Positions 1 to 64,000 of a stretch of 64,000 bases of DNA are shown piece by piece. Below the pieces are notes generated by a model. It made no database searches. It had not been told where the DNA came from and saw nothing but the letters and a program-made list of their open reading frames with translations. How positions within the stretch are numbered: position 1 is the first letter of the stretch; each line of letters starts with the position of its first letter. A program made the translations under genes and the position numbers. The stretch is taken from contig CAVLGW020000001.1 in assembly GCA_963669155.1 (NCBI GenBank), positions 32,501-96,500 on the forward strand. Reading direction: 5' to 3'. The DNA comes from Arbacia lixula (taxonomy: Eukaryota > Echinodermata > Echinoidea > Arbacioida > Arbaciidae).

Positions 1-139
1 AATTATACTGTACTCGCATCACTTCACAGCAAGATGAATGTGTTGAAATATAACACAGTGTCATCCATTCACATCCACCACTACTTGTTTTAAGTATCAA
101 GAGTGTTGGATCTTACACCAAAACTAGAATACACTACAT

Positions 140-356
140 CTCAAAGGAATTGGCATCGGGTAAAGGGAAAGGGAAGAACGGGAAGGAATCATGGTTTTGA
201 ACCGCAGTATGTTTTGTCCTGTTCAGCATGAAACACGATGATTTAGCCTAAAAAGCATCATGTTTCATGCTGAACTGCACAAAATATACCGCGGTTTTGA
301 ACAGCGGTGCTTTCCCTTTCTTCCCTTTCCCTTTACCCAGTGTCGATTCCTTTGAG
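140..356. mobile_element. Foldback/MITE-like element, copy 1
   Basis: A long imperfect inverted repeat. The left arm starts CTCAAAGGAATTGGCA and the right arm ends ATTCCTTTGAG. Arms of about 100 bp carry a purine-rich stretch (runs of GGGAAA), then a segment ending in CAGCATGAAACA, and meet around a short centre near 245-255. There is no coding capacity. The matching termini and a second copy 240 bp away suggest a non-autonomous foldback DNA element. I could not identify a convincing target-site duplication. Confidence 0.75.
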
Positions 357-597
357 CTGTCGTGTAGGTCTATATACGCTATCAAAGCTTGTTTTACTGA
401 TAAGATTTACAATATGGCTTCTCACAGCACAGTCGTTTCTCGCCATGCTCAAACTCCCTTCTCCTTAACTTTAAGAATACCACTTTTGGATTGTATCGCC
501 GTCAAAACACATGAAAGCCACTGAGGAGCATCTGGTCTAGCATTCAAATGGACAAGCTCCGCTGTACCTCAGTGGCTGTGCTGTACATACACAACAG
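357..597. other. Spacer between the two foldback copies
   Basis: No gene or structure recognised. The 85-residue ORF that runs through this stretch from 267 begins inside the foldback arm and is not credible as a protein. Confidence 0.5.
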
Positions 598-810
598 CTC
601 AAAGGATTTGGCATAGGGAAAGGGAAAGGGAAAAAAGGGAAGGACCCGCAGTTTTAAACTGCGGTATATTTTGTCCAGTTCAGCGTGAAACACGATGCTC
701 TAGCCTAAAAAGCATTGTCATGCTGAACTGGACAAAATATATACTGTGGTTTACAACTGCGGCTCCTTCCCTTTCTTCCCTTTCCCTTTCCCTATGCCAA
801 TTCCTTTAAA
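598..810. mobile_element. Foldback/MITE-like element, copy 2
   Basis: Second copy of the element at 140-356, in the same orientation, with the same order: CTCAAAGGA terminus, GGGAAA-rich arm, AAACTGCGGTATATTTTGTCC, central loop, then the inverse. Arms are still about 90-100 bp. The right terminus reads CCTTTAAA instead of CCTTTGAG, so the ends have drifted. Confidence 0.75.
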
Positions 811-1288
811 CTGGAGTGTACATCCTCTGTATTAATTTAACCCATACGTTTCAAGATTTCATTCATGTAAACCTTCAGAAATTCCATCTTACAGGGATTA
901 AGTTATGAGGCAATGAAAAGAACAACAGACAAACAACCCTGATAACAATGTAACATAATGATTTGAATTATGTTGTAGGTAACATTCATTATACCTTTTC
1001 CTTTCTTCAGATGAGTTTTAGGTAGTTTTAGTTTTTAGTTTTAGTTTATCTTTGAGAGTCAGATCAAGTACTATCTGTGGAGGCCTTCCGTCACCACCTG
1101 ATGGAAGGAGCGAAGTAATCGCTGACTAGACTTTTACTTGCACTTTGTAAATGAGCACCTGCGCATCCTGTGTATGCACACACAGTATCTGCAAGAATCT
1201 TCAGGATTGAAGGAGGCAGATTAACCCGAAGAAGAAGAAGAAGAAGAGTACATAATCATTTTAGTATTGTTCAAATACTGAAAACAAA
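811..1288. other. Gene-free stretch with small repeats
   Basis: Mostly AT-rich unique sequence. A small imperfect hairpin at about 1083-1107 pairs CCTTCC with GGAAGG, and a short GAA run lies at about 1229-1247. No exon with splice borders was recognised. Confidence 0.4.
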
Positions 1289-1504
1289 ATGGTCACGGAG
1301 TTACTGAACGAAGAAATACAAGAAAATGGTATACAGATATGCAACCATCGCGCCCCGTGCGAAAGCTTACAACATAGCTCCAAGAACGAGAATGTATTAA
1401 AGTTAACAATAACTTTGGAGAAGAAGGAAAACACAAGCGAATATATGCCAAATGTGCCAGCTGAAACATGGTTCCGCATAATCTCGTCCATGTATACTGC
1501 ATGA
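1289..1504 (+). CDS. Small ORF of unknown function (weak candidate)
   Basis: 71 codons. The ATG sits in a favourable context (A at -3, G at +4). Residue composition is balanced, without low-complexity runs, and an AATAAA lies just past the stop at 1524-1529. I recognise no domain. It could be a single-exon small protein, a terminal exon or chance. No homology, signal peptide or membrane segment is apparent. Another weak ORF on the other strand ends about 10 bp downstream. Confidence 0.18.
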   Translation: MVTELLNEEIQENGIQICNHRAPCESLQHSSKNENVLKLTITLEKKENTSEYMPNVPAETWFRIISSMYTA

Positions 1505-1514
1505 AGCTTACAAT

Positions 1515-1733
1515 TCAATGTACAATAAATAACGATTGCATAATAGTAGTTGATAGATTAAAAATGTACCATTTTAGTGTTTCAACCAGTTGGACGTGCT
1601 TCGTGCTGTCGATGATATCAACTGCTTCCGGGGTCATGGGGTCATTTCCGGCTTGATCTCCCACTGTCTTGGCATCTCTCTCTAGCACCTGCTCGCAAAG
1701 TCCTCCTGCACTCGAGTCCTTGTCAGTTGACAT
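1515..1733 (-). CDS. Small ORF of unknown function (weak candidate)
   Basis: 72 codons on the minus strand. The first roughly 50 residues are acidic, soluble-looking and coding-like in codon variety, while the last 15 are AT-rich. It might be a first exon whose true splice donor lies before the AT-rich end, or a relic. No family recognised. It converges on the ORF at 1289-1504. Confidence 0.2.
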   Translation of the reverse strand: MSTDKDSSAGGLCEQVLERDAKTVGDQAGNDPMTPEAVDIIDSTKHVQLVETLKWYIFNLSTTIMQSLFIVH

Positions 1734-1759
1734 CGTCCTTCAGAGGCAAGAGTTAAAGA

Positions 1760-2997
1760 CAAACTGTTTTTGCTGTATTTCGATTTCAGCCTTTTTTTTC
1801 ATTCATGCTGTTTAATATTGGTTTAAATATAATTCATGAAATGAAAGTCAGGTTTTAAACTAGAAACGTTTTTGAAATAAATTATGGTCCCTTCACGCCT
1901 TGGTACTAAGGGCTTAACGTACGATCACATGACATCGATTATGACACACCTATTGGATTGTTCATGTTGTGTTACCACTTCGGCCAAACGTTGGAGTACC
2001 TTGGTATCTAAAGATCAATACACGAAATGCCTTTCTTGCTTGCTTGTTACGACAACAGCATACTGGCAAATTACAACCAACGGCGACTTTTGTAAGAGTT
2101 GCGATAAATGAGAATAAATGGGCTTGCTAACATATTCAAATACTATGCACACACCTCTATGCCATGCAGCAAACTGTGGACCTATTGTGGATGGACTGAG
2201 CTATGTGGTAGCTTCTGCGAAAAAAGGTATGCATTCCTTTTACATTTCATTTTATTTTCACCCGACCACTCGGCGCGAGTCAGGTACATTGGGAAGAACT
2301 CTACCAAGACATGATCATGAATCCGTGGTTGAATGTCCATACTTTGAGCAAGACAATTTTAACAAAAATTATTAATACATTATTCTGACTCATTCTTTAG
2401 TACACCAATCATTAGTACACCATTTGCTTTCCACTGACCTGAATGCGTGGATGGTGCTTATATAAGCAAGTGTCCTTTGACACCTGTCAGAACGGTTCAT
2501 TATCATTTTACCAATTATTCGAGAAATGCATCATCCCAAGTACTGCTATTGTCCGACTGATCAAGGATGTTCCCATTACATGAGTACCAGCTAAAGGTAG
2601 ACAAGCAAAAAATGTCACATTGTTCCGTATCGAACCGTATAACATGCAGTTGAACATGTGGCATATTTTCCTTTTAGATAAGTTAACATGCATTTGGATC
2701 TATACAAGCACTACTTCACTTGCCATCGTAAGTACATATAACAAACAATACACGAGATAAAGCCAGTTCATCTGCGAAAACACTAACAGGTTAATGATGC
2801 ATGGTTTAGAATATGCCCCTCATATTGTAACATCGAGTCCAGGTGGGCATGACGCAATCGCGTATGCATCGCATTGTTAAGAGCAGCGGCCAGTAGTTGA
2901 TATCCAGTGGCGGAACATCGTCTCAAAGGTATGGTAATACATTTCTTCAGATGTCCTTGGTATGGAATAAGTAGTAAATTGACACATCATAAAGTCG
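1760..2997. other. Gene-free stretch
   Basis: AT-rich sequence with only short overlapping ORFs that lack motifs. I see no exon, RNA gene or clear repeat here. Confidence 0.4.
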
Positions 2998-3146
2998 AAG
3001 GATGTCAACTTTTTTCGAAGCAGATTTCATCAATTATTATTATTGAAATAATCCTTGGACTTATTTGGACCTCAACATTTGTGTATATCAGATAATTAAT
3101 TCTTTACACAACCATAGCCATTGTGTATCACACCTGTCAATCCGCT
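2998..3146 (+). repeat. Dispersed repeat, copy A
   Basis: Begins GGATGTCAACTTTTTTCGAAGCAG and shares ordered blocks with 9525-9690: AGCAGNTTTC, CATCAATTAT, TCCTTGGA, CATCAGATAA, CCATTGTG and CACACC. Similarity is decayed but collinear, consistent with an old dispersed element. No termini resolved. Confidence 0.5.
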
Positions 3147-3498
3147 TAAAAATGTTTTGTTCTGAATTGCTTATCTCATGCATACACATTTTCGATCCAA
3201 ATTTACCCTAAAAGTGAAAATCTCACAGCCAGGTAATCGATACAACGGCACAAAACCTGCTTCTAAAAAAATGACATCCCTTGACTTTATTTTGTGTCAA
3301 TCTTAGCTCAATTCGAGTCATAACTTTTCAAAAAGTATTTGTGAAAAGTGTCGGAATTTGGTATCAAAGGTTGTTTTTAAGATCTCGTAGTGGGTACTCA
3401 ATTTTGTTTCTATACCTTGTCTTCATTTCGAACATTTCTTTGTCACAGCATGCTCTGTCGCAGCATGCTATCGTCTTGAAATAAAATGAGAATGAGAT

Positions 3499-3535
3499 CC
3501 GTGATGACGGCAGAGTGATTCTGCCATCATCACGG
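3499..3535. repeat. Short near-perfect hairpin
   Basis: A 16-bp stem with one non-Watson-Crick position: CCGTGATGACGGCAGA pairs with TCTGCCATCATCACGG across a 5-nt loop. No T-run follows, so it is not a terminator-like site. Possibly a relic of a small inverted-repeat element. Confidence 0.6.
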
Positions 3536-3539
3536 GTGC

Positions 3540-4985
3540 AGTGAGCTTTACCACTGCTTCTACTGCAAACATTCCTTGCCTTAAGTTAAAACTTACCTAT
3601 AGCATGGACCTATCATGGATGGACTGCGCTCGGATAAACTTCCTTTGATCTATGAGGTCCGCCGCCTCATAAAAATCCAAGACATTCAGGTGTTTTAAAC
3701 AACTAGCTGTATTTCTAATTAGGTAGTGCCTTCCTCTGAATAACAAAAGAAAATCTGTTTTGAGAAGTATGCCAACCGTTCAGCCTTCGCTGGGAGCTCG
3801 TTGCTGATCTTTTTACACACACTGTGAATTAGTTTTGGGGTAAGCGAAGGGAAACTGTGAAAAAAATTGTAGAAAGAATTTGGTCTGTTACTTTTTCGGA
3901 CACCTCCGCACACGAAATTGAGGTTGTTTCCATGAAAGATGAAACACTCAATAAACGATTTACAAGATATTTTTAAGGAAATATGATTTGGAAATGTGTG
4001 ATATGGAGGCATTTCTCTGCCATGTTTTCTACAGTATTCTCATTTTATCACAAAAACGAAGCAACAATATAATATGAAATTCACAGAATCGTATCTTTAT
4101 AAGATGTAATACTACTGCACATGCACTTCAGTTCATGTAGTGGTTCTGAAATCTTCTGCGCATACAGAATATATATTCCTCAAAATGCATTCTACATTTT
4201 GTCATGCTTGTTTGGCGGCGGATCTCCCTCGATCAAAGAGCCAAACGCGTAAAATATTCCATTGTGATATCAATGCACACGACTGCTGTAGGAATGAATT
4301 ACACTTCGTGCTGACTCTATTCCTTACACCTCTCTGCCTATAGCATCTCGACCATGAAACAACTCCTTCTTAGTTTGCGAAGGCGCGGCAGCTGAATAAA
4401 GTGACGGCAACTTTTCTTGACAACAATTTCAACTAGCTGAACAGTCCGAGGTTACACGAATCAGCATTCTCTTCCGTACATGAAATCCAAGATGCAATCA
4501 TTCGACACAAGAACAGTTAAACTCACAACAAATGATATCTCCAGCTAATCGATCTGCATTATCCAAACGTTAGTTGATTGGATTGCAGTGCAAGTCGTTG
4601 AGAGCATATGTCTTTAGTGGGCACGCTCGGGATTCACGCTTCAACTCGAGATTGGCGCTCTATTGAAAACCTTTTAACCAAATGATAAATATTTGTATGG
4701 CGGCAAGCGCAAACTTCACAAAAGCTCCATGCAGAATTTTGCGTTTACATTAGAAGTCATCTGCTGCAAGGGAAAGGAAGAAGGGGAGGCGGGATTCTAC
4801 AGTTACGTAATATGCTTACTGTCTGCCAGAGTTATTGGCTAACGACCTAAAGAGGAATTAGGGTTTTACCAACGCGAACATGTTTCCTATTGTCCCAACG
4901 AGAATAAATTACAGACAAAGTGGATTTTAATTGTGTTAACATTTTATTGGAATAGGGGCAATAGGACCTTAAAAGGGCTTTCATG
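3540..4985. other. Gene-free stretch
   Basis: No exon with splice signals and no family motif seen. A 97-residue minus-strand ORF at 3719-4012 has no recognisable domain and is probably chance. Confidence 0.4.
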
Positions 4986-5005
4986 AGAACAAAACGATAG
5001 GGACA

Positions 5006-5220
5006 GAAAGAGAGAGAGAGAGGGAAAGACACAAACACACATACACACACAAGAAAAACACAGAAAGAGAGACAGGCAGGTAGACAGAGGAGGGAGAGAA
5101 AAGATCTAGAGAGATAGGAAATAAAAGAGAAAAACAGGACGTCAGACTATATAGAGAGGAAGAGTGTGAGAGGATAAACTGAGAAGTGATGAGAGAAAGA
5201 GAAAAGGAGAGGGGGTCTAT
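5006..5220. repeat. GA-rich and CA microsatellite region
   Basis: Purine-rich stretch with AG dinucleotide runs (around 5009-5022) followed by a CA-rich run (around 5032-5049) and further GA-rich sequence. Low complexity only. Confidence 0.7.
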
Positions 5221-5557
5221 GGCAAGAGCAAATCCTGAACAAGGGGAGTCAAAATGAAAGATTGGATGGGGAAGGGGGACTTTTCATTGTTTCAAGAGAG
5301 TTCTCCTTTCCCCTTTTACGGGAACAAATATATTGCTGTATACATGGTAGAGAAGATCATGCATACTAAGAGCTACGCTTTCCATTCATAGACTTCAAAT
5401 GTTTTCTTCTTCCATTCATTGATCATCTTGATCACCGCATCGTGTTTGCACTTCTCCTTATGAATGACTTTAGTCTTCGAGTCTTTGTTGCCCGAGCAAA
5501 TACAATTCCTTGACGCATGGTAATCGAGTAAAGGCATACCGCTTTACTGCCGACTCC

Positions 5558-5599
5558 CCCTTCCCCCTCTCTCTCTCTCTCTCTCTCTCTCTCATTCTC

Positions 5600-5632
<33 letters not shown>

Positions 5633-5867
5633 CTGTCTGTCTCTCTATATCCACATGCTCACCCCTCCTGCTGCCTATCTTGCACTGCTCTATTGTCTCA
5701 ACCCTCTCTCACTCTCTCACTCTCTCCTCTCTTGCTCTACCCCTCTCTCCTTCTCCCCTTCTCACCCTCTCTCTCTCTCTCTCTCCCTCTCTCACTCTCT
5801 CTCTCTCTCTCTAATTTTGTCTCTGTCTCTCTTTCTCTCTCTCTGTCTCTCTGTCTCTCTGTCTGTC

Positions 5868-5902
<35 letters not shown>

Positions 5903-6235
5903 ACATGCTCACCCGTCATGCTGCCTATCTCGCACTGCTCTATTGTCTCAACCCTCTCTCGCTCCCTCCCTCTCTCCCCCTCTCTCCCTCTCCCTCCCCC
6001 CCCCCTCTCCCCCTCTCTCATTCTCTCCCCCTCTATCTCCCTCCCTTTCTCCCTCTCCCTCTCTCTCCACCCCCCTCTCTCTCTCTCTCTCTCTCTCCCT
6101 CCCTCTCTCTCCTTCTCCCTTCCCTTGTATTATCATGTCTCTACTTCTCTCACACCTATCTCTCCTTATCTCTCTTTGTATCTCTATGTGTTATCTCTCT
6201 CTCCCCATGTCTCTTCTTCCTCACACAATCTCTCC

Positions 6236-6275
<40 letters not shown>

Positions 6276-6280
6276 TTCCC
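5558..6280. repeat. Long polypyrimidine (CT)n tract with an internal direct duplication
   Basis: About 0.7 kb that is almost entirely C and T on the plus strand. A non-repetitive block near 5645-5711, containing CCACATGCTCACCC, recurs at 5895-5961 with few changes, so the tract contains a 250-bp direct duplication. Long Ser/Leu or Arg/Glu ORFs here are translation of the repeat. Confidence 0.9.
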
Positions 6281-6581
6281 CCCTTCGATAAACCCCATAT
6301 AGTTTTCTTTCACACTGCACATACACATATGCAACACATCTAAACACACACATTGACTTAGTATTTGAAAGATAAATTATGTACTACACAGAAACGCATA
6401 CAAAAAGACAAGTGCGGTTTTGTTTTTATATATTGAAAAACAATTTCACACTATGAGCACTGGACAGGAGAAGAAACTCTTCAATCTGATTACCATAGAC
6501 TCGTCTTTAGGCACCAATGGTGCATTTAGTACAAGGAATACAAACAATTCACATAGAGCTGGATTATGTCTGGCACACAAA

Positions 6582-6606
6582 CACCCACACACACACACAC
6601 ACACAC
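6582..6606. repeat. (CA)n microsatellite
   Basis: A short uninterrupted CA dinucleotide run. Confidence 0.85.
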
Positions 6607-6712
6607 AGACTTACACATTTCTTAGTGATGCATTAAGAGGAGAAGACAGACATAAATGGACGAGTAACCACCTCACAGCACAAAGCAGTAAGAAGTCAGG
6701 GATAAAAGAGAT

Positions 6713-7305
6713 TATATTCCACATACTAAGAATGATGCTATATGATTGGTCAAGAGTTGATCACGTGATGAGGCGTAGTTTTTCCTATCAGATCACCTGA
6801 GAATAAAAGTTCGTTACACTCTAGGTGATAGTACTTTTTGGTTTCGCTGATCTCTTCACTCCTCACAGTCCTAATGCGTGATTAATATTTTGAGTACGCG
6901 CGAAATAAAAGTGCGTTACATTCGGACTATCAGCTCCCACTAACGCGTCCAAACGCGCGTCATAATGCGCGTCCTAATTGAACGCGCGTCATAATGCGCG
7001 TCCTAATTAACGCGCATCCTAACGCGTGTTCCCCATGGCAGCGGCTCGGGGTTAGGTAGAGAAGTAAACATTACTTTTTTACGTCAAATTGTCATTTTTG
7101 GTATAGATAGTTGGTTTCAGATGTGGAATATAAATCAAATAATCAACTTTTGGTTTCAGGCAATGAGACGAACTATCACTTCCTCGGCGATCTGAATGTA
7201 TACGCTATCTTTCCTCAGCTGCGCTTCGGAAAGATAGCTACATCCAGATTGCCTCGGAAGTGATAGTTCATCCCATCACCTTCACCAACGTTGATTATTT
7301 GTTTA
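6713..7305 (+). repeat. Duplicated 0.59-kb segment, copy 1
   Basis: Starts TATATTCCACATACTAAGAA and recurs at 7888-8478 with high identity. It contains a block of short AACGCGCGTCC-type tandem repeats (about 6939-7030) and a 100-nt hairpin (7170-7269). The copies are direct, 1,175 bp apart. It is either a dispersed element present twice or a local duplication. Confidence 0.85.
7170..7269. repeat. 100-nt imperfect hairpin, miRNA-precursor-like, copy 1
   Basis: Left arm GAACTATCACTTCCTCGGCG and right arm CGGAAGTGATAGTTC form an extended imperfect stem with inner pairing of GCTATCTTTCC to GGAAAGATAGC around a roughly 10-nt loop. The arms total about 45 nt each with small bulges. Length and shape fit a pre-miRNA or a small foldback element; expression is unknown. 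Confidence 0.45.
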
Positions 7306-7361
7306 GTATTAGAGTACCACGACTGTGAGTGTGACTGTGACGTGGATTCGGCGTGTTTATT

Positions 7362-7730
7362 AGGGACTTTTCGATATCAGCGAACGTGCATTTAGGACGC
7401 CGTCGAGAGATTGTCTGCCCGCACGATACGGACAACTGCGCATGCCCCGCGTTCTCAACCACAGGTCGACACGTTCAGTACGCACATCCAGAACGTAGAA
7501 TCCACCAATTTCATCGCGTCCTAGATAGGACGTCCCGCTGGACGTACATCATAGCATACGCAGTGTCGTACAATGACGTAATCACGTACCAGTTTACAGT
7601 AGGGAACGTGCATTCGAAAAGTCCCGATTGCGTCTTAGATCGTGGACGTACGTCGCAGTATGCGCAGTGTCGTACAATGACGTAGTCACGTACCAGTTCA
7701 CAGTAGGGAACGTGCATTCGAAAAGTCCCT
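7362..7730. mobile_element. Short element with 13-bp terminal inverted repeats
   Basis: Perfect termini AGGGACTTTTCGA and TCGAAAAGTCCCT enclose 369 bp. Inside, a block of about 100 bp (around 7527-7620 and 7640-7730) is tandemly repeated, both copies containing CAGTGTCGTACAATGACGTA. No transposase. It lies between the two copies of the 0.59-kb segment. Confidence 0.55.
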
Positions 7731-7887
7731 ATTGTATCATCCATCTGGGCGTGTCGCTATCGTGTATCGTATTGCTAGAAGCAGCTGTCAGTTACAATCA
7801 CTGGCTTGGCTATCTAAAACTCTCTATTGACATACTGAACGGAGATATAGACCGGGGTACAGTAAACAGCACAATGTAACTTCTTTT

Positions 7888-8478
7888 TATATTCCACATA
7901 CTAAGAATGTTGCTATATGATTGGTCGAGAGTTGATCACGTGATGAGGCGTAGTTTTTCCTATCAGATCACCTGAGAATAAAAGTTCGTTACACTCTAGG
8001 TGATAGTACTTTTTGGTTTCGCTGATCTCTTCACTCCTCACAGTCCTAATGCGTGATTAATATTTTAAGTACGCGCGAAATAAAAGTGCGTTACACTCGG
8101 ACTATCACTTGACATCTAACGCGTCCTAACGCGCGTCCTAATGCGCGTCCTAATACGCGTCCTAATACGCGTTCTAATGCACGTCCTAACGCGTGTTCCC
8201 CATGGCAACGGCTCGGGGTTATGGGGATAAGTAAACATTACTTTTTTTACGTCAAATTGTCATTTTTGGTATAGATAGTTGGTTTCAGATGTGGAATATA
8301 AAGCAAATAATCAACTTTTGGTTTCAAGCAATGAGACGAGCTATCACTTTCTCGGCGATCTGAATGTATACGCTATCTTTCCTCAGCTGCGCTTCGGAAA
8401 GATAGCTCATCCAGATCGCCTCGGAAGTGATAGTTCGTCCCATCACCCTCACCAACGCTGATTATTTGCTTAATATCA
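7888..8478 (+). repeat. Duplicated 0.59-kb segment, copy 2
   Basis: Direct copy of 6713-7305. The short ACGCGTCC-type tandem block lies at about 8107-8197 and has a different number and order of repeats, while the rest aligns with few substitutions. Confidence 0.85.
8335..8440. repeat. Imperfect hairpin, miRNA-precursor-like, copy 2
   Basis: Counterpart of 7170-7269. The stem is retained although several bases differ; for example the outer stem reads GACGAGCTATCAC against GTGATAGTTCGTC, and an inner bulge is reduced. Keeping the fold while the bases change is the main reason to note it. Confidence 0.45.
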
Positions 8479-8479
8479 A

Positions 8480-9330
8480 CTCCCTCAGCTTTGCCATCAA
8501 ATAAGGATGGATAGTCCTGGCTCTGAAATAAGCACATTTATAGTACTTAATGAAGTAAAGTACATCTCTTTCATCTCCTTCAACATCATCGTTAAAAGCG
8601 TGATGATATTATTCTATAGATATAGTAGTATTCGCTATGCTCTACCTTTTAAGTACATCATTACTTATTTCGCATCACTCTCTCCATTCTTATGATCATG
8701 TTCATCGTCGTCATCATCATCGCCATCATTGCCAATACTGATATGCAAACTAAAGTAGAAAGAAATACAGACACGCAGTACGAATACACGACAGATATTA
8801 CTGTCAAGTCTGAAAACATTGACAGCAAATCGATCAAATCGATTAATGAGTTTTGAAGGCAAGATGCGCAATCCACAAAACAACTTTAGTTGCTGTATAT
8901 TCTGAATACTTTGACACTCATTCCACTGCAAAACACAACTCACAATTTTAATGTAACACATACATATCCACATATAATTAAAAAAAACACATTTTAAGTG
9001 AGTCCTTTTGAAGCCCATTCTCCCATAATAAATCCAGCAAACATTTTATGTAACAATTTGTTTTGACCTTAGACACTTTCTTCGAGTATAAATAGATAGA
9101 AATATGTTTAAAATGAACGAAACAAAATAAGTGAAAATTACAATATAGGCCTAATTATGACAATAATACATAGTGTTTTATCACAACATAAGTAAAAACG
9201 TTGATATGTAGAGGTGTGGCTTGCTTAAAGTTAAAAAAAAATGATAATAATCGGAAGTGACTAAAACAAAAACAATCAAAGAAGCAGAATGAAAATTTGA
9301 AAAGTAATCACAAATATCAAAATTCAAATA
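8480..9330. other. Gene-free stretch
   Basis: AT-rich sequence with a short CAT/CGT trinucleotide run near 8700-8730. No exon or RNA gene recognised. It lies downstream of the receptor stop codon (minus strand) and may include its 3' untranslated region, but I could not assign a polyadenylation signal. Confidence 0.35.
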
Positions 9331-9540
9331 TTCATAATTCTTAAATGTTCGTGGGCAACTCCAATATCTAACAATGTGTTGCCGTAAATCATGAATTCAC
9401 AGGATGTCAATATTTTGGACAGTAATAAAAAATATCCAAAGTTAGATATTCATAATCAATGATTTTAAATCTTCGTGGTCATTTCCAATATCTAACAATG
9501 TCGTATGGTACATCATTGATTTAAAGGATGTCGATGTTTT
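9331..9540 (+). repeat. Decayed direct repeat pair
   Basis: The block at 9331-9416 recurs at 9448-9540. Both contain TTCGTGG, CCAATATCTAACAATGT and AGGATGTC in the same order. Just downstream at 9525-9690 is the second copy of the dispersed repeat seen at 2998-3146. Confidence 0.55.
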
Positions 9541-9690
9541 TAAAAGCAGGTTTCGATAAAACTCATCAATTATATTTGTGTAATAGTCCTTGGAATATTA
9601 CATACAATTGTCACTTTTAGACAAATTCGGACCTTGTGCATCAGATAACTACTTGGGAACACGGAAGTGTCCATTGTGCAACACACCCAT
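9525..9690 (+). repeat. Dispersed repeat, copy B
   Basis: Collinear with 2998-3146 (shared blocks AGCAGNTTTC, CATCAATTAT, TCCTTGGA, CATCAGATAA). Its 5' end overlaps the end of the local direct repeat. Confidence 0.5.
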
Positions 9691-9851
9691 GATACCAGTC
9701 ATTCCACTAGCAACTGCTATTAAAGTGGAATTGATCATTTAAAGGAGCTACTGGCAGAAAAGGCCTTGTGGATTGGTTTGTCAAAAGTATCAGCAGTTGT
9801 ATTTTTTAACAACTTCAAATGTGAATGACTCTTTGATACTTGTCTGTCTTC

Positions 9852-10533
9852 CTACAGGTTCTTCGACGATCCATCTTTCCGTTTCGCTTCAACGTCCAGC
9901 TGCCTAGTCTGCATTGGCCTAAGGTACAAACCATCGTCACCAACCTCCTTGCGTTTGTCATCACCACGTCGTTCACCATGGGCGAGGTCGTCAGCTCCCT
10001 GTTCTTCGCTCTCAGTAAACGGGGCACAGCTGACACGCGATCCCCGGCGCATTCGTTCCCAGCTCCCCACGAAGTACCCGGCTTCGCCACAATGACAGGC
10101 GCTACCTCCGCAGCAGCGCCTGCAGCAGCAGCGCTTAGACCAGGAGCGCAGCCAACCGGCCCACAGCTCGCGGATGGCTTTCTGTCGGAGGCAGGCGGTG
10201 ATGATGAGGCCAAGGCCCTGCGTGGAGGCAAAAAGGAAGAAGAGGATGTCGAACCAGGGCATTTGGCACGGCCCGACGGCGATGAACGCCACCACCCACG
10301 CGAGGAAGTAGAACACGAGAGCGACGATGACGTTTTCGAGCCGGAGTATGATCTCTCGACGATGGGCGACTTGGAGAGTGACGACCTGCGGCATCATGGT
10401 CCCGTCGTCGACGGGGTTTGGGCGGATGAGTTTGACGAACAGCGCTATCAGGAGGCTTATGGTGACGCCGAGCAGGAGAATGACGAGGAAGATGACGGCG
10501 AAGTTGAGGGCCGGGCCTGGTCCAAAGAAACAG
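9852..10533 (-). CDS. Receptor exon: TM5-TM7, cytoplasmic tail and stop
   Basis: 682 nt, acceptor CGTATCCCTACAG. TM5 follows CFFGPGPALNFAVIFLVI; TM6 is VALVFYFLAWVVAFIAV; TM7 begins at DILFFLFASTQGLGLII with the family's Gln-Gly. The tail of about 110 residues has a Cys cluster (KRCCCRRCC), likely palmitoylated, then a charged region ending SSKNL and TAG. The exon is GC-rich compared with its surroundings. Confidence 0.92.
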
Positions 10534-13500
10534 CTGTAGGGATACGGAACATAGTAATAGACAGGTGGACAAACAAGCATGTATGATTATATAGAACAAA
10601 TACATCCATCAACATGTAGAAATAAAAACAAAACATAACAAAAGAAGGAGTCTGTTAAGAGGATTAAATCAGACAAGATGGATACATTCACGTATAATGA
10701 CAAGTACTTGTATAAGTACATGTATCTGGGATTCTTTTTAAGAAGCACAAATTCATCATTGTAATAAGATAGTAGAGTACACATTTATTTTTTTTTATCT
10801 GTTTTATTTGTTTTATATATATTTATGAATATAGACACACATGTGATTATTCTTGCAATAATTCGTTGAACATAAATGTGGTTTAAACTACATCCCCTTC
10901 ACCCATTGAGGGTGAAAGAGGAGGGGGAGGGGTGGGGCGATCTTATGCCTGATTTAAACGCTAGTCATCGAGTGTAATTCAGCGTTTAAAATTACGCTGC
11001 TCTCGCTGATACATCTCATACATGTACTACGTGTAGATGGATAGCGACCTTGTAACCGTATAGGACACCACTATACTATCAGAAAGGTTTCCTTCACAAC
11101 TTATTACAATTATAGTGAAAAGGTTTACTGGGGTAATTTCAATTTACAAAGAAATTTTAGGCATACACCCAGTAGTAAGGATAGCGTGCTCCATCCTGTA
11201 AATGAACGAAAAACAAGTCAGGCAAAAATCTTGGAACCAGACGGGATTTGAACCTGCTGGGTGTATGCCTAAAATTTCTTTGTAAATTGAAATTACCCCA
11301 TAAAACCTTTTCACTAAAATTGTCCCTACGGCGGACTACTCATGAATATTAATGAGTCAGATGAAATGAGACTCTTTCGGGTATTTGTTTCCATGTTGTC
11401 GTGTCTTGACCCGTGAACTAGAAATAGCTTGCGTGGTTAAGTCGCTGCCCGGTAAGCAGTAGACTGCAGTTCAAATCCCGTCTGGTTCCAAGATTTTTGT
11501 CTGACTTGTTTTTCGTTCATTTACAGGATGGAGCACGCTATCCTTACTACTGGGTGTATGCCTAAAATTTCTTTGTAAATTGAAATTACCCCATAAAACC
11601 TTTTCACTAAAATTGTCCCTACGGCGGACTACTCATGAATATTAACATGATTAATGAGTCAGATGAAATGAGACTCTTTCGGGTATTTGTTTCCATGTTG
11701 TCGTGTCTTGACCCGTGAACTAGAAATAGCTTGCGTGGTTAAGTCGCTGCCCGGTAAGCAGTAGACTGCAGGTTCAAATCCCGTCTGGTTCCAAGATCTT
11801 TGTCTGACTTGTTTTTTCGTTCATTTACAGGATGGAGCACGCTATCCTTACTACTGGGTGTATGCCTAAAATTTCTTTGTAAATTATTACAATTAGGAAT
11901 ACATGACGTCGTATCTTCTCTGACACTGCTTCACATGTTATGACTATAAGACAATGACACAATGATTAACTGGACCGGAAAGGCAATAATAAATAGAATG
12001 GAATCCAAACTCACTATCTGCCATCACCACGGTAGAGGGCGCTATCTGATGCTACAGTGCACAGGCACACCAACCCAGGTACGCCTAGGAGAAAGAAACA
12101 TGTAGTCACAAAATAAAGTGCACAGCGATAACAATAGTAAAAGAAAAGTAGTTATGTATCCTTACGTAAACGTAACGTACCGCAGAAGTTCATAACAACG
12201 CTACCCCGACACGGTAGAGGGTTTTTTTTTTTTCTACCGCCTTGTCACATTTTGAACTTCTATTTGGCTTATCGACGGGTATCCAATGTCTTGTTTTGCC
12301 ACGGCGGCAAATCACTATTATCCAAGTCTGCACCCCCTCCCCATTAGTGCACGCTAGACTTACCCCAAGCAATGAGCGACGCAATCAGGAAGAAGTGTTC
12401 GATGGTCGCGTTCATGGTCGCAGCGAGTATACTGATCACCTCCGTCATCATCCACATCAATGAGGCGAGCAGGCAGTAATGGATGACGACGCCGACGACC
12501 ACGCAGCCACCGGACGGTACGATACGGCCGATGCCCGCAGCAAAGGCGAGGTAGAGGAGGAGGAGAGCGAAGCAGAGGCAGAGAAGGGTCCTCTGCGAGT
12601 TGGAAAACTCCCTGAAACGTGATTTAATAGAACAAGTACAATTGATGATAAGGGAGTAACTAAATGTTTGGTAGGTGTAAAGGAAATGAAAATGCATGTG
12701 GTGTCAATCTCCTGGGTCACTATGTACCCCACAATGACAGGTAGAACTGCAACATGCTACTCCCTCAGCACTACACATTGCTCGAAAAAGTAGGCTTACA
12801 TACATGTCATTGCTATAGCTATACAAAAATACTGATTTACAACATATCATTAAATAGCTTGTCTACCGTTGATCTTTCATGATATGTAAGTGCATAACTG
12901 TGCGATGTATTACATTTCTATGAGAAGTTTTTCTGAATGTATCCAGGTGAACCATTTTACATTTCGGGTAAGACGTTAAAGGTTACCAAACCTCCTTTAC
13001 ACGAATTCTGTTTTCTGAAGAAGGAATGTAAACCAAAGCTTCCACGAAATATTGGATAAGTGCGAAAAGGGATTGACCACAAGTTCACCCTAAGTCAAGT
13101 CAAGTCAACCCTAAGTTATCTGTATCATTAAACATGAATGTGGGTGCATTCGTTTGTGATGACAGAAGACAAACATGCCATGTTGTTTATTCAACCAGCA
13201 GGTATAGTGTCGCTGTGTATACGCCTGATCGTAATGATCGTTCCTAATTTTACACAAAGAAGGTGTATTTTTATAACAGCGTACTCGGAATTCAACAAAA
13301 CAATCTACTTTCTTGAATAATGAAAAGGCAGAATTTGTTTGTATTTCTATTTCCAGTGTACTTAAAATGGAATAAAAAAATCGTTTGGGAGCTAATTTGA
13401 TCTATTTTTTTTTTGTAAATGGAGGTGAGACATTTGGAAAACATTCTTGAAACAGCGCGAACAGGGGGTGAATTTTAACTTAGAGAAAGATCGTGACGCC

Positions 13501-16500
13501 TCAAAATATGAAGCGACGCCACCGCGTATGGATACCCTAGCTTACCTCATGAACAGATACGTTGCTATGGTGATGATGAGACAAAAGATGGCGATCACAG
13601 AGCCGAGGATGCTAGGTACCCCTGGCTTGCACACGGTGGGGCTGGTGGGCTCCCCCTGAGGGCATTCAAGCGATTGAGATGTTCAAAGCAAGAGATAGGA
13701 GGCGTGGCGTTTGGTGATGGTAGTGGTGGTATTGGCGTTGTTAGTGTTTATTGGCAATTGTGTTGCTGGTGGGAAAGGGTGGTGATGATAGTAGTTGTCC
13801 TGTGATAATAGAGAAAGAAGTTGAAGAATGGATGTGGTAGCGGTCGTAGTTGTGATTGTGATGGAGGCTGTGGTGTGGTGGCGGTGGTAGTAGTCGCGAA
13901 GGTATGGTAGTATTGGAGTGGTGGTACAATGTCATTATATTGTTGGTGGTAGAGGTGATGATGACAGTAGTTTTCATGTGATAATGGAGATATGAAGAAT
14001 GGATGTGGTAGCGGTCGTAGCTCTAATCATGATAGTGATAATGGTGTGGTAGTGGGGGTAGCGGTGGTGATGGTAGAAATGGTAATGGTGGAAATGGTAG
14101 TGGTGGTAATGGTAGTGGAAGTGGTGGCAATGCTAGTCAAAGTGATGGTGATGATAGCTTTGGCCATGGTGGTAATGGTGATGGTGGTAATAGCAGTGGA
14201 AGTGGTGGTAATGGTAGTGGTAGTGGTGGCGGTGATACTAGTGGCCGTGGTGGTGGTGGTGGTGGTAATGGTAGTGGTCATGATGATAATGTTAGTGGTA
14301 GTGGTGGTAATGGCAGTTGTAGTGATGATAATGGTAGTGGTAGTGGTGGTAATAGTAGTGATAGTGGTGGTATTGGTAGTGGTAGTTATGGCAGTTGTAG
14401 TGATGATAATGATAGTGGTAGTGGTTGTAATGGTAGTGGTAGTAGTGGTAATGGTAGGGGTGGTAGTGATAGTGGTAGTGCTGTTAATGGTAGTGGTAGT
14501 GGTGGTAAATATATTGGTATTGATGGAATTGGCAGTGGTAGTGAGGTAGTGGTAATGATAGTGGTAGGGGTGACAATGGTAGTGGTAGTTGTGGCGGTGA
14601 TACTAGTGCCCGTGGTGGTGGTGGTAATAATGGTGGTAGTGGTGATGACAATAGTGGCCGTGGTGGTGGTGGTGGTGGTGGTAATGATGGTGTGGTGGTG
14701 GTGGTAAAAGCAGTGGTAGTGATGGAAATGGTAGTGGTAGTGATTACAATGGCAGTGGTAGTGATGGTAATGATTGTAGTAGTGATGATAATGGTAGTGG
14801 TAGTGATGATAATGGTAGTGTTAGTGATGATAATGGTAGTGTTAGTGATGATAATGGTAGTGTTAGTGATGATAATGGTAGTGTTAGTGATGATAATGGT
14901 AGTGGTAGTGGTGATAATGGTAGTGTTAGTGATGATAATGGTAGTGATAGTGATGGTAATATTGGTTGCAGTCATGATTATGGTAGTGGTAGTGATGGTA
15001 ATGGAAGCGGTGGTTGTGGTAGCAATAGTAGTGGTAGTAGTGGTAGTGGTAGTTGTAGTGGTGGTGGTGGTAATATCAGTGGCCTTGTTGGTGGTGGTGG
15101 TGATGATGGTGTGATGGTGGTCGAAGTGGTGGCTGTAGTGGGGCGCTGGGGTTGGACATGGTGTGGTGGTTATGGTGGTATTTGTCGTTGGTAGGATGCT
15201 GTTTGTAGTGGTGCAGTAAAGGTATGGTGGTGTGATACGTGTTTGTGTTGGTATTATCGATATGACTATTTTTAACATTTGCAATTAATGAATTCGAGGA
15301 ACATTTTGAAAGCCGACATTTATCGTTGTCGGTATGTTTATATCAATAGTTCATAAATATCCGAAAACTCCACCAATAGATAATGATGTCGATCATGGAT
15401 TGTTACATATATAACCATGGCAACGAAAATCGATAAATAAAATACTTTATCACTGACTGATTGATGGTATGATTTTTATTGTTGTTCATTGGTGAGCGTG
15501 TGAATTTCTTCATGTTGGCCATGTTGACAGGAATGCAAAGCGATTCCATGGGAATGTTCTTTTATAATGCGTTCCCATTATTTCAATCCTGTAGCGTTAT
15601 CACATGAAAGTTGATTACAGAGGTCGTTGCCCTTAGAATTAACGGTTAAATGACTGAATTCAAGAGGACAAGAGGACAAAGAAGAAGAAGAAGAAGTAGA
15701 AAAAGAAGAAGAAGAAGAAGAAGAAGAAGAAGAAGAAGAAGAAGAAGAAGAAGAAGAAGAAGAAGAATAAGAAGAAGAAAAAGAAGAAGAAGAAGAAGAA
15801 GAAGAAGAAGAAGAAGAAGAAGAAGAAGAAGAAATGAAAACAAACACGGCAAAACACATTCAGTACGTTCGAGGAATGTTCATACGTACAATGAGTACGG
15901 CGAAGCTGCTCGTATGGTTGCACGAACAAGTCATGATTCTGGTTACTGAACTGAGATTGGATTTACATCCCTCTGGGGACCACGTTTTTTCGGCGCTGTC
16001 CCAATACACACACGTCTGATTCGTTGAAATCTGGTTCTTTTGTAAGCAAATCACACATAGAAGAGGAAGGGTAAATGATTTTGATCTATACTAAATAGCG
16101 TTGTTCATACAAGATTAATATTCAAGCGTATTATATCTTGATACAATTACACTTGAGTATAAACATGACAAGAGACAAGAAGTTACGTTACGTTACGTTA
16201 TACTATGAGAACATGGTTAAACAGACCTGTTACATTTAACCTAAATGGTCACTTCGGTCAGGGAGTTGTAGCGTCGTGTATGTTTCGCACGAATCTTCAC
16301 AAAGTCAAAACTTAATAATCGTATCTTTTTCATCCTTTGACGGATTTTCATCACACCTTCACTAATATGTTTCTTACAAGTTCCTGCTTTTATGAAAACC
16401 AAATTGACTTAAGGGTGGACTTTCCCTTTAACTCGCAAGTAAATAAATTATATCAATTTTGTATATACATGTACGTCAAAGGCAAGGACCGGGTTAAAAA

Positions 16501-16933
16501 TATGAAAATCATGAGCCTTCTTACAGAGTCGTTGATGTAAAATGTTAACTGGACAGTGTCAACGTGCGGTCCCGCGTCTGCAATGACCAGGTCCGTACCC
16601 ACTCCTGAGCACTCGGAGCTCACCCTGGGCGGATTGATCAGGGCGACCGTCACGATTGCTGTGCCTGAACGCAACACACAGATACATGGGTCTATAACAG
16701 ATCATGCAAATCATGTGTTAAACAAATTAACCATGATCATGGGTGGGAAGCTGAAGTGACAACACATTCCTCTGTCGGATTTTAATCGAGATTAAGGATT
16801 GTTCAAGGTGATTGTTACACCATTGATACAGTGTGCACACTAACTTATAGTTGTCTTATTTTTCTAAACTGTTCTTCATCACAAATGGTCCTTGACATTC
16901 GCTCTCATAGATATAGGCGCCCCCCCCCCCCCC

Positions 16934-16967
<34 letters not shown>

Positions 16968-19900
16968 AGACAAAATATCAAAATGAAAGGGGCCAAGTCT
17001 TTAGTAGCACAATATAACCAACCTAACATAAAAATGCTTTGACAGTATTTATTTCATACATCTGGTCAGCTATAACGAAAAGGGTCGATACCCCGTATTT
17101 TACACGATATTTTAATTGATATTACAATGCAATAATGACAATTTACTCTGGTCAGTTAAGAGTCACCCGTGTTTAAATCGTTTATCTGTATGGTTCCGAT
17201 GTAATACCTAAAAATGCTGAATTGTCTTGTGTAAATTAGAATGTCATTTTTTTGTGCATTTGGTTGGAAAGGTGTTAAATGGAATAAACAGACAAGGCAA
17301 AATGTACAAAACGAAGAAAAGAAAAAAAAGTTCCATCGAATACTCAATAGTTTTACCTGGTATCGAAGTGTCAAAGTTGAAAGTGACTGCCGTATCCACC
17401 GAACTTGTCGATACAGCAGCGTTGTCATAGCAAACCACGTGTCCGTTGTTTATCGTAAAGGTCAATTCGTCACTGGACACCGGAACCTGCGGATAACAAG
17501 GTCATGCTAGGTCAAATATTTGTAAAAACTGTTAGAAATATCTGATATCACATAATTCCTATATATTTTCATACGAGGTACAATATTCACAACCTTTGCT
17601 TCTTGTTAGGCCCCTCCACAAAAATATATTTTCTTTGCATACATTGCATTAATTAGGCCTCTTTCTCTTACAATTTCTTGTACGTGAACTTATGCATTAT
17701 TGTCCCTTTTCTGGGAAATGAATAGAATCTTGAATCTTGACTTTTGACTCAATACATCCCCGTTTCAACCATGAATGTATGAAGCGAGCTCATGCAAGAC
17801 ATCCGTGCACCGACCTACCTCAAAGACACAGAGCACCACCGAGACCCCGTTGTAGCACACGTTCTTGCCTCCACCATACGTCTTGAAGGCTTTCGTCTGC
17901 ATGTCCAGGAGATCGCTGAGGGTCGCGACCACGTCACCACAACTGCAGTTAGCAAATAAATCTGTATATATGCCCAAGAGATCGTCGATGATTCCTGCAA
18001 CATGGCTAGTCACCTGTGACCAAATGGAAATACGCTGAATATCATAAGCTTAAGCTTAAATTTTCACGGCAACAATTGTTATTGCAAGGAATATGTTTTA
18101 TTTTGATATACTTCATTCGGTGTGGGAACGTCAATGACAACCAAATGCATTCACTTGACTATGCTGCACTATAATGGGTAGGCTAAAAATATCAACAGGT
18201 TCTGGATAGAACACAATCGATGATGGACCTACCTCTGAAGTGGAGACATTTCTTGCAACAACTTGTTGTAGCAGCTTGACGAAACCACAAAGATCACGGA
18301 TGCACATGTTCTGTGTGGTCACCTGATACATTCTAGATGTCAGCTGAGCAACACACTCCTCTGGGATGGTAGCCTGTGAAATGAATGTAAATTCACTTTA
18401 AATTATCGTAGCCAGTGGAATGGGGTGGGGGTGGAGGATGGGGGGGGGGGGGGGGGGGTGGTAAGCATGGGGGGTTAGCTGCAGCTGTTCCCGCCCAATG
18501 AATGATTGAAAGAGGGTTGTCAGTATGACAATAATGTCAGCACAACTGAAATAACTGCTTTGTCAATGAATTAAGAGAAATTAATGGGCAAGTACAGTTG
18601 TGTCAGTAATATACAGTTGGCTCATAAACATGCCGAAATTATATTATTATACTTTTTTCTGACAGTTTGTAGTTTCTTTTTGTTTAAAGACAGGGTGTCC
18701 CGTTTGCAGGTCAAATATCATATAGAAACTGTATCAGGAATTCCCTCCCAAGTATAGAACTGAACGATTAAGGACCCGATATGTACCAAATATTTGTATT
18801 CGGAATAATGAACCATTCAAATAACGAACATCACCTAGTAAAGGGATGATTATGTGCCAGGAAGGTTATAAAAATGCCATGTCATAGTTACATTGATCAG
18901 GTTGTTCAAGTCGGATGTGATGGCGGAAATGGTCAAATCCTGGCATAGCACCTGTCTATCTGTCGTTGATGGAACTGCAATGTTATCACGGCGAAGAAAT
19001 ACAGCTAAATATTCAACTGATCTGTTGAATTCTAACTCGACAAATACATATATAAAACGATAGAAATAAACAAACATTAGATAATACATAGGAAGTAAAC
19101 AGTTTACAAATTGGAATTGGTTGGTTGGTACGAATTTTATGCACAAGATCACTTTGCATGACTTAGAGGGAATACATTGGGAAGACAAAAAGCTTTAAAA
19201 AAGATGATCGTGAGCAATCTTCCTGACAATGGTCTTAAATTAATGTATTGTATTTGGAAACATGTATTTAGAAACTTTCTGAAAGTTATCTGCCCTCAAA
19301 TGATCCACATTTGGATTTAATGATTACATCACAAATTTTCAAAATGTTCCACCCGAACCATGCCAGAGTAATCGGGTAAAACATAATTCTACAGAGCCAC
19401 AACAAAAACAATATGCCTTGTTTGTTTGTTAGAATGGACAACGCACCCCCCCCCCCACACACACACACACACACACATCGACACATCGCAAATTTTACTG
19501 GCGTATGACTAAGTTTACCAGATGCATGGCAATGAATTTCCTCACACTCGGCAAGGAAATTTCTGTTTACAAAAAGTTATTTTGTTGAAATGAAAATTAG
19601 AATGCATTCTAAAAAAAAGGAATACAGCAGGAAAATTTTAAGGAGATCTGTAAACAAGTCTCTAATATCTTTAATGGTTCTTTAATAGACAATTCTGAAA
19701 TATTAAACAAATCAACATGTTAGAACAATAATGATACAAACTATGGAAAATAGCATGCTGCTCTAGCAAGACCTACAAAAAATTGACACAAAAACTAATC
19801 ACAAAATCTCTTGTTAAGAACCGAGCTTGGTGAAGATTGGACAAACCTACTTCTCGTTATTACGTAAACAGCGAAATGTATCACGTTATACTAAATAGTG

Positions 19901-20572
19901 GTAGTAAAAAACGAGCTGTGATTGGCTAGATTCATATCACGTGACCTCCCTTCAGAAAGTTATAGTGTACATATGTACAATAATAAATTTCGATTTTTGG
20001 AGGGTAAAACCCGTGTTAAATGAATGTGGAGAATTTGTCGTACATATGATCCAGTATATTGTACAAATATATGCAGTTATTGCCCTGTCATATATTATTA
20101 ATTAATTCGGGTTTGTTGAACTTTGGTCATATATATCTCGAATTATCACGTTCACATATATACTTATTATTCATTTCATTGCAAATGTATGATGTTCACC
20201 CACGAGAAGGGCGAGTCAGCTACAGTCATGGCAGTTTTAGTACACGCATGCGCGGCGAACTATTGTGATTGCTAGCCAAGCCGAACATCTGTGTTTACCC
20301 TGCCAACTGACAACAGTCATGACAGTAGGCCTCTTCTCAATTCATCACTTATTATGATCCGAACTCCCGTTATTGTATAGGTGGACCAGGGGGTCCTTAA
20401 TGGAATAATTCCGAACATGAATGAAAACTTTGTGTTTGTCTGTGATTTAGTGGAAATAAAAAGGGGCTTAACCAATTCATCATTGAATTCATACAAAGTA
20501 CAGAACAGTAAAGGGTTAGATGAGAGAGGGGTGAGGGTTAGGATAAAGAGATAGGGGGGTGAGAGAGAGAAA

Positions 20573-20608
<36 letters not shown>

Positions 20609-22665
20609 AAGAAAGAAAGAGAGAGAGAGGGGGGGGGGGCAAGAGAGAGAGATATAGATTTAGAGAGATAAAGGTCAATAAGCTAATGTATTTTGATTTA
20701 TTTCACACAACAAAGATCTGACAATAGTTATACCTTGCCGCCTTTTTCTAGTATCCGTATTGTCTCCCATGGTCGTGGTGGGTGACTGCGTTGATGTGGA
20801 TGATGCACTAAGGCATTCGTCCAACGTTCCATTGACAAACAAGTTGGTTGTCAGCGTGTCTGGGGAAAGCGTTGAAAGTTAAAAACAAAGAACAAATGAA
20901 TGTCCGCTCAAATTTGCATGCGTTCAATTGGAACATTGCCTGCATCGCGCGCTGAGAGGTACAATACGATTATGAATGTAGACTATTCTCGCTGCGTTTT
21001 AAAACGTAAACAAGAATATTTGTTTGCATTTCCCACACATGTTCGTGAAACTGTGACTGTGCGATTTCATACACGTTATTTTTAGGGTGTATTGCTGATT
21101 CCTGCCGAGTTGCAGTGACTTTTGCGAATGGGACACCCTGTATTTAATGTCCGTGCAACGTCTGGGTGATTTGTGTGTTTGTATCGTGCGTGTCTTATTG
21201 AGACATCAACTAAACACAACAAAAAATGTAAGTCTCCCCTTTTTCAAAATAACATAACTTTAAAAAAAAAAAACGGTTATGAGCAAAATGAATTGGCAGG
21301 AGTGTTGCGACACTCATTTACTAACTTCGGTGTGAAAAATGTGATTGATCCGTCAAGTCATGCATGAGTAAGCACATATCAATGGTAAAAATGTCACTTT
21401 TGAAAATTCACACTATGAAAAAATTGACTGCTGCAGGAAAATTGTAAGGAGATCTTTAAACAAATTCTCTAATATCTTTAATGATTCTTTAATAGACAAT
21501 TCTGAAATATTAATCAAGTCAATATGTTACAATAATGATACAAACTATGGAAAATAGCATGCTGCTCTATGTCTAGCAAGATCCATAAAAAATTAAGACA
21601 AAAACTATTCAGAAAATATCTTGTAAACCAATTAACCGAGCTTGGTGAAAATTGGACAAACCTACTTCTCGTTATTACGTAAACAGCGAAATGTATCACG
21701 TTATACTAAATAGTGGTAGTAAAAAACGAGCTGTGATTGGCTAGATTCATATCACGTGACCTCCCTTCAGAAAGTTATAGTGTACATATGTACAATAATA
21801 AATTTCGATTTTTGGAGGGTAAAACCCGTGTTAAATGAATGTGGAGAATTTGTCGTACATATGATCCAGTATATTGTACAAATATATGCAGTTATTGCCC
21901 TGACATATATTATTAATTAATTCGGGCTTGCTGAACTTTGGTCAAATATATCCCGATTTATCACGTTCACATATACACTTATTATTCATTTCATTGCAAA
22001 TGTATGATGTTCACCCACGAGAAGGGCGAGTCAGCTACAATCATGGCAGTGTTAGTACACGCATGCGCGGCGAACTATTGTGATTGCTAGCCAAGCCGAA
22101 CATCTGTGTTTACCCTGCCAACTGACAACAGTCATGACAGTAGGCCTCTTCTCAATTCATCACTTATTATGATCCGAACTCCCGTTATTGTATAGGTGGA
22201 CCGGGGGGTCCTTAATGGAATAATTCCGAACATGAATGAAAACTTAGTGTTTGTCTGTGCTTTAGTGGAAATAAAAAGGGGCTTAACCAATTCATCATTG
22301 AATTCATACAAAGTACAGAACAGTGAAGGGTTAGATGAGAGAGGGGTGAGGGTTAGGATAAAGAGATAGGGGGGTGAGAGAGAGAAAGAGGGAGAGAGAG
22401 AGAGAGAGAGAGAGAAAGAAAGAAAGAGAGAGAGAGAGAGGGGGGGGGCAAGAGAGAGAGATATAGAGTTAGAGAGGTAGAGGTCAATAAGCTAATGTAT
22501 TTTGATTTATTTCACACAACAAAGATCTGACAATAGTTATACCTTGCCGCCTTTTTCTAGCCGTATTGTTTCCCATGGTCGTGGTGGGTGACTGCGTTGA
22601 TGGGCATGATGCACTAAGGCATTTGTCCAACGTTACATTGACAAACAAGCTGGTTGTCACCGTGT
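9852..22665 (-). CDS. Adhesion G protein-coupled receptor, 3' part (12 exons)
   Basis: Spliced gene. Exons in transcript order: 22543-22665, 20734-20859, 18892-18974, 18233-18373, 17819-18013, 17357-17486, 16525-16664, 15890-16030, 13546-13655, 12364-12611, 12015-12084, 9852-10533. Every exon has GT-AG borders and every junction closes in frame, giving about 728 residues from an open 5' side to a TAG stop. Order: Ser/Thr-rich linker in two exon copies; GAIN-like region; GPS motif with paired Trp and Cys and CSCNHTSSFAVLI; TM1; TM2-TM4 with HYCLLASLMWMMTE; TM5-TM7 with STQGLGL; Cys-rich tail. These are hallmarks of class B2 receptors, which sit in the plasma membrane, self-cleave at the GPS and signal through G proteins. 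The ligand is unknown. The first exon needs an upstream phase-1 partner, so the start, signal peptide and any N-terminal adhesion domains lie beyond the satellite array or are lost. Subfamily not assigned. Confidence 0.88.
10534..11100 (-). other. Receptor intron, last, part without elements
   Basis: AT-rich intron sequence between the last exon and the SINE composite. No further exon or structure recognised. Confidence 0.5.
11101..11112. repeat. Target-site duplication, left copy
   Basis: TTATTACAATTA, identical to the 12 bp at 11884-11895 on the other side of the SINE composite. Length is typical of target-primed retroposition. Confidence 0.75.
11427..11498 (+). other. tRNA-like SINE head, copy 1
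   Basis: RNA polymerase III type 2 promoter elements in tRNA spacing: A box TGGTTAAGTCG at 11434-11444 and GTTCAAATCC from 11469. The acceptor ends do not pair, so it is a SINE head and not a working tRNA gene. Confidence 0.65.
11729..11801 (+). other. tRNA-like SINE head, copy 2
   Basis: A box at 11736-11746 and a perfect B box GGTTCAAATCC at 11771-11781. Otherwise the same as copy 1. Confidence 0.68.
11884..11895. repeat. Target-site duplication, right copy
   Basis: TTATTACAATTA, identical to 11101-11112. Confidence 0.75.
12015..12084 (-). CDS. Receptor exon: end of TM4 and second extracellular loop
   Basis: A 70-nt exon too short for a standalone ORF call. Acceptor CTTTCTCCTAG, donor AGATA|GTGAGT. 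In the frame demanded by the previous exon it reads GVPGLVCLCTVASDS and ends so that TA plus C of the next exon makes Tyr, giving the R-Y-C loop-2 motif. Phase agreement on both sides and the G-V-P after Trp support it strongly. Confidence 0.85.
12364..12611 (-). CDS. Receptor exon: TM2, TM3 and start of TM4
   Basis: 248 nt, acceptor CACGTTTCAG, donor TTGGG|GTAAGT. The junction with TM1 restores an Arg codon (phase 2). TM2 lies in LLCLCFALLLLYLAFAAGI; TM3 follows a Cys and carries HYCLLASLMWMMTEV, matching the class B2 H-Y-x-F/L-L-x-x-F/L-x-W-M-x-x-E pattern; TM4 starts at FFLIASLIAW. Confidence 0.9.
12612..13545 (-). other. Receptor intron between TM1 and TM2 exons
   Basis: No element recognised apart from a short CAAGT run near 13091-13108 and a T-run near 13406-13415. 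Confidence 0.5.
13546..13655 (-). CDS. Receptor exon: TM1
   Basis: 110 nt, phase 0 in, phase 2 out, donor ATGAG|GTAAGC. After a short loop with one Cys (TVCKPGVPS) comes a hydrophobic helix of about 21 residues, ILGSVIAIFCLIITIATYLF, fitting TM1. The acceptor at CCCTCAG|GGGG has a weak pyrimidine tract, so the 5' border is the least certain part. Confidence 0.8.
13707..15235. repeat. GTG/GTA-rich minisatellite in receptor intron
   Basis: About 1.5 kb built from GGT, AGT, GAT and AAT triplets, with strong G versus C strand bias on the plus strand. Locally ordered; between about 14782 and 14960 a 21-bp unit, GATGATAATGGTAGTGTTAGT-like, repeats about six times. Long poly-Val, Thr or Ile ORFs here are repeat translation. 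It lies between the GPS and TM1 exons. Confidence 0.9.
15680..15834. repeat. (GAA)n tract in receptor intron
   Basis: About 150 bp of nearly pure GAA on the plus strand (UUC in the receptor transcript), with three interruptions. It starts 56 nt inside the intron after the GPS exon donor. A pure purine strand of this length can form triplex DNA. Confidence 0.92.
15890..16030 (-). CDS. Receptor exon: GPS autoproteolysis motif
   Basis: Carries the full GPS signature: TCVYWD, a second Trp in TWSPEGC, then MTCSCNHTSSFAVLI. The cleavage tripeptide reads His-Thr-Ser rather than the usual His-Leu-Thr or His-Leu-Ser, and cleavage is expected between Thr and Ser. The donor CTCATT|GTACGT is phase 0. 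An alternative in-frame acceptor would start the exon at 16015, 15 nt later. The residues after the cleavage point would form the tethered agonist and run into the next exon. Confidence 0.88.
16031..16524 (-). other. Receptor intron before the GPS exon
   Basis: No element recognised except a short ACGTT run near 16183-16200. Confidence 0.5.
16525..16664 (-). CDS. Receptor exon: GAIN beta-rich part before the GPS
   Basis: 140 nt, phase 1 in, phase 0 out, acceptor GCGTTCAG, donor GACTCT|GTAAGA. Strand-like segments AIVTVALI, DLVIA and VQLTFYIND resemble the beta strands that precede the GPS in adhesion receptors. Confidence 0.82.
16920..16965. repeat. Adjacent poly-C and poly-A homopolymers
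   Basis: About 15 C followed directly by about 30 A inside the intron between 16664 and 17357. Could be a retroposon tail relic or a sequencing-error-prone site. Confidence 0.8.
17357..17486 (-). CDS. Receptor exon: GAIN beta-rich part
   Basis: 130 nt, phase 0 in, phase 1 out, acceptor TTATCCGCAG, donor ACCAG|GTAAAA. Alternating hydrophobic segments (ELTFTI, AVTFNF) suggest beta strands of the GAIN B subdomain. One Cys. Confidence 0.82.
17819..18013 (-). CDS. Receptor exon: GAIN-like helical subdomain, continued
   Basis: 195 nt, phase 0 to 0, acceptor TTGGTCACAG, donor TTTGAG|GTAGGT. Begins VTSHVAGIIDDLL and contains NCS and four Cys residues. It continues the amphipathic helical pattern of the previous exon and ends at the first beta-like segment VSVVLCVFE. 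Confidence 0.85.
18233..18373 (-). CDS. Receptor exon: GAIN-like helical subdomain
   Basis: 141 nt, phase 0 to 0, acceptor ATTTCACAG, donor TCAGAG|GTAGGT. Contains three Cys residues and a leucine/valine-rich helix-like stretch ending NVSTSE, the kind of sequence found in the helical subdomain A of GAIN domains. One N-V-S sequon. Confidence 0.82.
18438..18460. repeat. Poly-G tract
   Basis: G-run of about 18 bases in a G-rich surrounding, within an intron. Confidence 0.8.
18892..18974 (-). CDS. Receptor exon: start of GAIN-like region
   Basis: 83 nt. The acceptor is ACATTGCAG and the donor AAT|GTAACT, a weaker but valid GT donor. Codes for a helical stretch with LCQDLTISAITSDLNNLIN. The junction with the next exon creates an N-A-T sequon. 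Phase 1 in, phase 0 out. Confidence 0.75.
19444..19478. repeat. Poly-C followed by (CA)n
   Basis: About 11 C followed by about 11 CA units, in the intron between linker exon and GAIN start. Confidence 0.8.
20560..20645. repeat. (GA)n microsatellite in duplication copy 1
   Basis: GA and GAAA runs ending in a G tract. The counterpart lies at about 22376-22450. Confidence 0.85.
20734..20859 (-). CDS. Receptor exon: linker exon, downstream duplicate
   Basis: 126 nt, phase 1 to phase 1, with CTTTCCCCAG acceptor and CAAG|GTATAA donor. The product is Ser/Thr-rich with NGT, one Cys, and a DTRKRRQ end with a basic RKRR cluster. Joining to 18892-18974 gives Q-V-P-S-T-T in frame. This is the ancestral or duplicated partner of 22543-22665. 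Confidence 0.8.
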
Positions 22666-23139
22666 CTGGGGAAAGCGTTGAAAGTTGAAAACAAAGAACA
22701 AATGAATGTCAGCTCAAATGTGCATGCGTTCAATTGGAACATTACCTGCATCGCGCGCTGAGAGGTACAATACAATTATGAATGTAGACTATGCTCGCTG
22801 CGTTTTAAAACGTAAACAAGAATATTTGTTTGCTTTTCCCACACATGTTCGTGAAACTCTGACGGTGCGATTTCATACACGTTATTTTTAGGGTGTATTG
22901 CTGATTCCTGCCGAGTAGCAATGACTTTTGCGAATGGGACACCCTGTATTTAATGTCCGTGCAACGTCTGGTTGATTTGTGTGTTTGTATCGTGCGTGTC
23001 TTATTGAGACGTCAAGTAAAGACAACAAAAAATGTAAGTCTCCCCTTTTTCAAAATAACATAAGTTAAAAAAAAAACGGTTATGAGCAAAATGAATTGGC
23101 AGGAGTGTTGCGACACTCATTTACGAACTTCAGTGTGAA
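21433..23139. repeat. 1.7-kb tandem segmental duplication, copy 2
   Basis: Direct copy of 19627-21336, containing the second linker exon (22543-22665). It is cut at 23139, where the macrosatellite begins. Copy 1 continues there with different sequence, so the true end of the duplicated segment may have been removed by the array. Confidence 0.92.
22543..22665 (-). CDS. Receptor exon: linker exon, second (upstream) duplicate
   Basis: 123 nt, phase 1 at both ends. The acceptor follows a CTTTCCCCAG tract and the donor is GGCGGCAAG|GTATAA. It codes for a Ser/Thr-rich extracellular linker with N-glycosylation sequons (NVT, NNT), two Cys residues and a basic ARKRRQ end resembling a furin site. It is one codon shorter than its duplicate at 20734-20859. 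Being symmetric it can be included or skipped without a frame change. Whether it is spliced in is not shown by sequence alone. Confidence 0.7.
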
Positions 23140-23488
23140 CGAGACATACTTGTGGACAAGTATCAGGTGGTCTGCATTGGCAAATTCATGCACAGACATG
23201 GGCTGGAAAATGCACGGTGAACTATAGACCTTCATTCGTGACACCAACTATCCATAAGCAATGTGAGACAGCGCTCAAGAAAGCTCATAGGGCACCTATT
23301 ATACTAAAATTTCAGAGAATTTCCTAAATGGTAACATGTTTATGCTAACGTGATTAATAGTCATGTAAGAGAATGGGGTGAGAGAAAAAAGAATTGGAAA
23401 GAAAATCTCAAAGAGAATGACAAAGTGAGGCATAGAACAGAAGAAGATGGCAAAATAAACATTGCAAAAGGAATGCAAAAGTTGACCC

Positions 23489-23560
23489 TACCCACGCCAG
23501 GAATCGAACCGGGGGCCTCGAGATCTTAAAACGGCGCCTTACCTATTGAGCCACAAATCT
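23489..23560 (-). other. tRNA-like block with Pol III A and B boxes (representative of 22 copies)
   Basis: On the minus strand: A box TGGCTCAATAGG (23542-23553) and perfect B box GGTTCGATTCC (23500-23510). In tRNA numbering the D stem pairs partly (GCTC with AGGC), position 33 is T, the anticodon position reads AAG and the T arm pairs 4 of 5. The anticodon stem and acceptor do not pair well, so it is a tRNA-derived SINE head and not a working tRNA. Further copies start at 25104, 26726, 29769, 31517, 33142, 34740, 36435, 38033, 39660, 41285, 42910, 44508, 46203, 47801, 49492, 51185, 52814, 55956, 57584, 62279 and 63897, each about 72 nt. Confidence 0.75.
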
Positions 23561-24331
23561 TCCCATTCACTTAACACGTAATGCCCAGCAGGGGCTAGAA
23601 TGATTAAGAAATCGATATTCAAGCTGAAATTTCACCATGATCCCGACATCTGATTAAAAAATGGAGACAACGTTCCGGAAAGCTCGTAGACTCAGCTACA
23701 ACATACTGAAATTTCAGAGTGAAAGCTTGACATATTAGTGAGATACATCTCCTAGAAGCTCGTCATGTCATTTCATAAATACCACTTCCATTGACATAAC
23801 ACGGAAGTGCGATTTTGACATTCATGCGTATAATGAAATTTACACCGTGAAGACGTCATCAAAATGAAAAATGAAGGCAACTCCTACTATGGAGCGAGGT
23901 CTCAGCTACAACATACTGAAATTTGGGAGAAAATTGACCATGAATTACTGAGATACACAAAAGCGGGTAAAAAAGTTCATGACGTCATACATGAAAAATC
24001 ATTTTTTCGATTCATATGGCAATATGATGACATCAACATAAATTTAAAAGGTAAATCGAACATTAAATCACATCTTCATTTCCCACTCTTTCAGAATATT
24101 GAAAAAAAATTGGGGGTCACCGGCCATTCTGAAGAGCTATGGCCGATTGAAGGTAGTCATGTTTTTTGCAATATTTGCACACAAAAACGTATTGACGCAC
24201 GCGCAGACTTTGAACTTTGACGCACCCGCACGACCTTGTTATTGCATGGAAATGGCTCAAAATGACAGGATGTGTTGTATGTAGTGTCAGTAACATGAAT
24301 CCAGTAAAAAAACGGAATTTTGACGTTTTGT

Positions 24332-24492
24332 TCGCGTTACGCACGAAAAAACGCGCGAACGCGCGCGCACGCGCGGAAATTTTTGAAATGCTAGAAATGG
24401 CCTGAAACATATGAAAAACAATTTTGAGTTGATTTGGAGCATTTTAAAATTTTGCGCGCGCGTTTTTGCACTAACGTACGCGTACGCGCGCG
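24332..24492. repeat. CG-rich imperfect inverted repeat (representative)
   Basis: The left arm has AAAAAACGCGCGAACGCGCG and the right arm CGTACGCGTACGCGCGCGTT, about 80 nt apart. They can pair over roughly 30-40 bp. Both are alternating purine-pyrimidine CG runs. Present in every complete unit, including diverged and truncated ones. Confidence 0.75.
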
Positions 24493-24613
24493 TTTTTTTT
24501 CAATGAAATTAATGAGATACTCATTAATTACAGGCATGTTAAATTTCATTACACAGAGATGACCAGTTCTATAGCTACATGAGGTAATAGTTTTTCATTA
24601 AACTGCTCGTAGA

Positions 24614-24641
24614 TGACGTCACGATGACGTCATGACCTTGA
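24614..24641 (+). promoter_or_regulatory. Paired CRE palindromes plus nuclear-receptor half-site (representative)
   Basis: TGACGTCA at 24614-24621, a 3-bp spacer CGA, TGACGTCA at 24625-24632, then immediately TGACCTTGA at 24633-24641, the reverse of TCAAGGTCA. TGACGTCA is the consensus bound by CREB/ATF bZIP dimers; TCAAGGTCA is the extended monomer site of ERR and NR5A receptors. Another TGACGTCA lies at 23980-23987 in the same unit. Binding is not shown. The arrangement recurs in most units; unit 2 has one site changed to TGAGGTCA. Confidence 0.5.
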
Positions 24642-24755
24642 AAATGTTGCTGTAACATGTTCACATATATGTCCATACATGATGAACATTTCATGAAATA
24701 TGGCTTATGCATTGTTGAGATATCCATGTCACAAAAATTTGGAATAAAAATAAAC

Positions 24756-26377
24756 GAGACATACTTGTGGACAAGTATCAGGTGGTCTGCATTGGCAAAT
24801 TCATGCACAGACATGGGCTGGAAAATGCACGGTGAACTATAGACCTTCATTCGTGACACCAACTATCCATAAGCAATGTGAGACAGCGCTCAAGAAAGCT
24901 CATAGGGCACCTATTATACTAAAATTTCAGAGAATTTCCTAAATGGTAACATGTTTATGCTAACGTGATTAATAGTCATGTAAGAGAATGGGGTGAGAGA
25001 AAAAAGAATTGGAAAGAAAATCTCAAAGAGAATGACAAAGTGAGGCATAGAACAGAAGAAGATGGCAAAATAAACATTGCAAAAGGAATGCAAAAGTTGA
25101 CCCTACCCACGCCAGGAATCGAACCGGGGGCCTCGAGATCTTAAAACGGCGCCTTACCTATTGAGCCACAAATCTTCCCATTCACTTAACACGTAATGCC
25201 CAGCAGGGGCTAGAATGATTAAGAAATCGATATTCAAGCTGAAATTTCACCATGATCCCGACATCTGATTAAAAAATGGAGATGACGTTTCGGAAAGCTC
25301 ATAGACTCAGCTACAACATACTGAAATTTCAGAGTGAAAGCTTGACATATTAGTGAGATACATCTCCTAGAAGCTCGTCATGTCATTTCATAAATACCAC
25401 TTCCATTGACATAACACGGAAGTGCGATTTTGACATTCATGCGTATAATGAAATTTACACCGTGAAGACGTCATCAAAATGAAAAATGAAGGCAACTCCT
25501 ACTATGGAGCGAGGTCTCAGCTACAACATACTGAAATTTGGGAGAAAATTGACCATGAATTACTGAGATACACAAAAGCGGGTAAAAAAGTTCATGACGT
25601 CATACATGAAAAATCATTTTTTCGATTCATATGGCAATATGATGACATCAACATAAATTTAAAAGGTAAATCGAACATTAAATCACATCTACATTTCCCA
25701 CTCTTTCAGAATATTGAAAAAAAATTGGGGGTCACCAGCCATTCTGAGGAGCTATGGCCGATTGAATGTAGTCATGTTTTTTGCAATATTTGCACACAAA
25801 AACGTATTGACGCACGCGCAGACTTTGAACTTTGACGCACCCGCACGACCTTGTTATTGCATGGAAATGGCTCAAAATGACAGGATGTGTTGTATGTAGT
25901 GTCAGTAACATGAATCCAGTAAAAAAACAGAATTTTGACGTTTTGTTCGCGTTACGCACGAAAAAACGCGCGAACGCGCGCGCACGCGCGGAAATTTTTG
26001 AAATGCTAGAAATGGCCTGAAACATATGCAAAACAATTTTGAGTTGATTTGGAGCATTTTAAAATTTTGCGCGCGCGTTTTTGCACTAACGTACGCGTAC
26101 GCGCGCGTTTTTTTTCAATGAAATTAATTAGCTACTCATTAATTATATGCATGTCAAATTTCATTACACAGAGATGACCAGTTCTAGAGCTACATGAGGT
26201 AATAGTTTTTCATTAAACTGCTCGTAGATGACGTCACGATGAGGTCATGACCTTGAAAATGTTGCTGTAACATGTTCACATATATGTCCATACATGATGA
26301 ACATTTCATGAAATATGGCTTATGCATTGTTGAGATATCCATGTCACAAAAATTTGGAATAAAAATAAATAAATAAC
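24756..26377 (+). repeat. Macrosatellite unit 2 (typical)
   Basis: 1,622 bp, very close to unit 1. tRNA-like block at 25104-25175. The second CRE is mutated (TGAGGTCA). Confidence 0.95.
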
Positions 26378-28011
26378 GAGACATACTTGTGGACAAGTAT
26401 CAGGTGGTCTGCATTGGCAAATTCATGCACAGACATGGGCTGGAAAATGCACGGTGAACTATAGACCTTCATTCGTGACACCAACTATCCATAAGCAATG
26501 TGAGACAGCGCTCAAGAAAGCTCATAGGGCACCTATTATACTAAAATTTCAGAGAATTTCCTAAATAGTAACATGTTTATGCTAACGTGATTAATAGTCA
26601 TGTAAGAGAATGGGGTGAGAGAAAAAAGAATTGGAAAGAAAATCTCAAAGAGAATGACAAAGTGAGGCATAGAACAGAAGAAGATGGCAAAATAAACATT
26701 GCAAAAGGAATGCAAAAGTTGACCCTACCCACGCCAGGAATCGAACCGGGGGCCTCGAGATCTTAAAACGGCGCCTTACCTATTGAGCCACAAATCTTCC
26801 CATTCACTTAACACGTAATGCCCAGCAGGGGCTAGAATGATTAAGAAATCGATATTCAAGCTGAAATTTCACCATGATCCCGACATCTGATTAAAAAATG
26901 GAGACGTTCCGGAAAGCTCGTAGACTCAGCTACAACATACTGAAATTTCAGAGTGAAAGCTTGACATATTAGTGAGATACATCTCCTAGAAGCTCGTCAT
27001 GTCATTTCATAAATACCACTTCCATTGACATAACACGGAAGTGCGATTTTGACATTCATGCGTATAATGAAATTTACACCGTGAAGACGTCATCAAAATG
27101 AAAAATGAAGGCAACTCCTACTATGGAGCGAGGTCTCAGCTACAACATACTGAAATTTGGGAGAAAATTGACCATGAATTACTGAGATACACAAAAGCGG
27201 GTAAAAAAGTTCATGACGTCATACATGAAAAATCATTTTTTCGATTCATATGGCAATATGATGACATCAACATAAATTTAAAAGGTAAATCGAACATTAA
27301 ATCACATCTTCATTTCCCACTCTTTCAGAATATTGAAAAAAAATTGGGGGTCACCGGCCATTCTGAAGAGCTATGGCCGATTGAAGGTAGTCATGTTTTT
27401 TGCAATATTTGCACACAAAAACGTATTGACGCACGCGCAGACTTTGAACTTTGACGCACCCGCACGACCTTGTTATTGCATGGAAATGGCTCAAAATGAC
27501 AGGATGTGTTGTATGTAGTGTCAGTAACATGAATCCAGTAAAAAAACAGAATTTTGACGTTTTGTTCGCGTTACGCACGAAAAAACGCGCGAACGCGCGC
27601 GCACGCGCGGGAATTTTTGAAATGCTAGAAATGGCCTGAAACATATGCAAAACAATTTTGAGTTGATTTGGAGCATTTTGAAATTTTGCGCGCGCGTTTT
27701 TGCACTAACGTACGCGTACGCGCGCGTTTTTTTTCAATGAAATCAATTAGCTACTCATTAATTATATGTATGTCAAATTTCATTACACAGAGATGACCAG
27801 TTCTAGAGCTACATGAGGTAATAGGTTTTCATTAAACTGCTCGTAGATGACGTCACGATGACGTCATGACCTTGAAAATGTTGCTGTAACATGTTCACAT
27901 ATATGTCCATACATGATGAACATTTCATGAAATATGGCTTATGCATTGTTGAGATATCCATGTCACAAAAATTTGGAATAAAAATAAATAAATAATAAAT
28001 AAATAAATAAC
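26378..28011 (+). repeat. Macrosatellite unit 3 (typical)
   Basis: 1,634 bp. tRNA-like block 26726-26797. The tail is lengthened by extra AAATA repeats. Confidence 0.95.
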
Positions 28012-29470
28012 GAGACATACTTGTGGACAAGTATAAGGTGGTCTGCATTGGCAAATTCATGCACTGGCATGGGCTGGTAAATGCACGTTCATAAAACATC
28101 ACCTTATTGAGCCACAAATCTTCGCATTCACTTTTCACGTACGTAATGCCCGCGAGCAGTGGCTAGAATGATTAAGAAATCGAAATTCAAGCTGAAATTT
28201 CACCATGATCCCGACATCTAATGAAAAAATCGAGACCACGTAGCCGAAAGCTCGGAGATTCAGCTACAACATACTCCATTTTCAGAGTGAAAGATCGTAA
28301 CATAGGAAAAGATATAGCTCCTGAAAGATTGACATGTCATTTAATGATTTAAAATAAATTACCCTCCCGTTGACATTACACGTGAAAACGTCTGATTCTG
28401 ACATTAATGCCTATAATCATATTTTTACCTTGAAGACTTTAACAAATTGAAAAGTTTAGGCAAGCCTGCCATAGAGCAATATCTTAGGCACAACATACTG
28501 AAATTTGGGAGAAAATTGACAAAGGATTACTGAGATATGCAAAAGCGGGTAAAAAAAATTATGACGTCATAATTGAAAATTCATTTTTTCGATTCATATG
28601 GCAATATGATGACGTCACCATGTACTTACCGGTAAAATGACACATGAAATGACATCTACATTTCATACTCTTTCCAAATGTTAAAAAAAATTGGGGTCAG
28701 CGGCCATTCTGAAGAGCTATGGCTGATTGAAGGTAGTCATGTTTTTTGCAATATTTGCACACAAAAACGTATTGACGCACGCGCAGACTTTGAACTTTGA
28801 CGCACCCGCACGACCTTGTTATTGCATGGAAATGGCTCAAAATGACAGGATGTGTTGTATGTAGTGTCAGTAACATGAATTTAGTAAAAAAACGGAATTT
28901 TGACGTTTTGCTTGCGTTACACACGGAAAAACGCGCGAACGCGCGCGCACGCGCGGAAATTTTTGAAATGCTTGAAATTGCCTGAAACATATGCAAAACA
29001 ATTTTGAGTTGATTCTGAGCATTTTAAAATTTTGCCCGCGTGTTTTTGCACTAACGTACGCGTACGCGCGCGTTTTTATTTATTGAGATTGATTGGCTTA
29101 TCATTAAATTTATGCATGTTAATTTTCATTACATATCAATGATTGGTTCAAGAGATATATCCAATAATCGATTTTCATTAAATTGCTCGTAGATGACGTC
29201 ACGATGACGTCATGACCTTGAAAATGTTGCTGAAACATGTTCACGTACATACCCATGCATGATGAAGATTTCATGAAAAATGGCCCATGCATTGAAGAGA
29301 TATCCATGCCACAAAAATTAGGAATAAAAATAAATAAATAATAATAATAAATAAAGAAAGAAAAATCGGACAAAAACAAGAGGTGATCTGCCATGGCATG
29401 GCAGACCACCTAATAAAGAAAGAAAATTCGAACGAAAACAAAAGGTGATCTGCATGGCAGACCACCTAAC
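28012..29470 (+). repeat. Macrosatellite unit 4 (5'-deleted type)
   Basis: 1,459 bp. A deletion after the first ~80 bp removes the SINE-like body and the B-box half of the tRNA-like block; only the A-box side (TTATTGAGCCACA) remains. The middle is diverged. Two hairpin modules close the unit (about 29350-29468). Confidence 0.93.
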
Positions 29471-31168
29471 GAGACATACTTGTGGACAAGTATAAGCTGG
29501 ACTATAGACCTTCATTCGTAACACCATCTATCCATAAGCAATGTGAGACATCGCTCAAGAAAGCTCATAGGGCACCTATTATACTAAAATTTCAGAGAAT
29601 TTCCTAAATGGTAACATGTTTATGCTAACGTGATTAATAGTCATGTAAGAGAATGGGGTGAGAGAAAAAAGAATTGGAAAGAAAATCTCAAAGAGAATGA
29701 CAAAGTGAGGCATAGAACAGAAGAAGATGGCAAAATAAACATTGCAAAAGGAATGCAAAAGTTGACCCTACCCACGCCAGGAATCGAACCGGGGGCCTCG
29801 AGATCTTAAAACGGCGCCTTACCTATTGAGCCACAAATCTTCCCATTCACTTAACACGTAATGCCCAGCAGGGGCTAGAATGATTAAGAAATCGATATTC
29901 AAGCTGAAATTTCACCATGATCCCGACATCTGATTAAAAAATGGAGACAACGTTCCGGAAAGCTCGTAGACTCAGCTACAACATACTGAAATTTCAGAGT
30001 GAAAGCTTGACATATTAGTGAGATACATCTCCTAGAAGCTCGTCATGTCATTTCATAAATACCACTTCCATTGACATAACACGGAAGTGCGATTTTGACA
30101 TTCATGCGTATAATGAAATTTACACCGTGAAGACGTCATCAAAATGAAAAATGAAGGCAACTCCTACCATGGAGCGAGGTCTCAGCTACAACATACTGAA
30201 ATTTGGGAGAAAATTGACCATGAATTACTGAGATACACAAAAGCGGGTAAAAAAGTTCATGACGTCATACATGAAAAATCATTTTTTCGATTCATATGGC
30301 AATATGATGACATCAACATAAATTTAAAAGGTAAATCGAACATTAAATCACATCTACATTTCCCACTCTTTCAGAATATTGAAAAAAAATTGGGGGTCAC
30401 CGGCCATTCTGAAGAGCTATGGCCGATTGAAGGTAGTCATGTTTTTTGCAATATTTGCACACAAAAACGTATTGACGCACGCGCAGACTTTGAACTTTGA
30501 CGCACCCGCACGACCTTGTTATTGCATGGAAATGGCTCAAAATGACAGGATGTGTTGTATGTAGTGTCAGTAACATGAATCCAGTAAAAAAACAGAATTT
30601 TGACGTTTTGTTCGCGTTACGCACGAAAAAACGCGCGAACGCGCGCGCACGCGCGGAAATTTTTGAAATGCTAGAAATGGCCTGAAACATATGCAAAACA
30701 ATTTTGAGTTGATTTAGAGCATTTTAAAATTTTGCGCGCGCGTTTTTGCACTAACGTACGCGTACGCGCGCGTTTTTTTTCAATGAAATTAATTAGCTAC
30801 TCATTAATTATATGCATGTCAAATTTCATTACACAGAGATGACCAGTTCTAGAGCTACATGAGGTAATAGTTTTTCATTAAACTGCTCGTAGATGACGTC
30901 ACGATGACGTCATGACCTTGAAAATGTTGCTGTAACATGTTCACATATATGTCCATACATGATGAACATTTCATGAAATATGGCTTATGCATTGTTGAGA
31001 TATCCATGTCACAAAAATTTGGAATAAAAATAAATAAATAAATAATAAAGAAAGAAAATTCTAACGAAATTAAGAGGTGATCTGTCGTTGGCGACAGACC
31101 ACCTAATAAAGAAAGAAAATTCTAACGAAATTAAGAGGTGATCTGTCGTTGGCGACAGACCACCTAAC
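29471..31168 (+). repeat. Macrosatellite unit 5 (typical, small start deletion)
   Basis: 1,698 bp. A short segment after the junction palindrome is missing, including AGGTGGTCTGC. tRNA-like block 29769-29840. Two hairpin modules at the end (about 31046-31165). Confidence 0.93.
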
Positions 31169-32783
31169 GAGACATACTTGTGGACAAGTATCAGGTGGTC
31201 TGCATTGGCAAATTCATGCACAGACATGGGCTGGAAAATGCACGGTGAACTATAGACCTTCATTCGTGACACCAACTATCCATAAGCAATGTGAGACAGC
31301 GCTCAAGAAAGCTCATAGGGCACCTATTATACTAAAATTTCAGAGAATTTCCAAAATGGTAACATGTTTATGCTAACGTGATTAATAGTCATGTAAGAGA
31401 ATGGGGTGAGAGAAAAAAGAATTGGAAAGAAAATCTCAAAGAGAATGACAAAGTGAGGCATAGAACAGAAGAAGATGGCAAAATAAACATTGCAAAAGGA
31501 ATGCAAAAGTTGACCCTACCCACGCCAGGAATCGAACCGGGGGCCTCGAGATCTTAAAACGGCGCCTTACCTATTGAGCCACAAATCTTCCCATTCACTT
31601 AACACGTAATGCCCAGCAGGGGCTAGAATGATTAAGAAATCGATATTCAAGCTGAAATTTCACCATGATCCCGACATCTGATTAAAAAATGGAGACAACG
31701 TTCCGGAAAGCTCGTAGACTCAGCTACAACATACTGAAATTTCAGAGTGAAAGCTTGACATATTAGTGAGATACATCTCCTAGAAGCTCGTCATGTCATT
31801 TCATAAATACCACTTCCATTGACATAACACGGAAGTGCGATTTTGACATTCATGCGTATAATGAAATTTACACCGTGAAGACGTCATCAAAATGAAAAAT
31901 GAAGGCAACTCCTACTATGGAGCGAGGTCTCAGCTACAACATACTGAAATTTGGGAGAAAATTGACCATGAATTACTGAGATACACAAAAGCGGGTAAAA
32001 AAGTTCATGACGTCATACATGAAAAATCATTTTTTCGATTCATATGGCAATATGATGACATCAACATAAATTTAAAAGGTAAATCGAACATTAAATCACA
32101 TCTACATTTCCCACTCTTTCAGAATATTGAAAAAAAATTGGAGGTCACCGGCCATTCTGAAGAGCTATGGCCGATTGAAGGAAGTCATGTTTTTTGCAAT
32201 ATTTGCACACAAAAACGTATTGACGCACGCGCAGACTTTGAACTTTGACGCACCCGCACGACCTTGTTATTGCATGGAAATGGCTCAAAATGACAGGATG
32301 TGTTGTATGTAGTGTCAGTAACATGAATCCAGTAAAAAAACAGAATTTTGACGTTTTGTTCGCGTTACGCACGAAAAAACGCGCGAACGCGCGCGCACGC
32401 GCGGAAATTTTTGAAATGCTAGAAATGGCCTGAAACATATGCAAAACAATTTTGAGTTGATTTGGAGCATTTTAAAATTTTGCGCGCGCGTTTTTGCACT
32501 AACGTACGCGTACGCGCGCGTTTTTTTTCAATGAAATTAATAAGCTACTCATTAATTATATGCATGTCAAATTTCATTACACAGAGATGACCAGTTCTAG
32601 AGCTACATGAGGTAATAGTTTTTCATTAAACTGCTCGTAGATGACGTCACGATGACGTCATGACCTTGAAAATGTTGCTGTAACATGTTCACATATATGT
32701 CCATACATGATGAACATTTCATGAAATATGGCCTATGCGTTGTTGAGATATCCATGTCACAAAAATTTGGAATAAAAATAAAC
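31169..32783 (+). repeat. Macrosatellite unit 6 (typical; first unit of duplicated block)
   Basis: 1,615 bp. tRNA-like block 31517-31588. Shares private variants with unit 12 (for example TTTCCAAAATGG, GGAGGTCACC), 9,768 bp away. Confidence 0.95.
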
Positions 32784-34392
32784 GAGACATACTTGTGGAC
32801 AAGTATAAGGTGGTCTGCATTGGCAAATTCATGCACTGACATGGGCTAGAAAATGCACGGTGATATGGACCTTCAATCGTGACACCATCTATTCATAAGC
32901 AATCAGAGACTCCGCTCAAGAAAGCTCAGAGCGCACCTACAATGTCTACTAACGTACATTTCAGAGACATGCCTAAACGGTTACATGTATATTGTGCTAA
33001 CATGTAATTAATAGCCACGTAAGATAAAGGGGCGAGAGAAAACGAATGGGAAAGAAAATCTCAAAGAGAATGACAAAGTGAGGGATAGAACAGAAGAAGA
33101 TGGCAAAAAAAACATTGTAAAAGGAATGCAAAAATGTACCCTACCCACTCCAGGGATCGAACTGGGGGCCTCGAGATCTTAAAACGGCGCCTTACCCATT
33201 GAGCCACACATCTTCCCATTCACTTAACACGTAGTGCCCAGCAGAGGCTAGAATGATTAAGAAATTGATATTCAAGATGAAATTTCGCCATGATCGCGAC
33301 ATCTGATTAAAAAATAAAGATGACTCAGCTACAACATACCAAAATTTCAGAGTAACAGAATTGAACATAAGCGAGATACAGCTCCTAGAAGATCGTCATG
33401 TCATTTAATAAATACCCCTTCCATTGACATAACACGTACATACGATCGATTTTGACATTAATGTCTATAATCAAATTTATACCATGAAGATGGAATCCTA
33501 TTGAAATATTAGGGCTAATTTCTCATAGAGCAATGTCTCAGCTATCACATACTGAAATTTGGAACAAAATTGACCAAAGATTACTGAGATACGCAAGAAC
33601 GGGTAAAAAAGTTTATGAAGTCATACATGAAAATTGATTTTTTCGATTCATATGGCAATATGATGACGTCACGATGTATTTAACGATCAAATGATACATG
33701 AAATAGCATCTACAGTTCTCACTCTTTCAACATATGAAAAAAAAATTGGGGGTCACCAGCCATTCTGAGGAGCTATGGCCGATTGAAGGTGGTCATGTTT
33801 TTTGCAATATTTGCACACAAAAACGTATTGACGCACGCGCGGACTTTGAACTTTGACGCACCAGCACGACCTTATTATTGCATGGAAATGGCTCAAAATT
33901 TCAGGATGTGTTGTTTGCAGTGTCAGAAACATGAATCCATTGAAAAAAACGGTTTTCCGACGTTGCGTTTGCTAAACGCACGGAAAAACGCGCGCGCGCG
34001 CGCGTACGCGCGGAAATTTGAAAAATGCTAGAAATGGCCTGAAACATATGCAAAACAATTTCTAGTTGATTTTGAGCATTTTTTTATTTTACGCGCGCGT
34101 TAATGCACTAACGTACGCGTACGCGCGCTTTTTTTTTCATTGAAATTAATTGTCTTGTCATTAATTATATACATGCCAAATTTCATTACACAGAGATGAA
34201 CGGTTTTAGAGCTACATGAAATAATAGATTTTCATTAAATTGCTCGTGCATGACGTCACGATTACGTAATGACCTTGAAAATGTTCCTGTTACATGTTCA
34301 CATATATACCTATACATGATGAACATTTGATGAAACATGGTCCATGCATTGTTGAGATATCCATGTCACAAAAAATAGGAATAAAAATAAAC
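32784..34392 (+). repeat. Macrosatellite unit 7 (diverged type)
   Basis: 1,609 bp. Many substitutions in the middle. The tRNA-like block (33142-33213) has an altered B box and the second CRE reads TTACGTAA. Duplicate of unit 13. Confidence 0.93.
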
Positions 34393-36076
34393 GAGACATA
34401 CTTGTGGACAAGTATAAGGTGGTCTGCATTGGCAAATTTGTGCACAGACATGGTATGGTAAATGCACGGTGAACTTTAGACCTTCAATCGTGGCACCATC
34501 TATTCATAAGCAATGTGAGACACCGCTCAAGAAAGCTCATAGGGCACCTATTATACTAACATTTCAAAGACTTTCCTAAATGGTTACATGTTTATGCTAA
34601 CGTGATTAATAGTCATGTAAGAGAATAGGGCGAGAGAAAAAGAATTGGTAAGAAAATCTCAAAGAGAATGACGAAGTGAGGGATAGAACAGAAGAAAATG
34701 ACAAAATAAACATTGCAAAAGGAATGCAAAAGTTGACCCTACCCACGCCAGGAATCGAACCGGGGGCCTCGAGATCTTAAAACGGCGCCTTACCCATTGA
34801 GCCACACATCTTCCCATTCACTTAACACGTAATGCCCAGCAGGTGCGAGAATGATTAAGAAATCGATATTCAAGCTGAAATTTCACCATGATCCCGGCAT
34901 CTGATTAAAAAATAGAGCACACGTTTCCAAAAGCTAGTAGACTCAGCTACAACATACTAAAATTTCAGAGTAACAGAATTGAACATCAGCGAGATATAGC
35001 TCCTAGAAGGTCGTCATGTCATTTCATAGATACCCCTTCCATTGACATAACACGTACATGCGTCCGATTATGACACCAATACGTATAATGAAATTTACAC
35101 CATGAAGACGTCATCAAAATGACAAATGAACGAACGTTATCTATAGAAGAAGGTCTCAGCTACAACATAGTGAAATTTTGGAGAAAATTGATCAAGGATT
35201 ACTGAGATATGCAAAAGCGGGTAAAAAAGTTCATGACGTCATAATTGAAAATTCATTTTTTCGATTCACATGGCAATATGATGACGTCACGATGTACTTA
35301 CTGCTAAAAAGTCACATGAAATGACATCTACATTATATATTCTTTCCAAATATTAAAAAAAAATTGGGGGTCACCGGCCATTCTGAAGAGCTATGGCCGA
35401 TTGAAGGTAGTCATGTTTTTTGCAACATTTGCACACAAAAACGTACTGACGCACGCGCAGACTTTGAACTTTGACGTACCCGCACGACCTTGTTATTGCA
35501 TGGAAATTGCTCAAAATTGCAGGATGTGTTGTTTGTAGTGTCAGAGACATGAAACTAGTAGAAAAATGGAATTTTGAGGCTGCGTACGCGTAACGCACGA
35601 AAAAACGCGCGAACGCGCGCGCATGCGCGGAAATTTTTGAAATGCTTGAAATGGCCTGAAACATATGCAAAACAATTTTGAGTTGATTTGGAGCATTTTA
35701 AAATTTTGCGCGCGCGTTTTTGCACTAACGTACGCGTACGCGCGCGTTTTTATGTATTGAAAATAATTGTGTTATCATTAAATTTATGCATATCAATTTT
35801 CATGAGCTATAAATTATTGGTTCTAGAGCTACATGAGGTAATAGGTTTTCATTAAACTGCTCGTAGATGACGTCATGATGACGTCATGACCTTGAAAAAG
35901 TTACAATGACAAGTTCACATGTATACCTATACATGGTCAAAATATGGTGTAACATAACATACGCATTGTTGAGATATAGATGACACAAAAACATGGGGTG
36001 CAAAAAATAAAAATAAAGAAAGAAAATTCGGGCGAAATTAAAAGGTGATCTGTCGGTGCACGACAGACCACCTAAC
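34393..36076 (+). repeat. Macrosatellite unit 8 (second diverged type)
   Basis: 1,684 bp. tRNA-like block 34740-34811. One hairpin module with a changed loop (TCGGTGCACGA). Both CREs intact with a TGA spacer. Duplicate of unit 14. Confidence 0.93.
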
Positions 36077-37689
36077 GAGACATACTTGTGGACAAGTATA
36101 AGGTGGTCTGCATTGGCAAATTCATGCACTGACATGGGCTAGAAAATGCACGGTGATATGGACCTTCAATCGTGACACCATCTCTTCATAAGCAATCAGA
36201 GACTCCGCTCAAGAAAGCTCATAGCGCACTTACAATGTCTACTAACGTACATTTCAGAGACATGCCTAAATGGTTACATGTATATTGTGCTAACATGTAA
36301 TTAATAGCCACGTAAGATAAAGGGGCGAGAGAAAACGAATGGGAAAGAAAATCTCAAAGAGAAAGACAAAGTGAGGGATAGAACAGAAGAAGATGGCAAA
36401 AGAAACATTGTAAAAGGAATGCGAAAATTTACCCTACCCACTCCAGGAATCGAACCGGGGGCCTCGAGATCTTAAAACGCGGCGCCTTACCAATTGAGCC
36501 ACACATCTTCCCATTCACTTAACACGTAATGCCCAGCAGGGGCTAGAATGATTAAGAAATTGATATTCAAGATGAAATTTCGCCATGATCGTGACATCTG
36601 ATTAAAAAATAAAGATGACGTCCCCGAAAGCTAGTAGACTCAGCTACAACATACTAAAATTTCAGAGTAACAGAATTAAACATAAGCGAGATACAGCTCC
36701 TAGAAGATCGTCATGTCATTTAATAAATACCCCTTCCATTGACATAACACGTACTTACGATCGATTTTGACATTAATGTCTATAATCAAATTCATACCAT
36801 GAAGATAGAATAATATTGAAATATTAGGGCTACTTTCTCATAGAGCAATGTCTCAGCTATCACATACTGAAATTTGGAACAAAATTGACCAAAGATTACT
36901 GAGATACGCAAGAACGGGTAAAAAGGTTTATGACGTCATACATGAAAATTGATTTTTTCGATTCATATGGCAATATGATGACGTTACGATGTATTTAACG
37001 ACCAAATGATACATGAAATAGCATCTACAGTTCCCACTCTTTCAAAATATGAAAAAAAAATTGGGGGTCACCAGCCATTCTGAGGAGCTATGGCCGATTG
37101 AAGGTGGTCATGTTTTTGCACACAAAAACGTATTGACGCACGCGCGGACTTTGAACTTTGACGCACCCGCACGACCTTATTATTGCATAGAAATGGCTCA
37201 AAATTTCAGGATGTGTTGTTTGCAGTGTCAGAAACATGAATCCAGTGAAAAAACGGTTTTCCGACGTTGCGTTTGCTAAACGCACGGAAAAACGCGCGCG
37301 CGCGCGCGTACGCGCGGAAATTTGAAAAATGCTAGAAATGGCCTCAAACACATGCAAAACAATTTCTAGTTGATTTGGAGCATTTTTTTATTTTACGCGC
37401 GCGTTAATGCACTAACGTACGCGTACGCGCGCGTTTTTTTTCATTGAAATTAATTGTCTTGTCATTAATTATATACATGCCAAATTTCATTACACAGAGA
37501 TGAACGGTTTTAGAGCTACATGAAATAATAGATTTTCATTAAATTGCTCGTGCATGACGTCACGATTACGTAATGACCTTGAAAATGTTCCTGTGACATG
37601 TTCACATATATACCTATACATTATGAACATTTGATGAAACATGGTCCATGCATTGTTGAGATATCCATGTCACAAAAAATAGGAATAAC
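36077..37689 (+). repeat. Macrosatellite unit 9 (diverged type)
   Basis: 1,613 bp, related to unit 7. tRNA-like block 36435-36507 with a one-base insertion. No hairpin module. Duplicate of unit 15. Confidence 0.93.
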
Positions 37690-39311
37690 GAGACATACTT
37701 GTGGACAAGTATCAGGTGGTCTGCATTGGCAAATTCATGCACAGACATGGGCTGGAAAATGCACGGTGAACTATAGACCTTCATTCGTGACACCATCTAT
37801 CCATAAGCAATGTGAGACTGAAGAAAGCTCATAGGGCACCTATTTTACTAACATTTCAGAGAATTTCCTAAATGGTAACATGTTTATGCTAACGTGATTA
37901 ATAGTCATGTAAGAGAATGGGGCGAGAGAAAAAAGAATTGGAAAGAAAATCTCAAAGAGAATGACAAAGTGAGGGATAGAACAGAAGAAGATGGCAAAAT
38001 AAACATTGCAAAAGGAATGCAAAAGTTGACCCTACCCACGCCAGCAATCGAACCGGGGGCCTCGAGATCTTAAAACGGCGCCTTACCTATTGAGCCACAA
38101 ATCTTCCCATTCACTTAACACGTAATGCCCAGCAGGGGCTAGAATGATTAAGAAATCGATATTCAAGCTGAAATTTCACCATGATCCCGACATCTGAAAA
38201 ATGGAGGCAAAGTTTCGGAAAGCTCGTAGACTCACCTACAACATACTGAAATTTCAGAGTGAAAGCTTGACATATTAGTGAGATACATCTCCTAGAAGCT
38301 CGTCATGTCATTTCATAAATACCACTTCCATTGACATAACACGGAAGTGCGATTTTGACATTCATGCGTATAATGAAATTTACACCGTGAAGACGTCATC
38401 AAAATGAAAAATGAAGGCAACTCCTACCATGGAGCGAGGTCTCAGCTACAACATACTGAAATTTGGGAGAAAATTGACCATGGATTACTGAGATACACAA
38501 AAGCGGGTAAAAAAGTTCATGACGTCATACATGAAAAATCATTTTTTCGATTCATATGGCAATATAATGACATCAACATAAATTTAAAAGGTAAATCGAA
38601 CATTAAATCACATCTACATTTCCCACTCTTTTAGAATATTGAGAAAAAATTGGGGGTCACCAGCCATTCTGAAGAGCTATGGCCGATTGAAGGTAGTCAT
38701 GTTTTTTTACTATATTTGCACACAAAAACGTATTGATGCACGCGCAGACTTTGAACTTTGACGCACCCGCACGACCTTGTTATTGCATGGAAATGGCTCA
38801 AAATGACAGGATGTGTTGTATGTAGTGTCAGTAACATGAATCCAGTAAAAAAAACGGAATTTTGACGTTTTGTTCGCGTTACGCACGAAAAAACGCGCGA
38901 ACGCGCGCGCACGCGCGGAAATTTTTGAAATGCTAGAAATGGCCTGAAACATATGCAAAACAATTTTGAGTTGATTTGGAGCATTTTAAAATTTTGCGCG
39001 CGCGTTTTTGCACTAACGTACGCGTACGCGCGCGTTTTTTTTCAATGAAATTAATTAGCTACTCATTAATTATATGTATGTCAAATTTCATTACACAGAG
39101 ATGATTAGTTCTAGAGCTACATGAGGTAATAGTTTTTCATTAAACTGCTCGTAGATGACGTCACGATGACGTCATGACCTTGAAAATGTTGCTGTAACAT
39201 GTTCACATATATGTCCATACATGATGAACATTTCATGAAATATGGTTTATGCATTGTTGAGATATCCATGTCACAAAAATTTGGAATAAAAATAAATAAA
39301 TAATAAATAAC
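37690..39311 (+). repeat. Macrosatellite unit 10 (typical variant)
   Basis: 1,622 bp. tRNA-like block 38033-38104 with one B-box change. Identity to unit 16 stops at 38887, inside the CG-rich left arm. Confidence 0.94.
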
Positions 39312-40936
39312 GAGACATACTTGTGGACAAGTATCAGGTGGTCTGCATTGGCAAATTCATGCACAGACATGGGCTGGAAAATGCACGGTGAACTATAGAC
39401 CTTCATTCGTGACACCAACTATCCATAAGCAATGTGAGACAGCGCTCAAGAAAGCTCATAGGGCACCTATTATACTAACATTTCAGAGAATTTCCTAAAT
39501 GGTAACATGTTTATGCTAACGTGATTAATAGTCATGTAAGAGAATGGGGCGAATGAAAAAAGAATTGGAAAGAAAATATCAAAGAGAATGACAAAGTGAG
39601 GGATAGAACAGAAGAAGATGGCAAAATAAACATTGCAAAAGGAATGCAAAAGTTGACCCTACCCACGCCAGGAATCGAACCGGGGGCCTCGAGATCTTAA
39701 AACGGCGCCTTACCTATTGAGCCACAAATCTTCCCATTTACTTAACACGTAATGCCCAGCAGGGGCTAGAATGATTAAGAAATCGATATTCAAGCTGAAA
39801 TTTCACCATGATCCCGACATCTGATTAAAAAATGGAGACAACGTTTCGGAAAGCTCGTAGACTCAGCTACAACATACTGAAATTTCAGAGTGAAAGCTTG
39901 ACATATTAGTGAGATACATCTCCTAAAAGCTCGTCATGTCATTTCATAAATACCCCTTCCATTGACATAACACGTACATGCGTCCGATTATGACACCGAT
40001 GCGTATAATGTAATTTACACCATGAAGACGTCATCAAAATGACAAAAAAATGTAATTAACTATAGAAGAAGGTCTCAGCTACAACATAGTAAAATTTGGG
40101 AGAAAATTGACCAAGGATTACTGAGATATGCAGAATCGGGTAAAAAAATTCATGACGTCATAATTGAAAATTCATTTTTTCGATTGATATGGCAATATGA
40201 TGACGTCACGATGTACTTACCGGTAAAATGACACATAAATCACATCCACATTTCATATTCTTTCCAAATATTAAAAAAAAATTGGGGGTCACCGGCCATT
40301 CTGAGGAGCTATGGCCGATTGAAGGTAGTCATGTTTTTTGCAATATTTGCACACAAAAACGTATTGACGCACGCGCAGACTTTGAACTTTGACGCACCCG
40401 CACGACCTTGTTATTGCATGGAAATGGCTCAAAATGACAGGATGTGTTGTATGTAGTGTTAGTAACATGAATCTAGTAAAAAAAAACGGAATTTTGACGT
40501 TTTGTTTGCGTTACGCACGGAAAAACGCGCGAACGCGCGCGCACGTGCGGAAATTTTTGAAGTGCTGGAAATGGCCTGAAACATATGCAAAACAATTTTG
40601 AGTTGATTTGGAGCATTTTAAAATTTTGCGCGCGCGTTTTTGCACTAACGTACGCGTACGCGCGCGTTTTTTTTCAATGAAATTAATTAGGTACTCATTA
40701 ATTATATGCATGCTAAATTTCATTACACAGAGATGACCAGTTCTAGAGCTACATGAGGTAATAGTTTTTCATTAAACTGCTCGTAGATGACGTCACGATG
40801 ACGTCATGACCTTGAAAATGTTGCTGTAACATGTTCACATATATGTCCATACATGATGAACATTTCATGAAATATGGCCTATGCATTGTTGAGATATCCA
40901 TGTCACAAAAATTTGGAATAAAAATAAATAAATAAC
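39312..40936 (+). repeat. Macrosatellite unit 11 (mosaic)
   Basis: 1,625 bp. The first part matches the typical type; the middle (about 39950-40260) matches the unit 8 type; the end is typical again. It looks like a conversion or crossover mosaic. tRNA-like block 39660-39731. Confidence 0.93.
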
Positions 40937-42551
40937 GAGACATACTTGTGGACAAGTATCAGGTGGTCTGCATTGGCAAATTCATGCACAGACATGGGCT
41001 GGAAAATGCACGGTGAACTATAGACCTTCATTCGTGACACCAACTATCCATAAGCAATGTGAGACAGCGCTCAAGAAAGCTCATAGGGCACCTATTATAC
41101 TAAAATTTCAGAGAATTTCCAAAATGGTAACATGTTTATGCTAACGTGATTAATAGTCATGTAAGAGAATGGGGTGAGAGAAAAAAGAATTGGAAAGAAA
41201 ATCTCAAAGAGAATGACAAAGTGAGGCATAGAACAGAAGAAGATGGCAAAATAAACATTGCAAAAGGAATGCAAAAGTTGACCCTACCCACGCCAGGAAT
41301 CGAACCGGGGGCCTCGAGATCTTAAAACGGCGCCTTACCTATTGAGCCACAAATCTTCCCATTCACTTAACACGTAATGCCCAGCAGGGGCTAGAATGAT
41401 TAAGAAATCGATATTCAAGCTGAAATTTCACCATGATCCCGACATCTGATTAAAAAATGGAGACAACGTTCCGGAAAGCTCGTAGACTCAGCTACAACAT
41501 ACTGAAATTTCAGAGTGAAAGCTTGACATATTAGTGAGATACATCTCCTAGAAGCTCGTCATGTCATTTCATAAATACCACTTCCATTGACATAACACGG
41601 AAGTGCGATTTTGACATTCATGCGTATAATGAAATTTACACCGTGAAGACGTCATCAAAATGAAAAATGAAGGCAACTCCTACTATGGAGCGAGGTCTCA
41701 GCTACAACATACTGAAATTTGGGAGAAAATTGACCATGAATTACTGAGATACACAAAAGCGGGTAAAAAAGTTCATGACGTCATACATGAAAAATCATTT
41801 TTTCGATTCATATGGCAATATGATGACATCAACATAAATTTAAAAGGTAAATCGAACATTAAATCACATCTACATTTCCCACTCTTTCAGAATATTGAAA
41901 AAAAATTGGAGGTCACCGGCCATTCTGAAGAGCTATGGCCGATTGAAGGAAGTCATGTTTTTTGCAATATTTGCACACAAAAACGTATTGACGCACGCGC
42001 AGACTTTGAACTTTGACGCACCCGCACGACCTTGTTATTGCATGGAAATGGCTCAAAATGACAGGATGTGTTGTATGTAGTGTCAGTAACATGAATCCAG
42101 TAAAAAAACAGAATTTTGACGTTTTGTTCGCGTTACGCACGAAAAAACGCGCGAACGCGCGCGCACGCGCGGAAATTTTTGAAATGCTAGAAATGGCCTG
42201 AAACATATGCAAAACAATTTTGAGTTGATTTGGAGCATTTTAAAATTTTGCGCGCGCGTTTTTGCACTAACGTACGCGTACGCGCGCGTTTTTTTTCAAT
42301 GAAATTAATAAGCTACTCATTAATTATATGCATGTCAAATTTCATTACACAGAGATGACCAGTTCTAGAGCTACATGAGGTAATAGTTTTTCATTAAACT
42401 GCTCGTAGATGACGTCACGATGACGTCATGACCTTGAAAATGTTGCTGTAACATGTTCACATATATGTCCATACATGATGAACATTTCATGAAATATGGC
42501 CTATGCGTTGTTGAGATATCCATGTCACAAAAATTTGGAATAAAAATAAAC
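40937..42551 (+). repeat. Macrosatellite unit 12 (copy of unit 6)
   Basis: 1,615 bp, same length and private variants as unit 6. tRNA-like block 41285-41356. Confidence 0.95.
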
Positions 42552-44160
42552 GAGACATACTTGTGGACAAGTATAAGGTGGTCTGCATTGGCAAATTCAT
42601 GCACTGACATGGGCTAGAAAATGCACGGTGATATGGACCTTCAATCGTGACACCATCTATTCATAAGCAATCAGAGACTCCGCTCAAGAAAGCTCAGAGC
42701 GCACCTACAATGTCTACTAACGTACATTTCAGAGACATGCCTAAACGGTTACATGTATATTGTGCTAACATGTAATTAATAGCCACGTAAGATAAAGGGG
42801 CGAGAGAAAACGAATGGGAAAGAAAATCTCAAAGAGAATGACAAAGTGAGGGATAGAACAGAAGAAGATGGCAAAAAAAACATTGTAAAAGGAATGCAAA
42901 AATGTACCCTACCCACTCCAGGGATCGAACTGGGGGCCTCGAGATCTTAAAACGGCGCCTTACCCATTGAGCCACACATCTTCCCATTCACTTAACACGT
43001 AGTGCCCAGCAGAGGCTAGAATGATTAAGAAATTGATATTCAAGATGAAATTTCGCCATGATCGCGACATCTGATTAAAAAATAAAGATGACTCAGCTAC
43101 AACATACCAAAATTTCAGAGTAACAGAATTGAACATAAGCGAGATACAGCTCCTAGAAGATCGTCATGTCATTTAATAAATACCCCTTCCATTGACATAA
43201 CACGTACATACGATCGATTTTGACATTAATGTCTATAATCAAATTTATACCATGAAGATGGAATCCTATTGAAATATTAGGGCTAATTTCTCATAGAGCA
43301 ATGTCTCAGCTATCACATACTGAAATTTGGAACAAAATTGACCAAAGATTACTGAGATACGCAAGAACGGGTAAAAAAGTTTATGAAGTCATACATGAAA
43401 ATTGATTTTTTCGATTCATATGGCAATATGATGACGTCACGATGTATTTAACGATCAAATGATACATGAAATAGCATCTACAGTTCTCACTCTTTCAACA
43501 TATGAAAAAAAAATTGGGGGTCACCAGCCATTCTGAGGAGCTATGGCCGATTGAAGGTGGTCATGTTTTTTGCAATATTTGCACACAAAAACGTATTGAC
43601 GCACGCGCGGACTTTGAACTTTGACGCACCAGCACGACCTTATTATTGCATGGAAATGGCTCAAAATTTCAGGATGTGTTGTTTGCAGTGTCAGAAACAT
43701 GAATCCATTGAAAAAAACGGTTTTCCGACGTTGCGTTTGCTAAACGCACGGAAAAACGCGCGCGCGCGCGCGTACGCGCGGAAATTTGAAAAATGCTAGA
43801 AATGGCCTGAAACATATGCAAAACAATTTCTAGTTGATTTTGAGCATTTTTTTATTTTACGCGCGCGTTAATGCACTAACGTACGCGTACGCGCGCTTTT
43901 TTTTTCATTGAAATTAATTGTCTTGTCATTAATTATATACATGCCAAATTTCATTACACAGAGATGAACGGTTTTAGAGCTACATGAAATAATAGATTTT
44001 CATTAAATTGCTCGTGCATGACGTCACGATTACGTAATGACCTTGAAAATGTTCCTGTTACATGTTAACATATATACCTATACATGATGAACATTTGATG
44101 AAACATGGTCCATGCATTGTTGAGATATCCATGTCACAAAAAATAGGAATAAAAATAAAC
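42552..44160 (+). repeat. Macrosatellite unit 13 (copy of unit 7)
   Basis: 1,609 bp. I found one difference from unit 7: C at 34299 is A at 44067. tRNA-like block 42910-42981. Confidence 0.95.
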
Positions 44161-45844
44161 GAGACATACTTGTGGACAAGTATAAGGTGGTCTGCATTGG
44201 CAAATTTGTGCACAGACATGGTATGGTAAATGCACGGTGAACTTTAGACCTTCAATCGTGGCACCATCTATTCATAAGCAATGTGAGACACCGCTCAAGA
44301 AAGCTCATAGGGCACCTATTATACTAACATTTCAAAGACTTTCCTAAATGGTTACATGTTTATGCTAACGTGATTAATAGTCATGTAAGAGAATAGGGCG
44401 AGAGAAAAAGAATTGGTAAGAAAATCTCAAAGAGAATGACGAAGTGAGGGATAGAACAGAAGAAAATGACAAAATAAACATTGCAAAAGGAATGCAAAAG
44501 TTGACCCTACCCACGCCAGGAATCGAACCGGGGGCCTCGAGATCTTAAAACGGCGCCTTACCCATTGAGCCACACATCTTCCCATTCACTTAACACGTAA
44601 TGCCCAGCAGGTGCGAGAATGATTAAGAAATCGATATTCAAGCTGAAATTTCACCATGATCCCGGCATCTGATTAAAAAATAGAGCACACGTTTCCAAAA
44701 GCTAGTAGACTCAGCTACAACATACTAAAATTTCAGAGTAACAGAATTGAACATCAGCGAGATATAGCTCCTAGAAGGTCGTCATGTCATTTCATAGATA
44801 CCCCTTCCATTGACATAACACGTACATGCGTCCGATTATGACACCAATACGTATAATGAAATTTACACCATGAAGACGTCATCAAAATGACAAATGAACG
44901 AACGTTATCTATAGAAGAAGGTCTCAGCTACAACATAGTGAAATTTTGGAGAAAATTGATCAAGGATTACTGAGATATGCAAAAGCGGGTAAAAAAGTTC
45001 ATGACGTCATAATTGAAAATTCATTTTTTCGATTCACATGGCAATATGATGACGTCACGATGTACTTACTGCTAAAAAGTCACATGAAATGACATCTACA
45101 TTATATATTCTTTCCAAATATTAAAAAAAAATTGGGGGTCACCGGCCATTCTGAAGAGCTATGGCCGATTGAAGGTAGTCATGTTTTTTGCAACATTTGC
45201 ACACAAAAACGTACTGACGCACGCGCAGACTTTGAACTTTGACGTACCCGCACGACCTTGTTATTGCATGGAAATTGCTCAAAATTGCAGGATGTGTTGT
45301 TTGTAGTGTCAGAGACATGAAACTAGTAGAAAAATGGAATTTTGAGGCTGCGTACGCGTAACGCACGAAAAAACGCGCGAACGCGCGCGCATGCGCGGAA
45401 ATTTTTGAAATGCTTGAAATGGCCTGAAACATATGCAAAACAATTTTGAGTTGATTTGGAGCATTTTAAAATTTTGCGCGCGCGTTTTTGCACTAACGTA
45501 CGCGTACGCGCGCGTTTTTATGTATTGAAAATAATTGTGTTATCATTAAATTTATGCATATCAATTTTCATGAGCTATAAATTATTGGTTCTAGAGCTAC
45601 ATGAGGTAATAGGTTTTCATTAAACTGCTCGTAGATGACGTCATGATGACGTCATGACCTTGAAAAAGTTACAATGACAAGTTCACATGTATACCTATAC
45701 ATGGTCAAAATATGGTGTAACATAACATACGCATTGTTGAGATATAGATGACACAAAAACATGGGGTGCAAAAAATAAAAATAAAGAAAGAAAATTCGGG
45801 CGAAATTAAAAGGTGATCTGTCGGTGCACGACAGACCACCTAAC
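44161..45844 (+). repeat. Macrosatellite unit 14 (copy of unit 8)
   Basis: 1,684 bp, same length as unit 8, with the same hairpin-module variant. tRNA-like block 44508-44579. Confidence 0.95.
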
Positions 45845-47457
45845 GAGACATACTTGTGGACAAGTATAAGGTGGTCTGCATTGGCAAATTCATGCACTGA
45901 CATGGGCTAGAAAATGCACGGTGATATGGACCTTCAATCGTGACACCATCTCTTCATAAGCAATCAGAGACTCCGCTCAAGAAAGCTCATAGCGCACTTA
46001 CAATGTCTACTAACGTACATTTCAGAGACATGCCTAAATGGTTACATGTATATTGTGCTAACATGTAATTAATAGCCACGTAAGATAAAGGGGCGAGAGA
46101 AAACGAATGGGAAAGAAAATCTCAAAGAGAAAGACAAAGTGAGGGATAGAACAGAAGAAGATGGCAAAAGAAACATTGTAAAAGGAATGCGAAAATTTAC
46201 CCTACCCACTCCAGGAATCGAACCGGGGGCCTCGAGATCTTAAAACGCGGCGCCTTACCAATTGAGCCACACATCTTCCCATTCACTTAACACGTAATGC
46301 CCAGCAGGGGCTAGAATGATTAAGAAATTGATATTCAAGATGAAATTTCGCCATGATCGTGACATCTGATTAAAAAATAAAGATGACGTCCCCGAAAGCT
46401 AGTAGACTCAGCTACAACATACTAAAATTTCAGAGTAACAGAATTAAACATAAGCGAGATACAGCTCCTAGAAGATCGTCATGTCATTTAATAAATACCC
46501 CTTCCATTGACATAACACGTACTTACGATCGATTTTGACATTAATGTCTATAATCAAATTCATACCATGAAGATAGAATAATATTGAAATATTAGGGCTA
46601 CTTTCTCATAGAGCAATGTCTCAGCTATCACATACTGAAATTTGGAACAAAATTGACCAAAGATTACTGAGATACGCAAGAACGGGTAAAAAGGTTTATG
46701 ACGTCATACATGAAAATTGATTTTTTCGATTCATATGGCAATATGATGACGTTACGATGTATTTAACGACCAAATGATACATGAAATAGCATCTACAGTT
46801 CCCACTCTTTCAAAATATGAAAAAAAAATTGGGGGTCACCAGCCATTCTGAGGAGCTATGGCCGATTGAAGGTGGTCATGTTTTTGCACACAAAAACGTA
46901 TTGACGCACGCGCGGACTTTGAACTTTGACGCACCCGCACGACCTTATTATTGCATAGAAATGGCTCAAAATTTCAGGATGTGTTGTTTGCAGTGTCAGA
47001 AACATGAATCCAGTGAAAAAACGGTTTTCCGACGTTGCGTTTGCTAAACGCACGGAAAAACGCGCGCGCGCGCGCGTACGCGCGGAAATTTGAAAAATGC
47101 TAGAAATGGCCTCAAACACATGCAAAACAATTTCTAGTTGATTTGGAGCATTTTTTTATTTTACGCGCGCGTTAATGCACTAACGTACGCGTACGCGCGC
47201 GTTTTTTTTCATTGAAATTAATTGTCTTGTCATTAATTATATACATGCCAAATTTCATTACACAGAGATGAACGGTTTTAGAGCTACATGAAATAATAGA
47301 TTTTCATTAAATTGCTCGTGCATGACGTCACGATTACGTAATGACCTTGAAAATGTTCCTGTGACATGTTCACATATATACCTATACATTATGAACATTT
47401 GATGAAACATGGTCCATGCATTGTTGAGATATCCATGTCACAAAAAATAGGAATAAC
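45845..47457 (+). repeat. Macrosatellite unit 15 (copy of unit 9)
   Basis: 1,613 bp, same length and tRNA-like insertion as unit 9 (block 46203-46275). Confidence 0.95.
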
Positions 47458-49143
47458 GAGACATACTTGTGGACAAGTATCAGGTGGTCTGCATTGGCAA
47501 ATTCATGCACAGACATGGGCTGGAAAATGCACGGTGAACTATAGACCTTCATTCGTGACACCATCTATCCATAAGCAATGTGAGACTGAAGAAAGCTCAT
47601 AGGGCACCTATTTTACTAACATTTCAGAGAATTTCCTAAATGGTAACATGTTTATGCTAACGTGATTAATAGTCATGTAAGAGAATGGGGCGAGAGAAAA
47701 AAGAATTGGAAAGAAAATCTCAAAGAGAATGACAAAGTGAGGGATAGAACAGAAGAAGATGGCAAAATAAACATTGCAAAAGGAATGCAAAAGTTGACCC
47801 TACCCACGCCAGCAATCGAACCGGGGGCCTCGAGATCTTAAAACGGCGCCTTACCTATTGAGCCACAAATCTTCCCATTCACTTAACACGTAATGCCCAG
47901 CAGGGGCTAGAATGATTAAGAAATCGATATTCAAGCTGAAATTTCACCATGATCCCGACATCTGAAAAATGGAGGCAAAGTTTCGGAAAGCTCGTAGACT
48001 CACCTACAACATACTGAAATTTCAGAGTGAAAGCTTGACATATTAGTGAGATACATCTCCTAGAAGCTCGTCATGTCATTTCATAAATACCACTTCCATT
48101 GACATAACACGGAAGTGCGATTTTGACATTCATGCGTATAATGAAATTTACACCGTGAAGACGTCATCAAAATGAAAAATGAAGGCAACTCCTACCATGG
48201 AGCGAGGTCTCAGCTACAACATACTGAAATTTGGGAGAAAATTGACCATGGATTACTGAGATACACAAAAGCGGGTAAAAAAGTTCATGACGTCATACAT
48301 GAAAAATCATTTTTTCGATTCATATGGCAATATAATGACATCAACATAAATTTAAAAGGTAAATCGAACATTAAATCACATCTACATTTCCCACTCTTTT
48401 AGAATATTGAGAAAAAATTGGGGGTCACCAGCCATTCTGAAGAGCTATGGCCGATTGAAGGTAGTCATGTTTTTTTACTATATTTGCACACAAAAACGTA
48501 TTGATGCACGCGCAGACTTTGAACTTTGACGCACCCGCACGACCTTGTTATTGCATGGAAATGGCTCAAAATGACAGGATGTGTTGTATGTAGTGTCAGT
48601 AACATGAATCCAGTAAAAAAAACGGAATTTTGACGTTTTGTTCGCGTTACGCACGGAAAAACGCGCGAACGCGCGCGTACGCGTTGAAATTTTAGAAATG
48701 CTAGAAATGGCCTGAAACATATGCAAAACAATTTTGAGTTGATTTGGAGCATTTTAAAATTTTGCGCGCGCGTTTTTGCACTAACGTACGCGTACGCGCG
48801 CGTTTTTTTTCAATGAAATTAATTAGCTACTCATTAATTATATGCATGCCAAATTTCATTACACAGAAATGACCAGTTCTACAGCTACATGAGATAATAG
48901 ATTTTCATTTAATTGCTCGTAGATGACGTCACGATGACGTCATGACCTTGAAAATGTTGCTGGAACATGTTCACGTATATAGCAATGCATGATTAAGATT
49001 TCATGAAAAATTGCCCATGCAATGTTGAGATATCAATGCCACAAAAATTAGGAATAAAAATAAATAAATAAATAAATAATAAAGAAAGAAAATTCGGACG
49101 AAAACAAAAGGTGATCTGCATGGCAGACCACCTAAAAATAAAC
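47458..49143 (+). repeat. Macrosatellite unit 16 (copy of unit 10, then different)
   Basis: 1,686 bp. Matches unit 10 to 48655, then follows the unit 21 pattern (GAAATTTTAGAAATGC, TGCTGGAACATG) and carries one hairpin module. tRNA-like block 47801-47872. Confidence 0.94.
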
Positions 49144-50836
49144 GAGACATACTTGTGGACAAGTATCAGGTGGTCTGCATTGGCAAATTCATGCACAGAC
49201 ATGGGCTGGAAAATGCACGGTGAACTATAGACCTTCATTCGTGACACCAACTATCCATAAGCAATGTGAGACAGCGCTCAAGAAAGCTCATAGGGCACCT
49301 ATTATACTAAAATTTCAGAGAATTTCCTAAATGGTAACATGTTTATGCTAACGTGATTAATAGTCATGTAAGAGAATGGGGTGAGAGAAAAAAGAATTGG
49401 AAAGAAAATCTCAAAGAGAATGACAAAGTGAGGCATAGAACAGAAGAAGATGGCAAAATAAACATTGCAAAAGGAATGCAAAAGTTGACCCTACCCACGC
49501 CAGGAATCGAACCGGGGGCCTCGAGATCTTAAAACGGCGCCTTACCTATTGAGCCACAAATCTTCCCATTCACTTAACACGTAATGCCCAGCAGGGGCTA
49601 GAATGATTAAGAAATCGATATTCAAGCTGAAATTTCACCATGATCCCGACATCTGATTAAAAAATGGAGACAACGTTCCGGAAAGCTCGTAGACTCAGCT
49701 ACAACATACTGAAATTTCAGAGTGAAAGCTTGACATATTAGTGAGATACATCTCCTAGAAGCTCGTCATGTCATTTCATAAATACCACTTCCATTGACAT
49801 AACACGGAAGTGCGATTTTGACATTCATGCGTATAATGAAATTTACACCGTGAAGACGTCATCAAAATGAAAAATGAAGGCAACTCCTACTATGGAGCGA
49901 GATCTCAGCTACAACATACTGAAATTTGGGAGAAAATTGACCATGAATTACTGAGATACACAAAAGCGGGTAAAAAAGTTCATGACGTCATACATGAAAA
50001 ATCATTTTTTCGATTCATATGGCAATGTGATGACATCAACATAAATTTCAAAGGTAAATCGAACATTAAATCACATCTACATTTCCCACTCTTTCAGAAT
50101 ATTGAAAAAAAATTGGGGGTCACCGGCCATTCTGAAGAGCTATGGCCGATTGAAGGTAGTCATGTTTTTTGCAATATTTGCACACAAAAACGTATTGACG
50201 CACGCGCAGACTTTGAACTTTGACGCACCCGCACGACCTTGTTATTGCATGGAAATGGCTCAAAATGACAGGATGTGTTGTATGTAGTGTCAGTAACATG
50301 AATCCAGTAAAAAAACAGAATTTTGACGTTTTGTTCGCGTTACGCACGAAAAAACGCGCGAACGCGCGCGCACGCGCGGAAATTTTTGAAATGCTAGAAA
50401 TGGCCTGAAACATATGCAAAACAATTTTGAATTGATTTGGAGCATTTATAAATTTTGCGCGCGCGTTTTTGCACTAACGTACGCGTACGCGCGCGTTTTT
50501 TTTCAATGAAATTAATTAGCTACTCATTAATTATATGCATGTCAAATTTCATTACACAGAGATGACCAGTTCTAGAGCTACATGAGGTAATAGTTTTTCA
50601 TTAAACTGCTCGTAGATGACGTCACGATGACGTCATGACCTTGAAAATGTTGCTGTAACATGTTCACATATATGTCCATACATGATGAACATTTCATGAA
50701 ATATGGCCCATGCATTGTTGAGATATCCATGTCACAAAAATTTGGAATAAAAATAAATAAATAAATAATAAAGAAAGAAAATTCTAACGAAATTAAGAGG
50801 TGATCTGTCGTTGGCGACAGACCACCTAATAATAAC
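49144..50836 (+). repeat. Macrosatellite unit 17 (typical)
   Basis: 1,693 bp. tRNA-like block 49492-49563. One hairpin module (about 50770-50829). Confidence 0.95.
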
Positions 50837-52465
50837 GAGACATACTTGTGGACAAGTATCAGGTGGTCTGCATTGGCAAATTCATGCACAGACATGGGCT
50901 GGAAAATGCACGGTGAACTATAGACCTTCATTCGTGACACCAACTATCCATAAGCAATGTGAGACAGCGCTCAAGAAAGCTCATAGGGCATCTATTATAC
51001 TAAAATTTCAGAGAATTTCCTAAATGGTAACATGTTTATGCTAACGTGATTAATAGTCATGTAAGAGAATGGGGTGAGAGAAAAAAGAATTGGAAAGAAA
51101 ATCTCAAAGAGAATGACAAAGTGAGGCATAGAACAGAAGAAGATGGCAAAATAAACATTGCAAAAGGAATGCAAAAGTTGACCCTACCCACGCCAGGAAT
51201 CGAACCGGGGGCCTCGAGATCTTAAAACGGCGCCTTACCTATTGAGCCACAAATCTTCCCATTCACTTAACACGTAATGCCCAGCAGGGGCTAGAATGAT
51301 TAAGAAATCGATATTCAAGCTGAAATTTCACCATGATCCCGACATCTGATTAAAAAATGGAGACAACGTTCCGGAAAGCTCGTAGACTCAGCTACAACAT
51401 ACTGAAATTTCAGAGTGAAAGCTTGACATATTAGTGAGATACATCTCCTAGAAGCTCGTCATGTCATTTCATAAATACCACTTCCATTGACATAACACGG
51501 AAGTGCGATTTTGACATTCATGCGTATAATGAAATTTACACCGTGAAGACGTCATCAAAATGAAAAATGAAGGCAACTTCTACTATGGAGCGAGGTCTCA
51601 GCTACAACATACTGAAATTTGGGAGAAAATTGACCATGAATTACTGAGATACACAAAAGCGGGTAAAAAAGTTCATGACGTCATACATGAAAAATCATTT
51701 TTTCGATTCATATGGCAATATGATGACATCAACATAAATTTAAAAGGTAAATCGAACATTAAATCACATCTACATTTCCCACTCTTTCAGAATATTGAAA
51801 AAAAATTGGGGGTCACCGGCCATTCTGAAGAGCTATGGCCGATTGAAGGTAGTCATGTTTTTTGCAATATTTGCACACAAAAACGTATTGACGCACGCGC
51901 AGACTTTGAACTTTGACGCACCCGCACGACCTTGTTATTGCATGGAAATGGCTCAAAATGACAGGATGTGTTGTATGTAGTGTCAGTAACATGAATCCAG
52001 TAAAAAAACAGAATTTTGACGTTTTGTTCGCGTTACGCACGAAAAAACGCGCGAACGCGCGCGCACGCGCGGAAATTTTTGAAATGCTAGAAATGGCCTG
52101 AAACATATGCAAAACAATTTTGAGTTGATTTGGAGCATTTTAAAATTTTGCGCGCGCGTTTTTGCACTAACGTACGCGTACGCGCGCGTTTTTTTTCAAT
52201 GAAATTAATTGGCTACTCATTAATTATATGCATGTCAAATTTCATTACACAGAAATGACCAGTTCTAGAGCTACATGAGGTAATAGTTTTTCATTAAACT
52301 GCTCGTAGATGACGTCACGATGACGTCATGACCTTGAAAATGTTGCTGTAACATGTTCACATATATGTCCATACATGATGAACGTTTCATGAAATATGGC
52401 TTATGCATTGTTGAGATATCCATGTCACAAAAATTTGGAATAAAAATAAATAAATAATAATAAAC
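50837..52465 (+). repeat. Macrosatellite unit 18 (typical)
   Basis: 1,629 bp. tRNA-like block 51185-51256. No hairpin module. Confidence 0.95.
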
Positions 52466-54219
52466 GAGACATACTTGTGGACAAGTATCAGGTGGTCTGC
52501 ATTGGCAAATTCATGCACAGACATGGGCTGGAAAATGCACGGTGAACTATAGACCTTCATTCGTGACACCAACTATCCATAAGCAATGTGAGACAGCGCT
52601 CAAGAAAGCTCATAGGGCACCTATTATACTAAAATTTCAGAGAATTTCCTAAATGGTAACATGTTTATGCTAACGTGATTAATAGTCATGTAAGAGAATG
52701 GGGTGAGAGAAAAAAGAATTGGAAAGAAAATCTCAAAGAGAATGACAAAGTGAGGCATAGAACAGAAGAAGATGGCAAAATAAACATTGCAAAAGGAATG
52801 CAAAAGTTGACCCTACCCACGCCAGGAATCGAACCGGGGGCCTCGAGATCTTAAAACGGCGCCTTACCTATTGAGCCACAAATCTTCCCATTCACTTAAC
52901 ACGTAATGCCCAGCAGGGGCTAGAATGATTAAGAAATCGATATTCAAGCTGAAATTTCACCATGATCCCGACATCTGATTAAAAAATGGAGACAACGTTC
53001 CGGAAAGCTCGTAGACTCAGCTACAACATACTGAAATTTCAGAGTGAAAGCTTGACATATTAGTGAGATACATCTCCTAGAAGCTCGTCATGTCATTTCA
53101 TAAATACCACTTCCATTGACATAACACGGAAGTGCGATTTTGACATTCATGCGTATAATGAAATTTACACCGTGAAGACGTCATCAAAATGAAAAATGAA
53201 GGCAACTCCTACTATGGAGCGAGGTCTCAGCTACAACATACTGAAATTTGGGAGAAAATTGACCATGAATTACTGAGATACACAAAAGCGGGTAAAAAAG
53301 TTCATGACGTCATACATGAAAAATCATTTTTTCGATTCATATGGCAATATGATGACATCAACATAAATTTAAAAGGTAAATCGAACATTAAATCACATCT
53401 ACATTTCCCACTCTTTCAGAATATTGAAAAAAAATTGGGGGTCACCGGCCATTCTGAAGAGCTATGGCCGATTGAAGGTAGTCATGTTTTTTGCAATATT
53501 TGCACACAAAAACGTATTGACGCACGCGCAGACTTTGAACTTTGACGCACCCGCACGACCTTGTTATTGCATGGAAATGGCTCAAAATGACAGGATGTGT
53601 TGTATGTAGTGTCAGTAACATGAATCCAGTAAAAAAACAGAATTTTGACGTTTTGTTCGCGTTACGCACGAAAAAACGCGCGAACGCGCGCGCACGCGCG
53701 GAAATTTTTGAAATGCTAGAAATGGCCTGAAACATATGCAAAACAATTTTGAGTTGATTTGGAGCATTTTAAAATTTTGCGCGCGCGTTTTTGCACTAAC
53801 GTACGCGTACGCGCGCGTTTTTTTTCAATGAAATTAATTAGCTACTCATTAATTATATGCATGTTAAATTTCATTACACAGAGATGACCAGTTCTAGAGC
53901 TACATGAGGTAATAGTTTTTCATTAAACTGCTCGTAGATGACGTCACGATGACGTCATGACCTTGAAAATGTTGCTGTAACATGTTCACATATATGTCCA
54001 TACATGATGAACATTTCATGAAATATGGCTTATGCATTGTTGAGATATCCATGTCACAAAAATTTGGAATAAAAATAAATAAATAAATAATAAAGAAAGA
54101 AAATTCTAACGAAATTAAGAGGTGATCTGTCGTTGGCGACAGACCACCTAATAAAGAAAGAAAATTCTAACGAAATTAAGAGGTGATCTGTCGTTGGCGA
54201 CAGACCACCTAATAATAAC
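52466..54219 (+). repeat. Macrosatellite unit 19 (typical, long tail)
   Basis: 1,754 bp. tRNA-like block 52814-52885. Two hairpin modules (about 54090-54210). Confidence 0.95.
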
Positions 54220-55612
54220 GAGACATACTTGTGGACAAGTATAAGGTGGTCTGCATTGGCAAATTCATGCACTGGCATGGGCTGGTAAATGAACGTTCTT
54301 AAAACATCGCCTTACCCATTGAGCCACAAATCTTCGCATTCACTTTTCACGTAATGCCCGCTAACAGTGGCTAGAATGATTTAGAAATCGATATTCAAGC
54401 TGAAATTTTGCCATGATCCCGATATCTAATGAAAAAATGGAGACCACATGGCTGAAAGCTACTAGATTCAGCTACAAAATACTAAAATTTCAGAGTAAAA
54501 GATCGTAACATCGGAAAAGATATAGCTCCTGAAAGAGTGCCATGTCATTTCATGATTTCAAATAAATGACCCTCCCATTGACATTACACGTAAAAACGTC
54601 TGATTCTAACATTAATGCCTATAATCATATTTTCACCTTGAAGACGTTAACAAATTGAAAAGTTAAGGCAAGCCTGCCATAGAGCAATGTCTAAGGCACA
54701 TCATACTGAATTTTGGGAGAAAATTTAAAAAGGAATACTGAGATATGCAAAAGCGGGAAAAAAAATTATGACGTCATAATTGAAAATTCATTTTTTCGAT
54801 TCATATGGCAATATGATGACGTCACCATGTACTTACCGGTAAAATGACACATGAAATGACATCTACATTTCATACTCTTTCCAAATATAAAAAAAAATTG
54901 GGGGTCAGCGGCCATTCTGAAGAGCTATGGCCGATTGAGGGTTGTCATGTTTTTTGCAATATTTGCACACAAAAACGTATTGACGCACGCGCAGACTTTG
55001 AACTTTGACGCACCCGCACGACCTTGTTATTGCATGGAAATGGCTCAAAATGACAGGATGTGTTGTATGTAGTGTCAGTAACATGAATCCAGTAAAAAAA
55101 CGGAATTTTGACGTTTTGTTTGCGTTACGCACGGAAAAACGCGCGAACGCGCGCGCACGCGCGGAAATTTTTGAAATGCTTGAAATTGCCTAAAACATAT
55201 GCAAAACAATTTTAAGTTGATTTAGAGCATTTTGAAATTTTGCGCGCGCGTTTTTGCACTAACGTACGCGTACGCGCGCGTTTTTATTTATTAAGATTGA
55301 TTGGCTTATCATTAATTTCATGCATGTCAAATTTCATTACATATCAATGATTGGTTCAAGAGAAATATCCAATAATCGATTTTCATTAAATTGCTCGTAG
55401 ATGACGTCATGATGACGTCATGACCTTGAAAATGTTGCTGAAACATGTTCACGTACATGTTCATGCATGATGAAGATTTCATGAAAAATGGATCATGCAT
55501 TGAAGAGATATCCATGCCACAAAAATTAGGAATAAAAATAAATAAATAATAATAATAAAGAAAGAAAAATCGGACGAAAACAAGAGGTGATCTGCATGGC
55601 AGACCACCTAAC
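54220..55612 (+). repeat. Macrosatellite unit 20 (5'-deleted type)
   Basis: 1,393 bp, the shortest unit. Same deletion as unit 4, leaving only the A-box side of the tRNA-like block. One hairpin module at the end. CRE pair with a TGA spacer. Confidence 0.93.
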
Positions 55613-57236
55613 GAGACATACTTGTGGACAAGTATCAGGTGGTCTGCATTGGCAAATTCATGCACAGACATGGGCTGGAAAATGCACGGTGAACTATAGA
55701 CCTTCATTCGTGACACCATCTATCCATAAGCAATGTGAGACTGAAGAAAGCTCATAGGGCACCTATTTTACTAACATTTCAGAGAATTTCCTAAATGGTA
55801 ACATGTTTATGCTAACGTGATTAATAGTCATGTAAGAGAATGGGGCGAGAGAAAAAAGAATTGGAAAGAAAATCTCAAAGAGAATGACAAAGTGAGGGAT
55901 AGAACAGAAGAAGATGGCAAAATAAACATTGCAAAAGGAATGCAAAAGTTGACCCTACCCACGCCAGGAATCGAACCGGGGGCCTCGAGATCTTAAAACG
56001 GCGCCTTACCTATTGAGCCACAAATCTTCCCATTCACTTAACACGTAATGCCCAGCAGGGGCTAGAATGATTAAGAAATCGATATTCAAGCTGAAATTTC
56101 ACCATGATCCCGACATCTGATTATAAAATGGAGACAACGTCTCGGAAAGCTCGTAGACTCAGCTACAACATACTGAAATTTCAGAGTGAAAGCTTGACAT
56201 ATTAGTGAGATACATCTCCTAGAAGCTCGTCATGTCATTTCATAAATACCACTTCCATTGACATAACACGGAAGTGCGATTTTGACATTCATGCGTATAA
56301 TGAAATTTACACCGTGAAGACGTCATCAAAATGAAAAATGAAGGCAACTCCTACCATGGAGCGAGGTCTCAGCTACAACATACTGAAATTTGGGAGAAAA
56401 TTGACCATGGATTACTGAGATACACAAAAGCGGGTAAAAAAGTTCATGACGTCATACAGGAAAAATCATTTTTTCGATTCATATGGCAATATGATGACAT
56501 CAACATAAATTTAAAAGGTAAATCGAACATTAAATCACATCTACATTTCCCACTCTTTTAGAATATTGAGAAAAAATTGGGGGTCACCAGCCATTCTGAA
56601 GAGCTATGGCCGATTGAAGGTAGTCATGTTTTTTTACTATATTTGCACACAAAAACGTATTGATGCACGCGCAGACTTTGAACTTTGACGCACCCGCACG
56701 ACCTTGTTATTGCATGGAAATGGCTCAAAATGACAGGATGTGTTGTATGTAGTGTCAGTAACATGAATCCAGTAAAAAAAACGGAATTTTGACGTTTTGT
56801 TCGCGTTACGCACGGAAAAACGCGCGAACGCGCGCGTACGCGCGGAAATTTTAGAAATGCTAGAAATGGCCTGAAACATATGCAAAACAATTTTGAGTTG
56901 ATTTGGAGCATTTTAAAATTTTGCGCGCGCGTTTTTGCACTAACGTACGCGTACGCGCGCGTTTTTTTTCAATGAAATTAATTAGCTACTCATTAATTAT
57001 ATGCATGCCAAATTTCATTACACAGAAATGACCAGTTCTACAGCTACATGAGATAATAGATTTTCATTTAATTGCTCGTAGATGACGTCACGATGACGTC
57101 ATGACCTTGAAAATGTTGCTGGAACATGTTCACGTATATAGCAATGCATGAATAAGATTTCATGAAAAATTGCCCATGCAATGTTGAGATATCAATGCCA
57201 CAAAAATTAGGAATAAAAATAAATAAATAAATAAAC
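55613..57236 (+). repeat. Macrosatellite unit 21 (typical variant)
   Basis: 1,624 bp. tRNA-like block 55956-56027. Its second half matches the second half of unit 16. Confidence 0.94.
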
Positions 57237-59005
57237 GAGACATACTTGTGGACAAGTATCAGGTGGTCTGCATTGGCAAATTCATGCACAGACATGGGCT
57301 GGAAAATGCACGGTGAACTATAGACCTTCATTCGTGACACCAACTATCCATAAGCAATGTGAGACAGCGCTCAAGAAAGCTCATAGGGCACCTATTATAC
57401 TAACATTTCAGAGAATTTCCTAAATGGTAACATGTTTATGCTAACGTGATTAATAGTCATGTAAGAGAATGGGGCGAGAGAAAACAATTTGGAAAGAAAA
57501 TCTCAAAGAGAATGACAAAGTGAGGGATAGAACAGAAGAAGATGGCAAAATAAACATTGCAAAAGGAATGCAAAAGTTGACCCTACCCACGCCAGGAATC
57601 GAACCGGGGGCCTCGAGATCTTAAAACGGCGCCTTACCTATTGAGCCACAAATCTTCCCATTCACTTAACACGTAATGCACAGCAGGGGCTAGAATGATT
57701 AAGAAATCGATATTCAAGCTGAAATTTCACCATGATCCAGACATCTGATTAAAAAATGGAGACAACATCCGGGAAAGCTCGTAGACTCAGCTACAACATA
57801 CTGAAATTTCAGAGTGAAAGCTTGACATATTAGTGAGATACATCTCCTAGAAGCTCGTCATGTCATTTCATAAATACCACTTCCATTGACATAACACGGA
57901 AGTGCGATTTTGACATTCATGCGTATAATGAAATTTACACCGTGAAGACGTCATCAAAATGAAAAATGAAGGCAACTCCTACCATGGAGCGAGGTCTCAG
58001 CTACAACATACTGAAATTTGGGAGAAAATTGACCATGGATTACTGAGATACACAAAAGCGGGTAAAAAAGTTCATGACGTCATACAGGAAAAATCATTTT
58101 TTCGATTCATATGGCAATATGATGACATCAACATAAATTTAAAAGGTAAATCGAACATTAAATCACATCTACATTTCCCACTCTTTCAGAATATTGAAAA
58201 AAAATTGGGGGTCACCAGCCATTCTGAAGAGCTATGGCCGATTGAAGGTAGTCATGTTTTTTGCAATATTTGCACACAAAAACGTATTGACGCACGCGCA
58301 GACTTTGAACTTTGACGCATTTGCACGACCTTGTTATTGCATGGAAATGGCTCAAAATGACAGGATGTGTTGTATGTAGTGTCAGTAACATGACTCCAGT
58401 AAAAAAACCGAATTTTGACGTTTTGTTCGCGTTACGCACGGAAAAACGCGCGAACGCGCGCGCACGCGCGGAAATTTTTGAAATGCTAGAAATGGCCTTA
58501 AACATATGCAAAACAATTTTGAGTTGACTTGGAGCATTTTAAAACTTTGCGCGCGCGTTTTTGCACTAACGTACGCGTACGCGCGCGTTTTTATTTATTG
58601 AAATTATAGGTATAATCATTAAATTTATGCATGTCAATTTTCATTTGCTATAAATGATTGGTTCTAGAGATACATGAGATAATAGATTTTCATTAAACTG
58701 CTCGTAGATGACGTCACGATGACGTCATGACCTTGAAAATGTTGCTGGAACATGTTTACGTATATACCCATGCATGATGAAGATTTGATGAAAAACGGCC
58801 CATGCATCGTTGAGATATCCATGCCACAAAAATTTGGAATAAAAATAAATAAATAATAAATAAATAAATAAATAAATAAAGAAAGAAAAATCGGACGAAA
58901 ACAAAAGGTGATCTGCATGGCAGACCACCTAATAAAGAAAGAAAGAAAATTCGGACAAACACAAGAGGTGATCTGCCATGGCATGGCAGACCACCTAATA
59001 ATAAC
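57237..59005 (+). repeat. Macrosatellite unit 22 (longest)
   Basis: 1,769 bp. tRNA-like block 57584-57655. Long AAATA tail and two hairpin modules with different loops (about 58880-58992). Confidence 0.94.
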
Positions 59006-60523
59006 GAGACATACTTGTGGACAAGTATAAGGTGGTCTGCATTGGCAAATTTGTGCACAGACATGGTATGGTAAATGCACGGCGACACCATCATCTTTCA
59101 ATGGTGACACCATCTATTTATTAGAAATCAGAGGCAACGCTCAAGAAAACTCATAAAGCCACATACAATATACTAACATTTCAGAGACTTGACAAAATTA
59201 CACCTTACATTGACATAACACGTACATGCGTCGTTTATGACACTAATGCGAATAATGAAATTTACACCATGAGGACATCAACAAAATGACAATTGAAGGA
59301 AATTCTTCTATAAAAGAAGGTCTCAGCTACAACATAGTGAAATTTGGGAGGAAATTGACCAAGGATTACTGAGATATGCAAAAGCGGGTGAAAAAATTCA
59401 TGACGTCATAATTGAAAATTCATTTTTTTATTCATATGGCAATATGATGACGTCACGATGTACTTACGGGTAAAATGACACATGAAATCACATTAACATT
59501 TCATACTCTTTCCAAATTTAAAAAAAAAACTGGGGGTCATCGGCCATTCTAAAGAGCTATGGCCGATTGAAGGTAGTCATGTTTTTTGCAATATTTGCAC
59601 ACAAAAACGTATTGACGCACGCGCAGACTTTCAACTTTGACGTACCCGCAAGACCTTGTTATTGCATGGAAATGGCTCAAAATTGCAGGATGTTATGCTT
59701 GTAGTGTCAGAAACATAAAACTAGTGTAAAAGCGGAATTTCGAGGCTGCGTACGCGTAACGCACTAAAAAACGCGCGAACGCGCGCGCACGCGCGGAAAT
59801 TTTTGAAATGCTCAAAATGGCCTAAAACATATGCAAAACAATTTTGAGTTGATTTGGAGCATTTTAAAATTTTGCGCGCGCATTTTTGCGCTAACGCACG
59901 CGTACGCGCGCGTTTTTATTCATTAAAATTAATTGTCACATCACTAACTTCATGCATGTCAAATTTAATAACATATAAATGATTGGTTTCAGAGATATAT
60001 CCAATAATGGATTTTCATTAAATTGCTCGTAGATGACGTCACGATGACGTCATGACCTTGAAAATGTTGTTGGAACATGTTCACATACATACCCATACAT
60101 GGTGTAGATTTCATGAAAAATGGCACATGCATTGTTGAGATATCCATGCCACAAAATTTTGGAATAAAAATAAATAAATAATAAAGAAAGAAAAATCGGA
60201 CAAAAACAAGAGGTGATCTGCCATGGCATGGCAGACCACCTAATAATAAAGAAAGAAAATTCGGACGAAAACAAAAGGTGATCTGCATGGCAGACCACCT
60301 AATAAATAATAAATAAATAAATAAAGAAAGAAAATTCTAACGAAATTAAGAGGTGATCTGTCGTTGGCGACAGACCACCTAATAAATAAATAAATAATAA
60401 AGAAAGAAAATTCTAACGAAATTAAGAGGTGATCTGTCGTTGGCGACAGACCACCTAATAAAGAAAGAAAATTCTAACGAAATTAAGAGGTGATCTGTCG
60501 TTGGCGACAGACCACCTAATAAC
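59006..60523 (+). repeat. Macrosatellite unit 23 (strongly deleted, five modules)
   Basis: 1,518 bp. Lacks the whole tRNA-like block; a deletion joins the start region to the middle near 59190. The tail holds five hairpin modules (about 60180-60518) of three loop types. Confidence 0.92.
60180..60518 (+). repeat. Five tandem hairpin modules
   Basis: Each module reads ATAAAGAAAGAAAA, about 20 bp, then AGGTGATCTG … CAGACCACCT. The first has loop type CCATGGCATGG, the second CATGG and the last three TCGTTGGCGA. The stem ends vary in step with each other, so pairing is kept. Confidence 0.85.
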
Positions 60524-61930
60524 GAGACATACTTGTGGACAAGTATAAGGTGGTCTGCATTGGCAAATTCATGCACTGGCATGGGCTGGTAAATGAACGT
60601 TCTTAAAACATCGCCTTACCCATTGAGCCACAAATCTTCGCATTCACTTTTCACGTAATGCCCGCTAGCAGTGGCTAGAATGATTTAGAAATCGATATTC
60701 AAGCTGAAATTTTGCCATGATCCCGATATCTAATGAAAAAATGGAGACCATATGGCCGAAAGCTACTAGATTCAGCCACAACATACTAAAATTTCAGAGT
60801 GAAAGATCGTAACATAGGAAAAGATAAAGCTCCTGAAAGATTGCCATGTTACTTCATGATTTCGAATAAATGACCCTCCCATTGACATTACACGTGAAAA
60901 CGTGTGATTCTGATTTTAATGCCTATAATCATATTTTCACCTTGAAGACGTTAACGAATTGAAAAGTTAGGGCAAGCCTGCCACAGAGCAATGTCCTAGG
61001 CACAACATACTGAAATTTGGGAGAAAATTGACAAAGTATTACTGAGATATGCAAAAGCGGGTAAAAAAGTTCATGACGTCATAATTGAAAATTCATTTTT
61101 TCGATTCATATGGCAATATGATGACGTCACCATGTACTTACTGGTAAAATGACACATGAAATGACATCTACATTTCATACTCTTTCCAAATATTAAAAAA
61201 AAATTGGGGGTCACCGGCCATTCTGAGGAGCTATAGCCGATTGAAGGCAGTCATGTTTTTTGCAATATTTGCACACAAAAACGTATTGACGCACGCGCAG
61301 ACTTTGAACTTTGACGCACCCGCACGACCTTGTTATTGCATGGAAATGGCTCAAAATGACAGGATGTGTTGTATGTAGTGTCAGTAACATGAATGCAGTA
61401 AAAAAAACGGAATTTTGACGTTCTATTCGCGTTACGCACGGAAAAACGCGCGAACGCGCGCGCACGCGCGGAAATTTGTGAAATGCTAAAAATGGCCTAA
61501 AACATATGCAAAACAATTTTGAGTTGATTTGGAGCATTTTAAAATTTTGCGCGCGCGTTTTTGCACTAACGTACGCGTACGCGCGCGCTTTTATTTATTG
61601 AAATTACTTGTATTATTATTAGATTTATGTATGTCAATTTTCATTAGCTATAAATGATTGGTTCTAGAGCTACATGAGGTAATAGGTTTTCATTAAACTG
61701 CTCGTAGATGACGTCACGATGACGTCATGACCTTAAAAATGTTGCTGGAACATGTTCACGTACATATTCATGCATGATGAAAATTTCATGAAAAATGGCT
61801 CATGCATTGTTGACATATCCATGCCACAAAAATTTGGAATAAAAATAAATAAATAAATAAATAAAGAAATAAAGAAAGAAAATTCGGACAAACACAAGAG
61901 GTGATCTGCATGGCAGACCACCTAATAAAC
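60524..61930 (+). repeat. Macrosatellite unit 24 (5'-deleted type)
   Basis: 1,407 bp. Same deletion as units 4 and 20, with no B box. One hairpin module (about 61863-61923). Confidence 0.93.
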
Positions 61931-63548
61931 GAGACATACTTGTGGACAAGTATCAGGTGGTCTGCATTGGCAAATTCATGCACAGACATGGGCTGGAAAA
62001 TGCACGGTGAACTATAGACCTTCATTCGTGACACCAACTATCCATAAGCAATGTGAGACAGCGCTCAAGAAAGCTCATAGGGCACCTATTATACTAAAAT
62101 TTCAGAGAATTTCCTAAATGGTAACATGTTTATGCTAACGTGATTAATAGTCATGTAAGAGAATGGGGTGAGAGAAAAAAGAATTGGAAAGAAAATCTCA
62201 AAGAGAATGACAAAGTGAGGCATAGAACAGAAGAAGATGGCAAAATAAACATTGCAAAAGGAATGCAAAAGTTGACCCTACCCACGCCAGGAATCGAACC
62301 GGGGGCCTCGAGATCTTAAAACGGCGCCTTACCTATTGAGCCACAAATCTTCCCATTCACTTAACACGTAATGCCCAGCAGGGGCTAGAATGATTAAGAA
62401 ATCGATATTCAAGCTGAAATTTCACCATGATCCCGACATCTGATTAAAAAATGGAGACAACGTTCCGGAAAGCTCGTAGACTCAGCTACAACATACTGAA
62501 ATTTCAGAGTGAAAGCTTGACATATTAGTGAGATACATCTCCTAGAAGCTCGTCATGTCATTTCATAAATACCACTTCCATTGACATAACACGGAAGTGC
62601 GATTTTGACATTCATGCGTATAATGAAATTTACACCGTGAAGACGTCATCAAAATGAAAAATGAAGGCAACTCCTACTATGGAGCGAGGTCTCAGCTACA
62701 ACATACTGAAATTTGGGAGAAAATTGACCATGAATTACTGAGATACACAAAAGCGGGTAAAAAAGTTCATGACGTCATACATGAAAAATCATTTTTTCAA
62801 TTCATATGGCAATATGATGACATCAACATAAATTTAAAAGGTAAATCGAACATTAAATCACATCTACATTTCCCACTCTTTCAGAATATTGAAAAAAAAT
62901 TGGGGGTCACCGGCCATTCTGAAGAGCTATGGCCGATTGAAGGTAGTCATGTTTTTTGCAATATTTGCACACAAAAACGTATTGACGCACGCGCAGACTT
63001 TGAACTTTGACGCACCCGCACGACCTTGTTATTGCATGGAAATGGCTCAAAATGACAGGATGTGTTGTATGTAGTGTCAGTAACATGAATCCAGTAAAAA
63101 AACAGAATTTTGACGTTTTGTTCGCGTTACGCACGAAAAAACGCGCGAACGCGCGCGCACGCGCGGAAATTTTTGAAATGCTGGAAATGGCCTGAAACAT
63201 ATGCAAAACAATTTTGAGTTGATTTGGAGCATTTTAAAATTTTGCGCGCGCGTTTTTGCACTAACGTACGCGTACGCGCGCGTTTTTTTTCAATGAAATT
63301 AATTAGCTACTCATTAATTATATGCATGTCAAATTTCATTACACAGAGATGACCAGTTCTAGAGCTACATGAGGTAATAGTTTTTCATTAAACTGCTCGT
63401 AGATGACGTCACGATGACGTCATGACCTTGAAAATGTTGCTGTAACATGTTCACATATATGTCCATACATGATGAACATTTCATGAAATATGGCCTATGC
63501 ATTGTTGAGATATCCATGTCACAAAAATTTGGAATAAAAATAAATAAC
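61931..63548 (+). repeat. Macrosatellite unit 25 (typical)
   Basis: 1,618 bp, almost identical to unit 1. tRNA-like block 62279-62350. Confidence 0.95.
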
Positions 63549-64000
63549 GAGACATACTTGTGGACAAGTATCAGGTGGTCTGCATTGGCAAATTCATGCA
63601 CAGACATGGGCTGGAAAATGCACGGTGAACTATAGACCTTCATTCGTGACACCAACTATCCATAAGCAATGTGAGACAGCGCTCAAGAAAGCTAATAGGG
63701 CACCTATTATATTAAAATTTCAGAGAATTTCCTAAATGGTAACATGTTTATGCTAACGTGATTAATAGTCATGTAAGAGAATGGGGTGAGAGAAAAAAGA
63801 ATTGGAAAGAAAATCTCAAAGAGAATGACAAAGTGAGGCATAGAACAGAAGAAGATGGCAAAATAAACATTGCAAAAGGAATGCAAAAGTTGACCCTACC
63901 CACGCCAGGAATCGAACCGGGGGCCTCGAGATCTTAAAACGGCGCCTTACCTATTGAGCCACAAATCTTCCCATTCACTTAACACGTAATGCCCAGCAGG
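63549..64000 (+). repeat. Macrosatellite unit 26 (partial, cut by window edge)
   Basis: The first 452 bp of a typical unit, including a tRNA-like block at 63897-63968. Confidence 0.95.

Follow-up and report, generated by a model that had tools for sequence, protein, structure and literature searches.

Organisation of the array

The window analysed herein is a stretch of 64,000 nt from the sea urchin Arbacia lixula (contig CAVLGW020000001.1, positions 32,501 to 96,500), which from about position 23,139/23140 to its end is occupied by a tandem array with 26 unit starts, representing 25 units and one that is cut off (Table 1). The first 24 nt display 0 mismatches at 26/26 of these starts, all on the plus strand, and the macrosatellite of ~1.6 kb units, the unit count and the single orientation proposed in the initial annotation are borne out. 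Its reference to 25 complete units is correct in number, but generous as to completeness for five of them. Relative to the reference unit, 28011, 54219 and 60523 lack ~300 bp of the head and 59005 lacks ~450 bp, with a smaller gap of ~50 bp found close to the start of 29470. Neighbouring units can be ~15% different from each other, or belong to differing classes.

Followed past the window (C23:32501-215300), the array displays 71 right ends on the plus strand and 0 on the minus strand; a search that scored 40 of 418 candidates did not find its far boundary. At the near edge, the sequence of the upstream paralogous copy is GGTGTGAAAAATG (21329-21341), in keeping with an A|A target. Within the array a five-unit block is repeated at a shift of 9,768 bp, with 99.58% identity over 8,144 aligned bp, and this duplication shows that unequal exchange is also at work. 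Outside of the array, a membrane-like frame at 9852-10583 returned no family in a Pfam scan.

With regard to the wider genome, the unit is present both as solos and as arrays, with solos and clusters that possess identical ends occurring on many chromosomes. A 35-nt right-end pattern has 1,890 matches genome-wide, compared to 0 for the control. Among 100 of the 1,890 matches that were listed, 64 reside in clusters, and 52/52 neighbour pairs less than 4 kb apart lie on the same strand, where random placing would generate 0.87 pairs.

Table 1. Features of the array within the 64,000 nt window
Feature	Position	Strand	Comment
Array edge, host DNA	23133..23139	.	GTGTGAA adjoining CGAGAC
Tandem array of predicted non-autonomous Helentron (HINE) units	23139..64000	-	Minus strand corresponds to Helentron 5'->3' sense; extends past the window
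Right (3') end of outermost unit	23140..23163	-	CGAGAC, then palindrome ATACTTG-TGGA-CAAGTAT
Unit starts (first base of CGAGAC)	23140, 24755, 26377, 28011, 29470, 31168, 32783, 34392, 36076	+	
Unit starts, continued	37689, 39311, 40936, 42551, 44160, 45844, 47457, 49143, 50836	+	
Unit starts, continued	52465, 54219, 55612, 57236, 59005, 60523, 61930, 63548	+	
Two consecutive left (5') ends	31043..31167	-	Palindromic AGGTGATCTG...CAGACCACCT segments; second joins next right end exactly (CACCTAA|CGAGAC)
Five-unit block, first copy	31168..39310	+	Higher-order duplication
Five-unit block, second copy	40936..49079	+	Higher-order duplication
Five stacked left ends	60158..60522	-	Hairpins of three types: c, b, a, a, a; microsatellite remnants in between
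Reference unit for comparisons	61930..63546	-	1,618 bp start to start
Subterminal inverted repeat, right-end side	61955..61964	.	AGGTGGTCTG; partner is CAGACCACCT at left ends
B box, reference unit	62290..62300	-	GGTTCGATTCC
A box, reference unit	62332..62343	-	TGGCTCAATAGG

Relationship to an autonomous Helentron

A 25 kb autonomous Helentron is found twice in the array that holds the HINE units. On C23 it carries a 3,278-aa open frame which, when profile-searched as two halves, harbours Herpes_teg_N, OTU (5.9e-9), DUF6570, Helitron_like_N (4.5e-35), PIF1 (2.2e-29) and Exo_endo_phos (4.1e-12) domains, with a PHD match falling under its cut-off. The Rep stretch contains an HIH motif and matches the solved Helraiser structure 7lcc (2.2e-7). 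As is characteristic of Helentrons, Rep and helicase are fused to an AP-type endonuclease, and the OTU-type cysteine protease that is frequent in these elements is also present. The same-length 3,278-aa frame is carried by 16 copies, which suggests recent activity.

Alignment of the unit to this element reveals an 86% match of unit positions 215-577 to the autonomous right side, and an 82% match of positions 674-1618 to the far side. By this comparison the unit is an internal-deletion derivative of the autonomous Helentron, and its ends are held in common with an autonomous Helentron of the same genome, as expected for a HINE. An rRNA-like or gene-coding unit was considered and rejected, as the recurrent 127-aa frame of the young units sits within this deletion derivative.

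The termini display further Helentron and HINE features. An 18-nt palindrome, ATACTTGTCCACAAGTAT, is situated six bases from the 3' end and is perfect at 26/26 starts in the window. Among 47 units whose divergence from the reference exceeds 8%, which were preselected at ≤5 right-end mismatches and are not independent of one another, the 24 nt of the right end are perfect in 42, compared to 1.8 expected. The inverted repeats of 11 bp or more that such elements typically possess close to each end are seen in the autonomous copy, where AGGTGGTCTGTC at the right end and GACAGACCACCT at the left end form a 12 bp subterminal pair, as read from the sequence. The subterminal inverted repeat of the 1.6 kb young unit is 10 bp, one under the 11 bp of those by which families are named in the available text of PMC4067079.

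Insertion appears to occur between two Ts without target duplication: within C23:32501-215300, AA is found before the right end in 71/71 cases and A after the left end in 57/57, and these A|A flanks are T|T on the other strand. An intact and an interrupted left-end segment, compared between array copies, similarly display no target duplication. Three loci (L004, L005 and L024) hold a single unit that is flanked on either side by non-array DNA. The array unit is therefore very probably a HINE, i.e. a non-autonomous Helentron (an endonuclease-type rolling-circle transposon), derived from the 25 kb autonomous element with both ends retained, and predicted to be mobilised in trans. This assessment covers identity and origin, with the route of growth graded separately. 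The initial annotation was sound in its macrosatellite and boxes, but missed this mobile-element identity.

Growth of the array

Self-insertion is probably the main source of the tandem copies. In the proposed mechanism, new copies would prefer insertion between two Ts, and the tract beside the element's 5' end, being (AAT/AAAT)n on the plus strand, would offer TT on the minus strand only, so that insertions would be orientation-locked. Insertion into the tract would preserve orientation and part the 5' hairpin of the host copy from its body; on repetition, a same-strand array would result in which no unit loses its 3' end, with the 5' end absent from about half of the junctions and stacked 5' ends at others. 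Unequal exchange would afterwards duplicate and scramble blocks.

The 70 junctions on C23 comprise 36 without a left end, joined at varying points of a T-motif/microsatellite, 20 with a left end and a short tract, and 14 that are exact end-to-end joins (CACCTAA|CGAGAC). At C23:209929, a right end lies within the left-end segment of another copy, with the remainder of that segment directly after the left end of the inserted copy. Exact half-junctions of such in-segment insertion number 10 left and 6 right, among which only two close pairings are seen, at C23:209929 and on C7 (the latter by pattern match only), 1.2-1.4 kb apart, making two visible self-insertions; C41 has one left and one right half-junction 20 kb apart, and the remainder are unpaired. 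At L021 the bodies A and o6 are followed by left ends x and a, i.e. in nested order. Speaking against the model, even A-type bodies precede an a-type left end in 29/35 cases and not in all. A test of strict nesting, in which stacked left ends should mirror the still-open units, matched 15/31 (shuffles 13.4, P 0.33, not significant), with 16 further stacked left ends having no open unit. A further point against it is that left and right ends do not balance within each array: C23 has 71 right and 57 left ends, and small arrays are richer in left ends (L019, 3 right and 7 left; L020, 4 and 6).

It is rather unlikely that ordinary satellite evolution, in which a few founders spread mostly via unequal crossing-over and slippage, accounts for the array. 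The duplicated five-unit block, an exact 61 bp period of left-end segments in places and the non-significant nesting test are all in keeping with such a process, but crossing-over alone leaves unexplained the same-ended solos and clusters on many chromosomes, the A|A flanks, and the right ends inside the left-end segments of other copies. Less probable still are rolling-circle concatemers, whereby a circular or run-on intermediate would give several units that are inserted as a ready-made array. The 14 exact junctions also fit this route, and the available text of PMC4067079 relates the view that tandem Helitron arrays stem from bypassed termination. Against it, the 36 junctions without a left end are joined at varying rather than fixed points, and neighbouring units can be ~15% different or of other classes; moreover, the truncated-template model (Xiong et al., as related in part in PMC12628747) predicts many 5' ends and one 3' end, whereas here a 3' end is present in every unit.

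Returning to self-insertion, the process may feed upon itself. As a tentative extension, the element could be viewed as a transposon bearing its own preferred target, where each insertion adds a fresh, orientation-locked TT target, creating a self-extending satellite into which autonomous copies are drawn. The 5' context of the latter was examined for 15 of the 16 copies with the 3,278-aa frame, and was readable for 12. In 12/12 the autonomous body is followed by the 3' end of another copy and not by its own 5' hairpin, with the same 40-nt tail before that 3' end in 10/12 (nine identical, one with one substitution). The adjacent unit is of one HINE subtype in 8/12, and in 7/8 of these a 5' hairpin comes directly after it. 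Due to this arrangement, of bodies without their own 5' hairpin followed by a HINE and then a 5' hairpin, autonomous copies may move as composites, borrowing a HINE 5' end by readthrough of the HINE 3' end.

The tRNA-like block

Perfect minus-strand A and B boxes, which the initial annotation had noted for most units, are present in 18/26. In the remaining eight the B box is either lost (28011, 54219, 59005 and 60523) or mutated (32783, 37689, 42551 and 47457). Because all copies are homologous, the boxes constitute one event copied many times, and not 18 independent ones. The block pattern has 769 matches genome-wide (control 0); the 60 of these with letters printed are all the unit's own block, with no other carrier.

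No tRNA is detected by ARAGORN in the window, nor any family by Rfam at gathering score, and for one unit searched at relaxed thresholds nothing beyond three weak bacterial families emerges, again without a tRNA. Shuffled sequences fold better than the block itself (z +2.36), which forms no cloverleaf. A tRNA gene cluster or tRNA-type SINE is rejected on these grounds. tRNA-derived SINEs possess an A box and a B box in conventional order, and the unit block shares this order whilst being without a tRNA fold. Independent SINE insertion is likewise discounted: what remains in the deleted units is the half with the A box, the B-box half being gone, which indicates deletions rather than empty sites, and the 60 matches with letters printed reveal no other carrier.

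In the autonomous copy compared, the B box has one mismatch and the A box is lengthened by inserted bases. Across 24 units more than 8% diverged, which are not independent, 17 retain a perfect B box, where 5.3 would be expected, and outside the boxes the block is 5.4% different, compared to 12.9% for the body. Divergence by site is 3.4% for the B box, 8.3% for the A box and 5.4% for the rest of the block, such that the boxes are hardly better kept than their surroundings. On the minus strand, the B box is followed 19 nt further on by a run of TTTT (62270-62267), which makes it likelier that any transcript would be short rather than unit-length.

It is very doubtful that functional A and B boxes, giving small antisense RNAs or recruiting TFIIIC, are the reason for repeat retention: their frequency in the window, the genome-wide matches and the preservation of the block in diverged units speak for this, but the boxes fare little better than the rest of the block in units that are not independent, they are degraded in the autonomous copy, and there is neither a cloverleaf nor an ARAGORN hit. 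A Pol III promoter as the point of the satellite, as initially suggested, is not upheld given these degraded autonomous boxes, the 8/26 imperfect units, the poor fold and the nearby TTTT. Instead, the block looks like a passenger, which would have derived from the 3' subterminal region of the autonomous element and been carried along thereafter; it would be important only if transcribed. A literature search of limited depth found no linking of Helentrons with tRNA-type promoters.

Comparison with known systems

These observations bear on how transposons give rise to satellites. The routes discussed for Helitron satellites in the available text of PMC12628747 are rolling-circle concatemers and the expansion of inner repeats; self-insertion into a strand-asymmetric tract would be a third, testable by sequence. 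The junction signatures to seek in other genomes are the retention of 3' ends, 5' ends that are either missing or stacked, and uniform orientation.

Helentrons and their HINE/DINE-1 relatives, as described in the accessible portion of Thomas et al. 2014 (PMC4067079), possess Rep/helicase, a C-terminal endonuclease and an OTU protease, along with subterminal inverted repeats, a 3' palindrome, a TT target, an inner microsatellite and non-autonomous partners. The array elements are alike in domains, ends, palindrome, TT target, microsatellite and partners, and the autonomous copy shares a reversed Rep/helicase frame with a D. ananassae Helentron from the same source. They differ from that account in forming long same-strand arrays that enclose autonomous copies, in their stacked or missing left ends, and in the tRNA-like block of the 3' subterminal region.

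For FoHeli, a Helitron2-like element of Fusarium oxysporum, self-insertion has been proposed to generate nested copies with multiple 5' termini and one 3' terminus (PMC5148889, in the part available). Self-insertion is proposed, and reversed frames are found, in both systems; however, FoHeli provides few cases, whereas here hundreds to thousands of copies are involved on the scale of arrays, with 5' ends lost at about half of the C23 junctions. Truncated plant Helitron arrays (Xiong et al. 2016, as outlined in part in PMC12628747) possess numerous 5' ends but just one 3' end, attributed to truncated rolling-circle templates. Whilst these are similarly Helitron-type elements in satellite-like form, the array described here has a 3' end at each unit start and fewer 5' ends, as is apparent from its 71 right (3') and 57 left (5') ends on C23.

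Structure and dispersal of the array

The tandem array seen in the initial annotation is confirmed by 26 right ends (element 3′ ends) that begin units within the window, with an identical 24 nt at every one, and it matches the reference unit at 85–100 %. Its interpretation as a macrosatellite carrying tRNA promoters is, however, replaced: the array is a macrosatellite derived from a Helentron and probably self-extending. The window covers bases 32,501–96,500 of contig C23 (595,521 bp); between the window start and C23:215,300 there are 71 right ends on the plus strand and none on the minus.

Features of the window and its downstream contig (window numbering; autonomous copies counted from window base 1)
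Feature	Window position	Contig position	Description
0.6 kb copies	6712–7309; 7887–8476		92.8 % identity; long imperfect palindrome in each
243-codon frame	9852–10583 (−)		several membrane-like segments
Direct and inverted copies	11106–11885		96–97 % identity
GGT-type repeat	14041–15072		1 kb; strong GC skew
Left-flank tandem duplication	19612–21336; 21418–23138		1.7 kb; 94.6 % identity
Tandem array	23,139 to window end and past it
Reference unit	61,929–63,546		1,618 bp
Autonomous copy 1	between right ends 71,722 and 96,717	C23:104222–129216	25 kb; in array, downstream of window
Autonomous copy 2	135,288 (start)	C23:167788	25 kb; in array downstream of window

Read on the minus strand, the unit begins TTAGGTGGTCTG...; this segment is palindromic, has the plus-strand end CAGACCACCTAA, and is followed by an AAT/AAAT-type tract, whilst the unit terminates in ...ACCT, ATACTTGTCCACAAGTAT and GTCTCG. 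On C23, AA directly precedes every right end (71/71) and A directly follows every left end (57/57). Three fetched stretches of the genome (L004, L005, L024) hold one unit each, with non-array DNA adjoining both ends. In another, L020, at the left end at 4567, a unit's T-motif is joined straight to a c-type left-end segment, with the usual tract absent; this is probably a deletion or recombination joint. At the left flank, the second copy of the tandem duplication stops at the array start, and the initial 76 bp of the spacer are a dispersed repeat.

Across the genome (607 Mb, 590 contigs) there are 989 matches to a 35-nt right-end pattern on one strand and 901 on the opposite strand, against none for a control pattern. 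The 100 matches listed come from C1 and part of C2; of these, 64 are in clusters, and all 52 neighbour pairs closer than 4 kb share a strand, random placing giving a mean of 0.87 such pairs.

Autonomous copies

The 25 kb copy contains one open frame of 3,278 aa on the plus strand, in which a domain search, run on two halves, identifies Herpes_teg_N, OTU, DUF6570, Helitron_like_N, PIF1 and Exo_endo_phos; the Rep stretch contains HIH and matches Helraiser 7lcc. Positions 215–577 of the 1.6 kb unit match one end of this copy (86 %), and 674–1618 the other (82 %). The two C23 copies are 99.76 % identical over their first 7,929 bp; their upstream junctions differ, and the same subtype of HINE (non-autonomous Helentron) follows each. 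Genome-wide, Helitron_like_N has 43 matches, 42 of them stop-free over the matched stretch, and a frame of exactly 3,278 aa is reported for 16.

The far side was inspected for 15 of these 16 (2 on C23, 13 fetched), and in all 12 readable copies the autonomous tail lacks its own left end and runs into another copy's right end. Eight of the 12 are followed by a subtype without the right-side inverted repeat, three by a HINE that has it, and one by another autonomous copy. On C42 (L050, L052) two autonomous copies lie head to tail, the tail of one running directly into the right end of the other. The subtype without the repeat is also found without an autonomous neighbour, e.g. at 29,470, and its right end therefore seems usable alone.

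Growth of the array

Among 70 C23 junctions, 36 have no left end, 20 have a left end and short tract, and 14 are exact; they carry 0 (36), 1 (19), 2 (9), 3 (5) or 5 (1) left ends. A new copy inserting into the tract of another, at the minus-strand TT, would account for the missing and stacked left ends, as well as for the single orientation. Such copy-into-copy insertion is directly visible at C23:209,929, where one copy's left-end segment is interrupted by another's right end and resumes after the inserted copy's left end, with no duplication. Exact half-junction patterns occur genome-wide at 10 left and 6 right places, including two pairs at 1.2–1.4 kb (C23 and C7) and one 20 kb apart (C41), the remainder being unpaired. 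One fetched stretch, L021, has the nested type order A, o6, x, a (body types, then left-end types).

Strict nesting fares less well: tested on 31 stacked left ends, it gave no significant result (15 versus 13.4, P 0.33), and a further 16 without a partner, together with unbalanced left and right end numbers, count against it. Unequal exchange is shown by an 8.1 kb block duplicated at 99.58 %.

The tRNA-like block

This block lies 360–414 bp inward of the right end and is oriented toward it. The perfect A and B boxes previously reported for most units are borne out, both being perfect in 18 of the 26 window units; the block folds more poorly than shuffles. Amongst 24 units more than 8 % diverged, the B box is perfect in 17 (5.3 expected). 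Box-specific constraint is nevertheless absent, because divergence outside the boxes is likewise lower within the block (5.4 %) than in the body (12.9 %), and the A box stands at 8.3 %. In the autonomous copy, B has one mismatch and A has inserted bases. The block pattern has 769 genome-wide matches (control 0), and all 60 listed with sequence are the unit's own block. On these sequence comparisons we read the block as a passenger.

Other features of the window

The direct and inverted copies carry tRNA-type promoter boxes, by eye, that differ in sequence from the unit's block, and are perhaps a separate SINE; ARAGORN found no tRNA in this region. Minisatellites of CGCGTCCTAATG occur around the 0.6 kb copies. 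The 243-codon frame had no match in a Pfam scan and may be a receptor-gene exon.

Comparison with known Helentrons

The ends of the array unit share the HINE layout described in PMC4067079, in which the 5′ inverted repeat adjoins the terminus, the 3′ one lies further in with a palindrome between, and the target is TT. Transposition of composites carrying several 5′ ends is proposed in PMC5148889, and, if transposed, such composites would contribute additional stacked left ends. Finally, the 3,278-aa frame is oriented opposite to the Helentron sense, and in this it resembles one Drosophila ananassae Helentron reported in PMC4067079 and further reversed-frame elements reported in PMC5148889.
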